DNA from: Aphanomyces cochlioides
Lineage: Eukaryota > Oomycota > Saprolegniomycetes > Saprolegniales > Verrucalvaceae
Direction of reading: 5' to 3'
NCBI GenBank assembly: GCA_019828595.1
Contig: JAHQRK010000001.1
Coordinates: 806,001-870,000, forward strand
Length of the DNA: 64,000 bases
A program made the translations under genes and the position numbers. Numbering within the stretch: position 1 is the stretch's first letter; every line of letters starts with the position of its first letter. Below are positions 1 to 64,000 of the stretch, piece after piece. Below the pieces are notes generated by a model. That model saw only the letters and a program-made list of their open reading frames with translations. It was not told where the DNA came from and did no database searches.

Positions 1-71
1 TCCTGTTCGACGATTTAATTCGTCAAAAATATTTTTAATTCGACCCGAATTGTCTGAATTAAATTATTTTC

Positions 72-131
72 ATTGGATAAAATAAAAACTATTATTGATT
101 TTCATTGGATTAAATAAAATTATTTGATTGG
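72..131. promoter_or_regulatory. CCAAT-box cluster upstream of eS6
   Basis: Three ATTGG (reverse CCAAT) boxes sit at 72-76, 104-108 and 127-131 in very AT-rich DNA. The first two lie in near-repeated 18-mers (CATTGGATAAAATAAAA-like). They are 130-190 bp upstream of the eS6 start. CCAAT boxes are bound by NF-Y in other eukaryotes; a role here is inferred from position and repetition only. Confidence 0.4.
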
Positions 132-259
132 CTATTAATATTAGAAAAATCGACGCGGATTGGTCAATCATGTTCCATGTTGGTTGGTTTCCGTGCGAGT
201 TTTCTTGGTGGCTTGAAAATGCTCCTCATTGTCCGTTTGTCGAACGTAGTCTCACCAAC

Positions 260-1095
260 ATGAAGCTCAACATCGCCAACCCCCACACGGGGATGCAAAA
301 GGTCATTGAATGCGATGACGAATTGAAGTTGCGCGCGTTTTACGAAAAGCGCATGACCCAAGAAGTCGATGGTGAACACTTGGGCGAAGAATTCAAGGGC
401 TTTGTCTTCAAAATCTCGGGCGGTAACGACAAGCAAGGTTTCCCCATGAAGCAAGGTGTGTTGACCAACGGCCGTGCTCGCCTTCTTTTGAGCAAGGGCA
501 AGTCGTGCTACCGCCCTCGCCGAAAGGGTGAACGCAAGCGCAAGTCTGTGCGTGGTTGCATTGTCGGCCCTGATCTTTCGGTTCTTAACTTGGTTGTCGT
601 CAAGGCTGGTGACTCTGAAGTCGCTGGTTTGACCGATGGTCACATCCCTCGCCGATTGGGACCTAAGCGTGCCTCGAACATCCGCAAGTTGTTCAACTTG
701 AGCAAGGAAGACGATGTCCGCAAGTACGTCATCCGCCGCAAGTTCGACTCCAAGACCGGCAAGAAGAACGACAAGGCCCCCAAGATCCAACGCTTGGTCA
801 CTCCTCGCACCTTGCACCACAAGGCTCAAATCGCTGCGAAGAAGTTGCAGCAACGCGAAAAGGTCAAGCGCGATGCTGCCGAATACTCGCGCCTCTACAC
901 TCAGGTAAGCTTCATCTCATTGACGTTTCCTAACGGGCCATCGGTTTTTTGGGGTATTAACCTGCTCCTTATTCACCATATTGGGCACTGTAGCGTGTTA
1001 AGGAGCAGAAGGAACGTCGTGCCTCTGAAATCGCCAAGCGCCGCAGCAGCCGCAAGGCTTCTGAAGTCAAGGCGGCTGCTGCCCCCAAGAAGTAA
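260..1095 (+). CDS. RPS6: 40S ribosomal protein S6 (eS6)
   Basis: Two exons, 260-904 and 994-1095, joined by an 89-nt GT-AG intron at phase 0, give 248 residues, the usual eS6 length (about 249). The start at 260 gives [11 protein letters not shown], the canonical eS6 N-terminus; the frame is open upstream but has no other ATG. Recognisable family stretches include [51 protein letters not shown] and [10 protein letters not shown]. The lysine/arginine-rich tail keeps RRSSRKASE, matching the region phosphorylated by S6 kinase in animals and plants. It is a structural protein of the small ribosomal subunit. The G/C-rich third positions and short intron are typical of the window. Identification is secure. 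Confidence 0.97.
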
Positions 1096-1768
1096 ATGCG
1101 CTGGCGTGTTTCCGAGTTGGTTGGCAAGTTGGACAAGACGACCCAACCAACTCTATAAGCTTCAGTTAACAATGGTGACAAACGATTTCGTCGAGTCTTC
1201 TCTGATCGCTGCCTTCTCTACGTCAATTGCAAGTTTGACTCGCCGAATGTGTGCTTGTTTACCAAGTAGAGATCAGATGCCAAATAAGACAGCGTCGACA
1301 TGTGGCATGTGGTTCGTTCCTGTCAGAAAGAAGGCAGTCATGAAGTTGTCGTCTGAACCTCGTCCTTTTTTGAATCTATAGCGAAAATTGACTGGCAGCG
1401 AGCTCAAAACTTGAAGCAAACCTTCTTCATCTCCCTCAAATGATATTCTTCACGGCAGAATAGACTTTGTCCATGTATTGACGCTCATCTTTGCTTGAAA
1501 CTTTCATTCTCTGCGTTGAGATCCGCCGATGGCGCAGCATTGTTTGGTGGCAGAGGCGGGATTTCTTTATGGATAAAACTCATGGGATAAACTATGATTT
1601 TATATATCATTGGTCATTTCTTAGTTTGTCCCATTCCGGTGAGGTTTATCCCAATGTCAGACAAAATCCAATCAAGTGGTCGAATTAAAATTTTGGTATT
1701 TCAATACAAAATTGAAGAGAAAATAAAATTTCTGAATTGTATCACACCACTTGTCGAGCATTTTCACC
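1096..1768. other. Spacer between eS6 and kinesin
   Basis: About 670 bp without a supportable gene. Short open frames exist but lack a plausible start, splice partners or family resemblance. The last 150 bp are AT-rich, as expected for the kinesin promoter and 5' leader. Confidence 0.5.
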
Positions 1769-4599
1769 ATGAGCCAGAAGCGAAGTGACGGCGGAGGATC
1801 CCAACACATAACGACGATGCCGCAGCAGCCGACGCCCATGCATCCTCTTCTGTATGAAAAGTATCAGCAGCAAGGTCCAGTCGCGCCGAATGAGCTCGTG
1901 AACGCCGGTTCGAGCCACGATGTGATCGTCGTTACGTGCAAGGGCGGATCTCGATTGATTGTCTCGAAGAAAGAACTCACGGCGCTTAAACTGTTCCTTC
2001 CCAAGTATGAAGACATTGATATGCATCGTTTGGTGAATACACTTCCCCTCTTGCTCCAAGAAATGGACGCCTCGTGCAAAGCGACTGTAAATACGAATCC
2101 ACAACAACCTGCTGGAAGCACGACTCCATCGAAAGGTCAGCAAGCGATTCCAATCCCATCCCAAGTCAAAGTCAACAAGTTGATTCGAAACCCAAGTGGA
2201 TCGTCTCTCTTTGCCGAAATGGTGCTCGTCAAGCTTTCTACCGGATGTCCTCATCGGGTTTTCTGTAGGCCAAAGAACATGAAGCGAAAATCGTTGACCT
2301 TGAAGCCCAACTCGCAAGTGAAAAGATGAACGTCGAACGGTTTGATCTCGTTCATAATCGATCGTGTGCTAACCTTTGTGTCTATAGATTGGAGTTGGAA
2401 AAATTGACGCTCAAGGAATCCCTCCTCCAAAAAGATCGCCTCGAGCATGACTCAGATTCCCGCGCGAAGGAACAAGCGTCACAAGTTGACTTGCTCCAGA
2501 ACGAAATTACTGAGTTGAAAGCGAAGAATGACGCATTGGCTGTGACTTGCCAAGGCAAAGAAGACGAAATCTCCAGGCACTCTCAAATGATTGCGTCCCT
2601 GGAGGCCGCCATCGAGCAGCACAAGGCTGACTTGGCTCAATTTTCGCAAGATGGCGAAGGCAAAGATGCTCAAATTGCAGCTCTCACAGTGTCTCTCCGT
2701 GAAAAAGAAGCAGAGTTGTCTGCGTCAGAATCGACCGTTGCTGCTCGTAATGCCACGATCGCCGCATTGACGGCACAATTGGCTGATGCTCACGCCAAGG
2801 CGGCCTCTCTGTTGAGGCAAACATCGGCTATGGCAGGCGAATTGAGTGCCATCAAGACCCAAGTTGAGATGGAAGCTCTTCAGAACGAAGCAACTGTCAA
2901 AGCCACCATGGACGAATTGACCGAGCACGTCGTAGCCCGCGAAGAAGAATTGTACAGCCAATTGGACCGCGAAATTCTCGAACGCAAGCGCATGACGGAA
3001 AAATATCACGAAGTGTCTGGGAAAATCCGCGTCTTCTGCCGTGTCCGCCCGCTCAAAGATCGAAACACTGAAGAAAGCGCGTTCATGTTTCCAAAGTCGC
3101 AGAGTCTTCTTGTGGCGTCCAAGCGACAAGAGTTTGTCTTTGACCAAGTCTACGGTCCCGACAGCACGCAAGAAGATGTGTACGAACACGTGGATCCCCT
3201 CATCGGTTCTGTCATGGATGGTTACAATGCCTGCGTCATGGCTTATGGTCAAACTGGCGCTGGTAAAACGTACTCAATGGTTGGTGAAGACAGCGCTCCT
3301 GGTATTATTCCACGCGCGCTGCAGCAATTATTTGCTATGAGCGACGCCCGTTCCGTCATGTATGAAGACACGATCTCGATCAGCATGCAAGAAATCTACA
3401 ACGACCAACCTCGTGATTTGTTGTCCAAGGACATTTTAACGCCCAAGGATGTCATGGAGTCGCGTCCAGTTGGTTCGTGGAAAGAAGTCCAAGACGTCCT
3501 TGCTGAAGGCTATGCTAATCGATCAGTGGCTGCGACCAAGATGAACTTTGAAAGTTCTCGTTCCCATGCCATTGTGTTTGTCTACGTGACGAGCGCCCAC
3601 CGCCAGACACTTGAGCGCAAGAGCAGCACGCTGTGCCTGGTCGATTTGGCTGGTTCCGAACGCATTTCGCGTACTCAAGTGACGGGCGACCGTTTGAAAG
3701 AAGCCCAACACATCAACAAATCGCTCAGTACGCTTGGAGATGTCGTTCATGCGCTCCAGCATAAAGCCAAGCACGTGCCATACCGTAACTCGAAGCTGAC
3801 ATTTACGCTCCGAGATATGTTGTCTGGCGGTGCCAAGGCTCTCTTGGTGCTTCAGGTCAGCCCTGACATTGCAGACGAAGGCGAAAGCATTTGCTCACTT
3901 CAATTTGGCGCCCGTGTGAGTCAAGTCGAGCTTGGCGCCGTTAAGCAGCGTAGTGTCGAGTCTGGTGAGCTTCTCACCCTGAAGGATGACTTGGCCAAGC
4001 AACGAGCTGATGCTGATGCAACCGTCGCCAAGATGCAGCGTGAGATCGATGCGCTCAAAGAAGCCCTTGCCAACAGCAACCAAAACCAGTCGGTGAATGG
4101 CAATGGAGGCGCCAGCACTGACGACGACGAGGCTCTCGATGATGAATGGAAGAAACTCAATGAAGAAACGCCAGAAAGCAGTGGCGGCAGTGGCTCAGAG
4201 CTTAAGAAAAAGGTCCTAACAAAGCGCACCACCGCCTCGGCTGCGCGGTTGTCCCTTGGTCGGAACGGCATCCCCCCTGCTGGTGCTCCTCCCAAACCAG
4301 TTCGCCAAAGCTCGCTTGACCGCCGCTTGAGTCTTCCAGTCAAGGCCAAATCGGACGCCGGGTCGTCGTCCTCGGCTGGCGAAAAGCCAGCTCCTGCGCC
4401 AACTGTCGCCCGAACGTCTAGCGCTCGCAGCACAACAAGTAGCACCAGTAGCACAACGTCCACCACGCGAGTCGCCCGGCATTCTCTTGGTGTGGCAGAA
4501 GGAACAGCATTGCGGGAAAAGACTCGCACGAAGACCACGACGACCCGCTCGACGGCGTCCACGGCATCGACGAGTCCACCAGCTCGTAAATGGGTCTAA
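1769..4599 (+). CDS. Kinesin-14-type motor protein
   Basis: Exons 1769-2221, 2269-2339 and 2388-4599 encode 911 residues; the introns are 47 and 48 nt, and the second contains a TGCTAAC branch-point-like site. Residues about 150-370 are coiled coil. The motor follows (about 380-720), with the kinesin-14 neck/start signature GKIRVFCRVRP, the P-loop GQTGAGKT (462-469), switch I SSRSH, switch II DLAGSE and the microtubule-binding HVPYRNSKLT. The neck immediately N-terminal to the motor predicts minus-end-directed movement (family knowledge). Unlike classic C-terminal kinesin-14s, about 200 residues follow the motor: an acidic patch, then a basic Ser/Thr-rich tail that may bind microtubules. An alternative start just upstream would need TTG, so the ATG at 1769 was chosen. 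The gene converges on the myosin gene with a 123-bp gap. Confidence 0.93.
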
Positions 4600-4722
4600 A
4601 CTGCAAATATATATGGAGTTTATATATTTCAAGTCCGAGTCGTTTGTTCGTTGGAACTTTCGTCTCTTCGTAAATTTCAAGCTAAGCAAACTATGTTACA
4701 ATTGAGAAGTGCCGCCGTTTGA

Positions 4723-7700
4723 TCAGAGGACGTCGAGTTGCGACGCTCGACACAGGCGACACGAAAGGTTTTCGATGCAGTCAGAGCAGCAAATCGCTCC
4801 ACATCGATGGCAATGGTGGCGTCGAACGAGAAAGTTGAAGCCATAATCGCACACCATGCAAGAAGCGACGGCTTCGTCTGGAATTTTCACGGGCGGATAT
4901 GTTCCCAAATATCGGCGTAACTATGTCAGAAGTGAGTGAATCAGTAGGTTTGTCTGGTGTCTCGTACATCTTTGGCCACATCTAGAAAGATCACGCGGCT
5001 TTCGTTGCCATCGGGCAAGTTCATGCTTGCTCCATGCTTGACGAGCTGTTTCGCTTGGTTGAGCAGACCTAGACAAGATTTCATTTAGCAAACAACATGG
5101 AAGACAGAATCCAACCTCGTTTGGCAGCAATATGCAAAGGCGTCTTCTTGTCAATCGAATACACATTTGGATCAGCGCCAAACGCCAAAAGACGCTCGAC
5201 GAGCAAATCGTCACGACGGAGGAGTGTGCAAATGTGGAGTGGAGTTCGTCCAAGAACATTCTGCATGTTTGGATCGGCCCCAAGAGCCAAGTAGAGTTCC
5301 AAGACGAAGGCTGCCTGGGGACGTCCAGAGGCGCAGGCCAAATGGAGCACTGTGTTGCCTTCTTTGTCGGGCAAATTGACATCCAAAGTGTCAAATACAT
5401 CAGGGCGGCAAAAAATCCTACATGCTGTTATGACAGGATTTGAAACAAGATGCGAACCCAGAAATTTCCATGTTGGCCATTTTGGCAGCAATATGAAACA
5501 CCGTTTCCTGCGTCGTGTAGTCAGCTATCGTGACGCTAGCATGATGCTGCAAGAGCAGATCCACGAGTTCGATGTTGCCCTTCCAAAATTGTTCAACATA
5601 TTACGATGACAAAGATCGTACCATTTCCACAGCAAAGTGCAACATCGTGCGACCAGATGCATCTTGCAAATCAGGACTCTCGCCTCTTTCCAGTGCCATC
5701 TTGATGTCCTCCACGTCGAAAGACACATCAGTGTAGTGTCCCATGAGATTCGACAAGAGTGAAAAGGTGGACGCCTATTCCATTCGGTTCAATATTTGGA
5801 GAATCCGTACCAGGACGTACCCTGCGCTCAGGAATGCGCGGTTGATACTTCGTGTCGACAAACCGTGGTTTGTTCTCATGCACTGGAGCTGGTGCCACGA
5901 CTTCTGTTTGAGCTGGAGGATGACTTGTCAATGGCTGCTGTTGAACATGCTTAACAGCAGGATGATGCGCCTCCACATGAGCTTCACGAGTCCGAACAGG
6001 GACGCGCTGGAGGTGTTCCTCGTCGGGCCCGCTACGCCAATCTTCTGGCACCGTAGCGGTTGATTGGCCAGGAGGCTGTTTTGTTTCTTCCTCGGTAGGG
6101 TCAACATTTTCAAGTGACGTCTCGGTCTCTTCCGATTTCAAAGGCGACTGTTTGCTATCTTCGTCCACGTCACGTGTTTGAGGTGAGGCTTTGACTGACT
6201 CAATGTCTTGCGGCTGAGATACATGTGTTTCTGGTCGCGATCGAGGGGTTTGCACTGCGCTGGCATCAAAGGAATTTTCAAGTTCGGCTGGTGAACTTTG
6301 CTCTTCAGACCGGTGTTCTTCGACAATATTCGTCTCAGTTGGAACAGCTGGGGTTTTAGTTAGACAGACAGGAGTGGGTGGAACAGTGGTTGCTGGTTCT
6401 TTCTTGGGGTTTTGAATTTGTGCTTGGTGTGGAATACATGTTTCCATGTGAATGGACGGCTGCAAGGGTTCGTCTGTTGAGATTATCTGTTCGACTTTTG
6501 GATTATCAATACGCGTTTGAACGAGGGCAGGAGCTACAGGTGGTAGAATCCATTCCATGTCCGGCTCCATGGACTTTTCGGTAGGATGTGTTGATTCTTC
6601 AGTTGATTTAATCGTACTCATGATTGGTGGCATAATCTGTATGTCCTCCACAAATTTCATTGCTGGATTTTGGTGAACCGCAGGCGAGCTTGAGCTGTCG
6701 TCAAGTAGAGCGACTGGTGTATTCATAGGCTTTCCACTCTCAACCACACTGGAAGGAAGTTGCACTGTAGCAGCTCCTCGTTGCATTTCCAAGAGCAACT
6801 GCTTGACTCGTCGTAGCTCTTCTTCAGCTTCTTTGGCCCTTTGCTTGGCCAAATTGGCTTCATTTTTGGTTTGGTACAGCTCTTGCCGCAATTGATTTCG
6901 CTCGACAATCGTGTGTTGGAGCGACAATGCTTCCTTCTTCAGCTGTTTCACGTGTTGAATGGCTTGGCGACATCGCCATGCACATTGGATGATCAATGTT
7001 TTCTTGAGCATATTTCTATACTGCAGGCGTAATGTCCACATGCGCCACTGAGTTTGCATGCGAATCGCAGCACGCTCCTTTCGCATAGCCAGAACCACTC
7101 GTCGTGCTTCACGTCCACGGTATGTTGCTTGTATCCACCGTGCCACCGTCCTACAATTTCACTTATACTGAGGCATCGACGTTAATCATACCTTCTTGCG
7201 AGCATTTGCCGTCGGAGTTGTCGCGCGAAATGACCGCGTGTAAGTCGCTGAATATTACTAGCAGCTTCTTTCATACGCAGAAATTGATGGCGGTAGAAAG
7301 CCATCTTGACGAAGGCTTGCACGGTCACCGCTCGTTTGTACAAAGCTCGATTCCGCTCTTCTTCGAGGAAATCGTAAGTCGTTTGACGTAGAAATACCAA
7401 TGTCTTGCCCTTCTCCATACCATAAACAAACCACTTGGACGTTGTTTGATTGTTGGCCTCACGAAGAGGCCACATGGAGCCCAGCTTTGTGACCAACAAT
7501 TGCAAGAGAGAATCGACCGATCGTGGAGACTTTGGCTTTGGAGTAAGGACCACAAGATAGCGTGCAACAAAGCTCGCGTGTGCCATGTGCACAGGATATC
7601 CCAGCCGAGATATTGTGACAGCTTCCAAGACACCGCCGTACCGCAGTTGATCTGCCATGCGCTTCTTGTCAAAGATTTGCTTTTTGTTTTGGTCGTTGGG

Positions 7701-9765
7701 TTTCAAGCACCGAATATAATGCGGTTGAGTTTGTGTGATCATGTCCAACAAATGCTGCAGCTGGCGGCGAAATTGAGCGCCAAGGCCAGTTGATACAATC
7801 GACGACTTTCGACGAAGCATCGGCACAACGACATCTTCGACTGGGCGGCACATGACACGGACGAAATGGCTCGTGGACGACGTCAGCAAGTCAAATATTG
7901 CTTGATGTGGCTTGTCTCGATTCTTTTCGCAAAATCCTTCTGCTGTATATCGCACTGCTCCAGCATAATGAACGACCACGAAGGCTTTCTCGACTTGATC
8001 GCGCTTGGATGCTTGAAAATGCGCATGTTTTGGATAAAGTTGGTAAAGTTTGCGGACAAATCCAGCGTCAGTGCCTTTGGGAATATTGCATTCTTCATCA
8101 AGGAGAGCTAAGACGCCCGTGGGACGGCCCTCGAGCACTTCCAGGCATCCTTCATTTTGCGGCAACTCAAGCAAAGTCCACGGAATACCTTCGCGTTGGT
8201 ATCGGCCTTGTTCTTGCGTCATGACAAAGTCAATAAAATGATGTTGTAGCCGTTCATTGGCGTAGTTGATACAGAGTTGCTCAAAACTGTTGGTCTCAAA
8301 CGATTCAAAGCCAAAGATATCCAAGACACCTATGAATGCAAAGTCATTGCTGTTGCCATTGTCGACTTCGTGTGCTCCGACGCATTGGTTAACTTTGAAG
8401 ACAAGCCAGTCGAACAAATAGCCATAAATGGATCGGGCCATGGCATCTCGAGCATCTTCCGCTTGCTCTTTTGTCAAATGAACGACATACCATTCGTCCT
8501 TGGCCTTGATTTGACGATTTGTCAAGACATTCCGAAGTCGTGTGACGTCCACTGCTAAGAGCTCAGCAACCCAAGCGAGCATTTGCGGTGATTCTATTTC
8601 TGCAAGCGTTGCATCGGATCCACCACTTCCGCCGCCTGCCTTATGACCAAACCGAAGATTTCCCAAGTGCAATAAACTCGCCACAAGCTCCAAAATCGAC
8701 GCCTAGACCGCATTGAGCTCCTTGACGGCAATAGAGAAACAACGACGTACTTGTTCCTCATCGGAGAAGCCGACGATCGCCATGGCACGCATCGTTTTTT
8801 CAAACGTTTCTTCGTCCGAGACATTGTCGCGTCGCTCATAGCATCCACTTTGATTCAAATAGGCAAAATCAGTCGGCGATCCAAAGAGATGTAGTTTAGT
8901 TTGCAATGCTCTACGCGCAGGATGATTATGAGAAAAACATTGAGTGATGGACGAACCGATCGCGCTTGGCGCCAGCAAGAAGCTCGTAAAATATGTGGAA
9001 ATTGCGCTCACCCGCCGCTTGACGAACCAAGCGAACTTTTTCGAGTAAATAAGTCTCAATCGATGTCCCAATGAGCCGCAATGTGTTGTGTCCATCTTTA
9101 GCAAACCAAATCTTGACGAATTTGCCAAATCGACTACTATTGTCGTTGCGGAGCGTTCTGGCATTTCCAAACGATTCCAAGATCGGATTTGATTGCAGCA
9201 CTTGATCAGAAATACTGATTTTGTCTTTGGATCCCGCGCTTCCACTAACCACTGCCAAGTATTGCATGATGAACTTGGTCGTTTCTGTCTTGCCGGATCC
9301 ACTCTCGCCACTCACGAGTACGGTTTGATTCTTGCGTTGTTCTCCATGAAGTGCTCGATACGTCTCATGTGCAGTCGTGAAAACGTGCGGGACTCGACTT
9401 GATGTCGATTGATGTTGCAATTGAAACGTCGCAATGTCGTACAGCTTCGGGATCGTCTTGAATGGATTCACAGCAAGAAGCATGTCGCCTGTGTGGCAGT
9501 AGACCTTGTCGCTTTGGAATCGCTCGTCGAGGCAGTGAACCATCGACGGTTCATTCAAATGGGTCAACATACCGAGATCTTCGAGCTCCAATGGCGACAT
9601 GACATTTCCTCGATAAATGTCCATTTCGTTCTCAATTGTGCTCCACGGAACAACGCGACCGTCTTCAAAGTGCGCCGAATCTCCCTCGAGCGTCCCTCGT
9701 ATCCATCCATAGCTCGATGTGTCTCTATCTGCCTTGCCTCGTCCCCAGATCGGTCCTTCGTTCAT
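4723..9765 (-). CDS. Myosin with IQ motifs, ankyrin repeats and a C-terminal FYVE finger
   Basis: Nine exons on the minus strand (9765-8957, 8910-8751, 8702-7192, 7150-5821, 5774-5622, 5579-5458, 5417-5116, 5068-4968, 4920-4723) join in phase to 1561 residues. The myosin head has the P-loop GESGSGKT (153-160), switch I NDNSSRFGK (207-215), switch II DIFGFE and the relay/SH1 region. About five IQ-type motifs and a coiled coil (LRQELYQTKNEANLAKQ onward) follow, then a long low-complexity linker. The C-terminus has ankyrin repeats (for example GNTVLHLACASG, GRTPLHICTL, KKTPLHIAAKR) and a FYVE-type zinc finger with RRHHCHRCG and paired cysteines. FYVE domains bind PI3P on endosomes, so this is probably an actin motor for endosomal membranes (inference). 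The finger lacks an obvious WxxD box. The exon 2/3 junction removes an apparent in-frame stop near 8704. Confidence 0.93.
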
Positions 9766-9959
9766 CGCGCCCAAAGAAGCCTTGGTCGCTTCAAGTTGAA
9801 TTCCAAGTGTGCAATCCGAGAAATACAAAAATTTTCATACAAATTTCAAATATATCCCCACTTCGCTTTTTTGATAGAGTGGTGTTCGCAGGAATAGAAA
9901 CTCTCTCAGAAGGGCGCGAATCTCGACCGTCAACGGCGCGCCCAGTGCGTTCTGTTGCT

Positions 9960-10200
9960 ATGTTTCACACGCCAAATCCATCCCAATGCATCCTAGACGA
10001 TGAAACGCTCCCGAGCTCTCGTTTCCTCGACTTTCAGGCTGTTTCCTCACCTCCTGTACGTAAAGATTGAGGCAAAAATGAAGTCGATGGCCGTTAAAAT
10101 CTCACACTGTACAATGCAGATGGCGCAGTCATGCATGTGTTTCCCATGTCATGAACAATGCGCTTGTGATTACAACGCTACAATATGTCCATGTGCTTGA
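9960..10200 (+). CDS. Possible small cysteine-rich protein (two exons)
   Basis: An ATG at 9960 opens 32 codons ending in SSPP at a GTACGT donor (10056). A 64-nt intron ending in GCAG at 10119 would join it in phase to 27 codons ending with TGA at 10198-10200. The predicted 58-residue product has seven cysteines in its last 26 residues (MAQSCMCFPCHEQC, then CDY, ICPC). No family is recognised and there is no signal peptide. It sits in the divergent spacer between the myosin and the second kinesin, so it could equally be a chance ORF or 5' leader. Confidence 0.25.
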
Positions 10201-10372
10201 TGGATTTCAATACCATTGACTATGCAGCGGCACGAGCAAGCCAGTTTCAATAAATTCGACATTGAGTGTGAACGTCAATGAAACACAAGTACAGGAAAAG
10301 CACCCAAGCACATCGACAAGTACCTCCTTCATCGACTTTTTAGCGATATAGCACTCTGCTCTCACTAGTAGG

Positions 10373-13300
10373 ATGTCTCTCGAGCTTCTTCCGTCTAGTG
10401 AGGCGTTGTCGATGTCGTCGGCCGCCGCTCCGTCCCTTCTTCCAGCCGAAAGAACTTCACCTTTTTCTGTTCATGAGAAAAAAATCTTTTGTCATTCTTA
10501 TTTTCAACACTTTTTTGAAAGTTAATACAATTTTCAAGATTTATATTTATTTTAGAGATAGGGTGACATTCGAACAAATCGCTTTCACTGCCGACGTTGT
10601 GTGTGCCGTTGCACACAGGAATTACCTCTACCGCCGACCAAGATGGAGGACGAAGTGTCGCTTCTCAAGCGTGAACTGGAAGACGTTAGGGAAGATCTTC
10701 AACTCAAGACCGACGAGTACAACGAACTGGTATCCGCAAGCAGTCTCGTCGAAGCCGAGTTGGAGAAGGATTTGATGGAAGTTGAGAGAAAAGCCGAAAA
10801 GTGGCGCCAACAAGCGCAGCGTTTTGAAGACGAAATGAGGGATGCGCGTGAAAAAATGGCTGCGCACTTTCGAGAATCAGCGACGCTGCAACATGAGTTG
10901 GATGTCACAAAAGAAAAACTCGAATCCTTGACAATGGCCAAAGCGAGATGGGAAACGGAAGTGGATCATCTCGCAACTCAAGTCCGCATCTTGGAAGCGT
11001 CCAATGAAGATCTCAAACATCAATTGGAGAAAGCACTTGAAGATAAAGTGTTTCTGCAAAGCGATTACGCGGAAATTGAAAAGGAATACGAACTCACATC
11101 CGAGCGTTTCCGGACCGAGATCCTCGACTTGAAATCCGAATTGTTTGCCGTCAAACTCAAGCAAAATGGACAGCCAAATTCAACTTCAAACGAAGAACAG
11201 CAACGTGATACAATCCGAGAGAGCATGCTGTCGACATTGATTGATGAGAATCCCTTCAGGCCGTCGTTGTCGCTCGAACGTGATATGGAAGAAAATGAAA
11301 TGCACATTCAAATCCTCCAAGAAGAGCTCCGAGAGTTGGGTGACCGCCTTCAAGAAGAAGAGACCCGTCGTGGTCAATTGGAAGCCCAACTTCTTGATAT
11401 GCATGCTCGTCAAGCGCACATGGAAGCAATGGAAGTCGAAATCAGTGAAATGTCGGACGAGCTTATTTACAAAGCTGAACAAGTTAAGCGTGCTGAAAAC
11501 GAGGTACTCGTCTTCGTTTTCCTTGAACTGCTTGTTGAACTTATACCTAGGTGACCATTCTTCAAACCAAATTGGGCTTTGCTTTGTCATCGGTTGAAGC
11601 CATGCTCTCGTCTGCAAAAGAACAGCATGAACTTGAAATAGACGAGCTGAGAAAGAAGTTAGATGAGTCGAAAGCCATCTCTTCAACGCAAGAACAATCG
11701 TTCAATGAGTTGACGTTGCTTCGCGCAGAATATTCCCAATTGGAAGCATTACATAGTCAGACGAAAGCACAGCTTGAAATTGAACGTGCACGCTTCCAAC
11801 AATTGTCAGAAGAGTTGGAACAAAGCAAGAATGCCACTGAGGCAGTTCAACAAGAACTGGAAGATTTGCGCCAACAGTATGCCGAGCTTCAGAAAGAACA
11901 TGAAGAGAGCCTTCGACAATCTCAACCGATCGTTCGCCCCGCGCGCTCTCGCTCAATCGATGGCAGTGCCAATGATATGGCTCAAAAGTACCTCTTGGAA
12001 CGAAAGAGAAACGCAATACTTTTGTCTCGATTGCAAAATCTCACTGGAAATATGCAAGTTCTTTGCCGTGTGCGACCACTGTTGCCTCATGATCCAAGTC
12101 ACCAGACGTCTGAACTGTCAGTCGACGTGCTCAATCTTACTGACGTTGCCGCCATGGAAATGAAGGCAGATGTTGATGATCCCAATGCCCCTTGGAAAGT
12201 TTTTTCGTTCGATCGTGTGTTGGGTCCACAGAGCTCTCAAGCTGATGTCTTCCGAGAGGTCGAACCCTTGGCACAAGCCGTTGTCGACGGGTACAAAGCA
12301 TGTATCTTTGCTTATGGCCAGGTATCACTTCTTAAGGAGGTTCATCTCATCTTGTCTTTAGACGGGCTCGGGAAAGACCTATACAATGGGAGGCACTGAG
12401 CATCAACCTGGCTTAAACTATCGTCTTGTCGCACACATTTTCGACTCAATTCTATTACGAGGAACAGTGGTTGCAGACACAAGTGCTCTCGAATCATTCA
12501 ACAAAGAAACTGAGCAACCAGTATACCATTTACAAGTGGGAGTATACGAAATTTACAACGAAACAATCCGAGATTTGCTTCATCCCAAGCACCCTACGTT
12601 AGATATCCGCACAGATGAGAACGGTGATGTTGGGGTTCCTGGCCTCCATATGGAAAATGCATTCAGCCCAAATCATGCGTTGGAGATTTTATCTCAAGCG
12701 CAAAAGAACCGAGCAAGTTGCGCTACCAATGTCCACAACAACAGCAGTCGATCCCATTGCGTTGTCTTGTTGACAATGAAGTCTAACGCTGGCCAGCGAG
12801 GCAGCCTGTATTTGGTCGACTTGGCCGGCAGTGAGCGCGTCAAGATCAGTGGCGATCATGTCCTTAAGGAGACTGCATCGATCAACAAATCCCTTGCTGC
12901 TCTTGGGGATGTTATGGAAGCCTTGGATAAAAAGCAGACCCATGTGCCGTACCGCAATTCGAAATTGACGTATGCGCTCCAAGATGTGTTGGGATCAAGC
13001 CAGTGCAAGACCGTGATGATCCTCAACGTCGGTCCTGGACGAAGCACTGCCAGTGAAACCTACAGATCGATGCAATTTGCTGAACGAGCACGACGCATTG
13101 TGTTTTCACCAAATGGCATCAAACCCAGACAACGAGGCCTTCTCTCTGGTAAACAAGCCTTCACGGAAATCAAGTCGCTCAAGGCACAAGTGGCTGCCGC
13201 CAATTCCAAGATGCTCCAAGTCAATCAAACATTGGCCTCAATGGTAATTAGCACACTGGGTATTCACTGACTGTCATGCATAGAAACGAGAGCATAAAGT

Positions 13301-14060
13301 GGAGATTGAGAAGATGACTGCACTGTTGGACCAAAAGACAAAAGCTTTGGACGAAGCTAAGAATGTTTTGAATAGCTTGAAGACAAGTAACTCTGAGCTG
13401 TCCGAGAAGTTGCAACAAGAAAGAGATATGCGAAGACAAGAGTCAGCTCAAGCTGAGCAAGAGTCGAAACAACGACGACAACTACAATCCAAGACCAAAG
13501 TGTCCGTAGCTCACAAAGAATCGCTCGAAAAACTCCTGTTTGACCGTGAAAACGAAGTGGTGAAGCTACGACAGAGCCTGAACGAGGCACGTCGACGTAG
13601 TCAAAACTCGCTCATTCCTCGCTTGTCACTGGAAGGCAATCAACAAAACGCCGTGGATTTGTTCAAACGTATGACAGTCGAAGACCCTGTGTCTTCCGCC
13701 TCTGAAACTGAACTAGACTCGGAATCCTCAGACAAACCAGTCCCTGCCAAGGTACCCCAACGGGTTCTTCGACGAACAACATTTCCGCAGGATCATAACG
13801 TGGACGAAGTCCCATCGAAACGAAAGGCCGTTGGAGCTCTACGCGTGCCCATTGCAGTCGCCGCCATCGAAGGAGCCATTCGCAAACCCCTCCACAGGTA
13901 CTTTCAGTCTTTCATTCTTTGGTTGATTTACATCTGTAGTGCCGACTCAAAGACGAAAATCCCACGGCGTGCTTTTGGAAGTTCCAAGCAATCTCCACGA
14001 GAAGATAACCAAGCTTCAAACAGTCAGAAACAATCGGCCATTAGACGAATGTGGAAATAA
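10373..14060 (+). CDS. NudE-like coiled coil fused to a kinesin-14-like motor
   Basis: Six exons (10373-10468, 10619-11503, 11551-12321, 12362-13243, 13284-13897, 13940-14060) give 1122 residues. The introns are 150, 47, 40, 40 and 42 nt; the last is a multiple of three and could be retained. Residues about 40-220 are a long coiled coil whose order of features resembles NudE/NDEL1 (SSLVEAELEKDLMEVERKAE, then HLATQVRILEASNEDLKHQL and FLQSDYAEIEKEYE). More coiled coil leads to a motor with MQVLCRVRPL, P-loop GQTGSGKT (583-590), SSRSH, DLAGSER and HVPYRNSKLTYAL. The neck LTGNMQVLCRVRP before the motor indicates kinesin-14. A coiled-coil and basic tail follows. NudE proteins recruit Lis1 and dynein; a fusion would tie dynein regulation to a kinesin, but the NudE assignment is by eye. 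A shorter start at 10643 is possible. Confidence 0.88.
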
Positions 14061-14083
14061 TCGTCGCTTAAGTAATATTTTCC

Positions 14084-15684
<1,601 letters not shown>

Positions 15685-15882
15685 CGTTCCTCGTCGTCGA
15701 CGTCAAGATTTCCACTGTTGAAAAAATGACAAAAATTTCGACAAAAATCAACTCGAAAATAAACTCAATTCTGTAAAATATTAACCAATTTCTATTAAAA
15801 ATCATTTTTTTCAATTTTTCTCATTTGGATTTTTTCCATCTTGAGAGCGAACCTAAACAGACACATTGAGATCCAACTCAAA

Positions 15883-18104
15883 ATGAACAGCTACCTCGCG
15901 CTCAAATGCCGCTCGGAGCAGCAAGTCATGAACGAATTAGCAAAATCCATTGCATCTAAAGACTTCACGAAGAAAACGGTACCTCTGCTTCATGAACTGA
16001 CCATCTTTTACGTCTCAATCAACACGGATACGGACGGAAGCAGTGCTCATATCCATGATTCAGTCTTGAAAGATCTAACGACGCTTCTCATGCATATCAA
16101 AGACAAGAAAGAAGACCAGCGAATTGTTAAAATTGTCATGATATTGCTCCAACGTATTGCAGAGCAAATGATTTACTCTCAAGGTACATCTTTAATGCAC
16201 ATTGAGATTTGTATCTTGAGCTATAGCTGTGAAAAACGCGCCAACTCTCTCGGTTCAACCTCCAACAAGTCCACGCGGAGATAAGACTGAAGTTGTCGTC
16301 CAAGCTCTCACTAACTTAGCTGACTTTGTTGCGAAAGCAGAAGTGACTCATGCATTTCCACCCCGCAGAGTTTCTGCTTTCAAGCTGTTCTTCATGCTCT
16401 CTCATGCGATCCAACAGCCGGAGAGACCCTTGTCCCTTACGTCGAATATTCAGTCATCCAGTGCATGGACCATGCTCAAGCTCGCTGCTTCCAAGAAGAA
16501 AGGGGCTGACAAGGAGCTTCCGACACAATTGGCTATCCTGAATGGATCCTTCCAGATCGCACGCCATGCGACTTCGCTGGAGTCGTTTGAATCCCTACTA
16601 CCCCAACTGGTCCAAGGCGCTTTTCTTCCCAATCGACATGCCGCAGCAATATGTCTTCGGCTCTTTGACGTTGTGCCTCTCAAAGTTGTCGATGCCCTGT
16701 ACGCGCATGTGAGCGGTACAACTTTGTCTCTCAATACGTCCGATGCATTATCAACCGTTTACTTGATTCGGCTTTGCGGGAATATCGCGCGTCTTCCCGT
16801 CTCTAAGAAGCAAAGCAATGCTTCGAGCGCTCAAACCCTACTAGATTTCTCCTTTGATTCGGTATGTATCTTGACTTGCTCTCGTTGTAATGACTGGGGC
16901 TCAGGCAAAACCTGTCAAGCGCGAAGAAAAGGCTGCGACTGGCCCTGCGATTGACGCTGCTGTATCTACTCGCATCACTGATCTACTAATGGATCTTTGC
17001 ATGCAAAAGCATACGTTTGCGTTGGCTGCTGCTCCATCGTCTCCAACCCATGCTTCTCCATTTACTTCAACAACACTTTCTCCCTGCACTGTGCTACTCA
17101 CTGCAATTCAAGAAATGGCGTTGTGCCAAATAGCCCCCAAGTGCTTTGAAAAAGTCCGCTCCGGTTTGTCCCCGTTTGAAATTGCCGCTAACGGCATGCA
17201 GCTGGTGGTCCAAACTCATGCGGAAAATCCACTTGTCCTCCAACGAGTCGCCCGGGCGATTCAAGTAGTCGCAGAGGCTCTCGATTTGTGCCTCGTCGAG
17301 TATACGAGTGGTGGTGGTCACGTCGATTTCTTGGGCAAGATCGCCGACAGTATGTGGGAACTCAGTACATCACATCATTTTCAACCGTGCTTGATCAAGG
17401 AAAGCCTCACTGCTCTGGTGTGGCTGCTCCCCCGGACCAATGCCAACCACCAGAGAACGTCGTCATTGTCTCCAAAGTCACAGAGCCACACTACTGCTTG
17501 GAATCGTTTCTTGACACAACTCCGCGAGCTCACAACTGTCCCAGAGCTGGATCGAGGCGACATTGTTGTGGCCATGTTACGCCGTGCAACTCTCTTTGAG
17601 CTCGACGTGCAGCTTCTCCACCGCAGTATTGGCATTCTGCTCCATTGGTACCGTCAACATCCTTGCCAATGGCATGGCGACGTGGCCCTTAAGCTTTGGA
17701 CGACGCTCTTTAACAGCGAGATCCGATCGCTTGACGTGTTTTCCAGTGTCCTAGCCGTCTTGGATCATCATGTGCCACCATCTAAACCAGTTCAAGCCCA
17801 AGCAGTGCTCTACATGAAATGCCTCACGCTTCGGTTTGTCGCGCTGACACTCTCCAAGGTGCTTGCTCAGCCTACCACGACATCTCCTTGCCTAGATATG
17901 TTGAGTCGCCTCACCAAAGCGGCGTTGTTGGACGAAGCCATCGTGCGGCGCTTAGGAGTCCAGGCCATGATGGCGATTGCAGAAGCGAGCAGCCACGGAG
18001 GCAACAACGAGATGCAACACCAAGTGAGTCAAGTGCTGGCCGTCGTGGCCAAGCAAACGACAAGCGACGCTTTCATAGTCCAACACCGTTCGATGGTCTT
18101 TTGA
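15883..18104 (+). CDS. Large helical protein of unknown function (possible HEAT/ARM solenoid)
   Basis: Three exons (15883-16183, 16227-16861, 16905-18104) separated by two 43-nt introns give 711 residues beginning MNSYLALKCRSEQQ. The sequence is rich in Leu and Ala and reads as repeated amphipathic helices (for example LQRVARAIQVVAEALDLCLV and LLHRSIGILLHWYRQH), which suggests an alpha-solenoid. There is no signal peptide, membrane segment or catalytic motif. I considered an adaptor-complex large subunit (AP-5 beta-like) but have no diagnostic motif. It converges with the dynamin gene, 25 bp apart. Confidence 0.75.
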
Positions 18105-18129
18105 ATATTAATATGTAAATGCGCTCGCT

Positions 18130-20297
18130 CTACTTGAACGTGTTGAAATCCCGCACTTCGTTGACAATGTCGAGGGCCTTTGAGAGCAACGTTCGCATCT
18201 CCGAGCAATTGGCGCGACGACTCGCAATGTCGCCCGATTCTCGGAGCAGCTCACCCAGCTTTTCTTCCTTGTACAGCGACGACACTAGCTGGTTTTGCAC
18301 TTGATCCTTGGCGTGGTTCACCATGAAGCACATGATCGTCTTGGGCACCAAGTCCAAAAAGTTCTTTCGCACAATGTCAAAGTACGATGCAAGCAACGAC
18401 TTGATGATTTCCGTCTCGATGCGTTCGCGGTCTGTTGGCGTCTCACCTTGACGGACAGTCGATGGCACTTGTGGGAGCTTCACGACGGGATCTCGCGCCG
18501 AAGACGACACTTTCGGCGCTTCAGCCGACGAATTGCGCTTACCGTTGAACATGGACATGAAGCCACTGCTGCTGCCGCTGCTACTTTCCTTTTCTTCGAC
18601 AGGTGGACGAGTCGCCGACGCTCGCTTGGCAGGGACTGGTTCTGGTGGTGGCACCGGTTGATTCACATCTTGCTGTAATTTGTCCATGAGTTGGGCGACG
18701 GCGCGAGAACCGCCGATGAAATCGGGATGGTTCGTGTTGATGTATGCGAGCTCAGTCTTGATGAGGTTCGTGATCATCGTCTGAGTTGGAGCCATGGACG
18801 TTCGGAGCATGTTGTTGACGACTTCCACAACACGATCACGCAAGTCGGCGAAGCGAGTGAGCTCCACGGTTTCGCATTGAGACGTCACGCGCTGAAGTTC
18901 ATCAAAGACAAAGTCGACACATTGGAGACCAGGAGCTTCAAGGCGAGCGATTTGGCGTTTCGCGAGTAGTTCAAACGACACCTCAGGCACGAAAAGTGAT
19001 TGACGAGGGCCGTTGGCATTGCGGATCGTCGTGCGAATGTCGTTGTCGCTCAATTGGTCAAATGGATCGATCGCTTGGACACTCTTGGAGAAGAGTTCGT
19101 TGAAAATGTAAGAAATACGCGCACCGCCGTAGAGTTCCGTCATGTCGTTCGCATTGGGTTGACGACCATCCAACGAGTTGATAAACGACGACGAGAAGTG
19201 GGAGATGAGCTGAAGCAAGGTAGCTCCCAAGGCCGTCTTGCTCATGCTGTCGGTCGGGTTACCCATGCCGTCCATTTCCAAGTCCAGTTCGTTCAACATG
19301 GAAGAAATCCTCGACTTGATGTCGGGAAGACAGTCGCGGATGTGGTGCATCAAGATCGTGTTGAGCGATTTGCTCAAGTATTGGGTGCCCATGCGGCTGG
19401 CAATGCCGCGGTACGCTGGATGCGACTTGAAAAAATTTTGCTCCTTCGCCACGCTTTCACGAATTCCCACGCCGTTGTTGATGTCGGCTTGGCTACGATT
19501 GACAATGCCAACATACCTATCCAAATGCCATTTAGAAATCAACTAGAAATCTTTCATGGGCATACCCTTTCTTCAATGGAATGACACGACCTTGGAGCAT
19601 TTCCATGGCATCAGTGCCGTCATCCATGAGATCCAACTTTGTCAACACACCAATCGTACGTTGGCCTTCAGGGTCAATAGCTCGGGCCATCTTGAGAGAA
19701 TCACTGTTGGCTAAATCCGTGTTGGCTGCTGTGACGGCCAAGATGATCGAATTGGGATTGCCGATAAATTCTATGCACATATCACGAATTTGTTCTTCAA
19801 TGTTGGCAGGTTGATCGCCGACAGGGACCTAGAACGAGATGAGTATTGAATAAAATGAGCAGTATCAGTACTTTGGTAATGCCGGGCAAGTCGACGAGGG
19901 TCAAATTGAGTACAAAGGGTGAGAAGACTTTGAGTGTGATGGGCTTGTTGGAAATACCCTTGTTCTTGCCCGTCATGCGGTCAGTCTCCTTTTCGATTTC
20001 CTCGCGGATCTTCTTGAAGTCATGGAACTTTTGGTTGGGCAAATGGTTGAACTCTCCCCATTCTTCGTCCTTGGTCACACCACCATCCGTGTTGTAAAGT
20101 TGCAGCACCAAGGGACGACGTGTGACGATTCCGCTTCCTCGGGGCAAGAAATCCTTGCCGACGATGTTTTCCAAGACGGAACTCTTGCCACTAGATTGAC
20201 TACCAACGACGACAATCTGGGGCAAGTTGATGGGAGATTGTCCGATCGCAGAGAAGACATCTTGGAGTTTATTGATGATAGGGATAAGTTGCTCCAT
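18130..20297 (-). CDS. Dynamin-related GTPase (DRP1/Vps1 type)
   Basis: Three exons (20297-19872, 19828-19566, 19516-18130) give 691 residues. The GTPase domain is complete: G1 [12 protein letters not shown] (from residue 32), G3 [10 protein letters not shown] and G4 TKLDLMDDG, plus the dynamin hallmark [13 protein letters not shown]. The middle domain, a Ser-rich insert ([13 protein letters not shown]) in place of a PH domain, and a C-terminal GTPase effector region follow. This is the layout of DRP1/Dnm1/Vps1, which assemble into collars that divide mitochondria, peroxisomes or vacuolar membranes; which organelle cannot be told from sequence. The start [15 protein letters not shown] matches the family N-terminus. 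Confidence 0.95.
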
Positions 20298-20397
20298 GAT
20301 GACAACTGTTCAAGGCGAGCGTGCGGACGACGACGACGGCGAGAACGAAGTTGGTTCAAAATGACTATGAAATTGACGGGCGTGAGGTGAAATAAAT

Positions 20398-20761
20398 ATT
20401 TCAAAAAAGAATTTCCAAATTAATTTGATTTGCAATACAAAAATCCTTATAAATCAAGAAAGGCAGCGAAAAAAATAAAGAAATTCAATCCAAATTTCAG
20501 AATGTTTGTGGATAAACTCACACAATATATTGTCATCTCAAAATATATTTTTTCCAAATCCCTATACTGAATATAAAGATCATTGAGAAAAATCAATTAT
20601 TGTATTGATTTATCCGGATAATGATATTTTCTGAGTGTATTCATGGTATACAAATATGAAGATAAAGTTCATTTTGGACTTTTGTTGAGAGGCCAATAAA
20701 TGGATTATCCGGATATTGGACAGTCCACACAAAAGATTCCTTTGAAATCAACTCCGAGAGG
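20398..20761. promoter_or_regulatory. AT-rich spacer with TATCCGGATA palindromes
   Basis: This spacer between the dynamin and ATCase genes is strongly AT-rich. It carries a TTATCCGGATAA palindrome at 20610-20621 and TATCCGGATA at 20706-20715; the latter is 47 bp upstream of the ATCase start. The same palindrome recurs at other gene starts in the window, which makes it a candidate transcription-factor site. No gene is seen here. Confidence 0.45.
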
Positions 20762-22029
<1,268 letters not shown>

Positions 22030-22050
22030 ACTTTCAATGAAAAATGTTGT

Positions 22051-22087
22051 CTTTCCGGATAATCGAACGATTGGTTTATCCGGATAA
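22051..22087. promoter_or_regulatory. Paired TTATCCGGATAA elements upstream of eS12
   Basis: A half-conserved copy (TTTCCGGATAA, about 22052-22062) and a perfect palindrome TTATCCGGATAA (22076-22087) lie 75-110 bp upstream of the eS12 start, in the short spacer after ATCase. Function is inferred from recurrence. Confidence 0.45.
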
Positions 22088-22162
22088 TATCGCATTGATT
22101 GGTGTTGCTATTGAATGGCTCATTAGCGATTTACTTTTGAGGACGCTTACAAGTTTTGCACC

Positions 22163-22579
22163 ATGTCGGCCGAGGAAGTGAACGATGTCCAAATGGAAGT
22201 GGCGGAATTGGGAGAAATGGAAGCTCTCCAAGAAGTTTTGAAGAAGGCTTTGGTCCACGATGGTTTGAAGCGTGGTTTGCATGAATGCGCCAAGGCGTTG
22301 GACTCGCGCCGCGCTCGTTTGTGCTGCTTGGCCCAAGACTGCGACGAACCTTCGTACCAAAAGTTGGTTCGCGCTTTGTGCGAAGAACACGGCGTCAACT
22401 TGATCATGGTCCCCAGCGGCAAGCAATTGGGTGAATGGTGCGGCTTGTGCAAGATCGACGACAAGGGTGAAGCCCGCAAGGTTGTCTCGACCTCCGTCGC
22501 TGTCGTGACCGACTTCGGTGAAGAACACCGCGCTTTGGATGTTCTCCTCAACTTCTTGAAGAACCGCGTGGAAGCTTAA
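22163..22579 (+). CDS. RPS12: 40S ribosomal protein S12 (eS12)
   Basis: A single uninterrupted exon encodes 138 residues, the usual eS12 size. Family stretches include [60 protein letters not shown] and [19 protein letters not shown]. This is the L7Ae-like small-subunit protein eS12. The start [10 protein letters not shown] has an ACCATG context. Codon use is strongly biased, as expected of a highly expressed gene. Confidence 0.97.
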
Positions 22580-22731
22580 ATGATCTCTCCCATAGAGAGG
22601 ATGTGACAAATTCGCTAATATACCATATCCTTCCGCTCACTACGTAAACTGAGCTTACTTTCATTACACTAATCGCTATGGACACACCGCAGTTGACGTC
22701 GAGGACTAAATAAATAAGGCTAGCACGACAC

Positions 22732-24379
22732 TCATTCGTCGTGTCGAGGCTGCAGCCTCCGCTGCTTCGCCCTGTGCGAGTACACTTGATGCGGGTCTTC
22801 ATGCTTTGCATCCTCTTCTCGTATTGAGCTTGTGTGTGTTGAAGACCTCTCCACGACAGTTGTTCGCTTCTTGTCAGCATAAATCGTCGTTGAGGGCACT
22901 CGTTGCCGATCTGACTGGAGGAAAGGATGGCTGAGAGCTGCCAGAGGCGTGATGCGACGCATTGGACTACAAACCACGTGAGCAAAAGAACAGGAAGAGA
23001 TTGACAACGTACTCTATCTCGAGCATGCGTTGGACTAGATCGACGAAGAGATCGTAGTCTTCTTGTGTGTGGTCGGTGTCAGAGTTGAGTCGCCGGCCGT
23101 CCATGAGGCAAATGCTGCGAAGCGATCGATCTGCGAGGGAGAGCGCTTCCAACTCGGTTGCTGATGTCGTCTTGAGGCGATACCTCCTTGTGTACTGGCC
23201 GTTTTCCACCACACGTTCAAAGTATTTGCTTCGAAGGACGGCGTTTGCCTTGTCGAGAACGCCATTCGGGATCATGCCCAAGACTTGAACGATCTTGCGG
23301 AGTTGGTCATGTAAGTCTTGGCCGGCGAACAGTGGCATGCCAGTGTGCAGTTCGACGAGGATGCAGCCAAGGCTCCACATATCAATGGCTGTTGTGTACT
23401 TCATGCCCAACAGGACTTCGGGGGCTCGATAGAATCGGCTTTGAATGTACGAGTAGACCTAACCATTCATCCAAGTGAGCATATAGTCTTCAGGATCATT
23501 GACTTACTCGTTTGTCCGATCGACAGGAGCTTCCAAAGTCAATGATTTTGATGTTGCTGTGGTTGGATCGAATCAAGACTATGTTTTCGGGCTTGAGATC
23601 ACAGTGAATCACACCAACGTCGCCAAGGAATCCAAGAGATTCGATGATCTGTTTCGCCATCTTGCGAATGAGCTTGAGTCCGATCGATTTGGACTGAAGA
23701 CTCCGTTGCAAGTCGTACAAATTGAATGAGCAGAGTGGGAACACAAGACACTCGTGGCCACTGTGGTTGAACATGTCGAGGAGTTTGACTACAGAGTGAA
23801 TGAGGAATCTACGATGGGAGGCGAATGTACCTATGTGGCATCGATCGGCACTGGGGTTCGTGTGCATGTACTCGAGAATCTTGATTTCCGTTTGAGCTTG
23901 CAGAGCCAGGTGAGGTTGCTTCTTGATAATTTTGATGGCCACACCGGTTCCTGCTTCTTGGTCGTAGGCTTCCAGCACTTGTCCAAACGAGCCCTAGAAA
24001 GCCATTGAGATAAGTTCTGGCTCCTCATGCAAGATCTAAATCGTACCATGCCGAGTTTGGTGCCGGTGATTCGATACCGACCTTTCAAGATTTCATTCTC
24101 GACTGGAATGTAGTGATCGGCCATGATATTGTTGACCTTCTTCACTGGTTTGTCTTCATCTTCGTCATCCCATACGATCGGTTTGATCTTGGAGAGCGCG
24201 AGCGCTTTCGGACTCGTCTTTGTTCGTTTGGATTTGTAGTACGCCTAGAGAGATCATCACTACTGTCCTGAAATGTCCTCGTTTGCGATGCCTACCATAT
24301 TGATTCGTCTGTACGTCGTCATCAATTGGAGCGTCATCTGCACGCACGGCCTCATGACGCCACGCTCTTGAATGTCCAT
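22732..24379 (-). CDS. DYRK-family dual-specificity kinase
   Basis: Six exons (24379-24296, 24244-24047, 23993-23831, 23788-23508, 23458-23013, 22966-22732) give 468 residues. The N-terminus spliced from exons 1 and 2 reads [20 protein letters not shown], a good match to the DYRK homology box that aids autophosphorylation. The kinase domain follows: [46 protein letters not shown] and the activation segment [18 protein letters not shown] with the DYRK YxY tyrosine. A basic C-terminal tail of about 80 residues ends the protein. The start at 24379 is the first ATG after an in-frame stop; a longer overlapping frame from 24509 does not join the kinase in phase. Confidence 0.92.
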
Positions 24380-25492
24380 CTCTCGTGCGCTCTTGCCGTT
24401 TTAGTCTCTTTCGTCCGCGAGATCGGATGCGACGTTTGACTTGTTGAATATACTCGGTACAACTATTCGAAATGATTCTTGAACGGTTACGCTTCCTGTT
24501 GTTCTTCAAACTTTATATCTTGCGTAAAGTATACATGACCCAAAAAAAAGAAAATTCGATTGGCGGGACGACATACAAAAACCAAGTATAATCCCCCCTT
24601 GAAACTCGATTCGAACCCAAGCCCTAAATTTGCCGCCTATTTGCCACATAGGGCGGTTTGAGTGGCCCGCCCAGAAGTAGCCGAATCTTCTCTACGCCCG
24701 GCAGCATTGTACAGAGGTCATCGTGGAGCAACGTCGAGCGCATTGGGACGAGGAATGGTCCATTGTATACACCTCCATGACCTGATTGATACAAATGTCT
24801 ATCCATAGATATGTTTCGAAGCGAAAACTTGTCTGGTCACATCGCCAGTGTGCCAGGCGCCAATTCGAAAACATTCCATGGATAAATTATCCTGGACGAA
24901 ATACTGAAATCAAATGAAATATCGAGCGCGAAAACAAGGCGGCAACAATATCATCGAATCCGCATGTAAATTGAAGCTCTTGGCGTCCGTTTCATGTTGA
25001 AGCAACATCTTCTCCAGCAGATCTCAAAGCGGCGCGCCAAAGCGGAGACGAACAACGAAGCCTGGAGCTTGCGGCATGGCGTTGACAGAGGAGTGGTCGT
25101 CATGGACGACAACTCTGTGGACGATCTTACATGCGTATCAATTGTCACGGGGTATTTCCAAGGCCGTTCATACACACATAACGTGACGGCAAACCCAAGG
25201 AGTTTGGCCTCTCGATGCAAGTCCGACGTGTTGTGATGGGAGCGACATTTAGGCGGTTACAGGCGCAAGGTCTCATCTGACCCGAGGATGTGGATAAAGA
25301 TACGATAGTCCATACAAGTCACGAAGTTGCGTCGTGCGGACATGTCAAACTTGTTGGATCATAGATTTTCGAATCAACCTCCTCCCCTGTGTGTGTAGGT
25401 CTAAGCGTTCGTTGACGAGACTTTCAGACGACGATGATGAAGCTCCCAGGCAAGAGACAAAATGAAAACAACTCGTGGAACGTCGGGGGGTT
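24380..25492. other. 1.1-kb spacer, one weak 80-codon ORF
   Basis: Between the DYRK start and the RPC2 stop there is no gene I can support. An 80-codon plus-strand frame with an ATG (24994-25236, starting MLKQHLLQQISKRRAK) has no recognisable family. A GATTCGAACCC stretch near 24610 resembles a tRNA T-loop on the minus strand but has no T-stem or cloverleaf. Confidence 0.4.
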
Positions 25493-28400
25493 TCAATATT
25501 CTTGTAGAGTTAACCTCGGGGCGATGTTCATCGCCTGGAGTTCCTGGAAGAGCAATTTGCACGCATAGGGGATGCGAATGTCGACTACTTTTTCTTCCGA
25601 TTTGCAATATTGGCACCACCCTTCATAGCCCAGCATTTGGCAGCCTTGGCAGACGTTCGCGGTGAACGCATCCGAGCTGAGTATCAAACGCTCAAGGAGC
25701 AACATACTGGCGCCGTAACCGATCAAACAATCACGTTCCATTTCACCAAGGCGAAGACCACCATCACGAGCACGACCTTCCGTTGGTTGACGAGTAAGCA
25801 CTGCTCGAGGGCCACGGGCGCGGGCATGCATCTTGTCCATGACCATGTGCTTCAGCTTCTGGTAGTAGATAGGTCCCATAAAGATATAACATAGAATGGG
25901 CTCGCCCGTCACTCCCGAGGTCAAGTAATCCTTGCCAGCATAGTTGAAACCGTGGCTCACGAGTTCCTTCGAGCAGTCCAAGACTCGATCGGCAGTGCCA
26001 TAGTCTTCACCAAAAGCAGTACCATACGCGCGTCGACCACTGAGCACACCAGCTTTGCCAGCCACGAGTTCAATCATTTTACCGACAGTCATGCGACTTG
26101 GGAAACCGTGAGGGTTCATGATCAAGTCCGGGCACATGCCAATGTCATTGAACGGCATGTCCTCCTACAGTAAAAGAAATGAGCAAGTGTGTTCCTTGTA
26201 CAAAAATCAAGCAAACAAAACATGTACGACCACCACACAATGTCAGCACACAAGTCACAGACATTTAGACAATATTGGTCGTCGTCTTTGCTCTTCCGCG
26301 GTGCAACTGTCGGTCAACCATGAAAGGAGATTACCAACTTATTCTCCGCGGCGATAGAAGCAAACAAACACAGCAGGATATAAGCATACCTGGTTGCGAA
26401 TCGTGCCGCAAACACCCTTTTGACCATGGCGACTGCTGAATTTGTCTCCAATTTCTGGCCGCCGAGTTTGTCGCACGAGCACCTTGATCAAAAATTGATC
26501 TGACTCGGACGATGTAAGCATGACTTTGTCAATGTAAGCTGGTGTCGAGTTCTTGTACGTGACAGGCGATGGAGAATAACTCACGTCTTGAACATCGGCA
26601 GTGAGGTTGATATCGACGTTCATGGGAGACTCTTTGTTGATCATGATGCCTCCACTGACGACTTGACCGCCGACCCGGCAGATACCATCCGCATCCAACG
26701 ATGCATAACGTTGGTTGCGGAACGAGGACGCAAAGCCAGCACCGTCAAAGTCTGGAGGACCGACAATGCGGTCATATGTGTTGTTTGGGTATCGCTTGAT
26801 GACTGTCTGGTGCTTCTTGAAGACCATGCAGCGACCAAACCCACGATCAAGACTGGCCTTGTTGAGGACGATAGCATCTTCAATATCGTAACCACTGTAA
26901 CTCATGACAGCCACAGTCGCATTCTGACCAGCGGGCACTTGATCGAAGTTGACCAAATCCAAGACACGAGTCTTGACCATTGGGGCTTGAGGATATACCA
27001 TTGTGTAGAGCAACGTGTCAATACGCTCGTACTGATTCATACCAATCGTACCAATTGCTTGCTTGCCCATGGCACACTGATATGTATTACGCGGACTCTG
27101 GTTGTGATGTGGATATGGAATGAGGCCAGAGACGACACCCAAGATGGTCACGGGGTCGATTTCCAAGTGCGTTGTCTTTGGGTCGATATCGCGCTCGTGC
27201 AGTGCAATCAAACAATTGTTTTCTTCGTTCACATCAACGTATTCCACGACACCTTCCTTGATGAGAGAGCTGATTGTTCGCACGCCAGCTTGCAGTTCCG
27301 TAATTTGACGTTGTGTTAATCGAGGTTTGTGTGTCTTGGGGTCTACAAGCAGAAGAGGTCGGCAGACGCGCCCACCATCCGAAGCAATATACACCACGCG
27401 TTGTACATCGTGAAGCATGACTGAAACAAATTCTCCAAGCAGACCAGCGCGACGAATACGGCGCAAGCGTGACACGAAAACTTTGGGATTCACATGTGTG
27501 CCGATAATAATACCGTTGAGCATGACCAAGTAAGTCGTCGGATTATTGATTTCTTCACCGGACGATAAGCAAACATCGTTCACTCCCAAATCAAAGCAGA
27601 GACGGCGAATAGGTTCTGGCTCTTCGTCACTAGTCACATGGCACAACAATGCCAAGTTCTTCACGAGACCACAAGCTTCACCTTCAGGGGTATCGGCTGG
27701 GCAAAGCATACCCCATTGAGAAGGTTGCAGTGAACGTGGCCCAGACACTTTTCGAGTCTTCTCGAACTGACTGCTGATACGCGTCATCATACCAAGAGCC
27801 GACATGAAACTCAAACGCGACAGAACATGAGTTACGCCAGAGCGGTCCATGCGAAAACGCTTCAATGTCCAATTACCCGTGGATAAACAGTGAATAAACC
27901 CGTAAGTGATCGTGTCCGTACGAATGCACTTGATAATGTCAAACACTGCAGCACGGTTTGGCTTGTTGAGCACCATATCTGCTTGGCGCTTTAGATCGCT
28001 GTTGAATTTCTTAAATAAATCTTCAAAAAGCAACGATAGAAGCTGACCAGCAAGTTCGAGACGCTTGTTGCCATAGTAATCTTTGTCATCTAGACGAGAC
28101 CGATCCTTGTCAGTCAAAATCACGCGACGAACAATATGGGCGACATAAATAGTCTTCATGCGGAAGTTGAAATCTTCACATGGGATGTGATTGAGCACAT
28201 TCGCGAGAGCATCCAGGGCCGCGTCCGTGACGTTGGAGCCTTTTGTCTTCATCTTATTGCCAATGTAATTAAGAGCTTGGACTTGAGTGAACACCTTCAA
28301 GTCGGACGCTTCTTCAAGTGATGCAGCAAAATGATCAGTTACGTCTGGCTCGGAACCGATAAGAGAAATGATTTCTTGATCGCTAACCAGTCCCATGCCA

Positions 28401-29194
28401 CGGAAAACAACGACAATGGGCAAATCATCAAGGAAAGAATTCGACTTGAGGTAAATTCGGCCCTTGTTGATGAAGATGTTGGTGCGCGATTTGCGTTCGT
28501 GTGTCGACGATGTAATCGAAGCACACACGTTGTTTTTGGCATCTTCTTCGAGGATCACACGATTTTTTGACAATTGTTCATGGATCAAAACGACCTTTTC
28601 CGTTCCTTTCACAACGAAATATCCACCAGGGTCATATGGGCACTCTTTCAAGGCCGCGAGGGCAGCTTCATCTTTGTCTTTCAGCACGCACTTAGCACTT
28701 CTCAACATGATCGGAATGCGCCCAATGAGAACCTTATTCTTCGTCACGACTTTTGGCCCGAGGCGATATTTGACAGATACAAAAATCGGTGCCGAATACG
28801 TCCGATCGCGAAGACGACATTGGTGTGGTGTTACAGCCGTTGTGAGAAAGCCATCTTCATCGATCGAAGGTGTACCAATCGAAATATCTGTGTACGTCAA
28901 GAAGAACTTTGGGTCGTGGTCACTGCGAATCGTATTGTTTGCTTGCGCACGGACGATCTTCTTCATGTCAACTTCAGTAAAGTAGTCGAATGAGTCAATG
29001 TGTTGCTTCACAAGGCCACGCAGTTGAAGAAAGTACGGCAGCAAGTGCCATTTGTTCTTGACAAATTCATTTTCATCCTTTACTGTACCACCATTCGCGG
29101 CAGACTCTTGAGGTTCTTGCTTGGGCTCGGCCTTCACGACCACAGGCTCTTCCACCACAGGCTCTGCCTTAACTTTCTGTCTTCCTCTCGCCAT
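25493..29194 (-). CDS. POLR3B: DNA-directed RNA polymerase III second-largest subunit (RPC2)
   Basis: Two exons (29194-26390 and 26164-25493) give 1158 residues, near the family's roughly 1130-1150. After a short acidic N-terminal extension, the RPC2-type lobe begins [13 protein letters not shown]. Other signatures are [66 protein letters not shown], the catalytic metal loop [17 protein letters not shown] and a C-terminal zinc site CQGC...[14 protein letters not shown] and the overall wording fit Pol III rather than Pol II or Pol I. The protein forms the active-site cleft of the enzyme that makes tRNA and 5S rRNA. The single intron is 225 nt, about five times the local norm. Confidence 0.95.
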
Positions 29195-29308
29195 GAATCA
29201 AGCTCCCGCGTTCAGCGGGCGTTGATTGCTTGGCTCTCGTTGATTTCTTTCTGGAATGAACAAAAATTTACTCGAAGAAGCGAGTGGTTAAAATAAATAT
29301 AATTTTGA

Positions 29309-29419
29309 CCAATCACAATTCATATAAATCATTATTTTATCCAATTATGTAAAATTATCTTCATGACCTATTTTAATTTTATCCAATTAACTAATTCTAG
29401 TTATATAATTTCAGCCAAT
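29309..29419. promoter_or_regulatory. Bidirectional CCAAT-rich promoter between RPC2 and HAT1
   Basis: The 260-bp divergent spacer is AT-rich and carries four CCAAT boxes on the plus strand, near 29309, 29341, 29383 and 29415, three of them within TATCCAAT or AGCCAAT contexts. The spacing and divergent arrangement suggest a shared promoter. Confidence 0.4.
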
Positions 29420-29453
29420 CATATGTAGTCGAAGATATTTTAGCGCGCGGAAG

Positions 29454-30906
29454 ATGGTCGACGACGAGCCTGACACCAAAAAGCTGAAGACGGAAGGACA
29501 TACGTGTCCTGCAAACGATGCAGTTCATATACGCATAGGTTGAATGCCTGTTTGAGATTGTTTAATCTGTGTATGTAGTGGATGATCCCGAAAAGGACTG
29601 GAGCCAAACGAAGAGTTTCCATCCAGCATTTACATACCATGCATTTGGAAAGGACGAAGTGATCCGTGGCTATCATGGACTCGAGATACAACTGACGTTC
29701 AGCGCTCGGACATTTGACTGTCTCGTGCAAATAGCCTACACCTCTCGAGATGACGAGTATGGTATTCCAGACCATTGAAGTTGAATGTAATTGACTTAAC
29801 TGATGTCTAGATGACCTTATCACTCTCATGGCGAATTCGTTGCCTAAAAATTTCACTCAAGACAAAGAAGTATTTTTGGCTAGTCTACGAGATGCACCAT
29901 CTAAGCCAGCAGGAACGCTGGTGGATTCGTACACAAAAGACGACGTGGAAGTGTCAACATACTTTACCATCTTGTCCGAAGACCCACAAGGAAAAGCCTA
30001 CTTGGAGAAAATGCAAAAGCTGTCGCTTTGGTTCATCGAAGGTACAACTTATTCAAAACATAGTCCAATACGTCGATTAGGCGCGGATGACATAGATGTT
30101 GACGACCCTCGATGGTCTCTCTATGTTATTTTCGACGTTAGTCAAGGCCGTTACCTTCCAATGGGCTATATCACTATCTTTACCTTCAACACGCCATTAA
30201 AACAAGGCATGAGTCAAAACGTGCGTATTTGCCAAGCTCTTATCTTGCCGCAATATCACCGTCAAGGTACTCTCGCCATCCAAACTTTACTGGCATCTTA
30301 CCATTACCTTGTCAAGGACATGGAGAACGCCTTGTAGAGCACATTATGCATCAAGCAAGGTCTATGTCCAATGTCTATGAAGTGACCGTGGAAGATCCGG
30401 TGCCTGGTTTTTCAATGGTACGATGCAATGGGAATCAAAAATACACATGATGTCCTAGTTGAGAGATGTCGTGGACGTTAAGACTTGTTTATCGCATGGA
30501 TTCTTCAATGTCGCCCCAACTGAAGCTACATCGACCGCCGGACATGGAACTCAAACTCTGACAGCTGATGATATCTCTTCTGTCAAAAAGGTGCGATGAT
30601 TTGCTTGAATTCCCTTTGGTTATGTCTTTGAAGGCTCTAAAGCTTACAAAACTACAAGTCCAGAGATGTTACGAAGCACTGAAGTTGCGATTTATTGATC
30701 GTTCAAACGAGGAAGAGTACAAAGCTTTTCGGCTCGAAGTCAAGCGACGGCTACACAATTTGTACGCCGAAGATTTGGATGCTATGGGAAGTGCTGATCG
30801 GCGCAAGGCGTTACTGGCAACGTTGTACTCTTCTCTCGAAGGCGAATACGATCGCATTCTCAAACGATGTGGTCTCTTACGTCACGAACCAGAGATCTCT
30901 GCTTAA
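29454..30906 (+). CDS. HAT1: Histone acetyltransferase type B catalytic subunit
   Basis: Seven exons (29454-29538, 29579-29761, 29811-30041, 30081-30266, 30317-30417, 30459-30590, 30634-30906) give 396 residues. The N-terminal HAT1 domain is recognisable (FHPAFTYHAFGKDEVIRGYH). The central acetyltransferase fold has MGYITIFTFN and the acetyl-CoA loop LPQYHRQGHGERL, which only appears after removal of a 50-nt intron. The C-terminal part (YEALKLRFIDRSNEEEYKAF, RLEVKRRL) matches the HAT1 tail. HAT1 acetylates newly made histone H4 before nuclear import. One 39-nt intron is in frame and could be read through. Confidence 0.94.
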
Positions 30907-31081
30907 ACTTCAAGAACAAATGCGGCATTCAATTGCTGGAGAAGCACGGCCGAATATCATGACGAAGGCCATGAAAATCGCCATGTTGATAGGAAGTCTC
31001 GTACAAGAATAATGGAATTGACACACTTAGCAAAAGTCTCAAGAGTGTAGCTCGGCCTCCAGAAGGAAGTCACTCGTTCAC

Positions 31082-31601
31082 TTATTGCGATTCCTGCTCT
31101 TGCTTCTTGCGTTCCGCTTCCTCCTCAATCTTCTTGGTTGTCTCCTGGATCTTCTCACGCTGCTTCGACACATACTCCGACACTTGCTCGCTGAACTTGC
31201 CGCCGTATTCACTCGCTCGCGACTCGAGATCACTTAAACTTTCACCCCACTTGTTGAGCTTGTCACGGACACTGTCTGCGTCTCCTTCTGAACGAGGCTT
31301 CGACACATACTCCTTGAGCTACAAAAGTCCCTCGAGCAATGAGCCCACATGTCATTGTCGACCATGCTGTACCTCTTCCATCGATTCGTTAGCATTGCCT
31401 TGGACGGAATGGAAGTACTCGGACGCTTTGCTCTTGAACGCCTCGTCATATTCGTCAAACTTTTCCTTGAGCTACACACGTACGTCATTCACGGGTATGT
31501 GAGAAGTAACGTACAGCTGAGATCGACGACTTGGTCGACTCCACGCTGCTGTTGATAGCATCCTTCAAGCTATCCATCGTGCTCTTGTTTTCGTCCGACA
31601 T
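31082..31601 (-). CDS. Helix-array family member A (three exons)
   Basis: Exons 31601-31515, 31471-31373 and 31318-31082 give 140 residues with both introns at phase 0. Exon 1 is the family start (STMDSLKDAINSSVEST). Exon 2 is exactly 33 codons (LKEKFDEYDEAFKSKASEYF...). The terminal exon has the family core KLNKWGESLSDLESRASEYG followed by QVSEYVSKQREKI and a Lys/Glu tail. The protein is charged and helical, with no signal peptide or membrane span. The core resembles apolipoprotein/LEA-like amphipathic helices, but no known family is recognised. It is the first gene of a minus-strand array. Confidence 0.82.
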
Positions 31602-31983
31602 GGCTGATTGAATTGTGAACCAAAAGGGAGCCCGAGCCAAGAAAGCGAGGGTGCAAGTGAAACAACGGGGACTTCCTCGCTTGGTTGTGCTATTGGTTCC
31701 AACGTGCCAGTTGAGATGTGTGCTCGAAAATTCAAACGGGCTCATCAATATCACAACAGTCGCATCAACGTCATCGCGGTTGAAGAGTAAATCGATGGAA
31801 TCAAGATTGACCAAGAGACCAAGGCTGGTCTTCTCGCCATCAAGCTGACAGTGAACGAGACGAAGAACGAATACCTGAACTACAAGGCACCGCTCGTTAC
31901 TGCAGCAACTGCAGCGACTGACTGCATTAGCTCTGCAGCTTCTCCCTCTTCTGCAGATATTACAAGTCATTAATGCACTTAGT

Positions 31984-32478
31984 TTACGAAGACTTGGTGT
32001 CTGGCTCGATGGCCTTGGCAACGTCGTCAATTTGATGGCGTTGCTTGGCTACATTTGTTGTAACTTTGGTCCGTACATTGCCTCCTTCCTTCGCCGCATG
32101 CGACTGGAGTGCGTCGAGGCTGTCGCCCCATTCATTCAATTTCTCACGGACATTCTGAGCGCATGCCTGACGCGTCTCGCCTGATAAACCAGGAACCTCA
32201 GCTAGCTGCGGACGATAAAATCAAGAGGAATACAACGTCGTTACCTGCTCTAAAGCTTCGTTGGCATGATCTTGAACTGCTTGCATGCGGTCGGCTGTCT
32301 TATTGCTCAATGGATCGACGAACTTGTGGCGACTCTCCTTGAGCTAGGCGAAGGATGAGCTCACTGAAAAGTCAACACACGAACCCACCGCCGTGAATGC
32401 GCCAGATTCCAAGTTGATCGAGTCGTTGATACCTCTTTCGAGGCTGCTGATTGCTCTCGTGTCAACTTTCTCGTCCAT
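31984..32478 (-). CDS. Helix-array family member B (three exons)
   Basis: Exons 32478-32389, 32343-32245 and 32205-31984 give 136 residues. The middle exon is again exactly 99 nt (LKESRHKFVDPLSNKTADRM...). The terminal exon keeps VREKLNEWGDSLDALQSHA, but the YG and QVxxY positions of the core have diverged (KEGGNVRTKVTTNVAKQRHQ). Both introns are phase 0. It sits 380 bp from member A and is clearly more divergent than A and C are from each other. Confidence 0.72.
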
Positions 32479-32799
32479 GCTGCTTGAAAACTTGCAAATG
32501 AAAGCGACCTAAACTCCACCGTTAAGTGATTTTTAGTCATTGGCCAGAGTTGGGCAGTTGGTCAGCTTCGCTCTGCGTTCCGATTTTGGGCTGTCGGTGA
32601 ACAATGCGCCTCTTTTGAAGGAGAATTCGTTGGAAAGAGCTCGAGGGACGAGCTCCTCATGCATCGAAGACTATCGTCGAGGTGCTAGTGAGAACGCAGA
32701 CGCTATTACAAGGCTAATCAAGGAGAAAACACTATGAAATCGACGGAGAGACATCTCGAGGACAATTGCATTAAATCTGGCCAACATGAGCTCAGGATC

Positions 32800-33271
32800 T
32801 CATGAGATAGAGAGAGACTTGGCCTTCGACTGTTGCTGTTCTTGCTTTCTGCGTTCCGCTTCGTCTTCAATCTTCTTCGTCGTCTCGTCAATTTTCTCGC
32901 GCTGCTTCGACACATAATCCGACACTTGCTCGCTGATCTTGCCGCCGTATTCACTCGCTCTCGACTCGAGATCTCGCAAACTTTGTCCCCACTTGTGCAG
33001 TCTGTCGCAGACGTTGTCGAGATTTACTTCAACCCATTGACGTCAATCTTTGCGTATTCCATCGATTCGTGGGCGTTCTCTTGGACTGCGTGGAAATACT
33101 CGGACGCTTTGCTTTTGACTTCGTCATATTCGTCAAACTTTTCCTTCAGCTACGAAATGATGAGATCAAGCACGATGAGAGTACCGCTGACAAGGACGAC
33201 TTGTTGGATTCGACGCTGCTGTTGATGACAACTTTGACGCTATCCATGGTGCTTTTGCTTTCTTCCGACAT
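32800..33271 (-). pseudogene. Helix-array family member C, frame broken between exons 2 and 3
   Basis: Exon 1 (33271-33185, MSEESKSTMDSVKVVINSSV) and the exon 2 start (33149, LKEKFDEYDE) are normal. The intron 2 region has been deleted, so exon 2 runs into TAA at 33024-33026. The terminal exon core (RLHKWGQSLRDLESRASEYG, then QVSDYVSKQREKI) continues in another frame to the stop at 32800. By eye its terminal exon is about 85% identical to that of member A, so it is a recent duplicate. A 26-nt intron would restore the frame but is implausibly short. Confidence 0.7.
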
Positions 33272-33576
33272 CACGCTGGCTCAGCGGAACGTTCAAACGT
33301 GCGAGAGGGCTCATTCAACGGCATCATGGTTTGCACTCGACTGTTAGGTTCTGGATGGACCTAACAGTTGGGGGAGAGAAAACAAGGAGGCAGCGACTGA
33401 AGCCCCTGTCGTACGCCGACAACGCAGAGACAGAGAGGTGTAGTGGAGGAAAGTCAGGAAGTCGACAGAGTAGATGCTATTCTCAAAGTCGTTAGGACAG
33501 TTAAGTCGTTAGGACAGTTAATACAGGATGTCTTAAGCGCGGTCTTCAACGACTTGCTTCTTGCATAGGGTAGCGC

Positions 33577-34093
33577 TCAGCCTTCCTTGTTGCGTTCAGG
33601 TTCAGCCTCGAAAATGTCCAAGATATGTTGGATTTCCTTGAGCAGTCTGGCCACATGGATCGCGACAAAATCGTCGTTGGGGCCGCCATCGGTTCTTACA
33701 TGTGGCGCAAGGTCGAGGAGGCTTGTTGACCACTTGCAGAGTCTGGTGCGGATGCACCCAATGTACATGATTCTCGATTCAACTGATAGCGTCGGAGCTT
33801 TGCCAGCGTATTCCTTGAGCTACAAAAATCCAAACACTGAGGCTGAGCACTGGGCTTACCATTTCAAGTGCGTCCTGGGCATCCGTTTGCACTGTCTGAA
33901 AGCAAGCGCAAGTCGTCGACCTGGCGGAATATTCAGCGGAGGTACAGACATGTTTCATCTAGGAAACCCGTCGTCATTGAGATGGGAAGATGAGAAATAC
34001 CAAACGTAGGTTCGAAGTTGACAAGATGTCGAGGTCAGCAATAGCCGCTTGCAGGCTCGCCAAGTCGTACAATTTCTTTCCTGTCGCTTCCAT
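33577..34093 (-). CDS. Helix-array family member D, divergent (three exons)
   Basis: Exons 34093-34001, 33958-33860 and 33819-33577 give 144 residues. The protein sequence is poorly conserved (RTRLCKWSTSLLDLAPHVRT in the core), yet the phase-0 introns and the exactly 99-nt middle exon remain. Exon 1 reads MEATGKKLYDLASLQAAI. It could be a decaying gene, but every splice site is canonical and no stop interrupts it. It is the last array member before the transposon island. Confidence 0.6.
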
Positions 34094-34384
34094 GATCCTG
34101 GCAAATGCTCAATTGACACCCATGTGACAGTTAGACATCTCCTGGGACTGTGGCTGACACTTTGAAAATCTTGGGGGTACAGTGACTACCCTCGTTCATC
34201 GCAAGGACCCCAGGCCTCATTGTTAGACGACCTTCTTCGTGTAAGATGGCCATGGTCTGCCCTCGATTGGTAGTGGAGTCGAAACTTGTTTTGTGGGAGC
34301 TCTCAATGGCGTTTCAGATGTCGTGGAAGGATATATAATGACGGCATGTGTGATTGACTTGAAATCACAAACAATCAGGAAAGT

Positions 34385-36542
34385 TCATTGGTTAATTATG
34401 CTCTTATTACTGACGAATGGAAACGACTTGTTGCTTTTTGAACGCACAGAGGACATTGTACAATCTGCCGTAAGTGATGTCGTCGACTCGCCGGATCCGT
34501 AGAGCAGGCTTATCACTTCAGCGTATGCAATCTCATATATTCCATCAACCTGACCAACGTGTAGGCTATTTATGCCCGATATACCGAGTGGGAGCTTGAT
34601 TTTGCTGTCAACGAAGGCCACCACAGCGCGACTATATCGCATGTGGTGTGGTTTCTTTATATCAGCACTTTTTACCAAATTCTTATAGGGACGAATATGA
34701 GCACGTTCGTCTCCAAAATGCCAAAGCTCCCAAAGTTTTTTTACGGTCAAGTGTGAAGGAAAATTCCATCCTGGGGGCACAAAATGACAGATGGGTCCGT
34801 CATTCCAGCACCAGTTTTCCATTTATCAACGACAGGTGACTCAATTTGTGTAGGGGCAACAGTATTGCCAGCCGTATTGAATTGCCGCATACTCTCAAGT
34901 AAGCTTTGTCTTAGTTCTGCAAATCTCGAATCAATGTCTCTGATAGTTATTGGTGCAACTCCATCTACAACGAAGTTTTGCTTAATCTCTTCAACCACCC
35001 TCGATGCAATCAAATTTGGCATTGATTCAGAAAGATCGGAAACAAACGTAGATAGACTTGACTTGAGAGAGTTTAATTCACATACTAGCGCATTTACTTT
35101 GGCAGCAATAGCTAAATGTGGTGGTACACTAGTAGATTTAATTCCCAATTCTGGAGATATCCCAATGTAAATACTTGTTTTGTGGCGCAAACTATTGAGC
35201 AAATTGTTGTGTGTAAAGACTCTTGATGAAAACAAAGGATGCGATAATTCCAGCTTTGACCTAAGATAATCTTCATGATGAATGAGCGATGCCAACAAGA
35301 ATGGACATGCCGTTTTTACTCCATGTGGATAATTATCAAAGCCGGGGACAATCGTACACCAATATTTAAGGTCCATAAGAGATAGAAGTTCGTTAGAAAA
35401 GTGTGGAGGTAAACAAGCAAAACTCTCATCGTTAAATGGTAGTCCACACACCATGCGACCACATAATTGATCTGCGCCTTCTCCAAAGTGAATGTATCTG
35501 TCTTTTAATTTCCTAAGCTTTGCCCCATGCGCAAAAATACAGAAACAGGATTGGGGCCATTGATCTGCCCAAGGGCATAAGTGCTACTTCCTTTGCGTAA
35601 ACTGTGTGTGCCAATGTCATTTGCTGGACAGCCTAGAGCATGCCTGCCATCATCTCCCAAATTATCAAGAACGCGTCGAAGTATTTTGCCAAATCTATTT
35701 TTGCTGTCAGTGCCACAAAACAACTGATGGAGAACTTTCGATGAATGATTTTCACGGTAAAATAGCAAAACAGCAAGGGCAAGGATAGGACATTGATGTG
35801 GCTCGTATGGGTTAGCGTAAATATGCTTTCCAAATTTATCTGCACCAGTTTGGTCGCCTTTATGGCCCTGCTCCTCAATAATTAATGCATCTTCTTGCCA
35901 ATCTAAATGCTGGAGCATAATAGAATCAACGGAGTCACTTCGGCTCATCAAATTCCACATTAAAACAAAATAGGGCCATGCAAAAAGGATAGTTGACCAT
36001 GATTGACCACTGCTCTCTGGACAAAGCTGCATCAAGTGTAGAGCCAAAAAGGAATATCCTGTCGACTTCAAATGGCGCTTTCCTTCCATGATGTCCATCA
36101 AGCCACGTTTTTTCAAGTCATTTATCAATTTTTCATAGCCATCAAGCATAATTTTCAATTCAGTATTCAATGTAGGATCCAACTCAGGTGACTGGGCTCT
36201 GTACAAATCAACTAAAGCACTGCGATATCCCTTAATACATGATGATGACAAAGGTGTAACCGTGTTCGTGTTGCTTTCGTCGCATTGCGATGCATCCTTA
36301 CATATGTGGCCAAAAAAACCTAAGACAGCATCGTTCGGCAGCGGAATTTTAACGCGATTCTCGAGCTCGTCGACTGTATCAGGATAATTACTGCTCAACC
36401 ACGTCATCATGCGATTGGTCTTAGACTTGTACGTAAGCTTTGTACTGTCATTTGTTCTCTTTTGCTTGAGCTTCAGAGCGACTGCAGACGGATCTTCTGT
36501 TGCCTCGATTGCTACGGGATGTGACTTCTGACCTCTTGGCAT
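34385..36542 (-). mobile_element. Crypton-type tyrosine-recombinase element, frameshifted
   Basis: The main frame (36542-35505, start MPRGQKSHPVAIEATEDP) is a tyrosine recombinase with an N-terminal helical domain, LMSRSDSV (box I Arg) and GTHSLRKGSSTYALG (HxxR box). A one-base slip near 35505 moves the remainder, beginning DRYIHFGEGADQLCGR with the presumed catalytic Tyr, into another frame (35454-34747). A second slip near 34820 leads to FVPPGWNFPSHLTVKKLWEL and IRPYKNLV, resembling the GCR1_C-like DNA-binding tail of Cryptons. Cryptons lack terminal repeats, so the ends are not defined. It is presumably inactive. Confidence 0.8.
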
Positions 36543-37801
36543 TGCCTGTAAAACAAAAATGGCCAATGAGACACCCCGGTAGATCCGTGATTCAACGAAA
36601 TCACACATGGCAAGAATCTTACAACCCGAACAAGAGTACACTGAAATTAAGTCATTTGGAGACGTATCGAATCTAGATTCACGTCAAGTGTGATTGAAGA
36701 AATATCACATCCAATACAAATTCTGAATTGAATAATCACACATGCAGCAGATATAAAGGTTTTGATCGCCGGCAGTGGACGCGGAAACCTGGCAACATCC
36801 GACTTGCTGGCTGTGATTCGTGCTTTGACGGGTCCAAAGTCATTATTTTCGATATCTGCTGGAGTTGCTTCGTTTGATGTCAACAATAGCTGGAAGATCG
36901 ACCGCAAATCTCGAGCTGGAGCTACAATTTGACCAAAAAAATCTCGGACATTAATCAGCCTTCAATCGCCATTGTGTTTCTTCGGCCAGCCTCAGTCCAA
37001 GGCATTCCCGGTTCTCAACTTCCAGCAAGAATTGGATGATAGCTCTTTTCTACCGTGGTGGCCTTTTCATTCGACATGGCAGAAGCATTTAGCAGCATCT
37101 TTGTGTCCTCAGTCGCTTCAAGAAGCTCCAACTCCCGAGCCGGTGCACTCGATTGCGCTTTTGTCACAATCGTCGTTCCTTCACACGTTTCAAATGTCCA
37201 TATCGTCCATCGCCTCTGCAAATCTTTGGATTTGATTGGCCGAAATTTAATTTCTTCAAGATACTGGAACCCATATCTACAACGCCACACATAAAACCAG
37301 ATCAAAACCTTGGGAAAGCCCGATCTTGTCCCTTGCGTTGGCATCATTGGATAAGATCACGCGGTTTCGCTTGTAAATATATCATGCATTTGTCGGATCG
37401 CATATGTGCTATTTGAATGCGATGTGGTTCGTTAGCATGGCAACAACGTTGTTCTTTTATCCGGATCCGGATAATCTTCAAGTTTCAGCATTGCGTGGTC
37501 GGTCAAAGGTTTAATTAATAAACCTATATAGGTTTTATTAATTTAACCCAATAATTGCTTAAAACCAGTTTTAGGTTTTAATTAAAACTTGCCTTTTGAT
37601 GATCAACCGAGTCATCAAATTAATGCTCATTTTCAGTTCACAGTGGTCGAAAGCATCCACGACCCAAATCAGAAATTGATGGGTGCCGCATTAATTTTCA
37701 AAAACGAAGCCAACTCCTTGGAAATGCAGAAACCTTTAAAATTGGATACAAAATGTATTATATTATGCAGTTATACAGATCGAGAGTAAAATCGAACAAT
37801 T
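36543..37801. other. Region between transposons, no confident gene
   Basis: About 1.26 kb. A minus-strand frame of 110 codons (37347-37015) containing RCRYGFQYLEEIKFRPIKSK could splice from a donor at 37053 to a strong TTTTTTGGTCAAATTGTAG acceptor near 36922, but the next exon stops after about 12 codons. This may be the remnant of a gene broken by transposition. A doubled CCGGAT palindrome lies at 37457-37474. The 37.5-kb stretch is very AT-rich. Confidence 0.35.
37457..37474. promoter_or_regulatory. Doubled TTATCCGGATCCGGATAA palindrome
   Basis: An 18-bp perfect palindrome is formed by two overlapping CCGGAT cores with TTAT/ATAA flanks. It is the same motif found upstream of ATCase, eS12 and the K+ channel. 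No intact gene starts next to it. Confidence 0.35.
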
Positions 37802-38673
37802 TTACTGTGAATCGATGTCGGAGATATCCGACAAATCGCTTGAACTACTTGCCACTTCAAAATCATCGTCTCCATCGCTAGGTTGGGCATCGTCAGTAGC
37901 GTCTTGCTTGAATATAAAATCATGCAGCTAGATTAATTCTCTATTTGCCTTGGAAATACAACCAAATATTTGATCCGCCGTCAATGATTTACAAGCATTT
38001 TGCAAACGTGCAAGTACTTCTTTAAATGTCGTCTCACCCTTTACATAGGAACGACCTACTGAACCTTTAACTATAGCCCATACTGTTTCAATAAGTTGCA
38101 ATTTTGAGTGAGGAGGGGGGGGGTAAATAAAACAATATGCCCCTCACATTCAGCCATAGATTTAACAACAGGAACAACATTGTTTTCAATTAATTTGCCA
38201 AGTTTTTCCCAAAGAATAGTTTTCGAATCTGTAGTTAAAAAATCAATTCCATAACGTTTGCAAGCCTCCATCAAAATAATTTTCTTGTTTCCTTACGTGG
38301 TGTATCCCCAGTAAGCACTTTATGATAACTTGCATTATCCATAACAATGCAAGCATTTTTGATATTGTTATTTTTCAATTCTTGGAGTAATATTTTAATT
38401 AAACCATTGAATAAAGTAATTGTTATCAAACATTGCATGATAATCTTTGGGCAATTTGTTAATTCTCTCCACAATATCCAAGCCCAAAATAAGAGATGAT
38501 AATTGTTTTTTACCACCTTCAAAAATATCAGGAGTTCCAATTGATCTAAATTATGCCTGTAGCATCAGAATATCTAGACGTTCCCCCTTAGTGAGGGCTG
38601 CGTCGCGCTGTTTTTTAACATAGTTAACAATTTCATTTTTCAAGTCTTCGTTGATGGTTCGGCGTCCACTCAT
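37802..38673 (-). mobile_element. Decayed DDE transposase of the IS630/Tc1/mariner type
   Basis: On the minus strand the fragment starts MSGRRTINEDLKNEIVNYVK. It continues through broken frames to KNACIVMDNASYHK (second catalytic Asp), RYGIDFLTTDSKTILWEKL, and an LQLIETVWAIVKGSVGRSY stretch where the family has its third acidic residue. At least three frame changes and several stops interrupt it, so it is a dead copy. The AT-rich composition differs from neighbouring genes. Terminal repeats were not found. Confidence 0.65.
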
Positions 38674-39454
38674 TGTACCTACAATTGAGAAATGGCAAAA
38701 TTTATAAAAGAAAACTATTTATCAATTGTTATAGGTATTTATTGTAAGAGTAATTTCTCTAACATTTTATCTCCCTCCAGTTTAGTACTAATTTATAAAG
38801 GTTATTAGATGGAAAGGGAAAAAGAATGCTGGTTTGATATGCATTCCCAATTTTCATCAACATAAGTTGCAAGTTATTGCGTTTCACAGTTTCTGGTTTT
38901 GCACAGAGATACGTGCAACTTTGCACTCGCATTGTGTAAAATTTCGAAAAAAATACCGTATCTGGTATGTTAATTCGGGACCAAAACAAAAAAATAACCT
39001 CTATATATTGATGTTCTAAGATTCGCAGAATATACAATATAATGTAGTTTATAGAATACCATAGGAAATTGTTCGATTTAAATAGACTACACCGCAAAAT
39101 TTGTTACATAAATTGTTCAAGCTTACAATAATATACGTCTATTTTTTAATCAAAAAGCTTTTACTTGAGCTGAGTATTCAAAAATATCTTTTTTTGTTCT
39201 GTCAGTTGGCCATGAAATATTCTTATTGGCTAATTTACACAGACAGAATTTGAATTTGCCATTTTTCAAGATTCTGCCGATCACACACGCATCGACGAGC
39301 CGATGGGGGTCAACCACGTTGCGTACCTTGCGCACCAAGGCACATCGACATACCACGAACAATGAAGACAGTGTGGGGCCAACATTGATGACAGCAACGG
39401 CGGAGACGACAAACAAGAGACTGGTAAGTCAGATTTCATTATGAGTTACGAAAT

Positions 39455-40967
39455 CTAAACAACGACTTCATAGATCACGTCACCAAAAATATCTGTTTCA
39501 ATGCGAATTGCGTCTGCTTCCCTTGCAAGCTCGACAATTGAATCAAACACGTCGTCTCCGTCGTTGCTGTCGTCGTCTATTGGCTCTTCACTGGCTTCAT
39601 TGTTCGAGGTATTGGCAATTAGCCCACACAATTCAAAGCCATTAATGGTAGTCTTAGTGCTCAAGGTATTCCACGCGTTTGACGCCCATTTGACAAGATC
39701 TCGGCGAGTCGGTGCACAAAGCTTGAATGCTCCCGTACTAGGGTCATGATTTTTTACAGATTTTTGTAAGTGGTGAATCCAATTATTCTTCATCATTGTC
39801 TTAAAAGGTTTGATCCAAGAAACATCCGCTGGCTGACAAACCCAAGTGAATCCAGGTGGGATTTTTCAAGAATCACATTTAATGACGACGCCAATTCAAG
39901 GACTTGGGGGCAAAAATGTGGAGAAAAATCATCCCACAGCAGTAAAATTGGCTTCAAATTTTTCCTGGCACGGTAACCAAAGTGATATTTGATAAACTCT
40001 AATGAAATTTTTGTGTTCCACCAAGCTGTAGGATTTCCATAGAGTTGTGCAGAGAATTCGTCTTGAATTTCAACAATCTCTTTCCATACAATCTTGCCAA
40101 AGCCGTTACGTTGATCAAGGTTTTCGAGTACATTTTTCTTCACTGTACTTTTGTTTTTAGGACAATAAACAAGGGATATTTTTTACCCTTGGAGTCGGCA
40201 AGAAGCATCGCAGTTGCTCGTTGCTTCTCTTGACCACTCGTTCGTATCCACACACGTTTTTCACCCACAGCATTGATGGTTTTCCTCCCTGGATATTCGT
40301 AATTCACTGCTGTTTGGTCGGCATTCAGGACGTCGGATATATCATTTTCTTGGATCAATTTCAATACTTTTTCACTGAAGCTTTTCAACGCTTCATCTCC
40401 TTCGGCAGCGGTTTTGTTTCCGCATCGAGTTTGACATCGCATGGATAACTCATGTCGTTTCATAAACGATTTAATCCAATGTCCACTTGCTTTAAATTGA
40501 CACGGCAGTAGATTCTTCTCGCTAGCAACCTGCAAAGCATACTGTTGTAATAAAAGATTGCTAACCGGCACACCGTCAAGACGGTGTCCAACAACCCAGT
40601 CAGCAATTCGTTTTTCAGTCTCGATATCGAGAACTGTGGCTTGGCCGATGCGGCGATTCGACATCTTCTTTGCAGAGGCAGGGTTTTTGCTTTTTTCGAT
40701 TGAGTTTCGATTGCGAAACCAAGCTTGAATTTTCTTTTTCGTCGATACCTCTCGCTTTCCACTCATGTCAGGGAAGTACTTCGACATTGCACTCGACAGA
40801 CCAGCCACACCGAGCCCATTCTTTATGTACTCTTGAACGACCAGCCACTTAAATGAATAATCAGTAAATGTATGTGTGTATTTCTTGGGCCCTTTGCGAG
40901 ATTTGCCTTTGACTGACGGTCGACCCGAAGCAAGACGATGATGCTTTCGCATGTCAGCGAAAACCAC
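39455..40967 (-). pseudogene. Transposase of the outer pogo-like element, two frameshifts
   Basis: The first frame (40967-40140) has a helix-turn-helix region, a CENP-B-type DNA-binding domain (IADWVVGHRLDGVPVSNLLL, HWIKSFMKRHELSMR) and the first catalytic Asp in VLNADQTAVNYEY. After a slip near 40140, the second frame carries GNPTAWWNTKISLEFIKYHF and LLLWDDFSPHF. A second slip near 39860 precedes CQPADVSWIKPFK (third Asp) and the tail to 39455. The DDD arrangement fits the pogo branch of Tc1/mariner. Confidence 0.82.
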
Positions 40968-41077
40968 GAATGGCAGTACAACCTCAGAAATCTTATTTTA
41001 TTGATTCTGATAAGTATTGAATGTGCACAGGTCATACAGGGTATTATATTTGGTCGTCGACAGACACCGAAATAACA

Positions 41078-41105
41078 TACCGTATTCCTCTTATCGTTTC
41101 GGACA
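41078..41105 (+). repeat. Left terminal inverted repeat and TA duplication of the nested element
   Basis: TA at 41078-41079 is followed by a 26-nt repeat (41080-41105) beginning CCGTATTCCTCTTATCG. It is a perfect reverse complement of 42982-43007. Confidence 0.9.
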
Positions 41106-43007
41106 AGTGATATACACAAATCACATGACAGACAAACAGCCGTATTTATTATTTCCTTTCGGACATACAAATAACAAGTTCAAATTTTCTAGAGCAAGAA
41201 ACCTCAAATTATAAATAATAATAGAATATTATATTAGAAAGAATTATAGAATTTGAGGAGTTGATATCATATACAAACAATGAATTGATTTTACATGTCA
41301 TATCTATCGATATCATGCACTGGGTCAATGGTATCGTCCACTGCACAATTGTTCATCAAGGTGGCCAAAGTGTCATCGTCGACATATTGGTCCTGCTCTG
41401 CTTCATCGTCCTCACAACGGTCAATGAGTTTACACTTCGCAAATCCCTTCACAATTGTCGTTGAGGGCAAATCAGACCACGCATTTGAAATCCATGATAC
41501 GAGAGTGCTTCAACTTGGTCCCATCAACTTTAAGCTTGATCCTTGAGTCTTTTGAACATGCACTTGGCGTCTTATTTCATTCAGCCAACATTGCCGCAGT
41601 GTATTCTTCAGTTGTTTAATCCACGCTACATCCGCAGGTTGGCATATCCATGTATACCGCGGTGGAACTTTCTCTAGAATAACATCCAACTCATCAGCTA
41701 GTTTCATCACATCCTGTGTAAAATGGGCTGAAAAGTCATCCCACAACAACAAAACTTTCTTCCAAGCTCGGTCAGGCCGGTCTCCAAAGTGATAACGCAA
41801 AAACTCCATTGATATCTGCGAATTCCACCACGCAGTTGGATTTCCGTAGATAACACATCCATGGCGTTCTTGCAAAGTTTTGACTTCTCTCCATACTTGA
41901 AGTCCAAATCCATTTCGTTCAATGAGGTTCGCTTGAACCATCTCTGGGCATCTTGACTTCGTGGTCGTCAAAACCAAAAAGAGCGGATGCTTGCCGCCAT
42001 TTGAGTCACCCAAAAGCATGGCAGTGGCACGATCCTTTGTCTTCCCAGAGCACTTTATCCACACCGTCTTGTCAGCTGTACTGTGGATTGACTTCGTCGG
42101 AAGGTACTCATAGTTGACCCCTGTTTGATCAGCGTTGTAGACCACATCGATGTCGTGCATTTCCACAAGTTCACGTACACGTCGAGAGAATTTGGCAAAT
42201 GCTTCTTGTCCGTCTTGAGGTCTCTCTTGACCAGCCCTTGTTCGGCTCCGCACGGAGAGTCGATGGCGCCTCATGAATCCCTTGGACCAGCTCCAACCAG
42301 CATAAAATTCGTTTGCTTTGAGACCTGCGTCCGTGGCAGCCTCAAGGGCCATACACCGCAGCATTTGTTCGGTCACGGGCACGCCGTCCTTTCGCATTGA
42401 CAAGACCCATCGAGCCAACTGCTCCTCTTGCATAGGGAGAGTCGACCCTGACCAAGTTGACGTCAGCATTTCATTCTGGCTGTATGCGGATCGGCAGCCT
42501 TGGCTGCTAATTGGTTTCTCTGTCGTTGCCACGAGTATATCTTTTTTCTTGTCGTCTCGCGCGACTCACGAGGCAGGTGACCGAAGTGTACGTCTAGCGT
42601 CTTGGCCATTCCGTGCTGGTCGAACGTATCGATCACTTTTTGCTTCATTCGGTAATCCACATGATGGTTCTTGAACTTGTTGGAGGGCTTCTTGGGCCAA
42701 TTCTTGAACACAGGTCGCCCATTTTCAGCACGGGTCATATTCTCGAATGGTTTTGCGAGTGCAAGAGACTTAAAATGGCGCCAAATCGACGTTAATCGAT
42801 AGTAGCCAATGAAATCCCGCGAAAACCCATAATTTTACCTCTTTAAATGAATATTTTATCAAGATATCGAGGTAAATATAATATATTGGAGGATTTTTGG
42901 GTTGGAGGTTTACCTTATTAACTTAATATTTCTACAGGATGGATAAGTATTATATTTTACAGGAGTCCGAAAGGAATAGTCTGTCCGAAACGATAAGAGG
43001 AATACGG
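41080..43007 (-). mobile_element. Nested pogo/CENP-B-like element with perfect 26-bp inverted repeats
   Basis: A 1,928-bp element with perfect 26-bp terminal inverted repeats (41080-41105 and 42982-43007) and TA target duplications on both sides (41078-41079, 43008-43009), as expected for Tc1/mariner/pogo. A subterminal repeat CCTTTCGGAC also occurs near both ends. It lies exactly within the right inverted repeat of the outer element. Perfect repeats indicate recent insertion, although its transposase is already broken. Confidence 0.9.
41291..42738 (-). pseudogene. Transposase of the nested pogo-like element, one frameshift and one stop
   Basis: It starts MTRAENGRPVFKNWPKKPSN at 42738, with HTH wording VIDTFDQHGMAKTLD. 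A slip near 42470 leads to the long frame with CENP-B-type helices, VVYNADQTGVNYEYLP, GNPTAWWNSQISMEFLRYHF, LLLWDDFSAHFTQDV and CQPADVAWIKQLKN. An in-frame TGA at 41510-41512 interrupts the C-terminus, whose homology (TLVSWISNAWSDLPSTTI) continues to a TAA at 41291. It is about half identical by eye to the outer copy. Confidence 0.85.
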
Positions 43008-43009
43008 TA
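42982..43009 (-). repeat. Right terminal inverted repeat and TA duplication of the nested element
   Basis: The 26-nt repeat 42982-43007 starts TGTCCGAAACGATAAGAG and ends AATACGG, followed by TA (43008-43009). It is the perfect reverse complement of 41080-41105. Confidence 0.9.
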
Positions 43010-43079
43010 CCAGATACGGTAGTGAAAAATTGCGACAATAATTGTTTTTGGGTCGTGGATGCTTTCAACCACTGTCAGC

Positions 43080-44133
43080 ATGGGAATTGGCACCCCTAAG
43101 GATGACTCGAGCGGCAAGCTCCGCATGTACAATCGCATCAAGAAGCGAGAACAACGACAGCGTGAAAAGGAAATCTCTACAGAGTACTCAATCCTTGAAG
43201 CCGAGCTCGCGCGCTTGGAACAGCAGCTAGCACCCGATTTACCAGGATGTATTTCGCCAGATGGCATGTTGTCGTGGCAAACCGTGTCGTCCGTGTTTCA
43301 ACGGGAACGCATTGTGAGCGAGATCGACCGACAGAAATTGCATCGTAAAACGTCAGGATTTCAACGACATATTGTGGAAATGATGCGTCTTATTCGCCAC
43401 AAAGGCCCAGTACGTCTTGCATTTGTTTCGAGCTCCGTGTGGCTTATCCAAGTGATCTAGGCGTGGAGTCTCTCACCGCCGTTCACGATCTTTCACTATG
43501 TGACGCTGTGTGCCGATCCAGATTCACGCACGATGGCAAAAGAATGGCTCGCCCAACAAATGTATCACAACACCGACCGTGCGTTTGCAAATTTTCCACA
43601 AAACTTGTTGCCGAACGATGAAGTTGATGAGATCTGCTTTTTGGATCCCTACGTCAAGTTTGGCTCGTACTCCTACGACGTCTTTCCATATCCTCTCAAG
43701 ACAGTTGTCGCTGCGTTCCGCCATCACACAAACTCAATTTGGCAATTCGACGAAACCTCAGTACGTCCTTCTCGATGCTTCTCTTCTTGATCCTGATGTC
43801 GTGTAGCTCAAGCATGAAACCATCCACAACACAACTCTGTACCAAACGGTGACGAAGCGAGACAACTACTTCACTGTCCTCGTCGGCGTTTTCCACGAAG
43901 CGGATCGATGTGTCTTGGTCGTCCGACATATTCACGACGACGAGACTTTTTCAAGTGCAGGACTAACCCAGCGCCATGTCATGGAATGGTAATGGATCAC
44001 CAATTGGGAATGTGGACAAACTCATGGTCGTAGGATTGATCTGCGTCGACTGTCCGAGAACGAAACGAAGTGTCTCGCATTCATCACAGCCGTTCAACTC
44101 GGACGGCCTCTTCTCAGTCGACCAAGTGGCTAA
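43080..44133 (+). CDS. Coiled-coil, possibly bZIP/START-like, protein of unknown function
   Basis: Four exons (43080-43409, 43461-43760, 43807-43988, 44034-44133) give 303 residues. The N-terminus has a basic stretch followed by a short coiled coil (NRIKKREQRQREKE, then SILEAELARLEQQL), like a small bZIP. The rest (FDPY-like LDPYVKFGSYSYDVFPYPLK, GVFHEADRCVLVVRH, ending WIDLRRLSENETKCL) resembles proteins common in oomycetes that pair such a region with a START-like fold; that comparison is from memory. The start codon is only 60 bp from the outer pogo element, so the original promoter may have been displaced. Confidence 0.68.
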
Positions 44134-45180
44134 AATGAGCAACATTGAGCTGCCGCCAGATTTACTGAGCGAGCAAGCCAAGTGGGATGCATTCAACAAG
44201 GAACTGCTGGTGAGACAGAAAAGCTCTAGCGGCGCAGCGCATCGCCGTGTCATCGATGCGATGGCACAATTGCAATAAGTTAAGCCCCAAGTCAGCGTTG
44301 AAATAACTCGATTCAGCCCGTCGTTGGCTTGGATTGCCGCGACGCCATGCCGACTTGTCATTTTTCAAGAGTTAGATAACGTAGTAATCACGACTCAGTC
44401 GTCGATGGTCGGGCCAACGATAGACGCTGCTCTTTGGAGGAAAGGAGCGTGGGCAAGCGTGAGTTCTTTGAGGACAATGAGCAGCGACAACACTCATGTC
44501 CATCAGAAGATACCCCACAGGCTCCAGAGGGCTTGCACTGACGTCAAAGCGAGCAGAAATTATCCAATATCTTGTTAAGATGGGGACGCATCACTCAAGT
44601 GTATGCCAAGTTTCCAATTTCCAATGCTTTGGTGGACATCTTGGTTGGAGACTCTGGGGGATCTCTTCGCAGATCAACGCGTGATGTTATTTGTACCAAA
44701 CTACAGTAGAAAAAGCGGTATGAGGTTCGTGCATCATTCATGGCTGTGCACCTCCGCTGCCAATGAAAGCTTTCGACGTAAATGTGTGTCGTGACAACCC
44801 TAAATTCGGTGGGCATCTTCTCTTCTTTAGCTCATTCGTCTTGCTCTGCTCTTGCCTTTCATCCAACACGACCCTCCTTTACCTTTTGCAGGGAGAAATC
44901 CAATGCGAGGTGGAGCAGATCCTCCATGAGCTGTGTAGTCCAACTGACTGAAGTGAATGTCTTTAAGGAGTGGGTGAGAGCTGTAATGCTTGAATGTCAC
45001 TCCATGACCCTGGCGCGCTCTCATCGCCATCGATTCCTCGGAACCACAACGCGTCTTCTCTTGCATGGACTTTCGTGGACGTGCGTCCTTCATCGCGAAA
45101 CCGCCGCTATCGCCATCCACCACATGTCTCGTCTGTCGTAGAGGCTGGCAATTAAATTCCATCGTTTGATGCTCTCATTC
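44134..45180. other. 1.05-kb region with fragments only
   Basis: Plus-strand fragments such as GRITQVYAKFPISNALVDIL (near 44582-44640) read like real protein, but I cannot connect them to a start or to other exons in phase. They may be exons of a decayed gene. Nothing else is supportable here. Confidence 0.3.
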
Positions 45181-45203
45181 TTATCCGGAATTCATCCGGA
45201 TAA
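45181..45203. promoter_or_regulatory. Paired CCGGAT palindrome 34 bp upstream of the K+ channel start
   Basis: The sequence TTATCCGGAATTCATCCGGATAA contains two CCGGA(T) cores in a near-perfect inverted arrangement. It is the fourth place in the window where this motif lies close to a start codon. Confidence 0.45.
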
Positions 45204-45236
45204 ACAGAATGTTAAACTGCACAAGAGGATTGCACC

Positions 45237-48200
45237 ATGGGCTATATCTGCGTCGTGCCGCAGTACATCGAGAACAGCAAACTTCTCAACTCGACGGCGG
45301 TTCTGACAGACCAGGCGACGTTCGACACGATCACCAAGACTGTGAAGTACTTGCCATGCATCCACGACGCGGCGTTTGTCCAGCAGCAGCTCTGGGTGTC
45401 GCTGATCATTTGGCTGTCGTTTGTTGTGTTTTCAATCCTCTGGGTCGCCGCGTCAAATCGACAGAATAAATCGCTGCAGAATGACGAAATGGGCTTCTCA
45501 CTTGCGCTACGACAATGGGCGCGCAAGAACCGCATTGCCATGATCATTGTACGTGTTTGTGATCCCATCTTGGAATGATTTGACGTCCATGTAGAACCGA
45601 CCCGTCCAACTCGTCGCCTCGCTCGGCATCTATATTTTATTAGTCAACCGATGCAACTACCTCTCAGTGGATACGGCTGAATACTACATTGGCCTCTTCC
45701 TCTACCTGATTTGCTCTGTCGATACACTCATTCGATTCTGCGCCGCCAAGCAGAAGATCACTTTTGTCCTCTCCCCCTACACGATCCTCGATGTGATTTG
45801 CCTTGCATCTTATTTCTGCGTCGGCTTTGCCCCAAGCCTCGCCATCAATGGCAAGACAGCGCGGACTTGGCTCGATTTCAGCATCATGCGTGCTATCTTT
45901 GTTTATCGTAGCTACATGGAGATGGATTCCCATTTTGGTCCATCCACACGCGGCATCATGCTTGGCCGCCTCGCGATCCGCTGCTTTCTTCTCCTCGCTT
46001 GGGCAGCCTCTGTCATCTTCTTCATTGAAATGACTGGCGAAATCGATGCATTTACCAGCAATGGCTTTGCCCATTTGTATTCTTGCTCGAATGGAACCAT
46101 CACATCTATCCCAAATGATCCATCTTGCGGCTCTGAAACTTGGTCCATGATGTTTGCGCTCTACTTCACCGTCGTGGTACGTCCTTCTATGCCCTTCAAC
46201 TCGGAGTCTAATGTCAAATTAGACGCTTGGTACCGTTGGTTACGGTGACAACTCGCCGCACTATCTGCCATCTCGGTTGCTCATCATTGCTTTCATCCTG
46301 GCTGGCATTATTTTATTCTCAATGGAGATTCAAAACCTTGTCAACTTGATCCAACTGCGTCAGATTGGCAATCCTCCATATCGACCCAAGTCTCGCACGA
46401 CGCAGCACCTTGTCGTCATGGGCAATCCAACATTTCCACAGGTAGTGCCCCCTTGGTCATTTTCTTGACAGCATGACTGTAGCTCTCTGCGACGCTGAGA
46501 GAACTCTTCCATCCAGATCACTTCCAAGGCGGTGAACGTAAATCCCTTCACGTGTGTTTCTTTCCATCGCCAAAGCATTCACGAACGCGTATCTAGGTTG
46601 TTGTGCTCGGGGATTCTTCCTCAAGATTTACCAAAGGATTGATTCATAAACTCAAGAGCGAGCCAAAGTTTGCTTCGCGAGTTACCTTTGTCGCTGGGGA
46701 TCCAACGAACGACGACGACTTGGTAAGTCTCATTCGCTTTCTTCGTTGACGATGTTGTTTGCAGGAGCGAGCGCGGATCAAAGACGCGATCGGAGCCATC
46801 TTTCTTCCCGACAAAGTACCAGTGACCTGTCGTCAACTTATATTTATGATGTGTTGTAGCTTGCCCCTGACGCTATCAAGGAAGATGCTCGCAACATCAT
46901 GCATATCCTCTCTGTCAAGCAATACGCAGGGTAAGTTTCACCCCAAGACGCCATCGCTGAGTCTTGTCGTAGCTACGATTTTTCATGCTATGCGATCGTG
47001 CTTCGCAACGACAATATTCGGCACATGCTTGCAGCTGGCGTCGAGCGAGATTTCATCGTCTGTGAGGAAACCATGAAGATGGGAGTCATGGCACATAGCT
47101 GTGCTTGTCCAGGGTACTCGACGTTCCTCTCGAACCTCGCGTCGTGCCTCTCCCTCGACAAGAACGTCGCCAAGTCATCGTGGCTTCGATCCAAAGCACA
47201 CGAAGGCGACGTGAAAATGTCATTTGCGTCGCAGCCATGGATGGAACACTACTACCAAGGTGCATCGCGTGAATTCTACGTCGTCTCCCTGAGCAAAGTG
47301 AGTTCGACACTTTGTAGCACGTCATGATGCATGTGATCCTAGGAATTTGCTGATCTGACGTTTTGCCAAGCCGCGACAAAGATCTTTCGCTTGTCCAAAG
47401 TAAGAATGAGGATAATGGCCATTACGTTTATCGTCGGGCATAGGGCGCGGCGGTGTTGATTGCCGCAGAAGTTGTCGTCGACGACACAAATGGATTCCAA
47501 ATGCGCCATGTCGTCGACCCGCATATCCACGGCGTCCGCGTCGTCTTAAATCCTGGAAGTGCCATGCGTCTCAAGGAAGGCAGCTCTGTGTACGTCATTG
47601 CCGAAGACTTGGACAGCGTCAAGGCTTTCCACATCACCGACGACGAGGACATTCAAGTTGCTAAAGTCGCCGAAGTGGAAACGCCACACGTCTCGACAAC
47701 GAAACCCACCGTCGATTCCGCGTTCCTTTCTCATCGTTCCTCGCTGCGCACTCCGCTTCTAGCCCAAGTCGATGCTTCAGAACGAGGACGAACTGTGAAA
47801 CCACCGCGATTCCGAGTAGGACGATCACCGCCGACGTGTTTGTTCATCTTGTGTCGTAGGAATTACTCAGCGGAGAGAGCATGCATTTGGTATGGGCAGA
47901 TTGCATCAATGCTCAACAAGACTGACGCTATCATGACTAGGAATCAACATTAGAACGCGTCGTGACATCAGTACGAGCGCCGCGTATCGTGACTGAGACT
48001 CTGGATCCACGACGGATGTCGCTCTCCAAGCAAGATGTCCACGTGCTTCCATCGCCGCGGGCATTGAGCGAGGCGCCCAAGACGCTCGAACCGCCGCCAA
48101 TTCATATCTTGGAAGACCCGACGCATATTGTCATTTGCAGTTTCCTCGGTGAAGAATCTCTCGCTGCTCTGCAATGGTTCATCGCTCCCCTCCGCGGCGT

Positions 48201-49267
48201 CTTTTCCCTTCACATGCCGCCCATTACAATCCTCGATGCGACGCCGCCATCGGGAGATTGGGTGTCGGCCATTTCAAAGTTTTCCAACGTCGTACGTTCG
48301 ATTCCCCGCGGCACTTTCCTCACGTGTTGCTTGTCGTAGTATTATGTCTGCGGCAGTCCGTTGGTGTACCAAGAACTACAACGCGCTGGCGCCAAGTCGG
48401 CGCATTCCGTCTTGGTGCTTGCCAAGAAATCCAAGCACCAACAAGCGACGGAAACGAGCTTGATCGATGCCGATGCGATCTTCACGACCATGCTCGTCGA
48501 TCTCAAGATGGATCCCAGTCGTATGTTCACACTCACAGAGCTGACGGACGAATCCAACTCGAAGCTGCTCAACAAACGTTTCCTCATCCAGCGCGCGCCG
48601 GTCGCCGCCAACGACAAATTGCATACGATGTGGGACATCGCACTGAGCACATTTGCCGGCGTGCATCGATCGGACTACAAGAAAGACGACGGCATGATCT
48701 TCTCGATGCCGCTCTACATGTCTGGCCGTCTCATGCATCCTCAATTTTGTGAAAATCTCCTCGTTCAGGTGCATCCTCCTCCGTATTCCTCCATCATGCT
48801 CATCTGTGGCGCTTCTAGTCGTACTACAACCCAAGCATCCATCGGATTCTGCGGCAGTTAGTCGGCGGACCACGCTCCACGGGCATTATTTGCGCTGTTC
48901 CTCTTCCTCGTAAATATCTCGTACGTTCCGAATCGACTCAAAGCATGGAAATGAGTCTGCTTAGGGCAAAGGCGTCGTCTACGGTGCAATCTTTGAGGCA
49001 TTTGCAAGCCAAACTTTCCCTGGCATTGCTCTCGGGCTCTATCGAATGACCAGCGACGACAACAATGCAAGTGGCGAAGGCCATCAGCTCCCCGTCGTGC
49101 TCACATGTCCTGTCGACTCGCTCGAGATCCAAGACAGCGACGCTTTGTATGTTTTGTACGGCTGGAACGTCCTCGAAGACGCCGCGAAGCTCATCCAGAC
49201 AACTTTCCGCGCGTGGCACGTTTACCATCGCAAGCCAACGCTCAGTCGACGGAAAACAACTTTGTAA
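45237..49267 (+). CDS. Slo/BK-type potassium channel alpha subunit
   Basis: Fifteen exons (45237-45548, 45595-46176, 46223-46441, 46483-46551, 46597-46722, 46765-46815, 46860-46930, 46973-47297, 47343-47399, 47444-47815, 47860-47889, 47941-48291, 48340-48768, 48819-48920, 48965-49267) close in phase to 1132 residues, the size of Slo channels. A first membrane helix (LWVSLIIWLSFVVFSILWVA) precedes S1-S4, as S0 does in BK. S4 is weakly charged (MRAIFVYRSYMEM). The filter TLGTVGYGD (299-307) and an S6 helix follow. The large cytosolic part has two RCK-like halves, each beginning with a beta strand (HLVVMGNPTF / HVVVLGDSSS and HIVICSFLGEE). It should be a K+ channel gated by cytosolic ligand and perhaps voltage. 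One exon is only 30 nt. Confidence 0.93.
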
Positions 49268-49285
49268 CCTCTCTCAACTTGTATT

Positions 49286-50464
49286 TTAGCTGTGCCGCTT
49301 GGGCTTTTTATTGCGTTTCGTGGCCTTGATGGCGTTTTTCTGCTTCTTGTCGCCGCCTTTCGTGTCTTTCTTCTTGGGATCGCGCTTCCGTTTCTTGCCG
49401 CGCGTCTGTTCAAGCAAATCTGCCGGCAGCGTCACCAGTTTCTTCTTCTTGCGGGCTTTCTCCTTGACTTCGACTTGCGCTTTGTTCGCATGACCGACCA
49501 GGACGCGCAAATCGCGCAACATTTCAGGACTCACGGGATACAATGGCTCGGCCGACGTCCACTTTGCGGCATCCCAGCCGACGAAATGCTGCACGCCGTC
49601 CGTCGCGACGACTTGAGCTGGAATCGTGCATGCGCTGGCATCGTCTGACGGCCGGACAAAGACAAACGTCTCGCTGTCCCAGATGGGAAAGCTTCCTTTC
49701 GAGAGGACTTTCTTGTTGGAATAGCCAGGATAGAGACATCGGTCAAAGACGACGGAGCCGGCATGTTTGAGTCCATTGCCTTCCGCGAGACCGACGATGC
49801 CCCACTGGCCAAACGGCGGCTTGGTTTTGTGCGTTACGTGGACTTCGCCGCCTGGACCCAAGACAGTCGGAACGGCGCGGAAGAAAGCTTCAATGAGCGC
49901 TTTGTTTTCGTCCATTTCGTTGTTTTGACCATCGGCGCCGTCGGGCATGCGGACACATGGGAAATTCCAGATCACACGATCAAATGTCGCTCCATTGAAC
50001 GCAGCTTTCATTGCCGCGGCGTCTGTGGCATCAATTCCATGGTGGACAGTCGCGCCGGCGTCTTGAAGGCGAGAGAGAATCGTTTCGCCGTCTGGATATG
50101 TCTCCACGACTGTATCGCGTGATTCATGGGAAGTCGCTACCAATTGCGATGCGTCGGTCAAGTACTTGAGCAGTGCAAGCGAGAAGGAAAAGTTGCCGTC
50201 TCCAAGCGTCAGAACTTTGTTCGACGGCTGAATCATGACGTTCCGGGGAACGATTTCATGGCTGGCGTCGCCATCGTCGTCATCGTCGGCTTCTTTGTCT
50301 GGATTGACGAAACGCGGACATTGCTCAGGACGCAGGTTGGGCAAAACATCTTTGCCGCCGTAGATAAAGAGCTTATAACAGCACGGCCGACAGAGACTGA
50401 GCGTGCACTGGAGTGTGTTGGCCTGGACAAACAGGTTGGTCGTCGCGCGGTCCGTCGTGGCCAT
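49286..50464 (-). CDS. BMT5-like 25S rRNA (uridine-N3) methyltransferase domain protein (DUF2431)
   Basis: A single exon of 392 residues. The Rossmann-like start VLTLGDGNFSFSLALLKYL is the SAM-binding motif of this family, followed by VATSHESRD, GATVHHGIDAT, FDRVIWNFPCVRM, GEVHVTHKTKPPFGQWGI and YPGYSNKK, which match the DUF2431/BMT5 pattern. An N-terminal segment with several cysteines (LQCTLSLCRPCC) could bind zinc. The C-terminus is a Lys-rich nucleolar-type tail (RGKKRKRDPKKK). Yeast BMT5 methylates U2634 of 25S rRNA. It converges on the channel gene with an 18-bp gap. Confidence 0.9.
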   Translation of the reverse strand: MATTDRATTNLFVQANTLQCTLSLCRPCCYKLFIYGGKDVLPNLRPEQCPRFVNPDKEADDDDDGDASHEIVPRNVMIQPSNKVLTLGDGNFSFSLALLKYLTDASQLVATSHESRDTVVETYPDGETILSRLQDAGATVHHGIDATDAAAMKAAFNGATFDRVIWNFPCVRMPDGADGQNNEMDENKALIEAFFRAVPTVLGPGGEVHVTHKTKPPFGQWGIVGLAEGNGLKHAGSVVFDRCLYPGYSNKKVLSKGSFPIWDSETFVFVRPSDDASACTIPAQVVATDGVQHFVGWDAAKWTSAEPLYPVSPEMLRDLRVLVGHANKAQVEVKEKARKKKKLVTLPADLLEQTRGKKRKRDPKKKDTKGGDKKQKNAIKATKRNKKPKRHS

Positions 50465-51088
50465 CGGGCTTCAAGATGGAGTTTGATTGGTACAAACGCA
50501 ATGTCACTATTTTGATATAGTGACATACCAGAAATAGTGACATATCCCTGCAATATTGAACTGCCACGTCATTTCAACATTTTCCCTCAACTCGTGCAGC
50601 GCCAGCCACGACGATCGCATCGGCGACTGCCATGGAAGCGGCGGAAGGCGGCTGCGTCCGCCGTCTAGTCATGGACGCTCTAAACGTCTTGTCGTATGGA
50701 CTAGAGTGATCAAGCGAACCCACAGCGTTGACCGCATCGAATGGAGAAGTCTGTAAACAGCGGCGCCGTTGTGAAGTGGCGGAGGACCATCGCGCGCAAG
50801 AAGACGAGAGAACAATGCGGATCTCTTGTCGAGGCAAAGCCACGACCGCAGTAGGATGCGAGGAAGCCTGCGTTGCATGAGAACAGGACGGCTGCGTCTC
50901 CTCAATCTCCTTCCAAGACTTTGGAGGTGCAAATTATTGGGCTCGGGCTGTGACTGCTTCAGAGCCGCACATTTCGCGAATTTGAGGACGTCGTGGGTGG
51001 ACCTTGCTTTGAGCCGCTTCAGCGCGGAGAACCTCGAGCCAAAACAGCCACAAATGCAAGTTCATCAAGTTCGGGCGATGGTAGGACT
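50465..51088. other. Spacer with weak antisense ORFs
   Basis: About 620 bp between the BMT5-like start and array member E. It contains a repeated ATAGTGACATA/AAATAGTGACATA pair at about 50515-50545, probably part of the promoter. Two overlapping minus-strand frames of 87-89 codons have arginine/serine-rich, unconvincing sequence and no recognised family. Confidence 0.35.
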
Positions 51089-51621
51089 CTACTCTCCCTC
51101 TTGCGTTTCCTTGTAATGATCGGCTTCCCCTTGGAGCTTGTGCACAATGTTGTCCATTTGCTGGCGTTGCATCGCTGCATATTTCTTCACCTGGTCGCCA
51201 AACTTGCTGTCGTAGTCGCTTGCTCGCTCCTCCAGGGCATGCAGACCGTCGTTCCATTTCGTCACGGCGTCACGGACGCTGTCGTTGTACGATTGAAGCG
51301 TCTTGTCCGAAATGGGAGGATACAGCGTTGCAAAGTCTTGGAGCTGCGCGACACAGCCATGAGAGAACGTCTCCAACCACTGGATTTACCTTGTCGACGG
51401 CTTTGTTGGCGTAGTCTTCGACGGATTCAAAGTACTCGGCCGTCTTGGTCTTGAACTGATCGTCGTACTCGTCGTACTCTTGCTTCAGCTACAAGCTCCA
51501 TCACAAGCAACACTCAAAGGTAGAAGCAGACCTGCGCAAATGAAGACTTGAGCGAGTAAATCGCTTGGTTGATGGACTCCTTGAGGCCGTCGCAGCCGTA
51601 CGGATCGTGCTGCGGGTTCAT
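51089..51621 (-). CDS. Helix-array family member E (three exons)
   Basis: Exons 51621-51532, 51488-51390 and 51343-51089 give 147 residues. Exon 1 is MNPQHDPYGCDGLKESINQA. The middle exon is exactly 99 nt (LKQEYDEYDDQFKTKTAEYF...). The terminal exon carries VTKWNDGLHALEERASDYDS, then QVKKYAAMQRQQMD. All introns are phase 0. There is no signal peptide. It opens the second array block, in the same orientation as the first. Confidence 0.8.
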
Positions 51622-52076
51622 CGTTCTCACACACAGCGCAATTCGAAAAGTGACAAGAGTGCAGCGTATCTCGGAACCGCCCGTTGGATGTGTTCTGGTT
51701 GATCTCCCTATGTATCATCGCTCGCGTCGGCAAAGAATCCCATTGATCCATCGCGTCTTCAATCCACAGAGGGAAGGGAGCGGCATCGTGCCGCTCGGCC
51801 ATTCGACGGGGATTTCTTTACAGGTCGAACATCAAAGCAGCGCGAACGGCTCTCAAGAAGACGACCTGCGAAGGAAAGTGGATACATCCACGCTGTCGGG
51901 AAGTCGGTGCGAGTTCGACGCGCAGCCTGCTTATTTGTCATTCATCGCCTTCCTACCAGCGCGCAATGGAACTCAGTCGACGCGGTCGAGTACAAGTAGA
52001 TGATAAACAATCTCATAAACTTAAAATGCACACCAATAGCTCATCGTTGACTTGGCACCGTGTCGTCGTCGGCGCT

Positions 52077-52760
52077 CTACAACTCGTCTGCCGCTTTGCC
52101 TTGCTTGTATGCTTTGAGCTTCTCCTCGAGCTCTGCGTGCTTGGCCACGTCAGCGATATGTTGGCGCTGCTTTGTCACGTAGTCCGCCACTTGCGCGCGA
52201 AAGTCGTCGTCGTACACACTCGCTTGCGATTCCAACTCGTCCAAGCTTTCGCCCCACTTGGTCAGCTTGTCTCGAACGCTTTCCACGTAGTCGCTGCCCT
52301 TCTCGCGTGCACTCCCGGCGTACTCTTGGCTCGTTTCCCGCACACTGTCTGCGTACTCTTGGCTCTTTTCCCGCGCTTTCGACGCGGTGCTCGACGCATA
52401 ATCCTTGAGCTACAAGTAGAGTCAGTCAACAATATGAAGAACGCGCAAGAGTCCAACATCTTCCATCGATTGCTTGGCGTTGTCTTGCACCGAGTTGAAA
52501 TACTCTGACGCCTTGGCTTTGAACGCCTCGTCATACTGGTTGTACTTCTCCTTGAGCTACACAAACACAGTCACGCAACGCATTGCACTGCAACGTACCA
52601 CCGCCACAGACGCTCTCGTCGAATGAATCGCGCCGTCGATCGCTTCCTTGATGCGGTCCATCGCTCCTCGGTCGTCATAAGAAGATCCTTCCGTCGTAAT
52701 GGGTTCTTCGAGGCCAAAGATAAGCGGCAGGAGCGTCACGAGATAAATGAACTTGACCAT
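52077..52760 (-). CDS. Helix-array family member F with N-terminal signal peptide (three exons)
   Basis: Exons 52760-52599, 52556-52458 and 52409-52077 give 197 residues. Unlike its relatives, it begins with a hydrophobic leader (MVKFIYLVTLLPLIFG) that looks like a secretion signal, followed by the usual DRIKEAIDGAIHSTRAS start helix. Exon 2 is 99 nt (LKEKYNQYDEAFKAKASEYF...). The terminal exon has three short repeats (KSQEYADSVRE / TSQEYAGSARE / KGSDYVESVRD, an 11-residue unit) before KLTKWGESLDELESQASVYD and QVADYVTKQRQHI. It is the clearest link between the Trp-core type and 11-mer repeat proteins. Confidence 0.83.
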
Positions 52761-53433
52761 CGTTGCTGTCGCCTTGGAAGCTGCTTCAAAACTGAGAGCT
52801 CAACGCCGAAAGCACTCTTGGGAAGCATGCGAGTGTGGTTGCAACGGCTCCATCGGTATTGGGCAGCATGAGGCAGTTGGGATTCGTCTTGAGACACAGC
52901 GAACGGCACGGCCGTCATCATCCACAAGATCGAGGGAGGGAACATTACGACAATCCCCTGCGTCCTCCTTGCCGCCTTGTGTCCTTCGTGGACGCGTTGA
53001 ACTCGACATTGGCGGCGCGTTGTTCTCTGTTGCAGTGGTGCCTTTGCACTTCCTTGTCCTCGACAAACCATGCAAGTCAGAAGTCAATCCATCCCCTCGA
53101 CTTGTAACTAATCGATCGTGTCGTCGCTTCCTTCATCTTGTCGCTTCCGGGCAAACATCCAACGCGATCTTTGCCCTGAACAGCATGACAGTAGCAGGCT
53201 CTTGGAGCTTATCGCGTCTCGCGGACACAACGCGCCATCTCTCGAGACGCTCCAAGGTGTCATCAACTTCACGGTCGAACACGAATGACTTGTCGAATCC
53301 TCTAGCGCTGTCTCCTTCCCGTCGTACTCTTACCCTTCCATCTTTTGTTCCGCGCTGCTGCATTCTCTGTCGTTGCACGAACAAGATGCATCTTAATAAA
53401 GGCTCCATTAAGTTGAAAATGCACACAAGACTC

Positions 53434-56400
53434 TTAGGCGTATTGCGCCTTGACGTCGTCCTTCCCAGCCGCAGCTTCGTGCTCCTTGGTTTGGCCCGCA
53501 GCTTCTTTCTTCTGTCCTTCGACATGTTGCATTTCCTTCTCCCCATGAGCTTCATGCTTGGACGATTCCTCCTTCATCTCTTCTTCTTTCTTGGAGGCTT
53601 CATGCTTCGACGACTCTTCCTTCTTCTCCGTCGATCCTTGCTCTTCTTTCTTGGAGGCGTCATGCTCTGTCGTCTGGTCAGAGGCGTGCTCTTCCATCTT
53701 CTCGCCCGTTTCTTCCATCTTCTCTCCGGTCTTCTCCTCCATCTGCTTCAACGCGCTCTTGATTTGCTCGCGCTGGCTAGAGATATACTCGCCGACTTGT
53801 TTCTTGAACGACTCGCCATAGTCGCCGGCTTTCTCCCCCAACTGGTCGAGTTTGTCGCCCCAATCCTTCATCTTCTTACGAGCACTCTCCATGTACTCTT
53901 GGCGCTTCTCGTCCGCGTTGGATGGCAGATTGGCGGCGAAATCTTTCATCTACACTGGAGATATGTCCTCATCGTCACTGCAGCTAAGTTGTACCTCGCT
54001 CATCGACTCTTTCGAGTAGTCTTGGATCGACGTGAAGTATTCCGATGTCTTCTCCTTCAACTTGTCGTCATACTTGTCGTACTGTTCCTTGAGCTACCGC
54101 CGTCTCCATGAGCTCCTCCTGTCATCTCCATCGACTCACCGTATTGAAGCTCGACTTGGCCGAGTCGGTCGCATTACTGAACATATCCTTGACATTGTCC
54201 TTGACGGCGTCCATCGCTTCGCTTTCCTTCTTCTTGGCTTCTTCTGCAATGACTTCCTGCTGTTTCTTCTTGCGTTCGGCATTTTCTTCAATCTCATGCA
54301 AGGCATCTGCAATCTGCTGGCGTTGCGTCGAGACGAAGCCGCTCACTTGCGCTTGGAAAAGGCCACCATAGTCGCTTGCGCGCGTTTCCAAGTCATCGAG
54401 CGACTTGGACCAGCTCGACAACTTGTTGCGAATGGCTTCCATCGTCGCTTGACGCGTTTCTTCCGCTTGCGACGGCGCATCAACCGCAAACGTCTTCATC
54501 TACAGGGAATCAAGTCAGCGCATGCCTTCCACGGCCATCTAGACGTACGTCTTCCATCGTTGCATGCGAATAGTCTTGGACAGCTTTGAAGTACGACGAC
54601 GCTTTCGCCTTGAATGCTTCTTCGTAGCTGTCGAATTGATGTTTGAGCTACCGCCGCCATGAGATTCCATCAACTTGAGCAACTTACCCCAGCAAGACTT
54701 GACGTCGTCGAGTGATACGCATTGCCAAACATGGCGCGCAATCGTTCCATCGAGCTGTGCGAACCTTCATCGGGCGTTTCCTGGCCTTCCATTTCCTTCA
54801 ACGTCTTCTTGATTTGCTCGCGCTGGCCAGAAATGTACTCGCCGACTAGGTCCTTGAACGAGTCGCCATAGTCGCCGGCTTTCGACTCCAACTTGTCGAG
54901 CTTCTTGCCCCACTCGTTCATCTTCTTACGAGCGCTCTCCATGTACTCTTGGCGCTTCTCGTCCGCCTTGGACGGCGCATTGGCGGCCATATCCTTCAGC
55001 TACAAAAGAAGATCAGGCTCCAAGTCGGCGGCAAGTCCGTTCTACCTCGCTCATCGATTCCGTCGAGAAGTCTTGGATCAACGTGAAGTACTCGGATGTC
55101 TTCTCCTTGAGCTTGTCGTCGCACTTGTTGTACTGCTCCTTGAGCTACCACACGAGCAGTTGACTCTCGACACTGTTGGTGACAACTTACCGTGTTGAAG
55201 CTCGACTTGGCGGAGTCCATGGCGCTGCTGTACATGTCCTTCATGCTGTCCATGGCTTGGGATTCCTTCTTCTTCCCTTCCTCAGCGGCGGCCTCTTGCT
55301 CTTTCTTCTTTTCTTCCGCATTCTCTTCCATCTCATTCAGCGCGTCCTTGATATACTTGCGCTGTTTCGACACATAGTCCCCGACTTGCTTTTGGAACTC
55401 GCCGCCATATTCGCTGGCTCGCGACTCCAAGTTGTCGAGCGTCTTGCCCCATTCCGTCAGCTTGGAACGGACGCTCTCCACGTATTCCTGACGCTTTTCA
55501 TCCGCTTGCGATGGCGCATTTGCCGCAAAGTTCTTGAGCTACAGCAGGAAACGTCAATGCCTTCAACTTCAACACATCTACCTCCTTCATCGACTCGCTC
55601 GCTTGGTCTTGCACGGCTTCAAAGTACGACGCCGCCTTCTTCTTGAAAGCGTCGTTGTATGCATCGTACTGTTCCTTCAGCTAAAGGATCCATTAGCTCC
55701 ATCTCTATCGAGTCCAACGACGTACCGCGGCAAAGCTTGAAGTTGTCGACTCCACGGCGCTACCGAGCATTCCCTTCAAGCGGTCCATCGACGACGACAC
55801 CATCGACTTGGACTCTTCCCCGGTGGATATTTGTGCCTTTGTTCCGCTGGCCATCGACTCTGACGAAGGCTTTTGTTCATGTTCCGTCTTCAAATCTTCA
55901 GCATGGGTATCGAGTTCCTTCATGGCGTTCTTGATGTCCTGATGCTGCGTCGACACGTAATCGTCGACATGTTGTTGGAATTGCGCTCCATAGTTGCCGA
56001 CTTTCGACTTGAGTTCGTCCAGCGCTTGGCTCCACACTGTCATTTGGTTGCGAATGTTATCAAGGAGCGCTTGGCGTGCCTCGTTCGACTGCGCCGGCGC
56101 ATCTTCTGACAGTGCTTTCAACTAGACAAACAAGTTCAGCTATGGTCTATCTTGGCAGCATCTACCTGTTTGACCGCCTCATCGGCGTGGTGGCGCACCG
56201 ACATAAAGTAGTCCGACGCTTCTTCCTTGAACGCACCTTCGTACTCTTCAAACTGCTGCTTGAGCTATCGTCGCGGAATCGTCAGTGGCGCTGCAGGTCG
56301 ACCGCCAAGACTTACCACTGCGAGGTTGGATGTGGCGGAATACACGGCGGTCTTGAGCATTTCGTCGTACTTTTCAGCGTGGCCCTTGGCTCCTTCCGTC

Positions 56401-56489
56401 GTCGTCTTGTCGTGTTGCATGGCTTCTTCTCGGTTGTCTCCTTTTTGAAAACTGAGCTCTTCATCCACGGACGGGAAAGCGAGCGGCAT
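53434..56489 (-). CDS. Helix-array family member G: five-unit, 11-exon repeat protein
   Basis: Eleven exons (56489-56316, 56264-56166, 56121-55726, 55680-55582, 55538-55191, 55144-55046, 54999-54688, 54647-54549, 54499-54140, 54093-53995, 53949-53434) join entirely at phase 0 to 866 residues. After a start exon, a 99-nt exon alternates five times with a longer exon. Each 99-nt exon reads like LKEQYDxYxxxFKxKxxxYF. Each long exon carries a unit such as KRQEYMESARKKMNEWGKKL, then AGDYGDSF and VGEYISGQREQI, and the four internal ones end with a start-exon-like helix (SSMDRLKGMLGSAVESTTSS). So each repeat is a whole single-unit gene fused to the next. The last exon ends in a Glu/Lys/His-rich tail. 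The first ATG at 56489 is used; an upstream exon is possible. Confidence 0.83.
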
Positions 56490-56759
56490 AACGGTGGCTT
56501 CCGCCTCATTGGCTCCAACTTGCAACGGTGCAGTCAACCTCGTTCATTTCGGATTTCTAAATAGGAAAAATAGGAAAAATATTCCGAATTCAACTTTTTT
56601 AACTGGATTAAAGTATACAATTATTGTATGATAGATTGTCGAAATTCGGCTTTTGCCTATTCTTGAAGTTGAATGCCAGTTGAGCGGAGAGAAGCTCATG
56701 ATGTCCATGCGCTGATCATGAGGCGAGCGAGTGTGGATGACCTCGTGATTAGCAGGAGG

Positions 56760-57062
56760 CCTACGCCACGAAACGCTTCCAGTGCGACTGCACTTCAAGA
56801 AGTTCCATACGCACATTTGGTTGAAAGTAAAGGCCGCGACTTCCGCGTTGAATAGATTTTGAGGCTTGTCCATCTTGTCGTTGGCTTTGTCGCTCATCGC
56901 ATCGCCATGGTTGACCGCGCTTGCGACACAGAGTCTTTCGCCTGGCATTGCATCGTTCGATTGACATCAAACACAAGAGTCGCCGCATCTTGCTTCCTCG
57001 TCTCCATCTCCTCCAATGTCTTCATCTCCCGGTGCCGCATCTTTCATCTACACAACTCGTCG
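56760..57062 (-). pseudogene. Fragment J of an LEA-like array gene
   Basis: From an exon-like start at 57062 (MKDAAPGDEDIGGDGDEE) the minus strand passes an intron remnant ending CAG near 56945, then AKDSVSQARSTMAM. It breaks frame before SDKANDKMDK, which matches the terminal exon of member I. The 3' flank near 56776-56850 resembles the 3' flank of member I near 59530-59610. It is a truncated, frameshifted duplicate. Confidence 0.55.
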
Positions 57063-57184
57063 TCTAACCCAACGAGACAAAGTCCACAAGCAAATCGACT
57101 TTTTATTAATGAAATATACACGAGCGCATCTGGAGAGGCGCTTCCCTTCTCGTCCATCGGTCGAAGGAGATCGACTCCGTGTGC

Positions 57185-58485
57185 CTAGTAATGGTGCTTG
57201 CCCTTGTTGTAGTCGGCTTGCGCTTCGACTCTTTCGCGGACATGCGCGCCGTAGTCCTTGGCGGTCGACTGCAAATCTTCCCACTCCTCGTTCCCCTTGG
57301 CCATCTTCTCGTGGGCTTTTTCACCGACAACGTCGCGCTTCTCCTTCATCTTGGATCCAATCTTCGATGCAGTCTCCTTCGTCGACTTGCCTTCCTTGGT
57401 CATCTTGTCTTTGGCTTGTTGTCCAGTCTCCTTGGTCTTGTCGCGGACTTGACCGCCATACTCTCTCGCCTTGGCTTCGTACTCGTCCATCTTCTTGCCG
57501 GCCTTGTCCATCTTTTCATTCGCTTTGTCGGTCATCTCGTCGCGCGTTTCCTTCATCTTGGAGCCGGCCTTTGACGCTGAATCCTTGACCTAAGCAGCGC
57601 ATCAGACACGGCGACATCATGGGAGCTCAAATACTTTTTCCGCCGCGTCATTGGCGCCTTCCTTCATGGATTCCATCGTCTCGGACGTCTTGTCCTTGAT
57701 CTTGGACCCTGTCTCGGATGCCGACTGCTTCATCTATAGCAAAGATTCCAATGCGTGCCATCGTCATTGCTTCTTACATTGTCGGCGGATTCCTTGGTGC
57801 CTTCTTTCATCGAGTGCATCGTGTCGGACGTCTTGTCTTTGACCTTGGCGCCCGTGTCCGATGCCGACTCTTTCATCTACGCAGTGAACTCTCCCTTCAA
57901 CACTGCAATGCAACGATCCGATTACATGCTGCCACGATTCCTTGGTGCCTTCCTTCATGGAATGCATCGAGTCCGACGTCTTCTCCTTGACATTATGGCC
58001 GAAGTCGCTGATCTTGTGCTTGACGTTGCTGAGCGATTCCTTGGCAGAATCGACGCCAGAGTGGAGCTTCGACTTGAGTTTCTCCATCGTACTCATGTCT
58101 TCATCATGCGAAGTCTTGACGGCGCCATGGCAAGTCGAGCCGTACATTGGAATGCTCTGGTCGCTGCTGGTACACGCCGTGCCAGTAGGCAGCTCACTCG
58201 TATCGCTTCCTGCCGGCGCCGTTGTGTAGACTTCGACCTAGATGGGCGGGGGTAAGGCATCCAACCTCTCGAGTTTGTTACGTCATGGGTTTCTTCCGTC
58301 GGTCGGTATGGATCTGTCGACTTGTCGCTCGCATGCAGCTTGGATTTCATCTACACATCGATTGAGCGGTCGTTAGGGAAGGCGGAGAGTACGTTGTCTA
58401 GCGTCGACTTGGCGGCATCAATGCCAGAAGTAACGGCGTCTTTCAAGCTGTCAAACGTGCTCTTGTTATCGCTTTGTTGGCTCAT
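57185..58485 (-). CDS. Helix-array family member H, LEA-like 11-mer type (six exons)
   Basis: Exons 58485-58393, 58350-58282, 58237-57926, 57876-57778, 57733-57635 and 57589-57185 give 358 residues, all phase 0. Exon 1 (STFDSLKDAVTSGIDAAKST) is the array's common start. Exons 4 and 5 are exactly 99 nt and each is three 11-residue repeats (MKESASDTGAKVKDKTSDTM type). The terminal exon continues with KETGQQAKDKMTKEGKSTKE and ends GKHHY. The pattern is that of group 3 LEA (LEA_4) proteins, which are disordered until dried or bound to membranes. No signal peptide is visible. Confidence 0.82.
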
Positions 58486-58701
58486 CGTAGATTGCAAACT
58501 GATCTCCTCGTCCGAGCTCCATGCTCCTCTGCGAGTGTACACTGGAGCAACAACCGGAAGCAACAAGGATGAGACGGTTGAGCGTCCTCCAAACGGTGTG
58601 TTCTGGTTCATCCTCCACGAATGCGACGTCGACGACACGACGTTGTTGGACAACTTTGAAAGCGTCATGCGAGACTCGGAAGGATTCGATTAGCGATAGC
58701 G

Positions 58702-59222
58702 TTAGATGTGAGAAACATATAGCGCGTCCAAGTGCTCGTTGGCGTGTTGCAAATGCTCGGCAATGCGTTGCTTCTGTTCGACGAGGAGCAGCCCGACATT
58801 CGCATTGCACTTGGCGTCGTAGGCGTCCGCTTCGCCCTTGAGGGTTTCCACTTGGTCGTTCAGTTTCGCCACCGACGCCTTGACGTCTTTCAAGTAGATC
58901 CGGCGCGTTGCTTCGACTCGCTCTGGCAACTTGTCAGCGCTGGTCTGGAGCTACCGAACGCACATGTTAGCAAGATCCAAGCCATGAGATGAACCTCTTG
59001 AACGGCTTGGTCGACGTTGTCCAAGGAGTCCTTGAAGAACTTGACCGCCTTTTGGTTTGTCTGCGCATCATGCGCGGCAAGTTGTGACTTGAGCTACAGA
59101 CAGACGTTAGAACGTGTGGTTGTGGTTGCAGCATATACCGCCTTCAAGTAGTCCGTTGACGCTGTGAGGGAGGCAAGGATGGAGGCCTTGAGGCTGTCGA
59201 AGGCGGCTTGGTTGGTGAACAT
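58702..59222 (-). CDS. Helix-array family member K (three exons)
   Basis: Exons 59222-59139, 59093-58995 and 58950-58702 give 143 residues. Exon 1 is MFTNQAAFDSLKASILASLT. The middle exon is 99 nt (LKSQLAAHDAQTNQKAVKFF...). The terminal exon has LPERVEATRRIYLKDVKASV, AKLNDQVETLKGEADAYDAK and EQKQRIAEHLQHANEHLDAL. Together with L and M it forms a third subtype in which the Trp of the core is missing. It lies between the two LEA-like members H and I. Confidence 0.8.
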
Positions 59223-59755
59223 GTTGGTGCTCTCGGTGGTAGAGTCGACAATGATCTCTCGCGCGATCGTCCAATGGTCGTCGGAACGTCTCCTTCATAA
59301 CACACTCCTCGAGAAGGAAGACATTGAAGAGCCGCATGGAAGCGTTGACGCTAACACTGAGTCGAGCGACGTTGGGCTCGACACATTGAAGAGAAGCACG
59401 AACAGCACTGAAGTTTCGACTGATCCCACGGCATTCATGAGAGCGTCTCTTCGTCCCTGCAGTCCAACAATACTCCAGAGACGACAGCTCTTTTCTCGTG
59501 GGCATTCATGGAGGCGGCGCGACCAATCGACCCCGCTTCAAGAGGTTCCCGACGCATGCCGTAGTGTGGTTGAAAGCAAAGATCGCGGCTTCAACATCTA
59601 TTGCGGATTCCTTGTCCTCTATGTCGACAGAGCAACTCCAGACGACTTTGGGATGTCAACGCCGCCGACGTCTCTTTCGCGAGAGTCTTTCCATTGAATG
59701 AAGATGCAAAGCATGTTATTAAACGCATGGACGAGAGACGTCAGCACGTCGCTCC

Positions 59756-60712
59756 TTAGTCCATGGCTTGGCGACGAGTTTCCTCGGCCTTGTCACGAAC
59801 GTGACTGCCATAGTCGCTCGCTTTCGACCGATACTCGTCCATCTTGTTGCCGCCCTTGTCCATCTTGTCGCTGGCCTTGTCGCTCATCTCGTCGCGCTTT
59901 GTCTGCATGGTGGATCGCGCTTGCGACGCAGAGTCTTTCGCCTGACAGCGTTCAATCGACACGCACACAAGCGTTGCCGCACACCTTTTGAGTCGAGTCA
60001 TCCACGCCTTGCTTCATTGATTCCATCTTCTCCGACGTCTTGTCCTTCATCTTGGATCCCGTGTCCGACGCCGATTCTTTCATCTACACAACTCGTCGTC
60101 CAACCCACAATGCATCCATTCGCGTTACATTTTGCCACGATTCCTTCGTCCCTTCCTTCGTCGACTGCATCGTGTCGGACGTCTTGTCCTTGACGTCATG
60201 GCCAAAGTCGCTCATCTTGCTCTTGACCTACAACCACACACTCAACTCCAGCCTTCCATGGACGTTGCGACGTACATTGCCGAGGGATTCCTTGGCCGAA
60301 TCGACGCCAGAACTCAGCTTGGACTTCAACTTGTCCATCATGCCCTTGCCTTCCTGTTGGGAAGTTCCATACGTCGGGGAGCTCGCTGAGCCCGTATGCA
60401 GCTCGCGGATGTCGCTTCCTTCCGTCTCTGGTACCGACGTGTAGCCCTCAAACTAGCGTCCAAGACAGCAGTCAAGCAAATCAACCGTGCATGGAGCTCG
60501 CTACCTCGTGGAGTTGTTCCGAAGAGCGGTAAGGATCCGAGCTCTTGTCGCTGGAATGCATCTTGGACGTCATCTACAAGCGGGTTGAAGTCGTGCAGTC
60601 CCGACGGAGGAGACAGACGTACGCTGTCGAGCTTGGACGTGACCGTGTCAATGCCAGAGCTCACGGACTCCTTGAAGCTGTCGAACGTACTCTTGTCGCT
60701 TTGTTGGTTCAT
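59756..60712 (-). CDS. Helix-array family member I, LEA-like 11-mer type (six exons)
   Basis: Exons 60712-60623, 60573-60505, 60452-60276, 60227-60129, 60083-59985 and 59941-59756 give 239 residues. Its exon order matches member H: common start (STFDSFKESVSSGIDTV), a 23-codon exon with KSSDPYR, a linker exon, two exactly 99-nt repeat exons (VKSKMSDFGHDVKDKTSDTM, MKESASDTGSKMKDKTSEKM) and a shorter terminal exon (MSDKASDKMDKGGNKMDEY). H and I are evidently a duplicate pair. Confidence 0.82.
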
Positions 60713-60904
60713 CGCAACTTGGAAACTAAGACACAGGAGCCTGGCGACGGTGGCGCATTGCACCGTTTGGCGCGAGAAGACGGTTGATAACGTCGTTAGC
60801 TCCAACGATCTGTTCTGGATTACCCAAACGACCACGTGCCACTCGAGTGAACAAATGGGACGCGGCCCACGAGTTTTTATTGAGCGCGATGCTTACGAGA
60901 AGAC

Positions 60905-61440
60905 TTAGGCGCTGTTGTGGTGGTGGAAGACGGCATTGAGGTGTTCCTTGGCGTGCTGGAGGTGGTCATGGATGTGTTGCTTCTGTTGGCTGAAGAAATG
61001 CGCGACGTTCGAGTTGAACTTGTGGTCGTATTCGGCGGCTTGCGTCTTGAGGTGTTCGAGTTCGTCTTCCAACTTGGCCAGCGACGCCTTGACTTCTTCC
61101 AAGTGTTCCTGGTTGGCTTCTTCGACTTGTCCTGGCAGCTTTTCCGCCTTTCCATGAGCTACACGATGTCCACCACGTGACTCCAAGGTCCATTCAAGTC
61201 GCTCTACCTCGTGGAATGCATGGTTGGTCGTCTCCAACGATTCATGGAAGAATTCGCCGGCCTTGTGGTTGAATTCCGCGTCGTGGGCGGCAATGTTCTT
61301 GTTGAGCTACAGAGTCAAACCCACGTCAGTCGTCACGTCCAGAGGGAGCGGCGTACGTTGGTCAAGTAGTCGGACGTCGACTTGATCGAGTCGTTGACGG
61401 ACGTCTTGAAGTAGTCAAAGGCAGTTTGAGCGGCGGACAT
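60905..61440 (-). CDS. Helix-array family member L, second intron apparently retained
   Basis: Exon 1 is 61440-61357 (MSAAQTAFDYFKTSVNDSIK). The second exon begins at 61306 (LNKNIAAHDAEFNHKAGEFF). A GT-AG intron equivalent to intron 2 of its relatives exists (61207-61159, 49 nt), but splicing it puts the terminal exon out of frame. Reading straight through gives 161 residues and the conserved tail EKLPGQVEEANQEHLEEVKA, FNSNVAHFFSQQKQHIHDHL. A one-base loss near the old acceptor, compensated by keeping the 3n+1 intron, explains this. Alternatively the gene is a pseudogene. Confidence 0.68.
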
Positions 61441-62145
61441 GGCAAATTGGAAAATGAACGCTCGAGTTCATGGCGATCGCCTTGGATGTGGACTCCGATC
61501 CGGCACGAGGCGTCATCCCGTTGTATCTTCAAGTTTATATCCTGCCGTGATGGACGCAGTCCAATGAAGTTGGCGTCTTTGTCCATGGAGGAAGTCTTTG
61601 AGTAGCTCGCGCTCGAATCTTCTTGGAGTCCAATCGTGACGACACAATCACGCACGTCACGACTGACTATTCCGTGTCCACTCGGACGCTTGGACTCGAA
61701 ACTGTCACGAGCTAGCGCTCTCTGTCACCGCACGGACGGACAAAGAGTGATCGAGTCGTCTCTTTGGCTTCCAGCACAAAACCTCCACAGGGGATTGAGA
61801 CTGTAGCGTCTAGTTCCAACGTGTAAGCTCTACTTGATGCGGCGCTGCCTTGCCCTTCTTTGTGTTCTCGTGAGCTGCAAGAGCCCGAGTCTTTCGGGAT
61901 TCCACCCATTGGCAGCCCATCGCCTGTCGCGAATCTGAAACGAAGGGGGACTTTATTGCCACCCGCTCGGAAGTTCTCCATGATGTCTAGCTTTGGAAGA
62001 GCCTTTTATGGATATGGTGAACCCCATGAGCATGGAGCTGCCCTTGGGGTCTTCTTTCAGTTAGAACTGCGTCAGTCGACTCCTTATGGGGCTGGTGAAA
62101 GGCGCCGATGAGAGCGCAATGCAGTGGAGAAGATGGAATGGAAGG
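61441..62145. other. Spacer between members L and M
   Basis: About 700 bp. A plus-strand frame of 83 codons (61860-62111) has no recognised homology and no splice partners. It probably holds the promoter of L and the 3' flank of M. Confidence 0.35.
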
Positions 62146-62681
62146 TCATGTTGATTCACATAGACAAAGGCAAAGATGGAGATACTTAGACATGACCGAG
62201 TCGAGGTGTTCCTTGGCTTGGTGCAAGTGTTCATCGATGTGTTGCTTTTGTTCGTTGAAGAAGTGGCCGACGTCTGAGTTGAACTTGGCGTCGTAGTTGC
62301 CCGCTTGGGTCTTGAGTTGGTCCACTTGGTCGCCCAACTTGGCAAGTGAGACCTTGACGTCCTCCAGGTGTTGCTTGTTGGCCGCGTCGACTTGACCTGG
62401 CAACTTTTCCATGTTTTCCTTGAGCTACAAGTCCACAATGAGCACACGGAACGTAGGTAGGAGGAGCTCTCACCTCATGGAGAGCGTGGTTGGTATTGTC
62501 AAACGTCGTCTTGAAGAATTCTGACGCGTTTTGGTTGAAGTCGGCGTCGTGGGTGGATTTCAACTCGAAATGGAGTTGTGGGGTGGAAGCGACGTACGTT
62601 GTCCAAATAGTCGGATGTCGACTTGAGCGAGGCGTTGACGGACGTCTTGAAGTTATCGAAAGCAGTTTGAGGAGCCGACAT
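62146..62681 (-). CDS. Helix-array family member M (three exons)
   Basis: Exons 62681-62598, 62563-62474 and 62424-62146 give 150 residues. Exon 1 (MSAPQTAFDNFKTSVNASLK) and the terminal exon (MEKLPGQVDAANKQHLEDVK, FNSDVGHFFNEQKQHIDEHL) are close to those of L. The middle exon is 90 nt, three codons shorter than the array standard, because the acceptor (TTTCGAG) lies downstream of the usual place; intron 1 is only 34 nt. The last nine residues, with three Cys, replace the normal ending. Confidence 0.78.
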
Positions 62682-64000
62682 GGAGGAAGCGAATTGGGAA
62701 ATGGTCTCGATGCTCACTTCAACTCCGATCCAGCACAATTTTAATTTGACTTGGAGTTTGTATAGAAAGTTGAACATGGGTCAGTTTTGGCGTCTTTTTC
62801 CAATGGCACGTCGACGAGATGTACTCGCTCAGTCCAATCGCGACGACAAAGTCAAGTTCGTCACGGCCAAGAGGAGAAAGGAAAGCGCATTGGTCGCTTG
62901 ATAAAACGGACAGGCAACTGCGACGGAAGAGTGGGCTGTGCGCACTCGGCGCTACGATTTCATCACAGGACAACTCGCTGGAGAAGCGCGCGAAACTCTG
63001 CCGTGAAGCGGCGATTTGTTCTAGATCGTGCACATCTAGAGGATGAGCTGAGCGGAATCCTTGTCTTCTCTAGTCGACGACAGCGTCATATCAATGCATC
63101 GTTGACTAATGGATGCCCTCAGATTCTTAGACTGACTGCATCGTTCATGGTGTTTTCTTGGAGCAAGCCCCATGCGTTGCAACGGCACGGTCCGAGTGAA
63201 ACGAGACTATTTACCGAGAGGATTTCATTCAAATTGCTCCTGATCCACCCAGAGCTCATGTCGCGGCGGTATCTCGCTGTAGGTGAACTTTGCTTTGAGC
63301 GCCTTTGCCGTTGCAAACGAGCAGAGCGTCAAGGCGCTTGGTGTGCCCTAAGGACACCCGATGGAGTATGACTTGCCGCTACGTCAGGGACATAGTTTCG
63401 ATATCGTTTCATGCAGATTTAGAGGCTGAAGAGGCAAGGTCAATGGCTTCGTTGACGAGAGGATCGTTCAATGGACGGAAGAGTGCTTGGATGGATGTGA
63501 CCTTGGGATCTTTCTACGGCTAGAATGGGCGACGGCAGTAGAGTCTTTGTACTTTGAACGAATTGGAGGGAGACTGCGACGGTGGCGGCTAAAAGGAGCT
63601 GCTAAGAAGCCAACGCAGTGATTGCAGCACCTTGAGCGTCATGGAGACGTGCAATCCATGAAGAATGGCAGCTACATGCGTGGGGAACGATGGCCATTTC
63701 TGTGTCAACTTTTTCGCCAGTGTGAAGACATCAGGGTCCCAGATTCTGGTACCTCAAAGTAAGTGTTCGCGGAGCATCCAAGAAATGCTTCGACGACTAC
63801 ACATGAGTGGGCATTCGCAGACAGGAACCGATGAAGGAGCATACCCTCATTGAAGACGATTGCGTCGATAAAGCTTAGCCCGATCGAACATCGAATCTAC
63901 AATAAGGATCAGAATTCCGGGCGCGAATTAGACAATTAGTACCACCAATTTGAAGCTAAATGAAGAGCTCCCTGGCTCGACACTTGTGCGGCACGAAGAG
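62682..64000. other. Terminal 1.3 kb, no supported gene
   Basis: I see no gene here. A minus-strand stretch near 63440-63510 (TSIQALFRPLNDPLVNEAID) reads a little like a start helix of the array but has no exons to join. A plus-strand frame of 194 codons at 62787-63371 has no ATG near its start that fits a family and looks like chance. Confidence 0.35.

Follow-up and report, generated by a model that had tools for sequence, protein, structure and literature searches.

The tandem genes on the minus strand at 62681-31082 of the window analysed here, 64,000 nucleotides from Aphanomyces cochlioides, a pathogen of plant roots akin to the water moulds, may encode an Aphanomyces family of lipid-surface proteins that occupies a single locus and has grown by duplication of a 33-codon exon. 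We assign this reading, in which lipid binding is what we infer from sequence, a probability of about one half. Duplication has acted at three levels, namely on whole genes, on whole modules inside gene G and on single exons in genes H and J, and the evolutionary unit would be a symmetric (phase 0-0) exon of 33 codons, equal to three 11-mers.

Gene models of the cluster

A minus-strand tandem family in this region had been described in a first-pass annotation, and that observation, now partly confirmed, holds in its essentials: in the gene models, members share a start exon, a middle exon of 99 nt and a terminal exon. The count of eleven intact genes and two broken copies does not stand. The cluster as modelled, with a chain finder that admitted phase-0 introns only, contains ten intact-looking genes, two damaged or doubtful copies (C and K) and one J-like remnant, and 56420-53434 is one five-module gene (G, 843 residues):

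31082..31601, minus strand: gene A, exons 31601-31515 (87 nt), 31471-31373 (99 nt) and 31318-31082 (237 nt); 140 aa; Trp-core type
31984..32478, minus strand: gene B, exons of 90, 99 and 222 nt; 136 aa
32800..33271, minus strand: damaged copy C, near A in its start, middle and terminal parts
33577..34093, minus strand: gene D, exons of 93, 99 and 243 nt; drifted member without the amphipathic period
51089..51621, minus strand: gene E, exons of 90, 99 and 255 nt; 147 aa
52077..52760, minus strand: gene F, exons of 162, 99 and 333 nt; 197 aa
53434..56420, minus strand: gene G, 11 exons in five modules, one 99-nt exon per module; 843 aa
56865..56987, minus strand: J-like remnant, similar to the final exons of J, with which it shares 103 of 117 aligned bases
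57185..58485, minus strand: gene H, exons of 93, 69, 312, 99, 99 and 405 nt
58702..59222, minus strand: gene I, exons of 84, 99 and 249 nt; 143 aa
59756..60712, minus strand: gene J, exons of 90, 69, 177, 99, 99 and 186 nt; 239 aa
60905..61440, minus strand: doubtful copy K, with 84- and 99-nt exons as in the family
62146..62681, minus strand: gene M, exons of 84, 90 and 279 nt

All 35 modelled introns measure 34-54 nt, their 3' ends are TAG (31), CAG (3) or GAG (1), and retention of any of them would break the reading frame (35/35). The middle exon has exactly 99 nt in 12 of the 13 modelled units (A, B, D, E, F, the five of G, I, K and M; damaged C was left out), M with 90 nt being the exception. 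The earlier statement that this length is kept except in M and C is correct for these units but not for H and J, whose second exon has 69 nt and whose four 99-nt exons are later repeats. J is H-like but has one more intron, placed at a 33-mer boundary that is uninterrupted in H, and in G four terminal exons are each fused to the following start exon. M also has a first intron of 34 nt, a GAG acceptor and a C-terminus altered in comparison with the public model P0001. In C the length of the middle exon deviates and the damage lies in the stretch linking it to the terminal part; K loses the family reading frame past the predicted second splice, and the remnant (56987-56865) contains a stop in one frame read.

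Four public A. euteiches models agree in their junctions with ours: P0001 with M, P0002 with I, P0003 (partial) with A and P0004 with D. A and its counterpart P0003 share 112 of 115 aligned residues, D and P0004 132 of 144, and I and P0002 141 of 143, while the counterpart of M has 33 codons at the middle exon where M has 90 nt. P0009 differs from P0004 by five substitutions and by lacking precisely the 33 residues that the middle exon encodes. For K, the public model is A. cochlioides P0006, which reads through the second intron and is identical to the read-through chain of K; P0005, P0007, P0008 and P0010-P0013 are truncated or differ from the present models at some boundary.

Eleven-residue period and exon length

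That 33 codons correspond to three 11-residue stretches in helical register, as proposed earlier, is supported both by the period and by repeats that keep the register. Nine of the ten proteins tested (H and J by their helix regions only) have a periodicity peak at 97.25-99.25 degrees per residue (about 11/3), which is reached by at most 1 in 1000 shuffles; the one exception, D, lacks the amphipathic period. In H the hydrophobic moment stays coherent across 254 residues, with its optimum at 98.75 degrees, and in G across 843 residues, with the optimum at 98.25 degrees. This 254-residue 11-mer helix region of H is proline-free with 33-residue repeats, the protein matching itself at lags 11, 22, 33, 44, 55 and 66, most strongly at 33 (identity 0.367), and at lag 11 its identity is 0.247, where shuffles average 0.092. 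The 99-nt units, D excluded, have moments of 0.31-0.44; tabulated values, whose calculation may differ in detail from ours, are 0.39 for ApoA-I, 0.35 for Plin3, 0.30 for synuclein and 0.257 for Plin4 (PMC5889406).

The terminal exon holds a further 33-mer whose best alignment to the middle exon, in the ten units used (M, D and K were left out), is the in-register one, scoring 24.6 as against 12.1 at a shift of 22, 4.6 at 11 and at most 4.6 otherwise. This match is moderate by phase-preserving permutations (748/20000); the figure is 93/20000 for the match over 54 columns, to which the start-helix columns themselves add -2.1. The H and J repeats do not match the middle exon significantly (2013/20000 phase-preserving permutations). 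D, earlier listed as a member with a 99-nt exon, keeps this place through its terminal exon, whose score against A, E or G2 is reached by 0 of 2000 shuffles, and weakly through its middle exon (5 of 2000), whereas its start exon, compared with seven members, is indistinguishable from chance.

The exon length may be conserved because insertions or deletions of any size other than a multiple of 11 residues would rotate the hydrophobic face. Such constancy is not special to the exon: in the family alignment, judged by eye, the helical parts of start and terminal exons are nearly indel-free too, and length variation is found in linkers and tails.

Resemblance to lipid-coat proteins

The family had been considered unplaceable among described ones. 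That view is not supported: Pfam PF01442 (Apolipoprotein A1/A4/E) matches eight of nine proteins scanned (B, C and K were not among them) and is the top Pfam match in six. The curated cutoff of 90 bits is passed only by G (93.1); below it lie H (57.2), F (41.5), A (31.5), J (31.2), E (28.2), M (19.4) and I (16), and for D the profile is not listed at E <= 0.01. Reversed decoys also match (G 34.1, H 46.0, F 22.4, A 24.0 and E 22.4 bits), as do class-preserving shuffles (G 30.7, H 27.4 and F 26.2 bits), while full shuffles of G and H do not. With one decoy per kind and protein, the forward score exceeds the decoy scores in five of five, clearly so mainly in G. Of 14 prokaryotic genomes used as controls, 10 also give PF01442 matches. 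The match is in part generic to 11-mer helices, and since the decoys match, though more weakly, convergence is possible; the match thus places the family by kind and does not prove shared descent.

Among PDB chains searched by profile ApoA-IV is best (E 9.4e-8), and Foldseek against the PDB gave no match at E <= 0.001. For P0001 the predicted structure is a bundle of four helices (pTM 0.72); that of P0003 is poor (pTM 0.41). Insect Apolipophorin-III is a secreted five-helix bundle. Its profile, PF07464, weakly matches H (29.8 bits), M (23.2) and A (22.2), all nine window proteins scanned falling under the cutoff of 36.3 bits; locust apoLp-III ranks 46th in the fold search (TMq 0.58, E 1.0), and P0011, the A. 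euteiches ortholog of H, carries precomputed PF07464 and PF01442. The perilipin profile PF03036 matched none of eight proteins at E <= 0.01, nor A at E <= 1; its search in the A. cochlioides genome found none, and the control of that search likewise matched nowhere.

The family resembles the exchangeable apolipoproteins (ApoA-I/A-IV/E) in its 11-mer amphipathic period, its profile matches and the bundle predicted for one ortholog, and differs from them in being oomycete, short, mostly without an apparent signal peptide, with one of nine proteins over the PF01442 cutoff and with 33-mers that can be separate exons. The giant amphipathic helix of perilipin 4, with 29 tandem 33-mers without indels (PMC5889406), has a parallel in H and J, in each of which two consecutive 99-nt exons encode indel-free, weakly hydrophobic tandem 33-mers of three 11-mers. 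Unlike perilipin 4, the family lacks a PF03036 match, has far fewer repeats, several of which are exons of their own, and includes bundle-type members. The four H and J units are also poorer in hydrophobic residues (a fraction of 0.18-0.24, compared with 0.35 in Plin4), lying below every helix in the table of PMC5889406 (0.32-0.72), and this makes a perilipin-like role of these two proteins less likely.

On the lipid-surface reading, the short members would be soluble four-helix bundles that open to spread their helices on lipid surfaces, like exchangeable apolipoproteins, and G would be a string of five bundles. H and J, with their proline-free, weakly hydrophobic 33-mers, may each form one long helix coating lipid droplets or membranes, like perilipin 4, and F might play the same lipid-coating role outside the cell. 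Perilipins and apolipoproteins share 11-mer helices and helix bundles, and their evolutionary relation is not clear (PMC5889406). We propose only tentatively, and regard as rather doubtful, that this architecture arose independently in an oomycete lineage, one 33-codon exon in one gene cluster yielding both compact four-helix bundles and perilipin-4-like open 33-mer helices. If the cluster does hold both forms from one exon, it shows how duplication of an exon can turn one into the other and would be a natural series joining two designs of lipid coat that in animals have no settled relationship. The cluster is also a clear case of exon length equalling a structural repeat (3 x 11), and it would supply oomycete biology with candidate lipid-surface proteins.

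Other readings and distribution of the family

LEA proteins of group 3 have charged, S/T-rich 11-mer repeats. Were the family of this type, its members would be disordered protectants that become folded upon drying and so protect the membranes and proteins of resting spores. The 11-mer period agrees with this, as do the S/T-rich, charged, proline-free repeats of H and J with few hydrophobics; LEA_4 (PF02987) weakly matched the reversed H, and G reaches 33.0 of the 35 bits required for the NCBIfam sll1863 stress response family. Against it, LEA_4 matched no forward sequence among eight proteins at E <= 0.01, nor A at E <= 1, the hydrophobic core of the Trp-core members is patterned, and P0001, a relative of theirs, is predicted as a bundle. 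We consider this explanation unlikely. Generic helical scaffold or coiled-coil proteins devoid of a lipid role would fit the fold matches, which are generic helix bundles, and the weak matches that many unrelated helical families give below their cutoffs, but they are made improbable by a period of about 11/3 and not 7/2: the spectral power of 16 units of 99 nt is 3.57 at 98 degrees and 1.24 at 103.

We give still less credence to secreted host-adaptation proteins diversified for plant interaction, of which F would be exported and its relatives in the cluster would be cytosolic. Functionally uncharacterised small secreted proteins are a known feature of Aphanomyces (PMC8780586), and F has a hydrophobic, signal-peptide-like start with the highest 12-residue hydropathy in the family (2.53, next 1.21), yet nothing comparable occurs at the N-terminus of the other nine intact-looking proteins. 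Family matches are confined to two plant-infecting species, A. euteiches and A. cochlioides, but in a search that reaches only relatives sharing 5-residue words. Within that reach the family is apparently lineage-restricted, with a constant 33-codon exon, as had been supposed; no description of such a family was found in titles and abstract openings of the open-access literature. Searches of the A. cochlioides genome with A, H and I returned, among the matches listed, only this cluster, which lies next to a BMT5-like gene. Further points against host-driven diversification are the high conservation of some orthologs, such as I, and a dN lower than dS in every computed pair with finite dS, many dS values being near or above 1; the latter also agrees with the lipid-surface reading.

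Gene models and exon structure

Ten intact-looking genes could be rebuilt from the cluster, where the first-pass annotation had counted eleven intact and two broken copies; copy C is damaged, copy K is doubtful and one further remnant (103 of 117 aligned bases identical to gene J) is present.

Members of the cluster (rebuilt, intact-looking gene models unless stated otherwise)
31601-31082, minus strand, gene A
32478-31984, minus strand, gene B
34093-33577, minus strand, gene D
51621-51089, minus strand, gene E
52760-52077, minus strand, gene F
56420-53434, minus strand, gene G
58485-57185, minus strand, gene H
59222-58702, minus strand, gene I
60712-59756, minus strand, gene J
62681-62146, minus strand, gene M
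minus strand, copy C, damaged
60905-61440, minus strand, copy K, doubtful
56987-56865, minus strand, J-matching remnant

The claimed constancy of the 99-nt middle exon holds for 12 of the 13 modelled units, copy C being left out, and M with 90 nt is the exception already named. As the M counterpart of A. euteiches, P0001, has 33 residues at this place versus 30 in M, the shorter exon looks like a local change. Start exons are 84-162 nt long and final exons 186-516 nt. The 35 modelled introns are 34-54 nt long and would, if retained, disrupt the frame in every case. Phase 0 is a condition built into the exon-chain finder, and it is therefore the public A. euteiches protein models that matter. 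Junctions of M, I, A and D are shared with P0001, P0002, P0003 (partially) and P0004, respectively, and P0009 equals P0004 except that precisely the middle exon's 33 residues are missing and five positions are substituted. P0005, P0007, P0008 and P0010 to P0013 are truncated or mismatch the rebuilt models at some boundary. As far as can be seen, the public A. euteiches models are gene predictions, and agreement of junctions is no proof of splicing.

The automatic read-through chain for K is letter-for-letter identical to the public A. cochlioides model P0006. Since the public K models are odd in both species, P0006 retaining an intron and P0007 lacking a part, it is possible that the damage arose, or an unusual splice was in place, before the two species separated.

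Gene G consists of five modules joined by fusion of four terminal exons to the following start exons; its closest pair, units 3 and 5, shows a dS of 0.435 and a dN of 0.129. Across all pairs computed in the family, dN is below dS wherever dS is finite. Opposite G lies a plus-strand open frame of 454 codons (52747-54111); it seems to be a shadow cast by the coding strand, which is rich in lysine and glutamate codons. H and J each carry a second start-type helix ahead of their repeats, and a 33-mer boundary that is uninterrupted in H is the site of an intron in J. The start exons place both genes in the family, their likeness to that of A being matched by 0 of 2000 shuffles for H and 1 of 2000 for J; the repeats of both genes do not resemble the middle exon significantly under phase-keeping permutations (2013 of 20000). 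Gene models, repeat period and duplications are seen at the sequence level.

Helical period and predicted fold

The amphipathic period of the family proteins is close to 11/3 rather than 7/2 residues per turn (about 11/3) and exceeds at least 999 of 1000 shuffles in nine of ten proteins (helix regions only for H and J); the period is absent from D (86 of 1000). A coherent moment extends across 254 proline-free residues of H, where the best angle of 98.75 deviates slightly from the exact 98.18, as well as across all 843 residues of G (98.25). Cyclic sliding of one set of units along another, with the ten units other than M, D and K, gave top scores at shifts 0 and 22 and a lower peak at 11, and every 33-residue unit reads as three 11-mers. 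The terminal exon contains an additional 33-mer whose register agrees with that of the middle exon; under permutations keeping the 11-residue phase the match is moderately significant (748 of 20000 with the 33-mer alone, 93 of 20000 over 54 columns), and the 21 columns preceding this 33-mer show no match of their own (score -2.1). The correspondence between exon length and helical repeat is unusually clear in this family. The argument that exon length is constrained by helical register is a sound inference, but one not peculiar to the 99-nt exon: visual inspection of the alignment shows few indels in the helical parts of any of the three exons.

An AlphaFold model of P0001, built with seven family rows, comprises helices 3-39, 43-67, 75-108 and 112-142 (mean pLDDT 78.9, pTM 0.72; the five models spanned 51.8 to 78.9); that of P0003 was poor (60.3 and 0.41). 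The 33-residue exon, placed by sequence, occupies residues 29-61 of P0001, which cover the last part of helix 1, the turn after it and the greater part of helix 2, and in the modelled bundle it therefore forms a hairpin rather than a single straight helix, with exon ends inside helices. Fold searches matched generic bundles.

Possible lipid-surface helices or protectants

The family had been considered unplaceable, a view that gives way to matches with the Pfam apolipoprotein family PF01442 in eight of nine scanned proteins (the top match in six), with G over the cutoff (93.1 vs 90) and ApoA-IV (E 9.4e-8) as the PDB chain that the family profile matches best. PF01442 also matched reversed proteins (22-46 bits), class-preserving shuffles (26-31 bits) and 10 of 14 prokaryotic control genomes, so that much of the resemblance of the short members appears to be the 11-mer pattern itself; full shuffles gave no PF01442 match, and among proteins with decoys only G lies far above its own. 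In vertebrate apolipoprotein genes, the third exon is reported to contain a common block of 33 codons (PMC6854765).

Perilipin 4 is reported to contain 29 tandem 33-mers 'entirely without deletions or insertions' (PMC5889406), and H and J likewise carry tandem 33-mers. Their units, however, have hydrophobic fractions of 0.18-0.24, below every helix tabulated in that paper (0.32-0.72), and charged fractions of 0.36-0.42. These values weigh against the perilipin 4 reading and favour, for H and J, protectants of the LEA type, an explanation that we regard as rather unlikely for the family as a whole. That the family acts like an apolipoprotein or perilipin helix, descent left aside, has about an even chance (0.5) of being correct, lipid binding being predicted. 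The short members would be soluble bundles opening on lipid, each long member would form a single helix covering a lipid surface, and F would act outside the cell.

Distribution and surroundings of the cluster

The family is real and so far known from two Aphanomyces species only, in line with the lineage restriction originally proposed: all 10 matches of the family profile among 2401 candidates of the protein collection, and all three of H among 1488, are from A. euteiches or A. cochlioides, and G as query found no match there. Genome searches with A, H and I (76.2 Mb, 94 contigs) yielded, among the matches listed, this cluster only. The locus numbers of A. euteiches genes (AeMF1_000218 for I and AeMF1_000221 for M; LEN26_005436 for K, LEN26_005438 for I and LEN26_005439 for H) follow the gene order of the window, which, together with sequence likeness, suggests a conserved cluster.

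Between D and E the cluster is divided by a stretch of transposon genes (34385-42760), whose other transposon-like open frames have no Pfam match:
42532-41510, Tc5-type DNA-binding match, with DDE endonuclease
40967-40140, Tc5-type DNA-binding match

A gene for a BMT5-like rRNA methyltransferase (PF10354, 154 bits; 49286-50464) lies within the cluster span and is a possible synteny anchor. Outside the cluster, an Rpb2-type gene (large RNA polymerase subunit 2) occupies 26339-29194 on the minus strand. The genome's best exon-level PF01442 match, likewise outside the cluster, is a single open frame (L022, 633-1286) for a strongly cationic repeat protein with KIKERVKGAGKK-type repeats and a hydrophobic N-terminus, possibly a membrane-active secreted protein.
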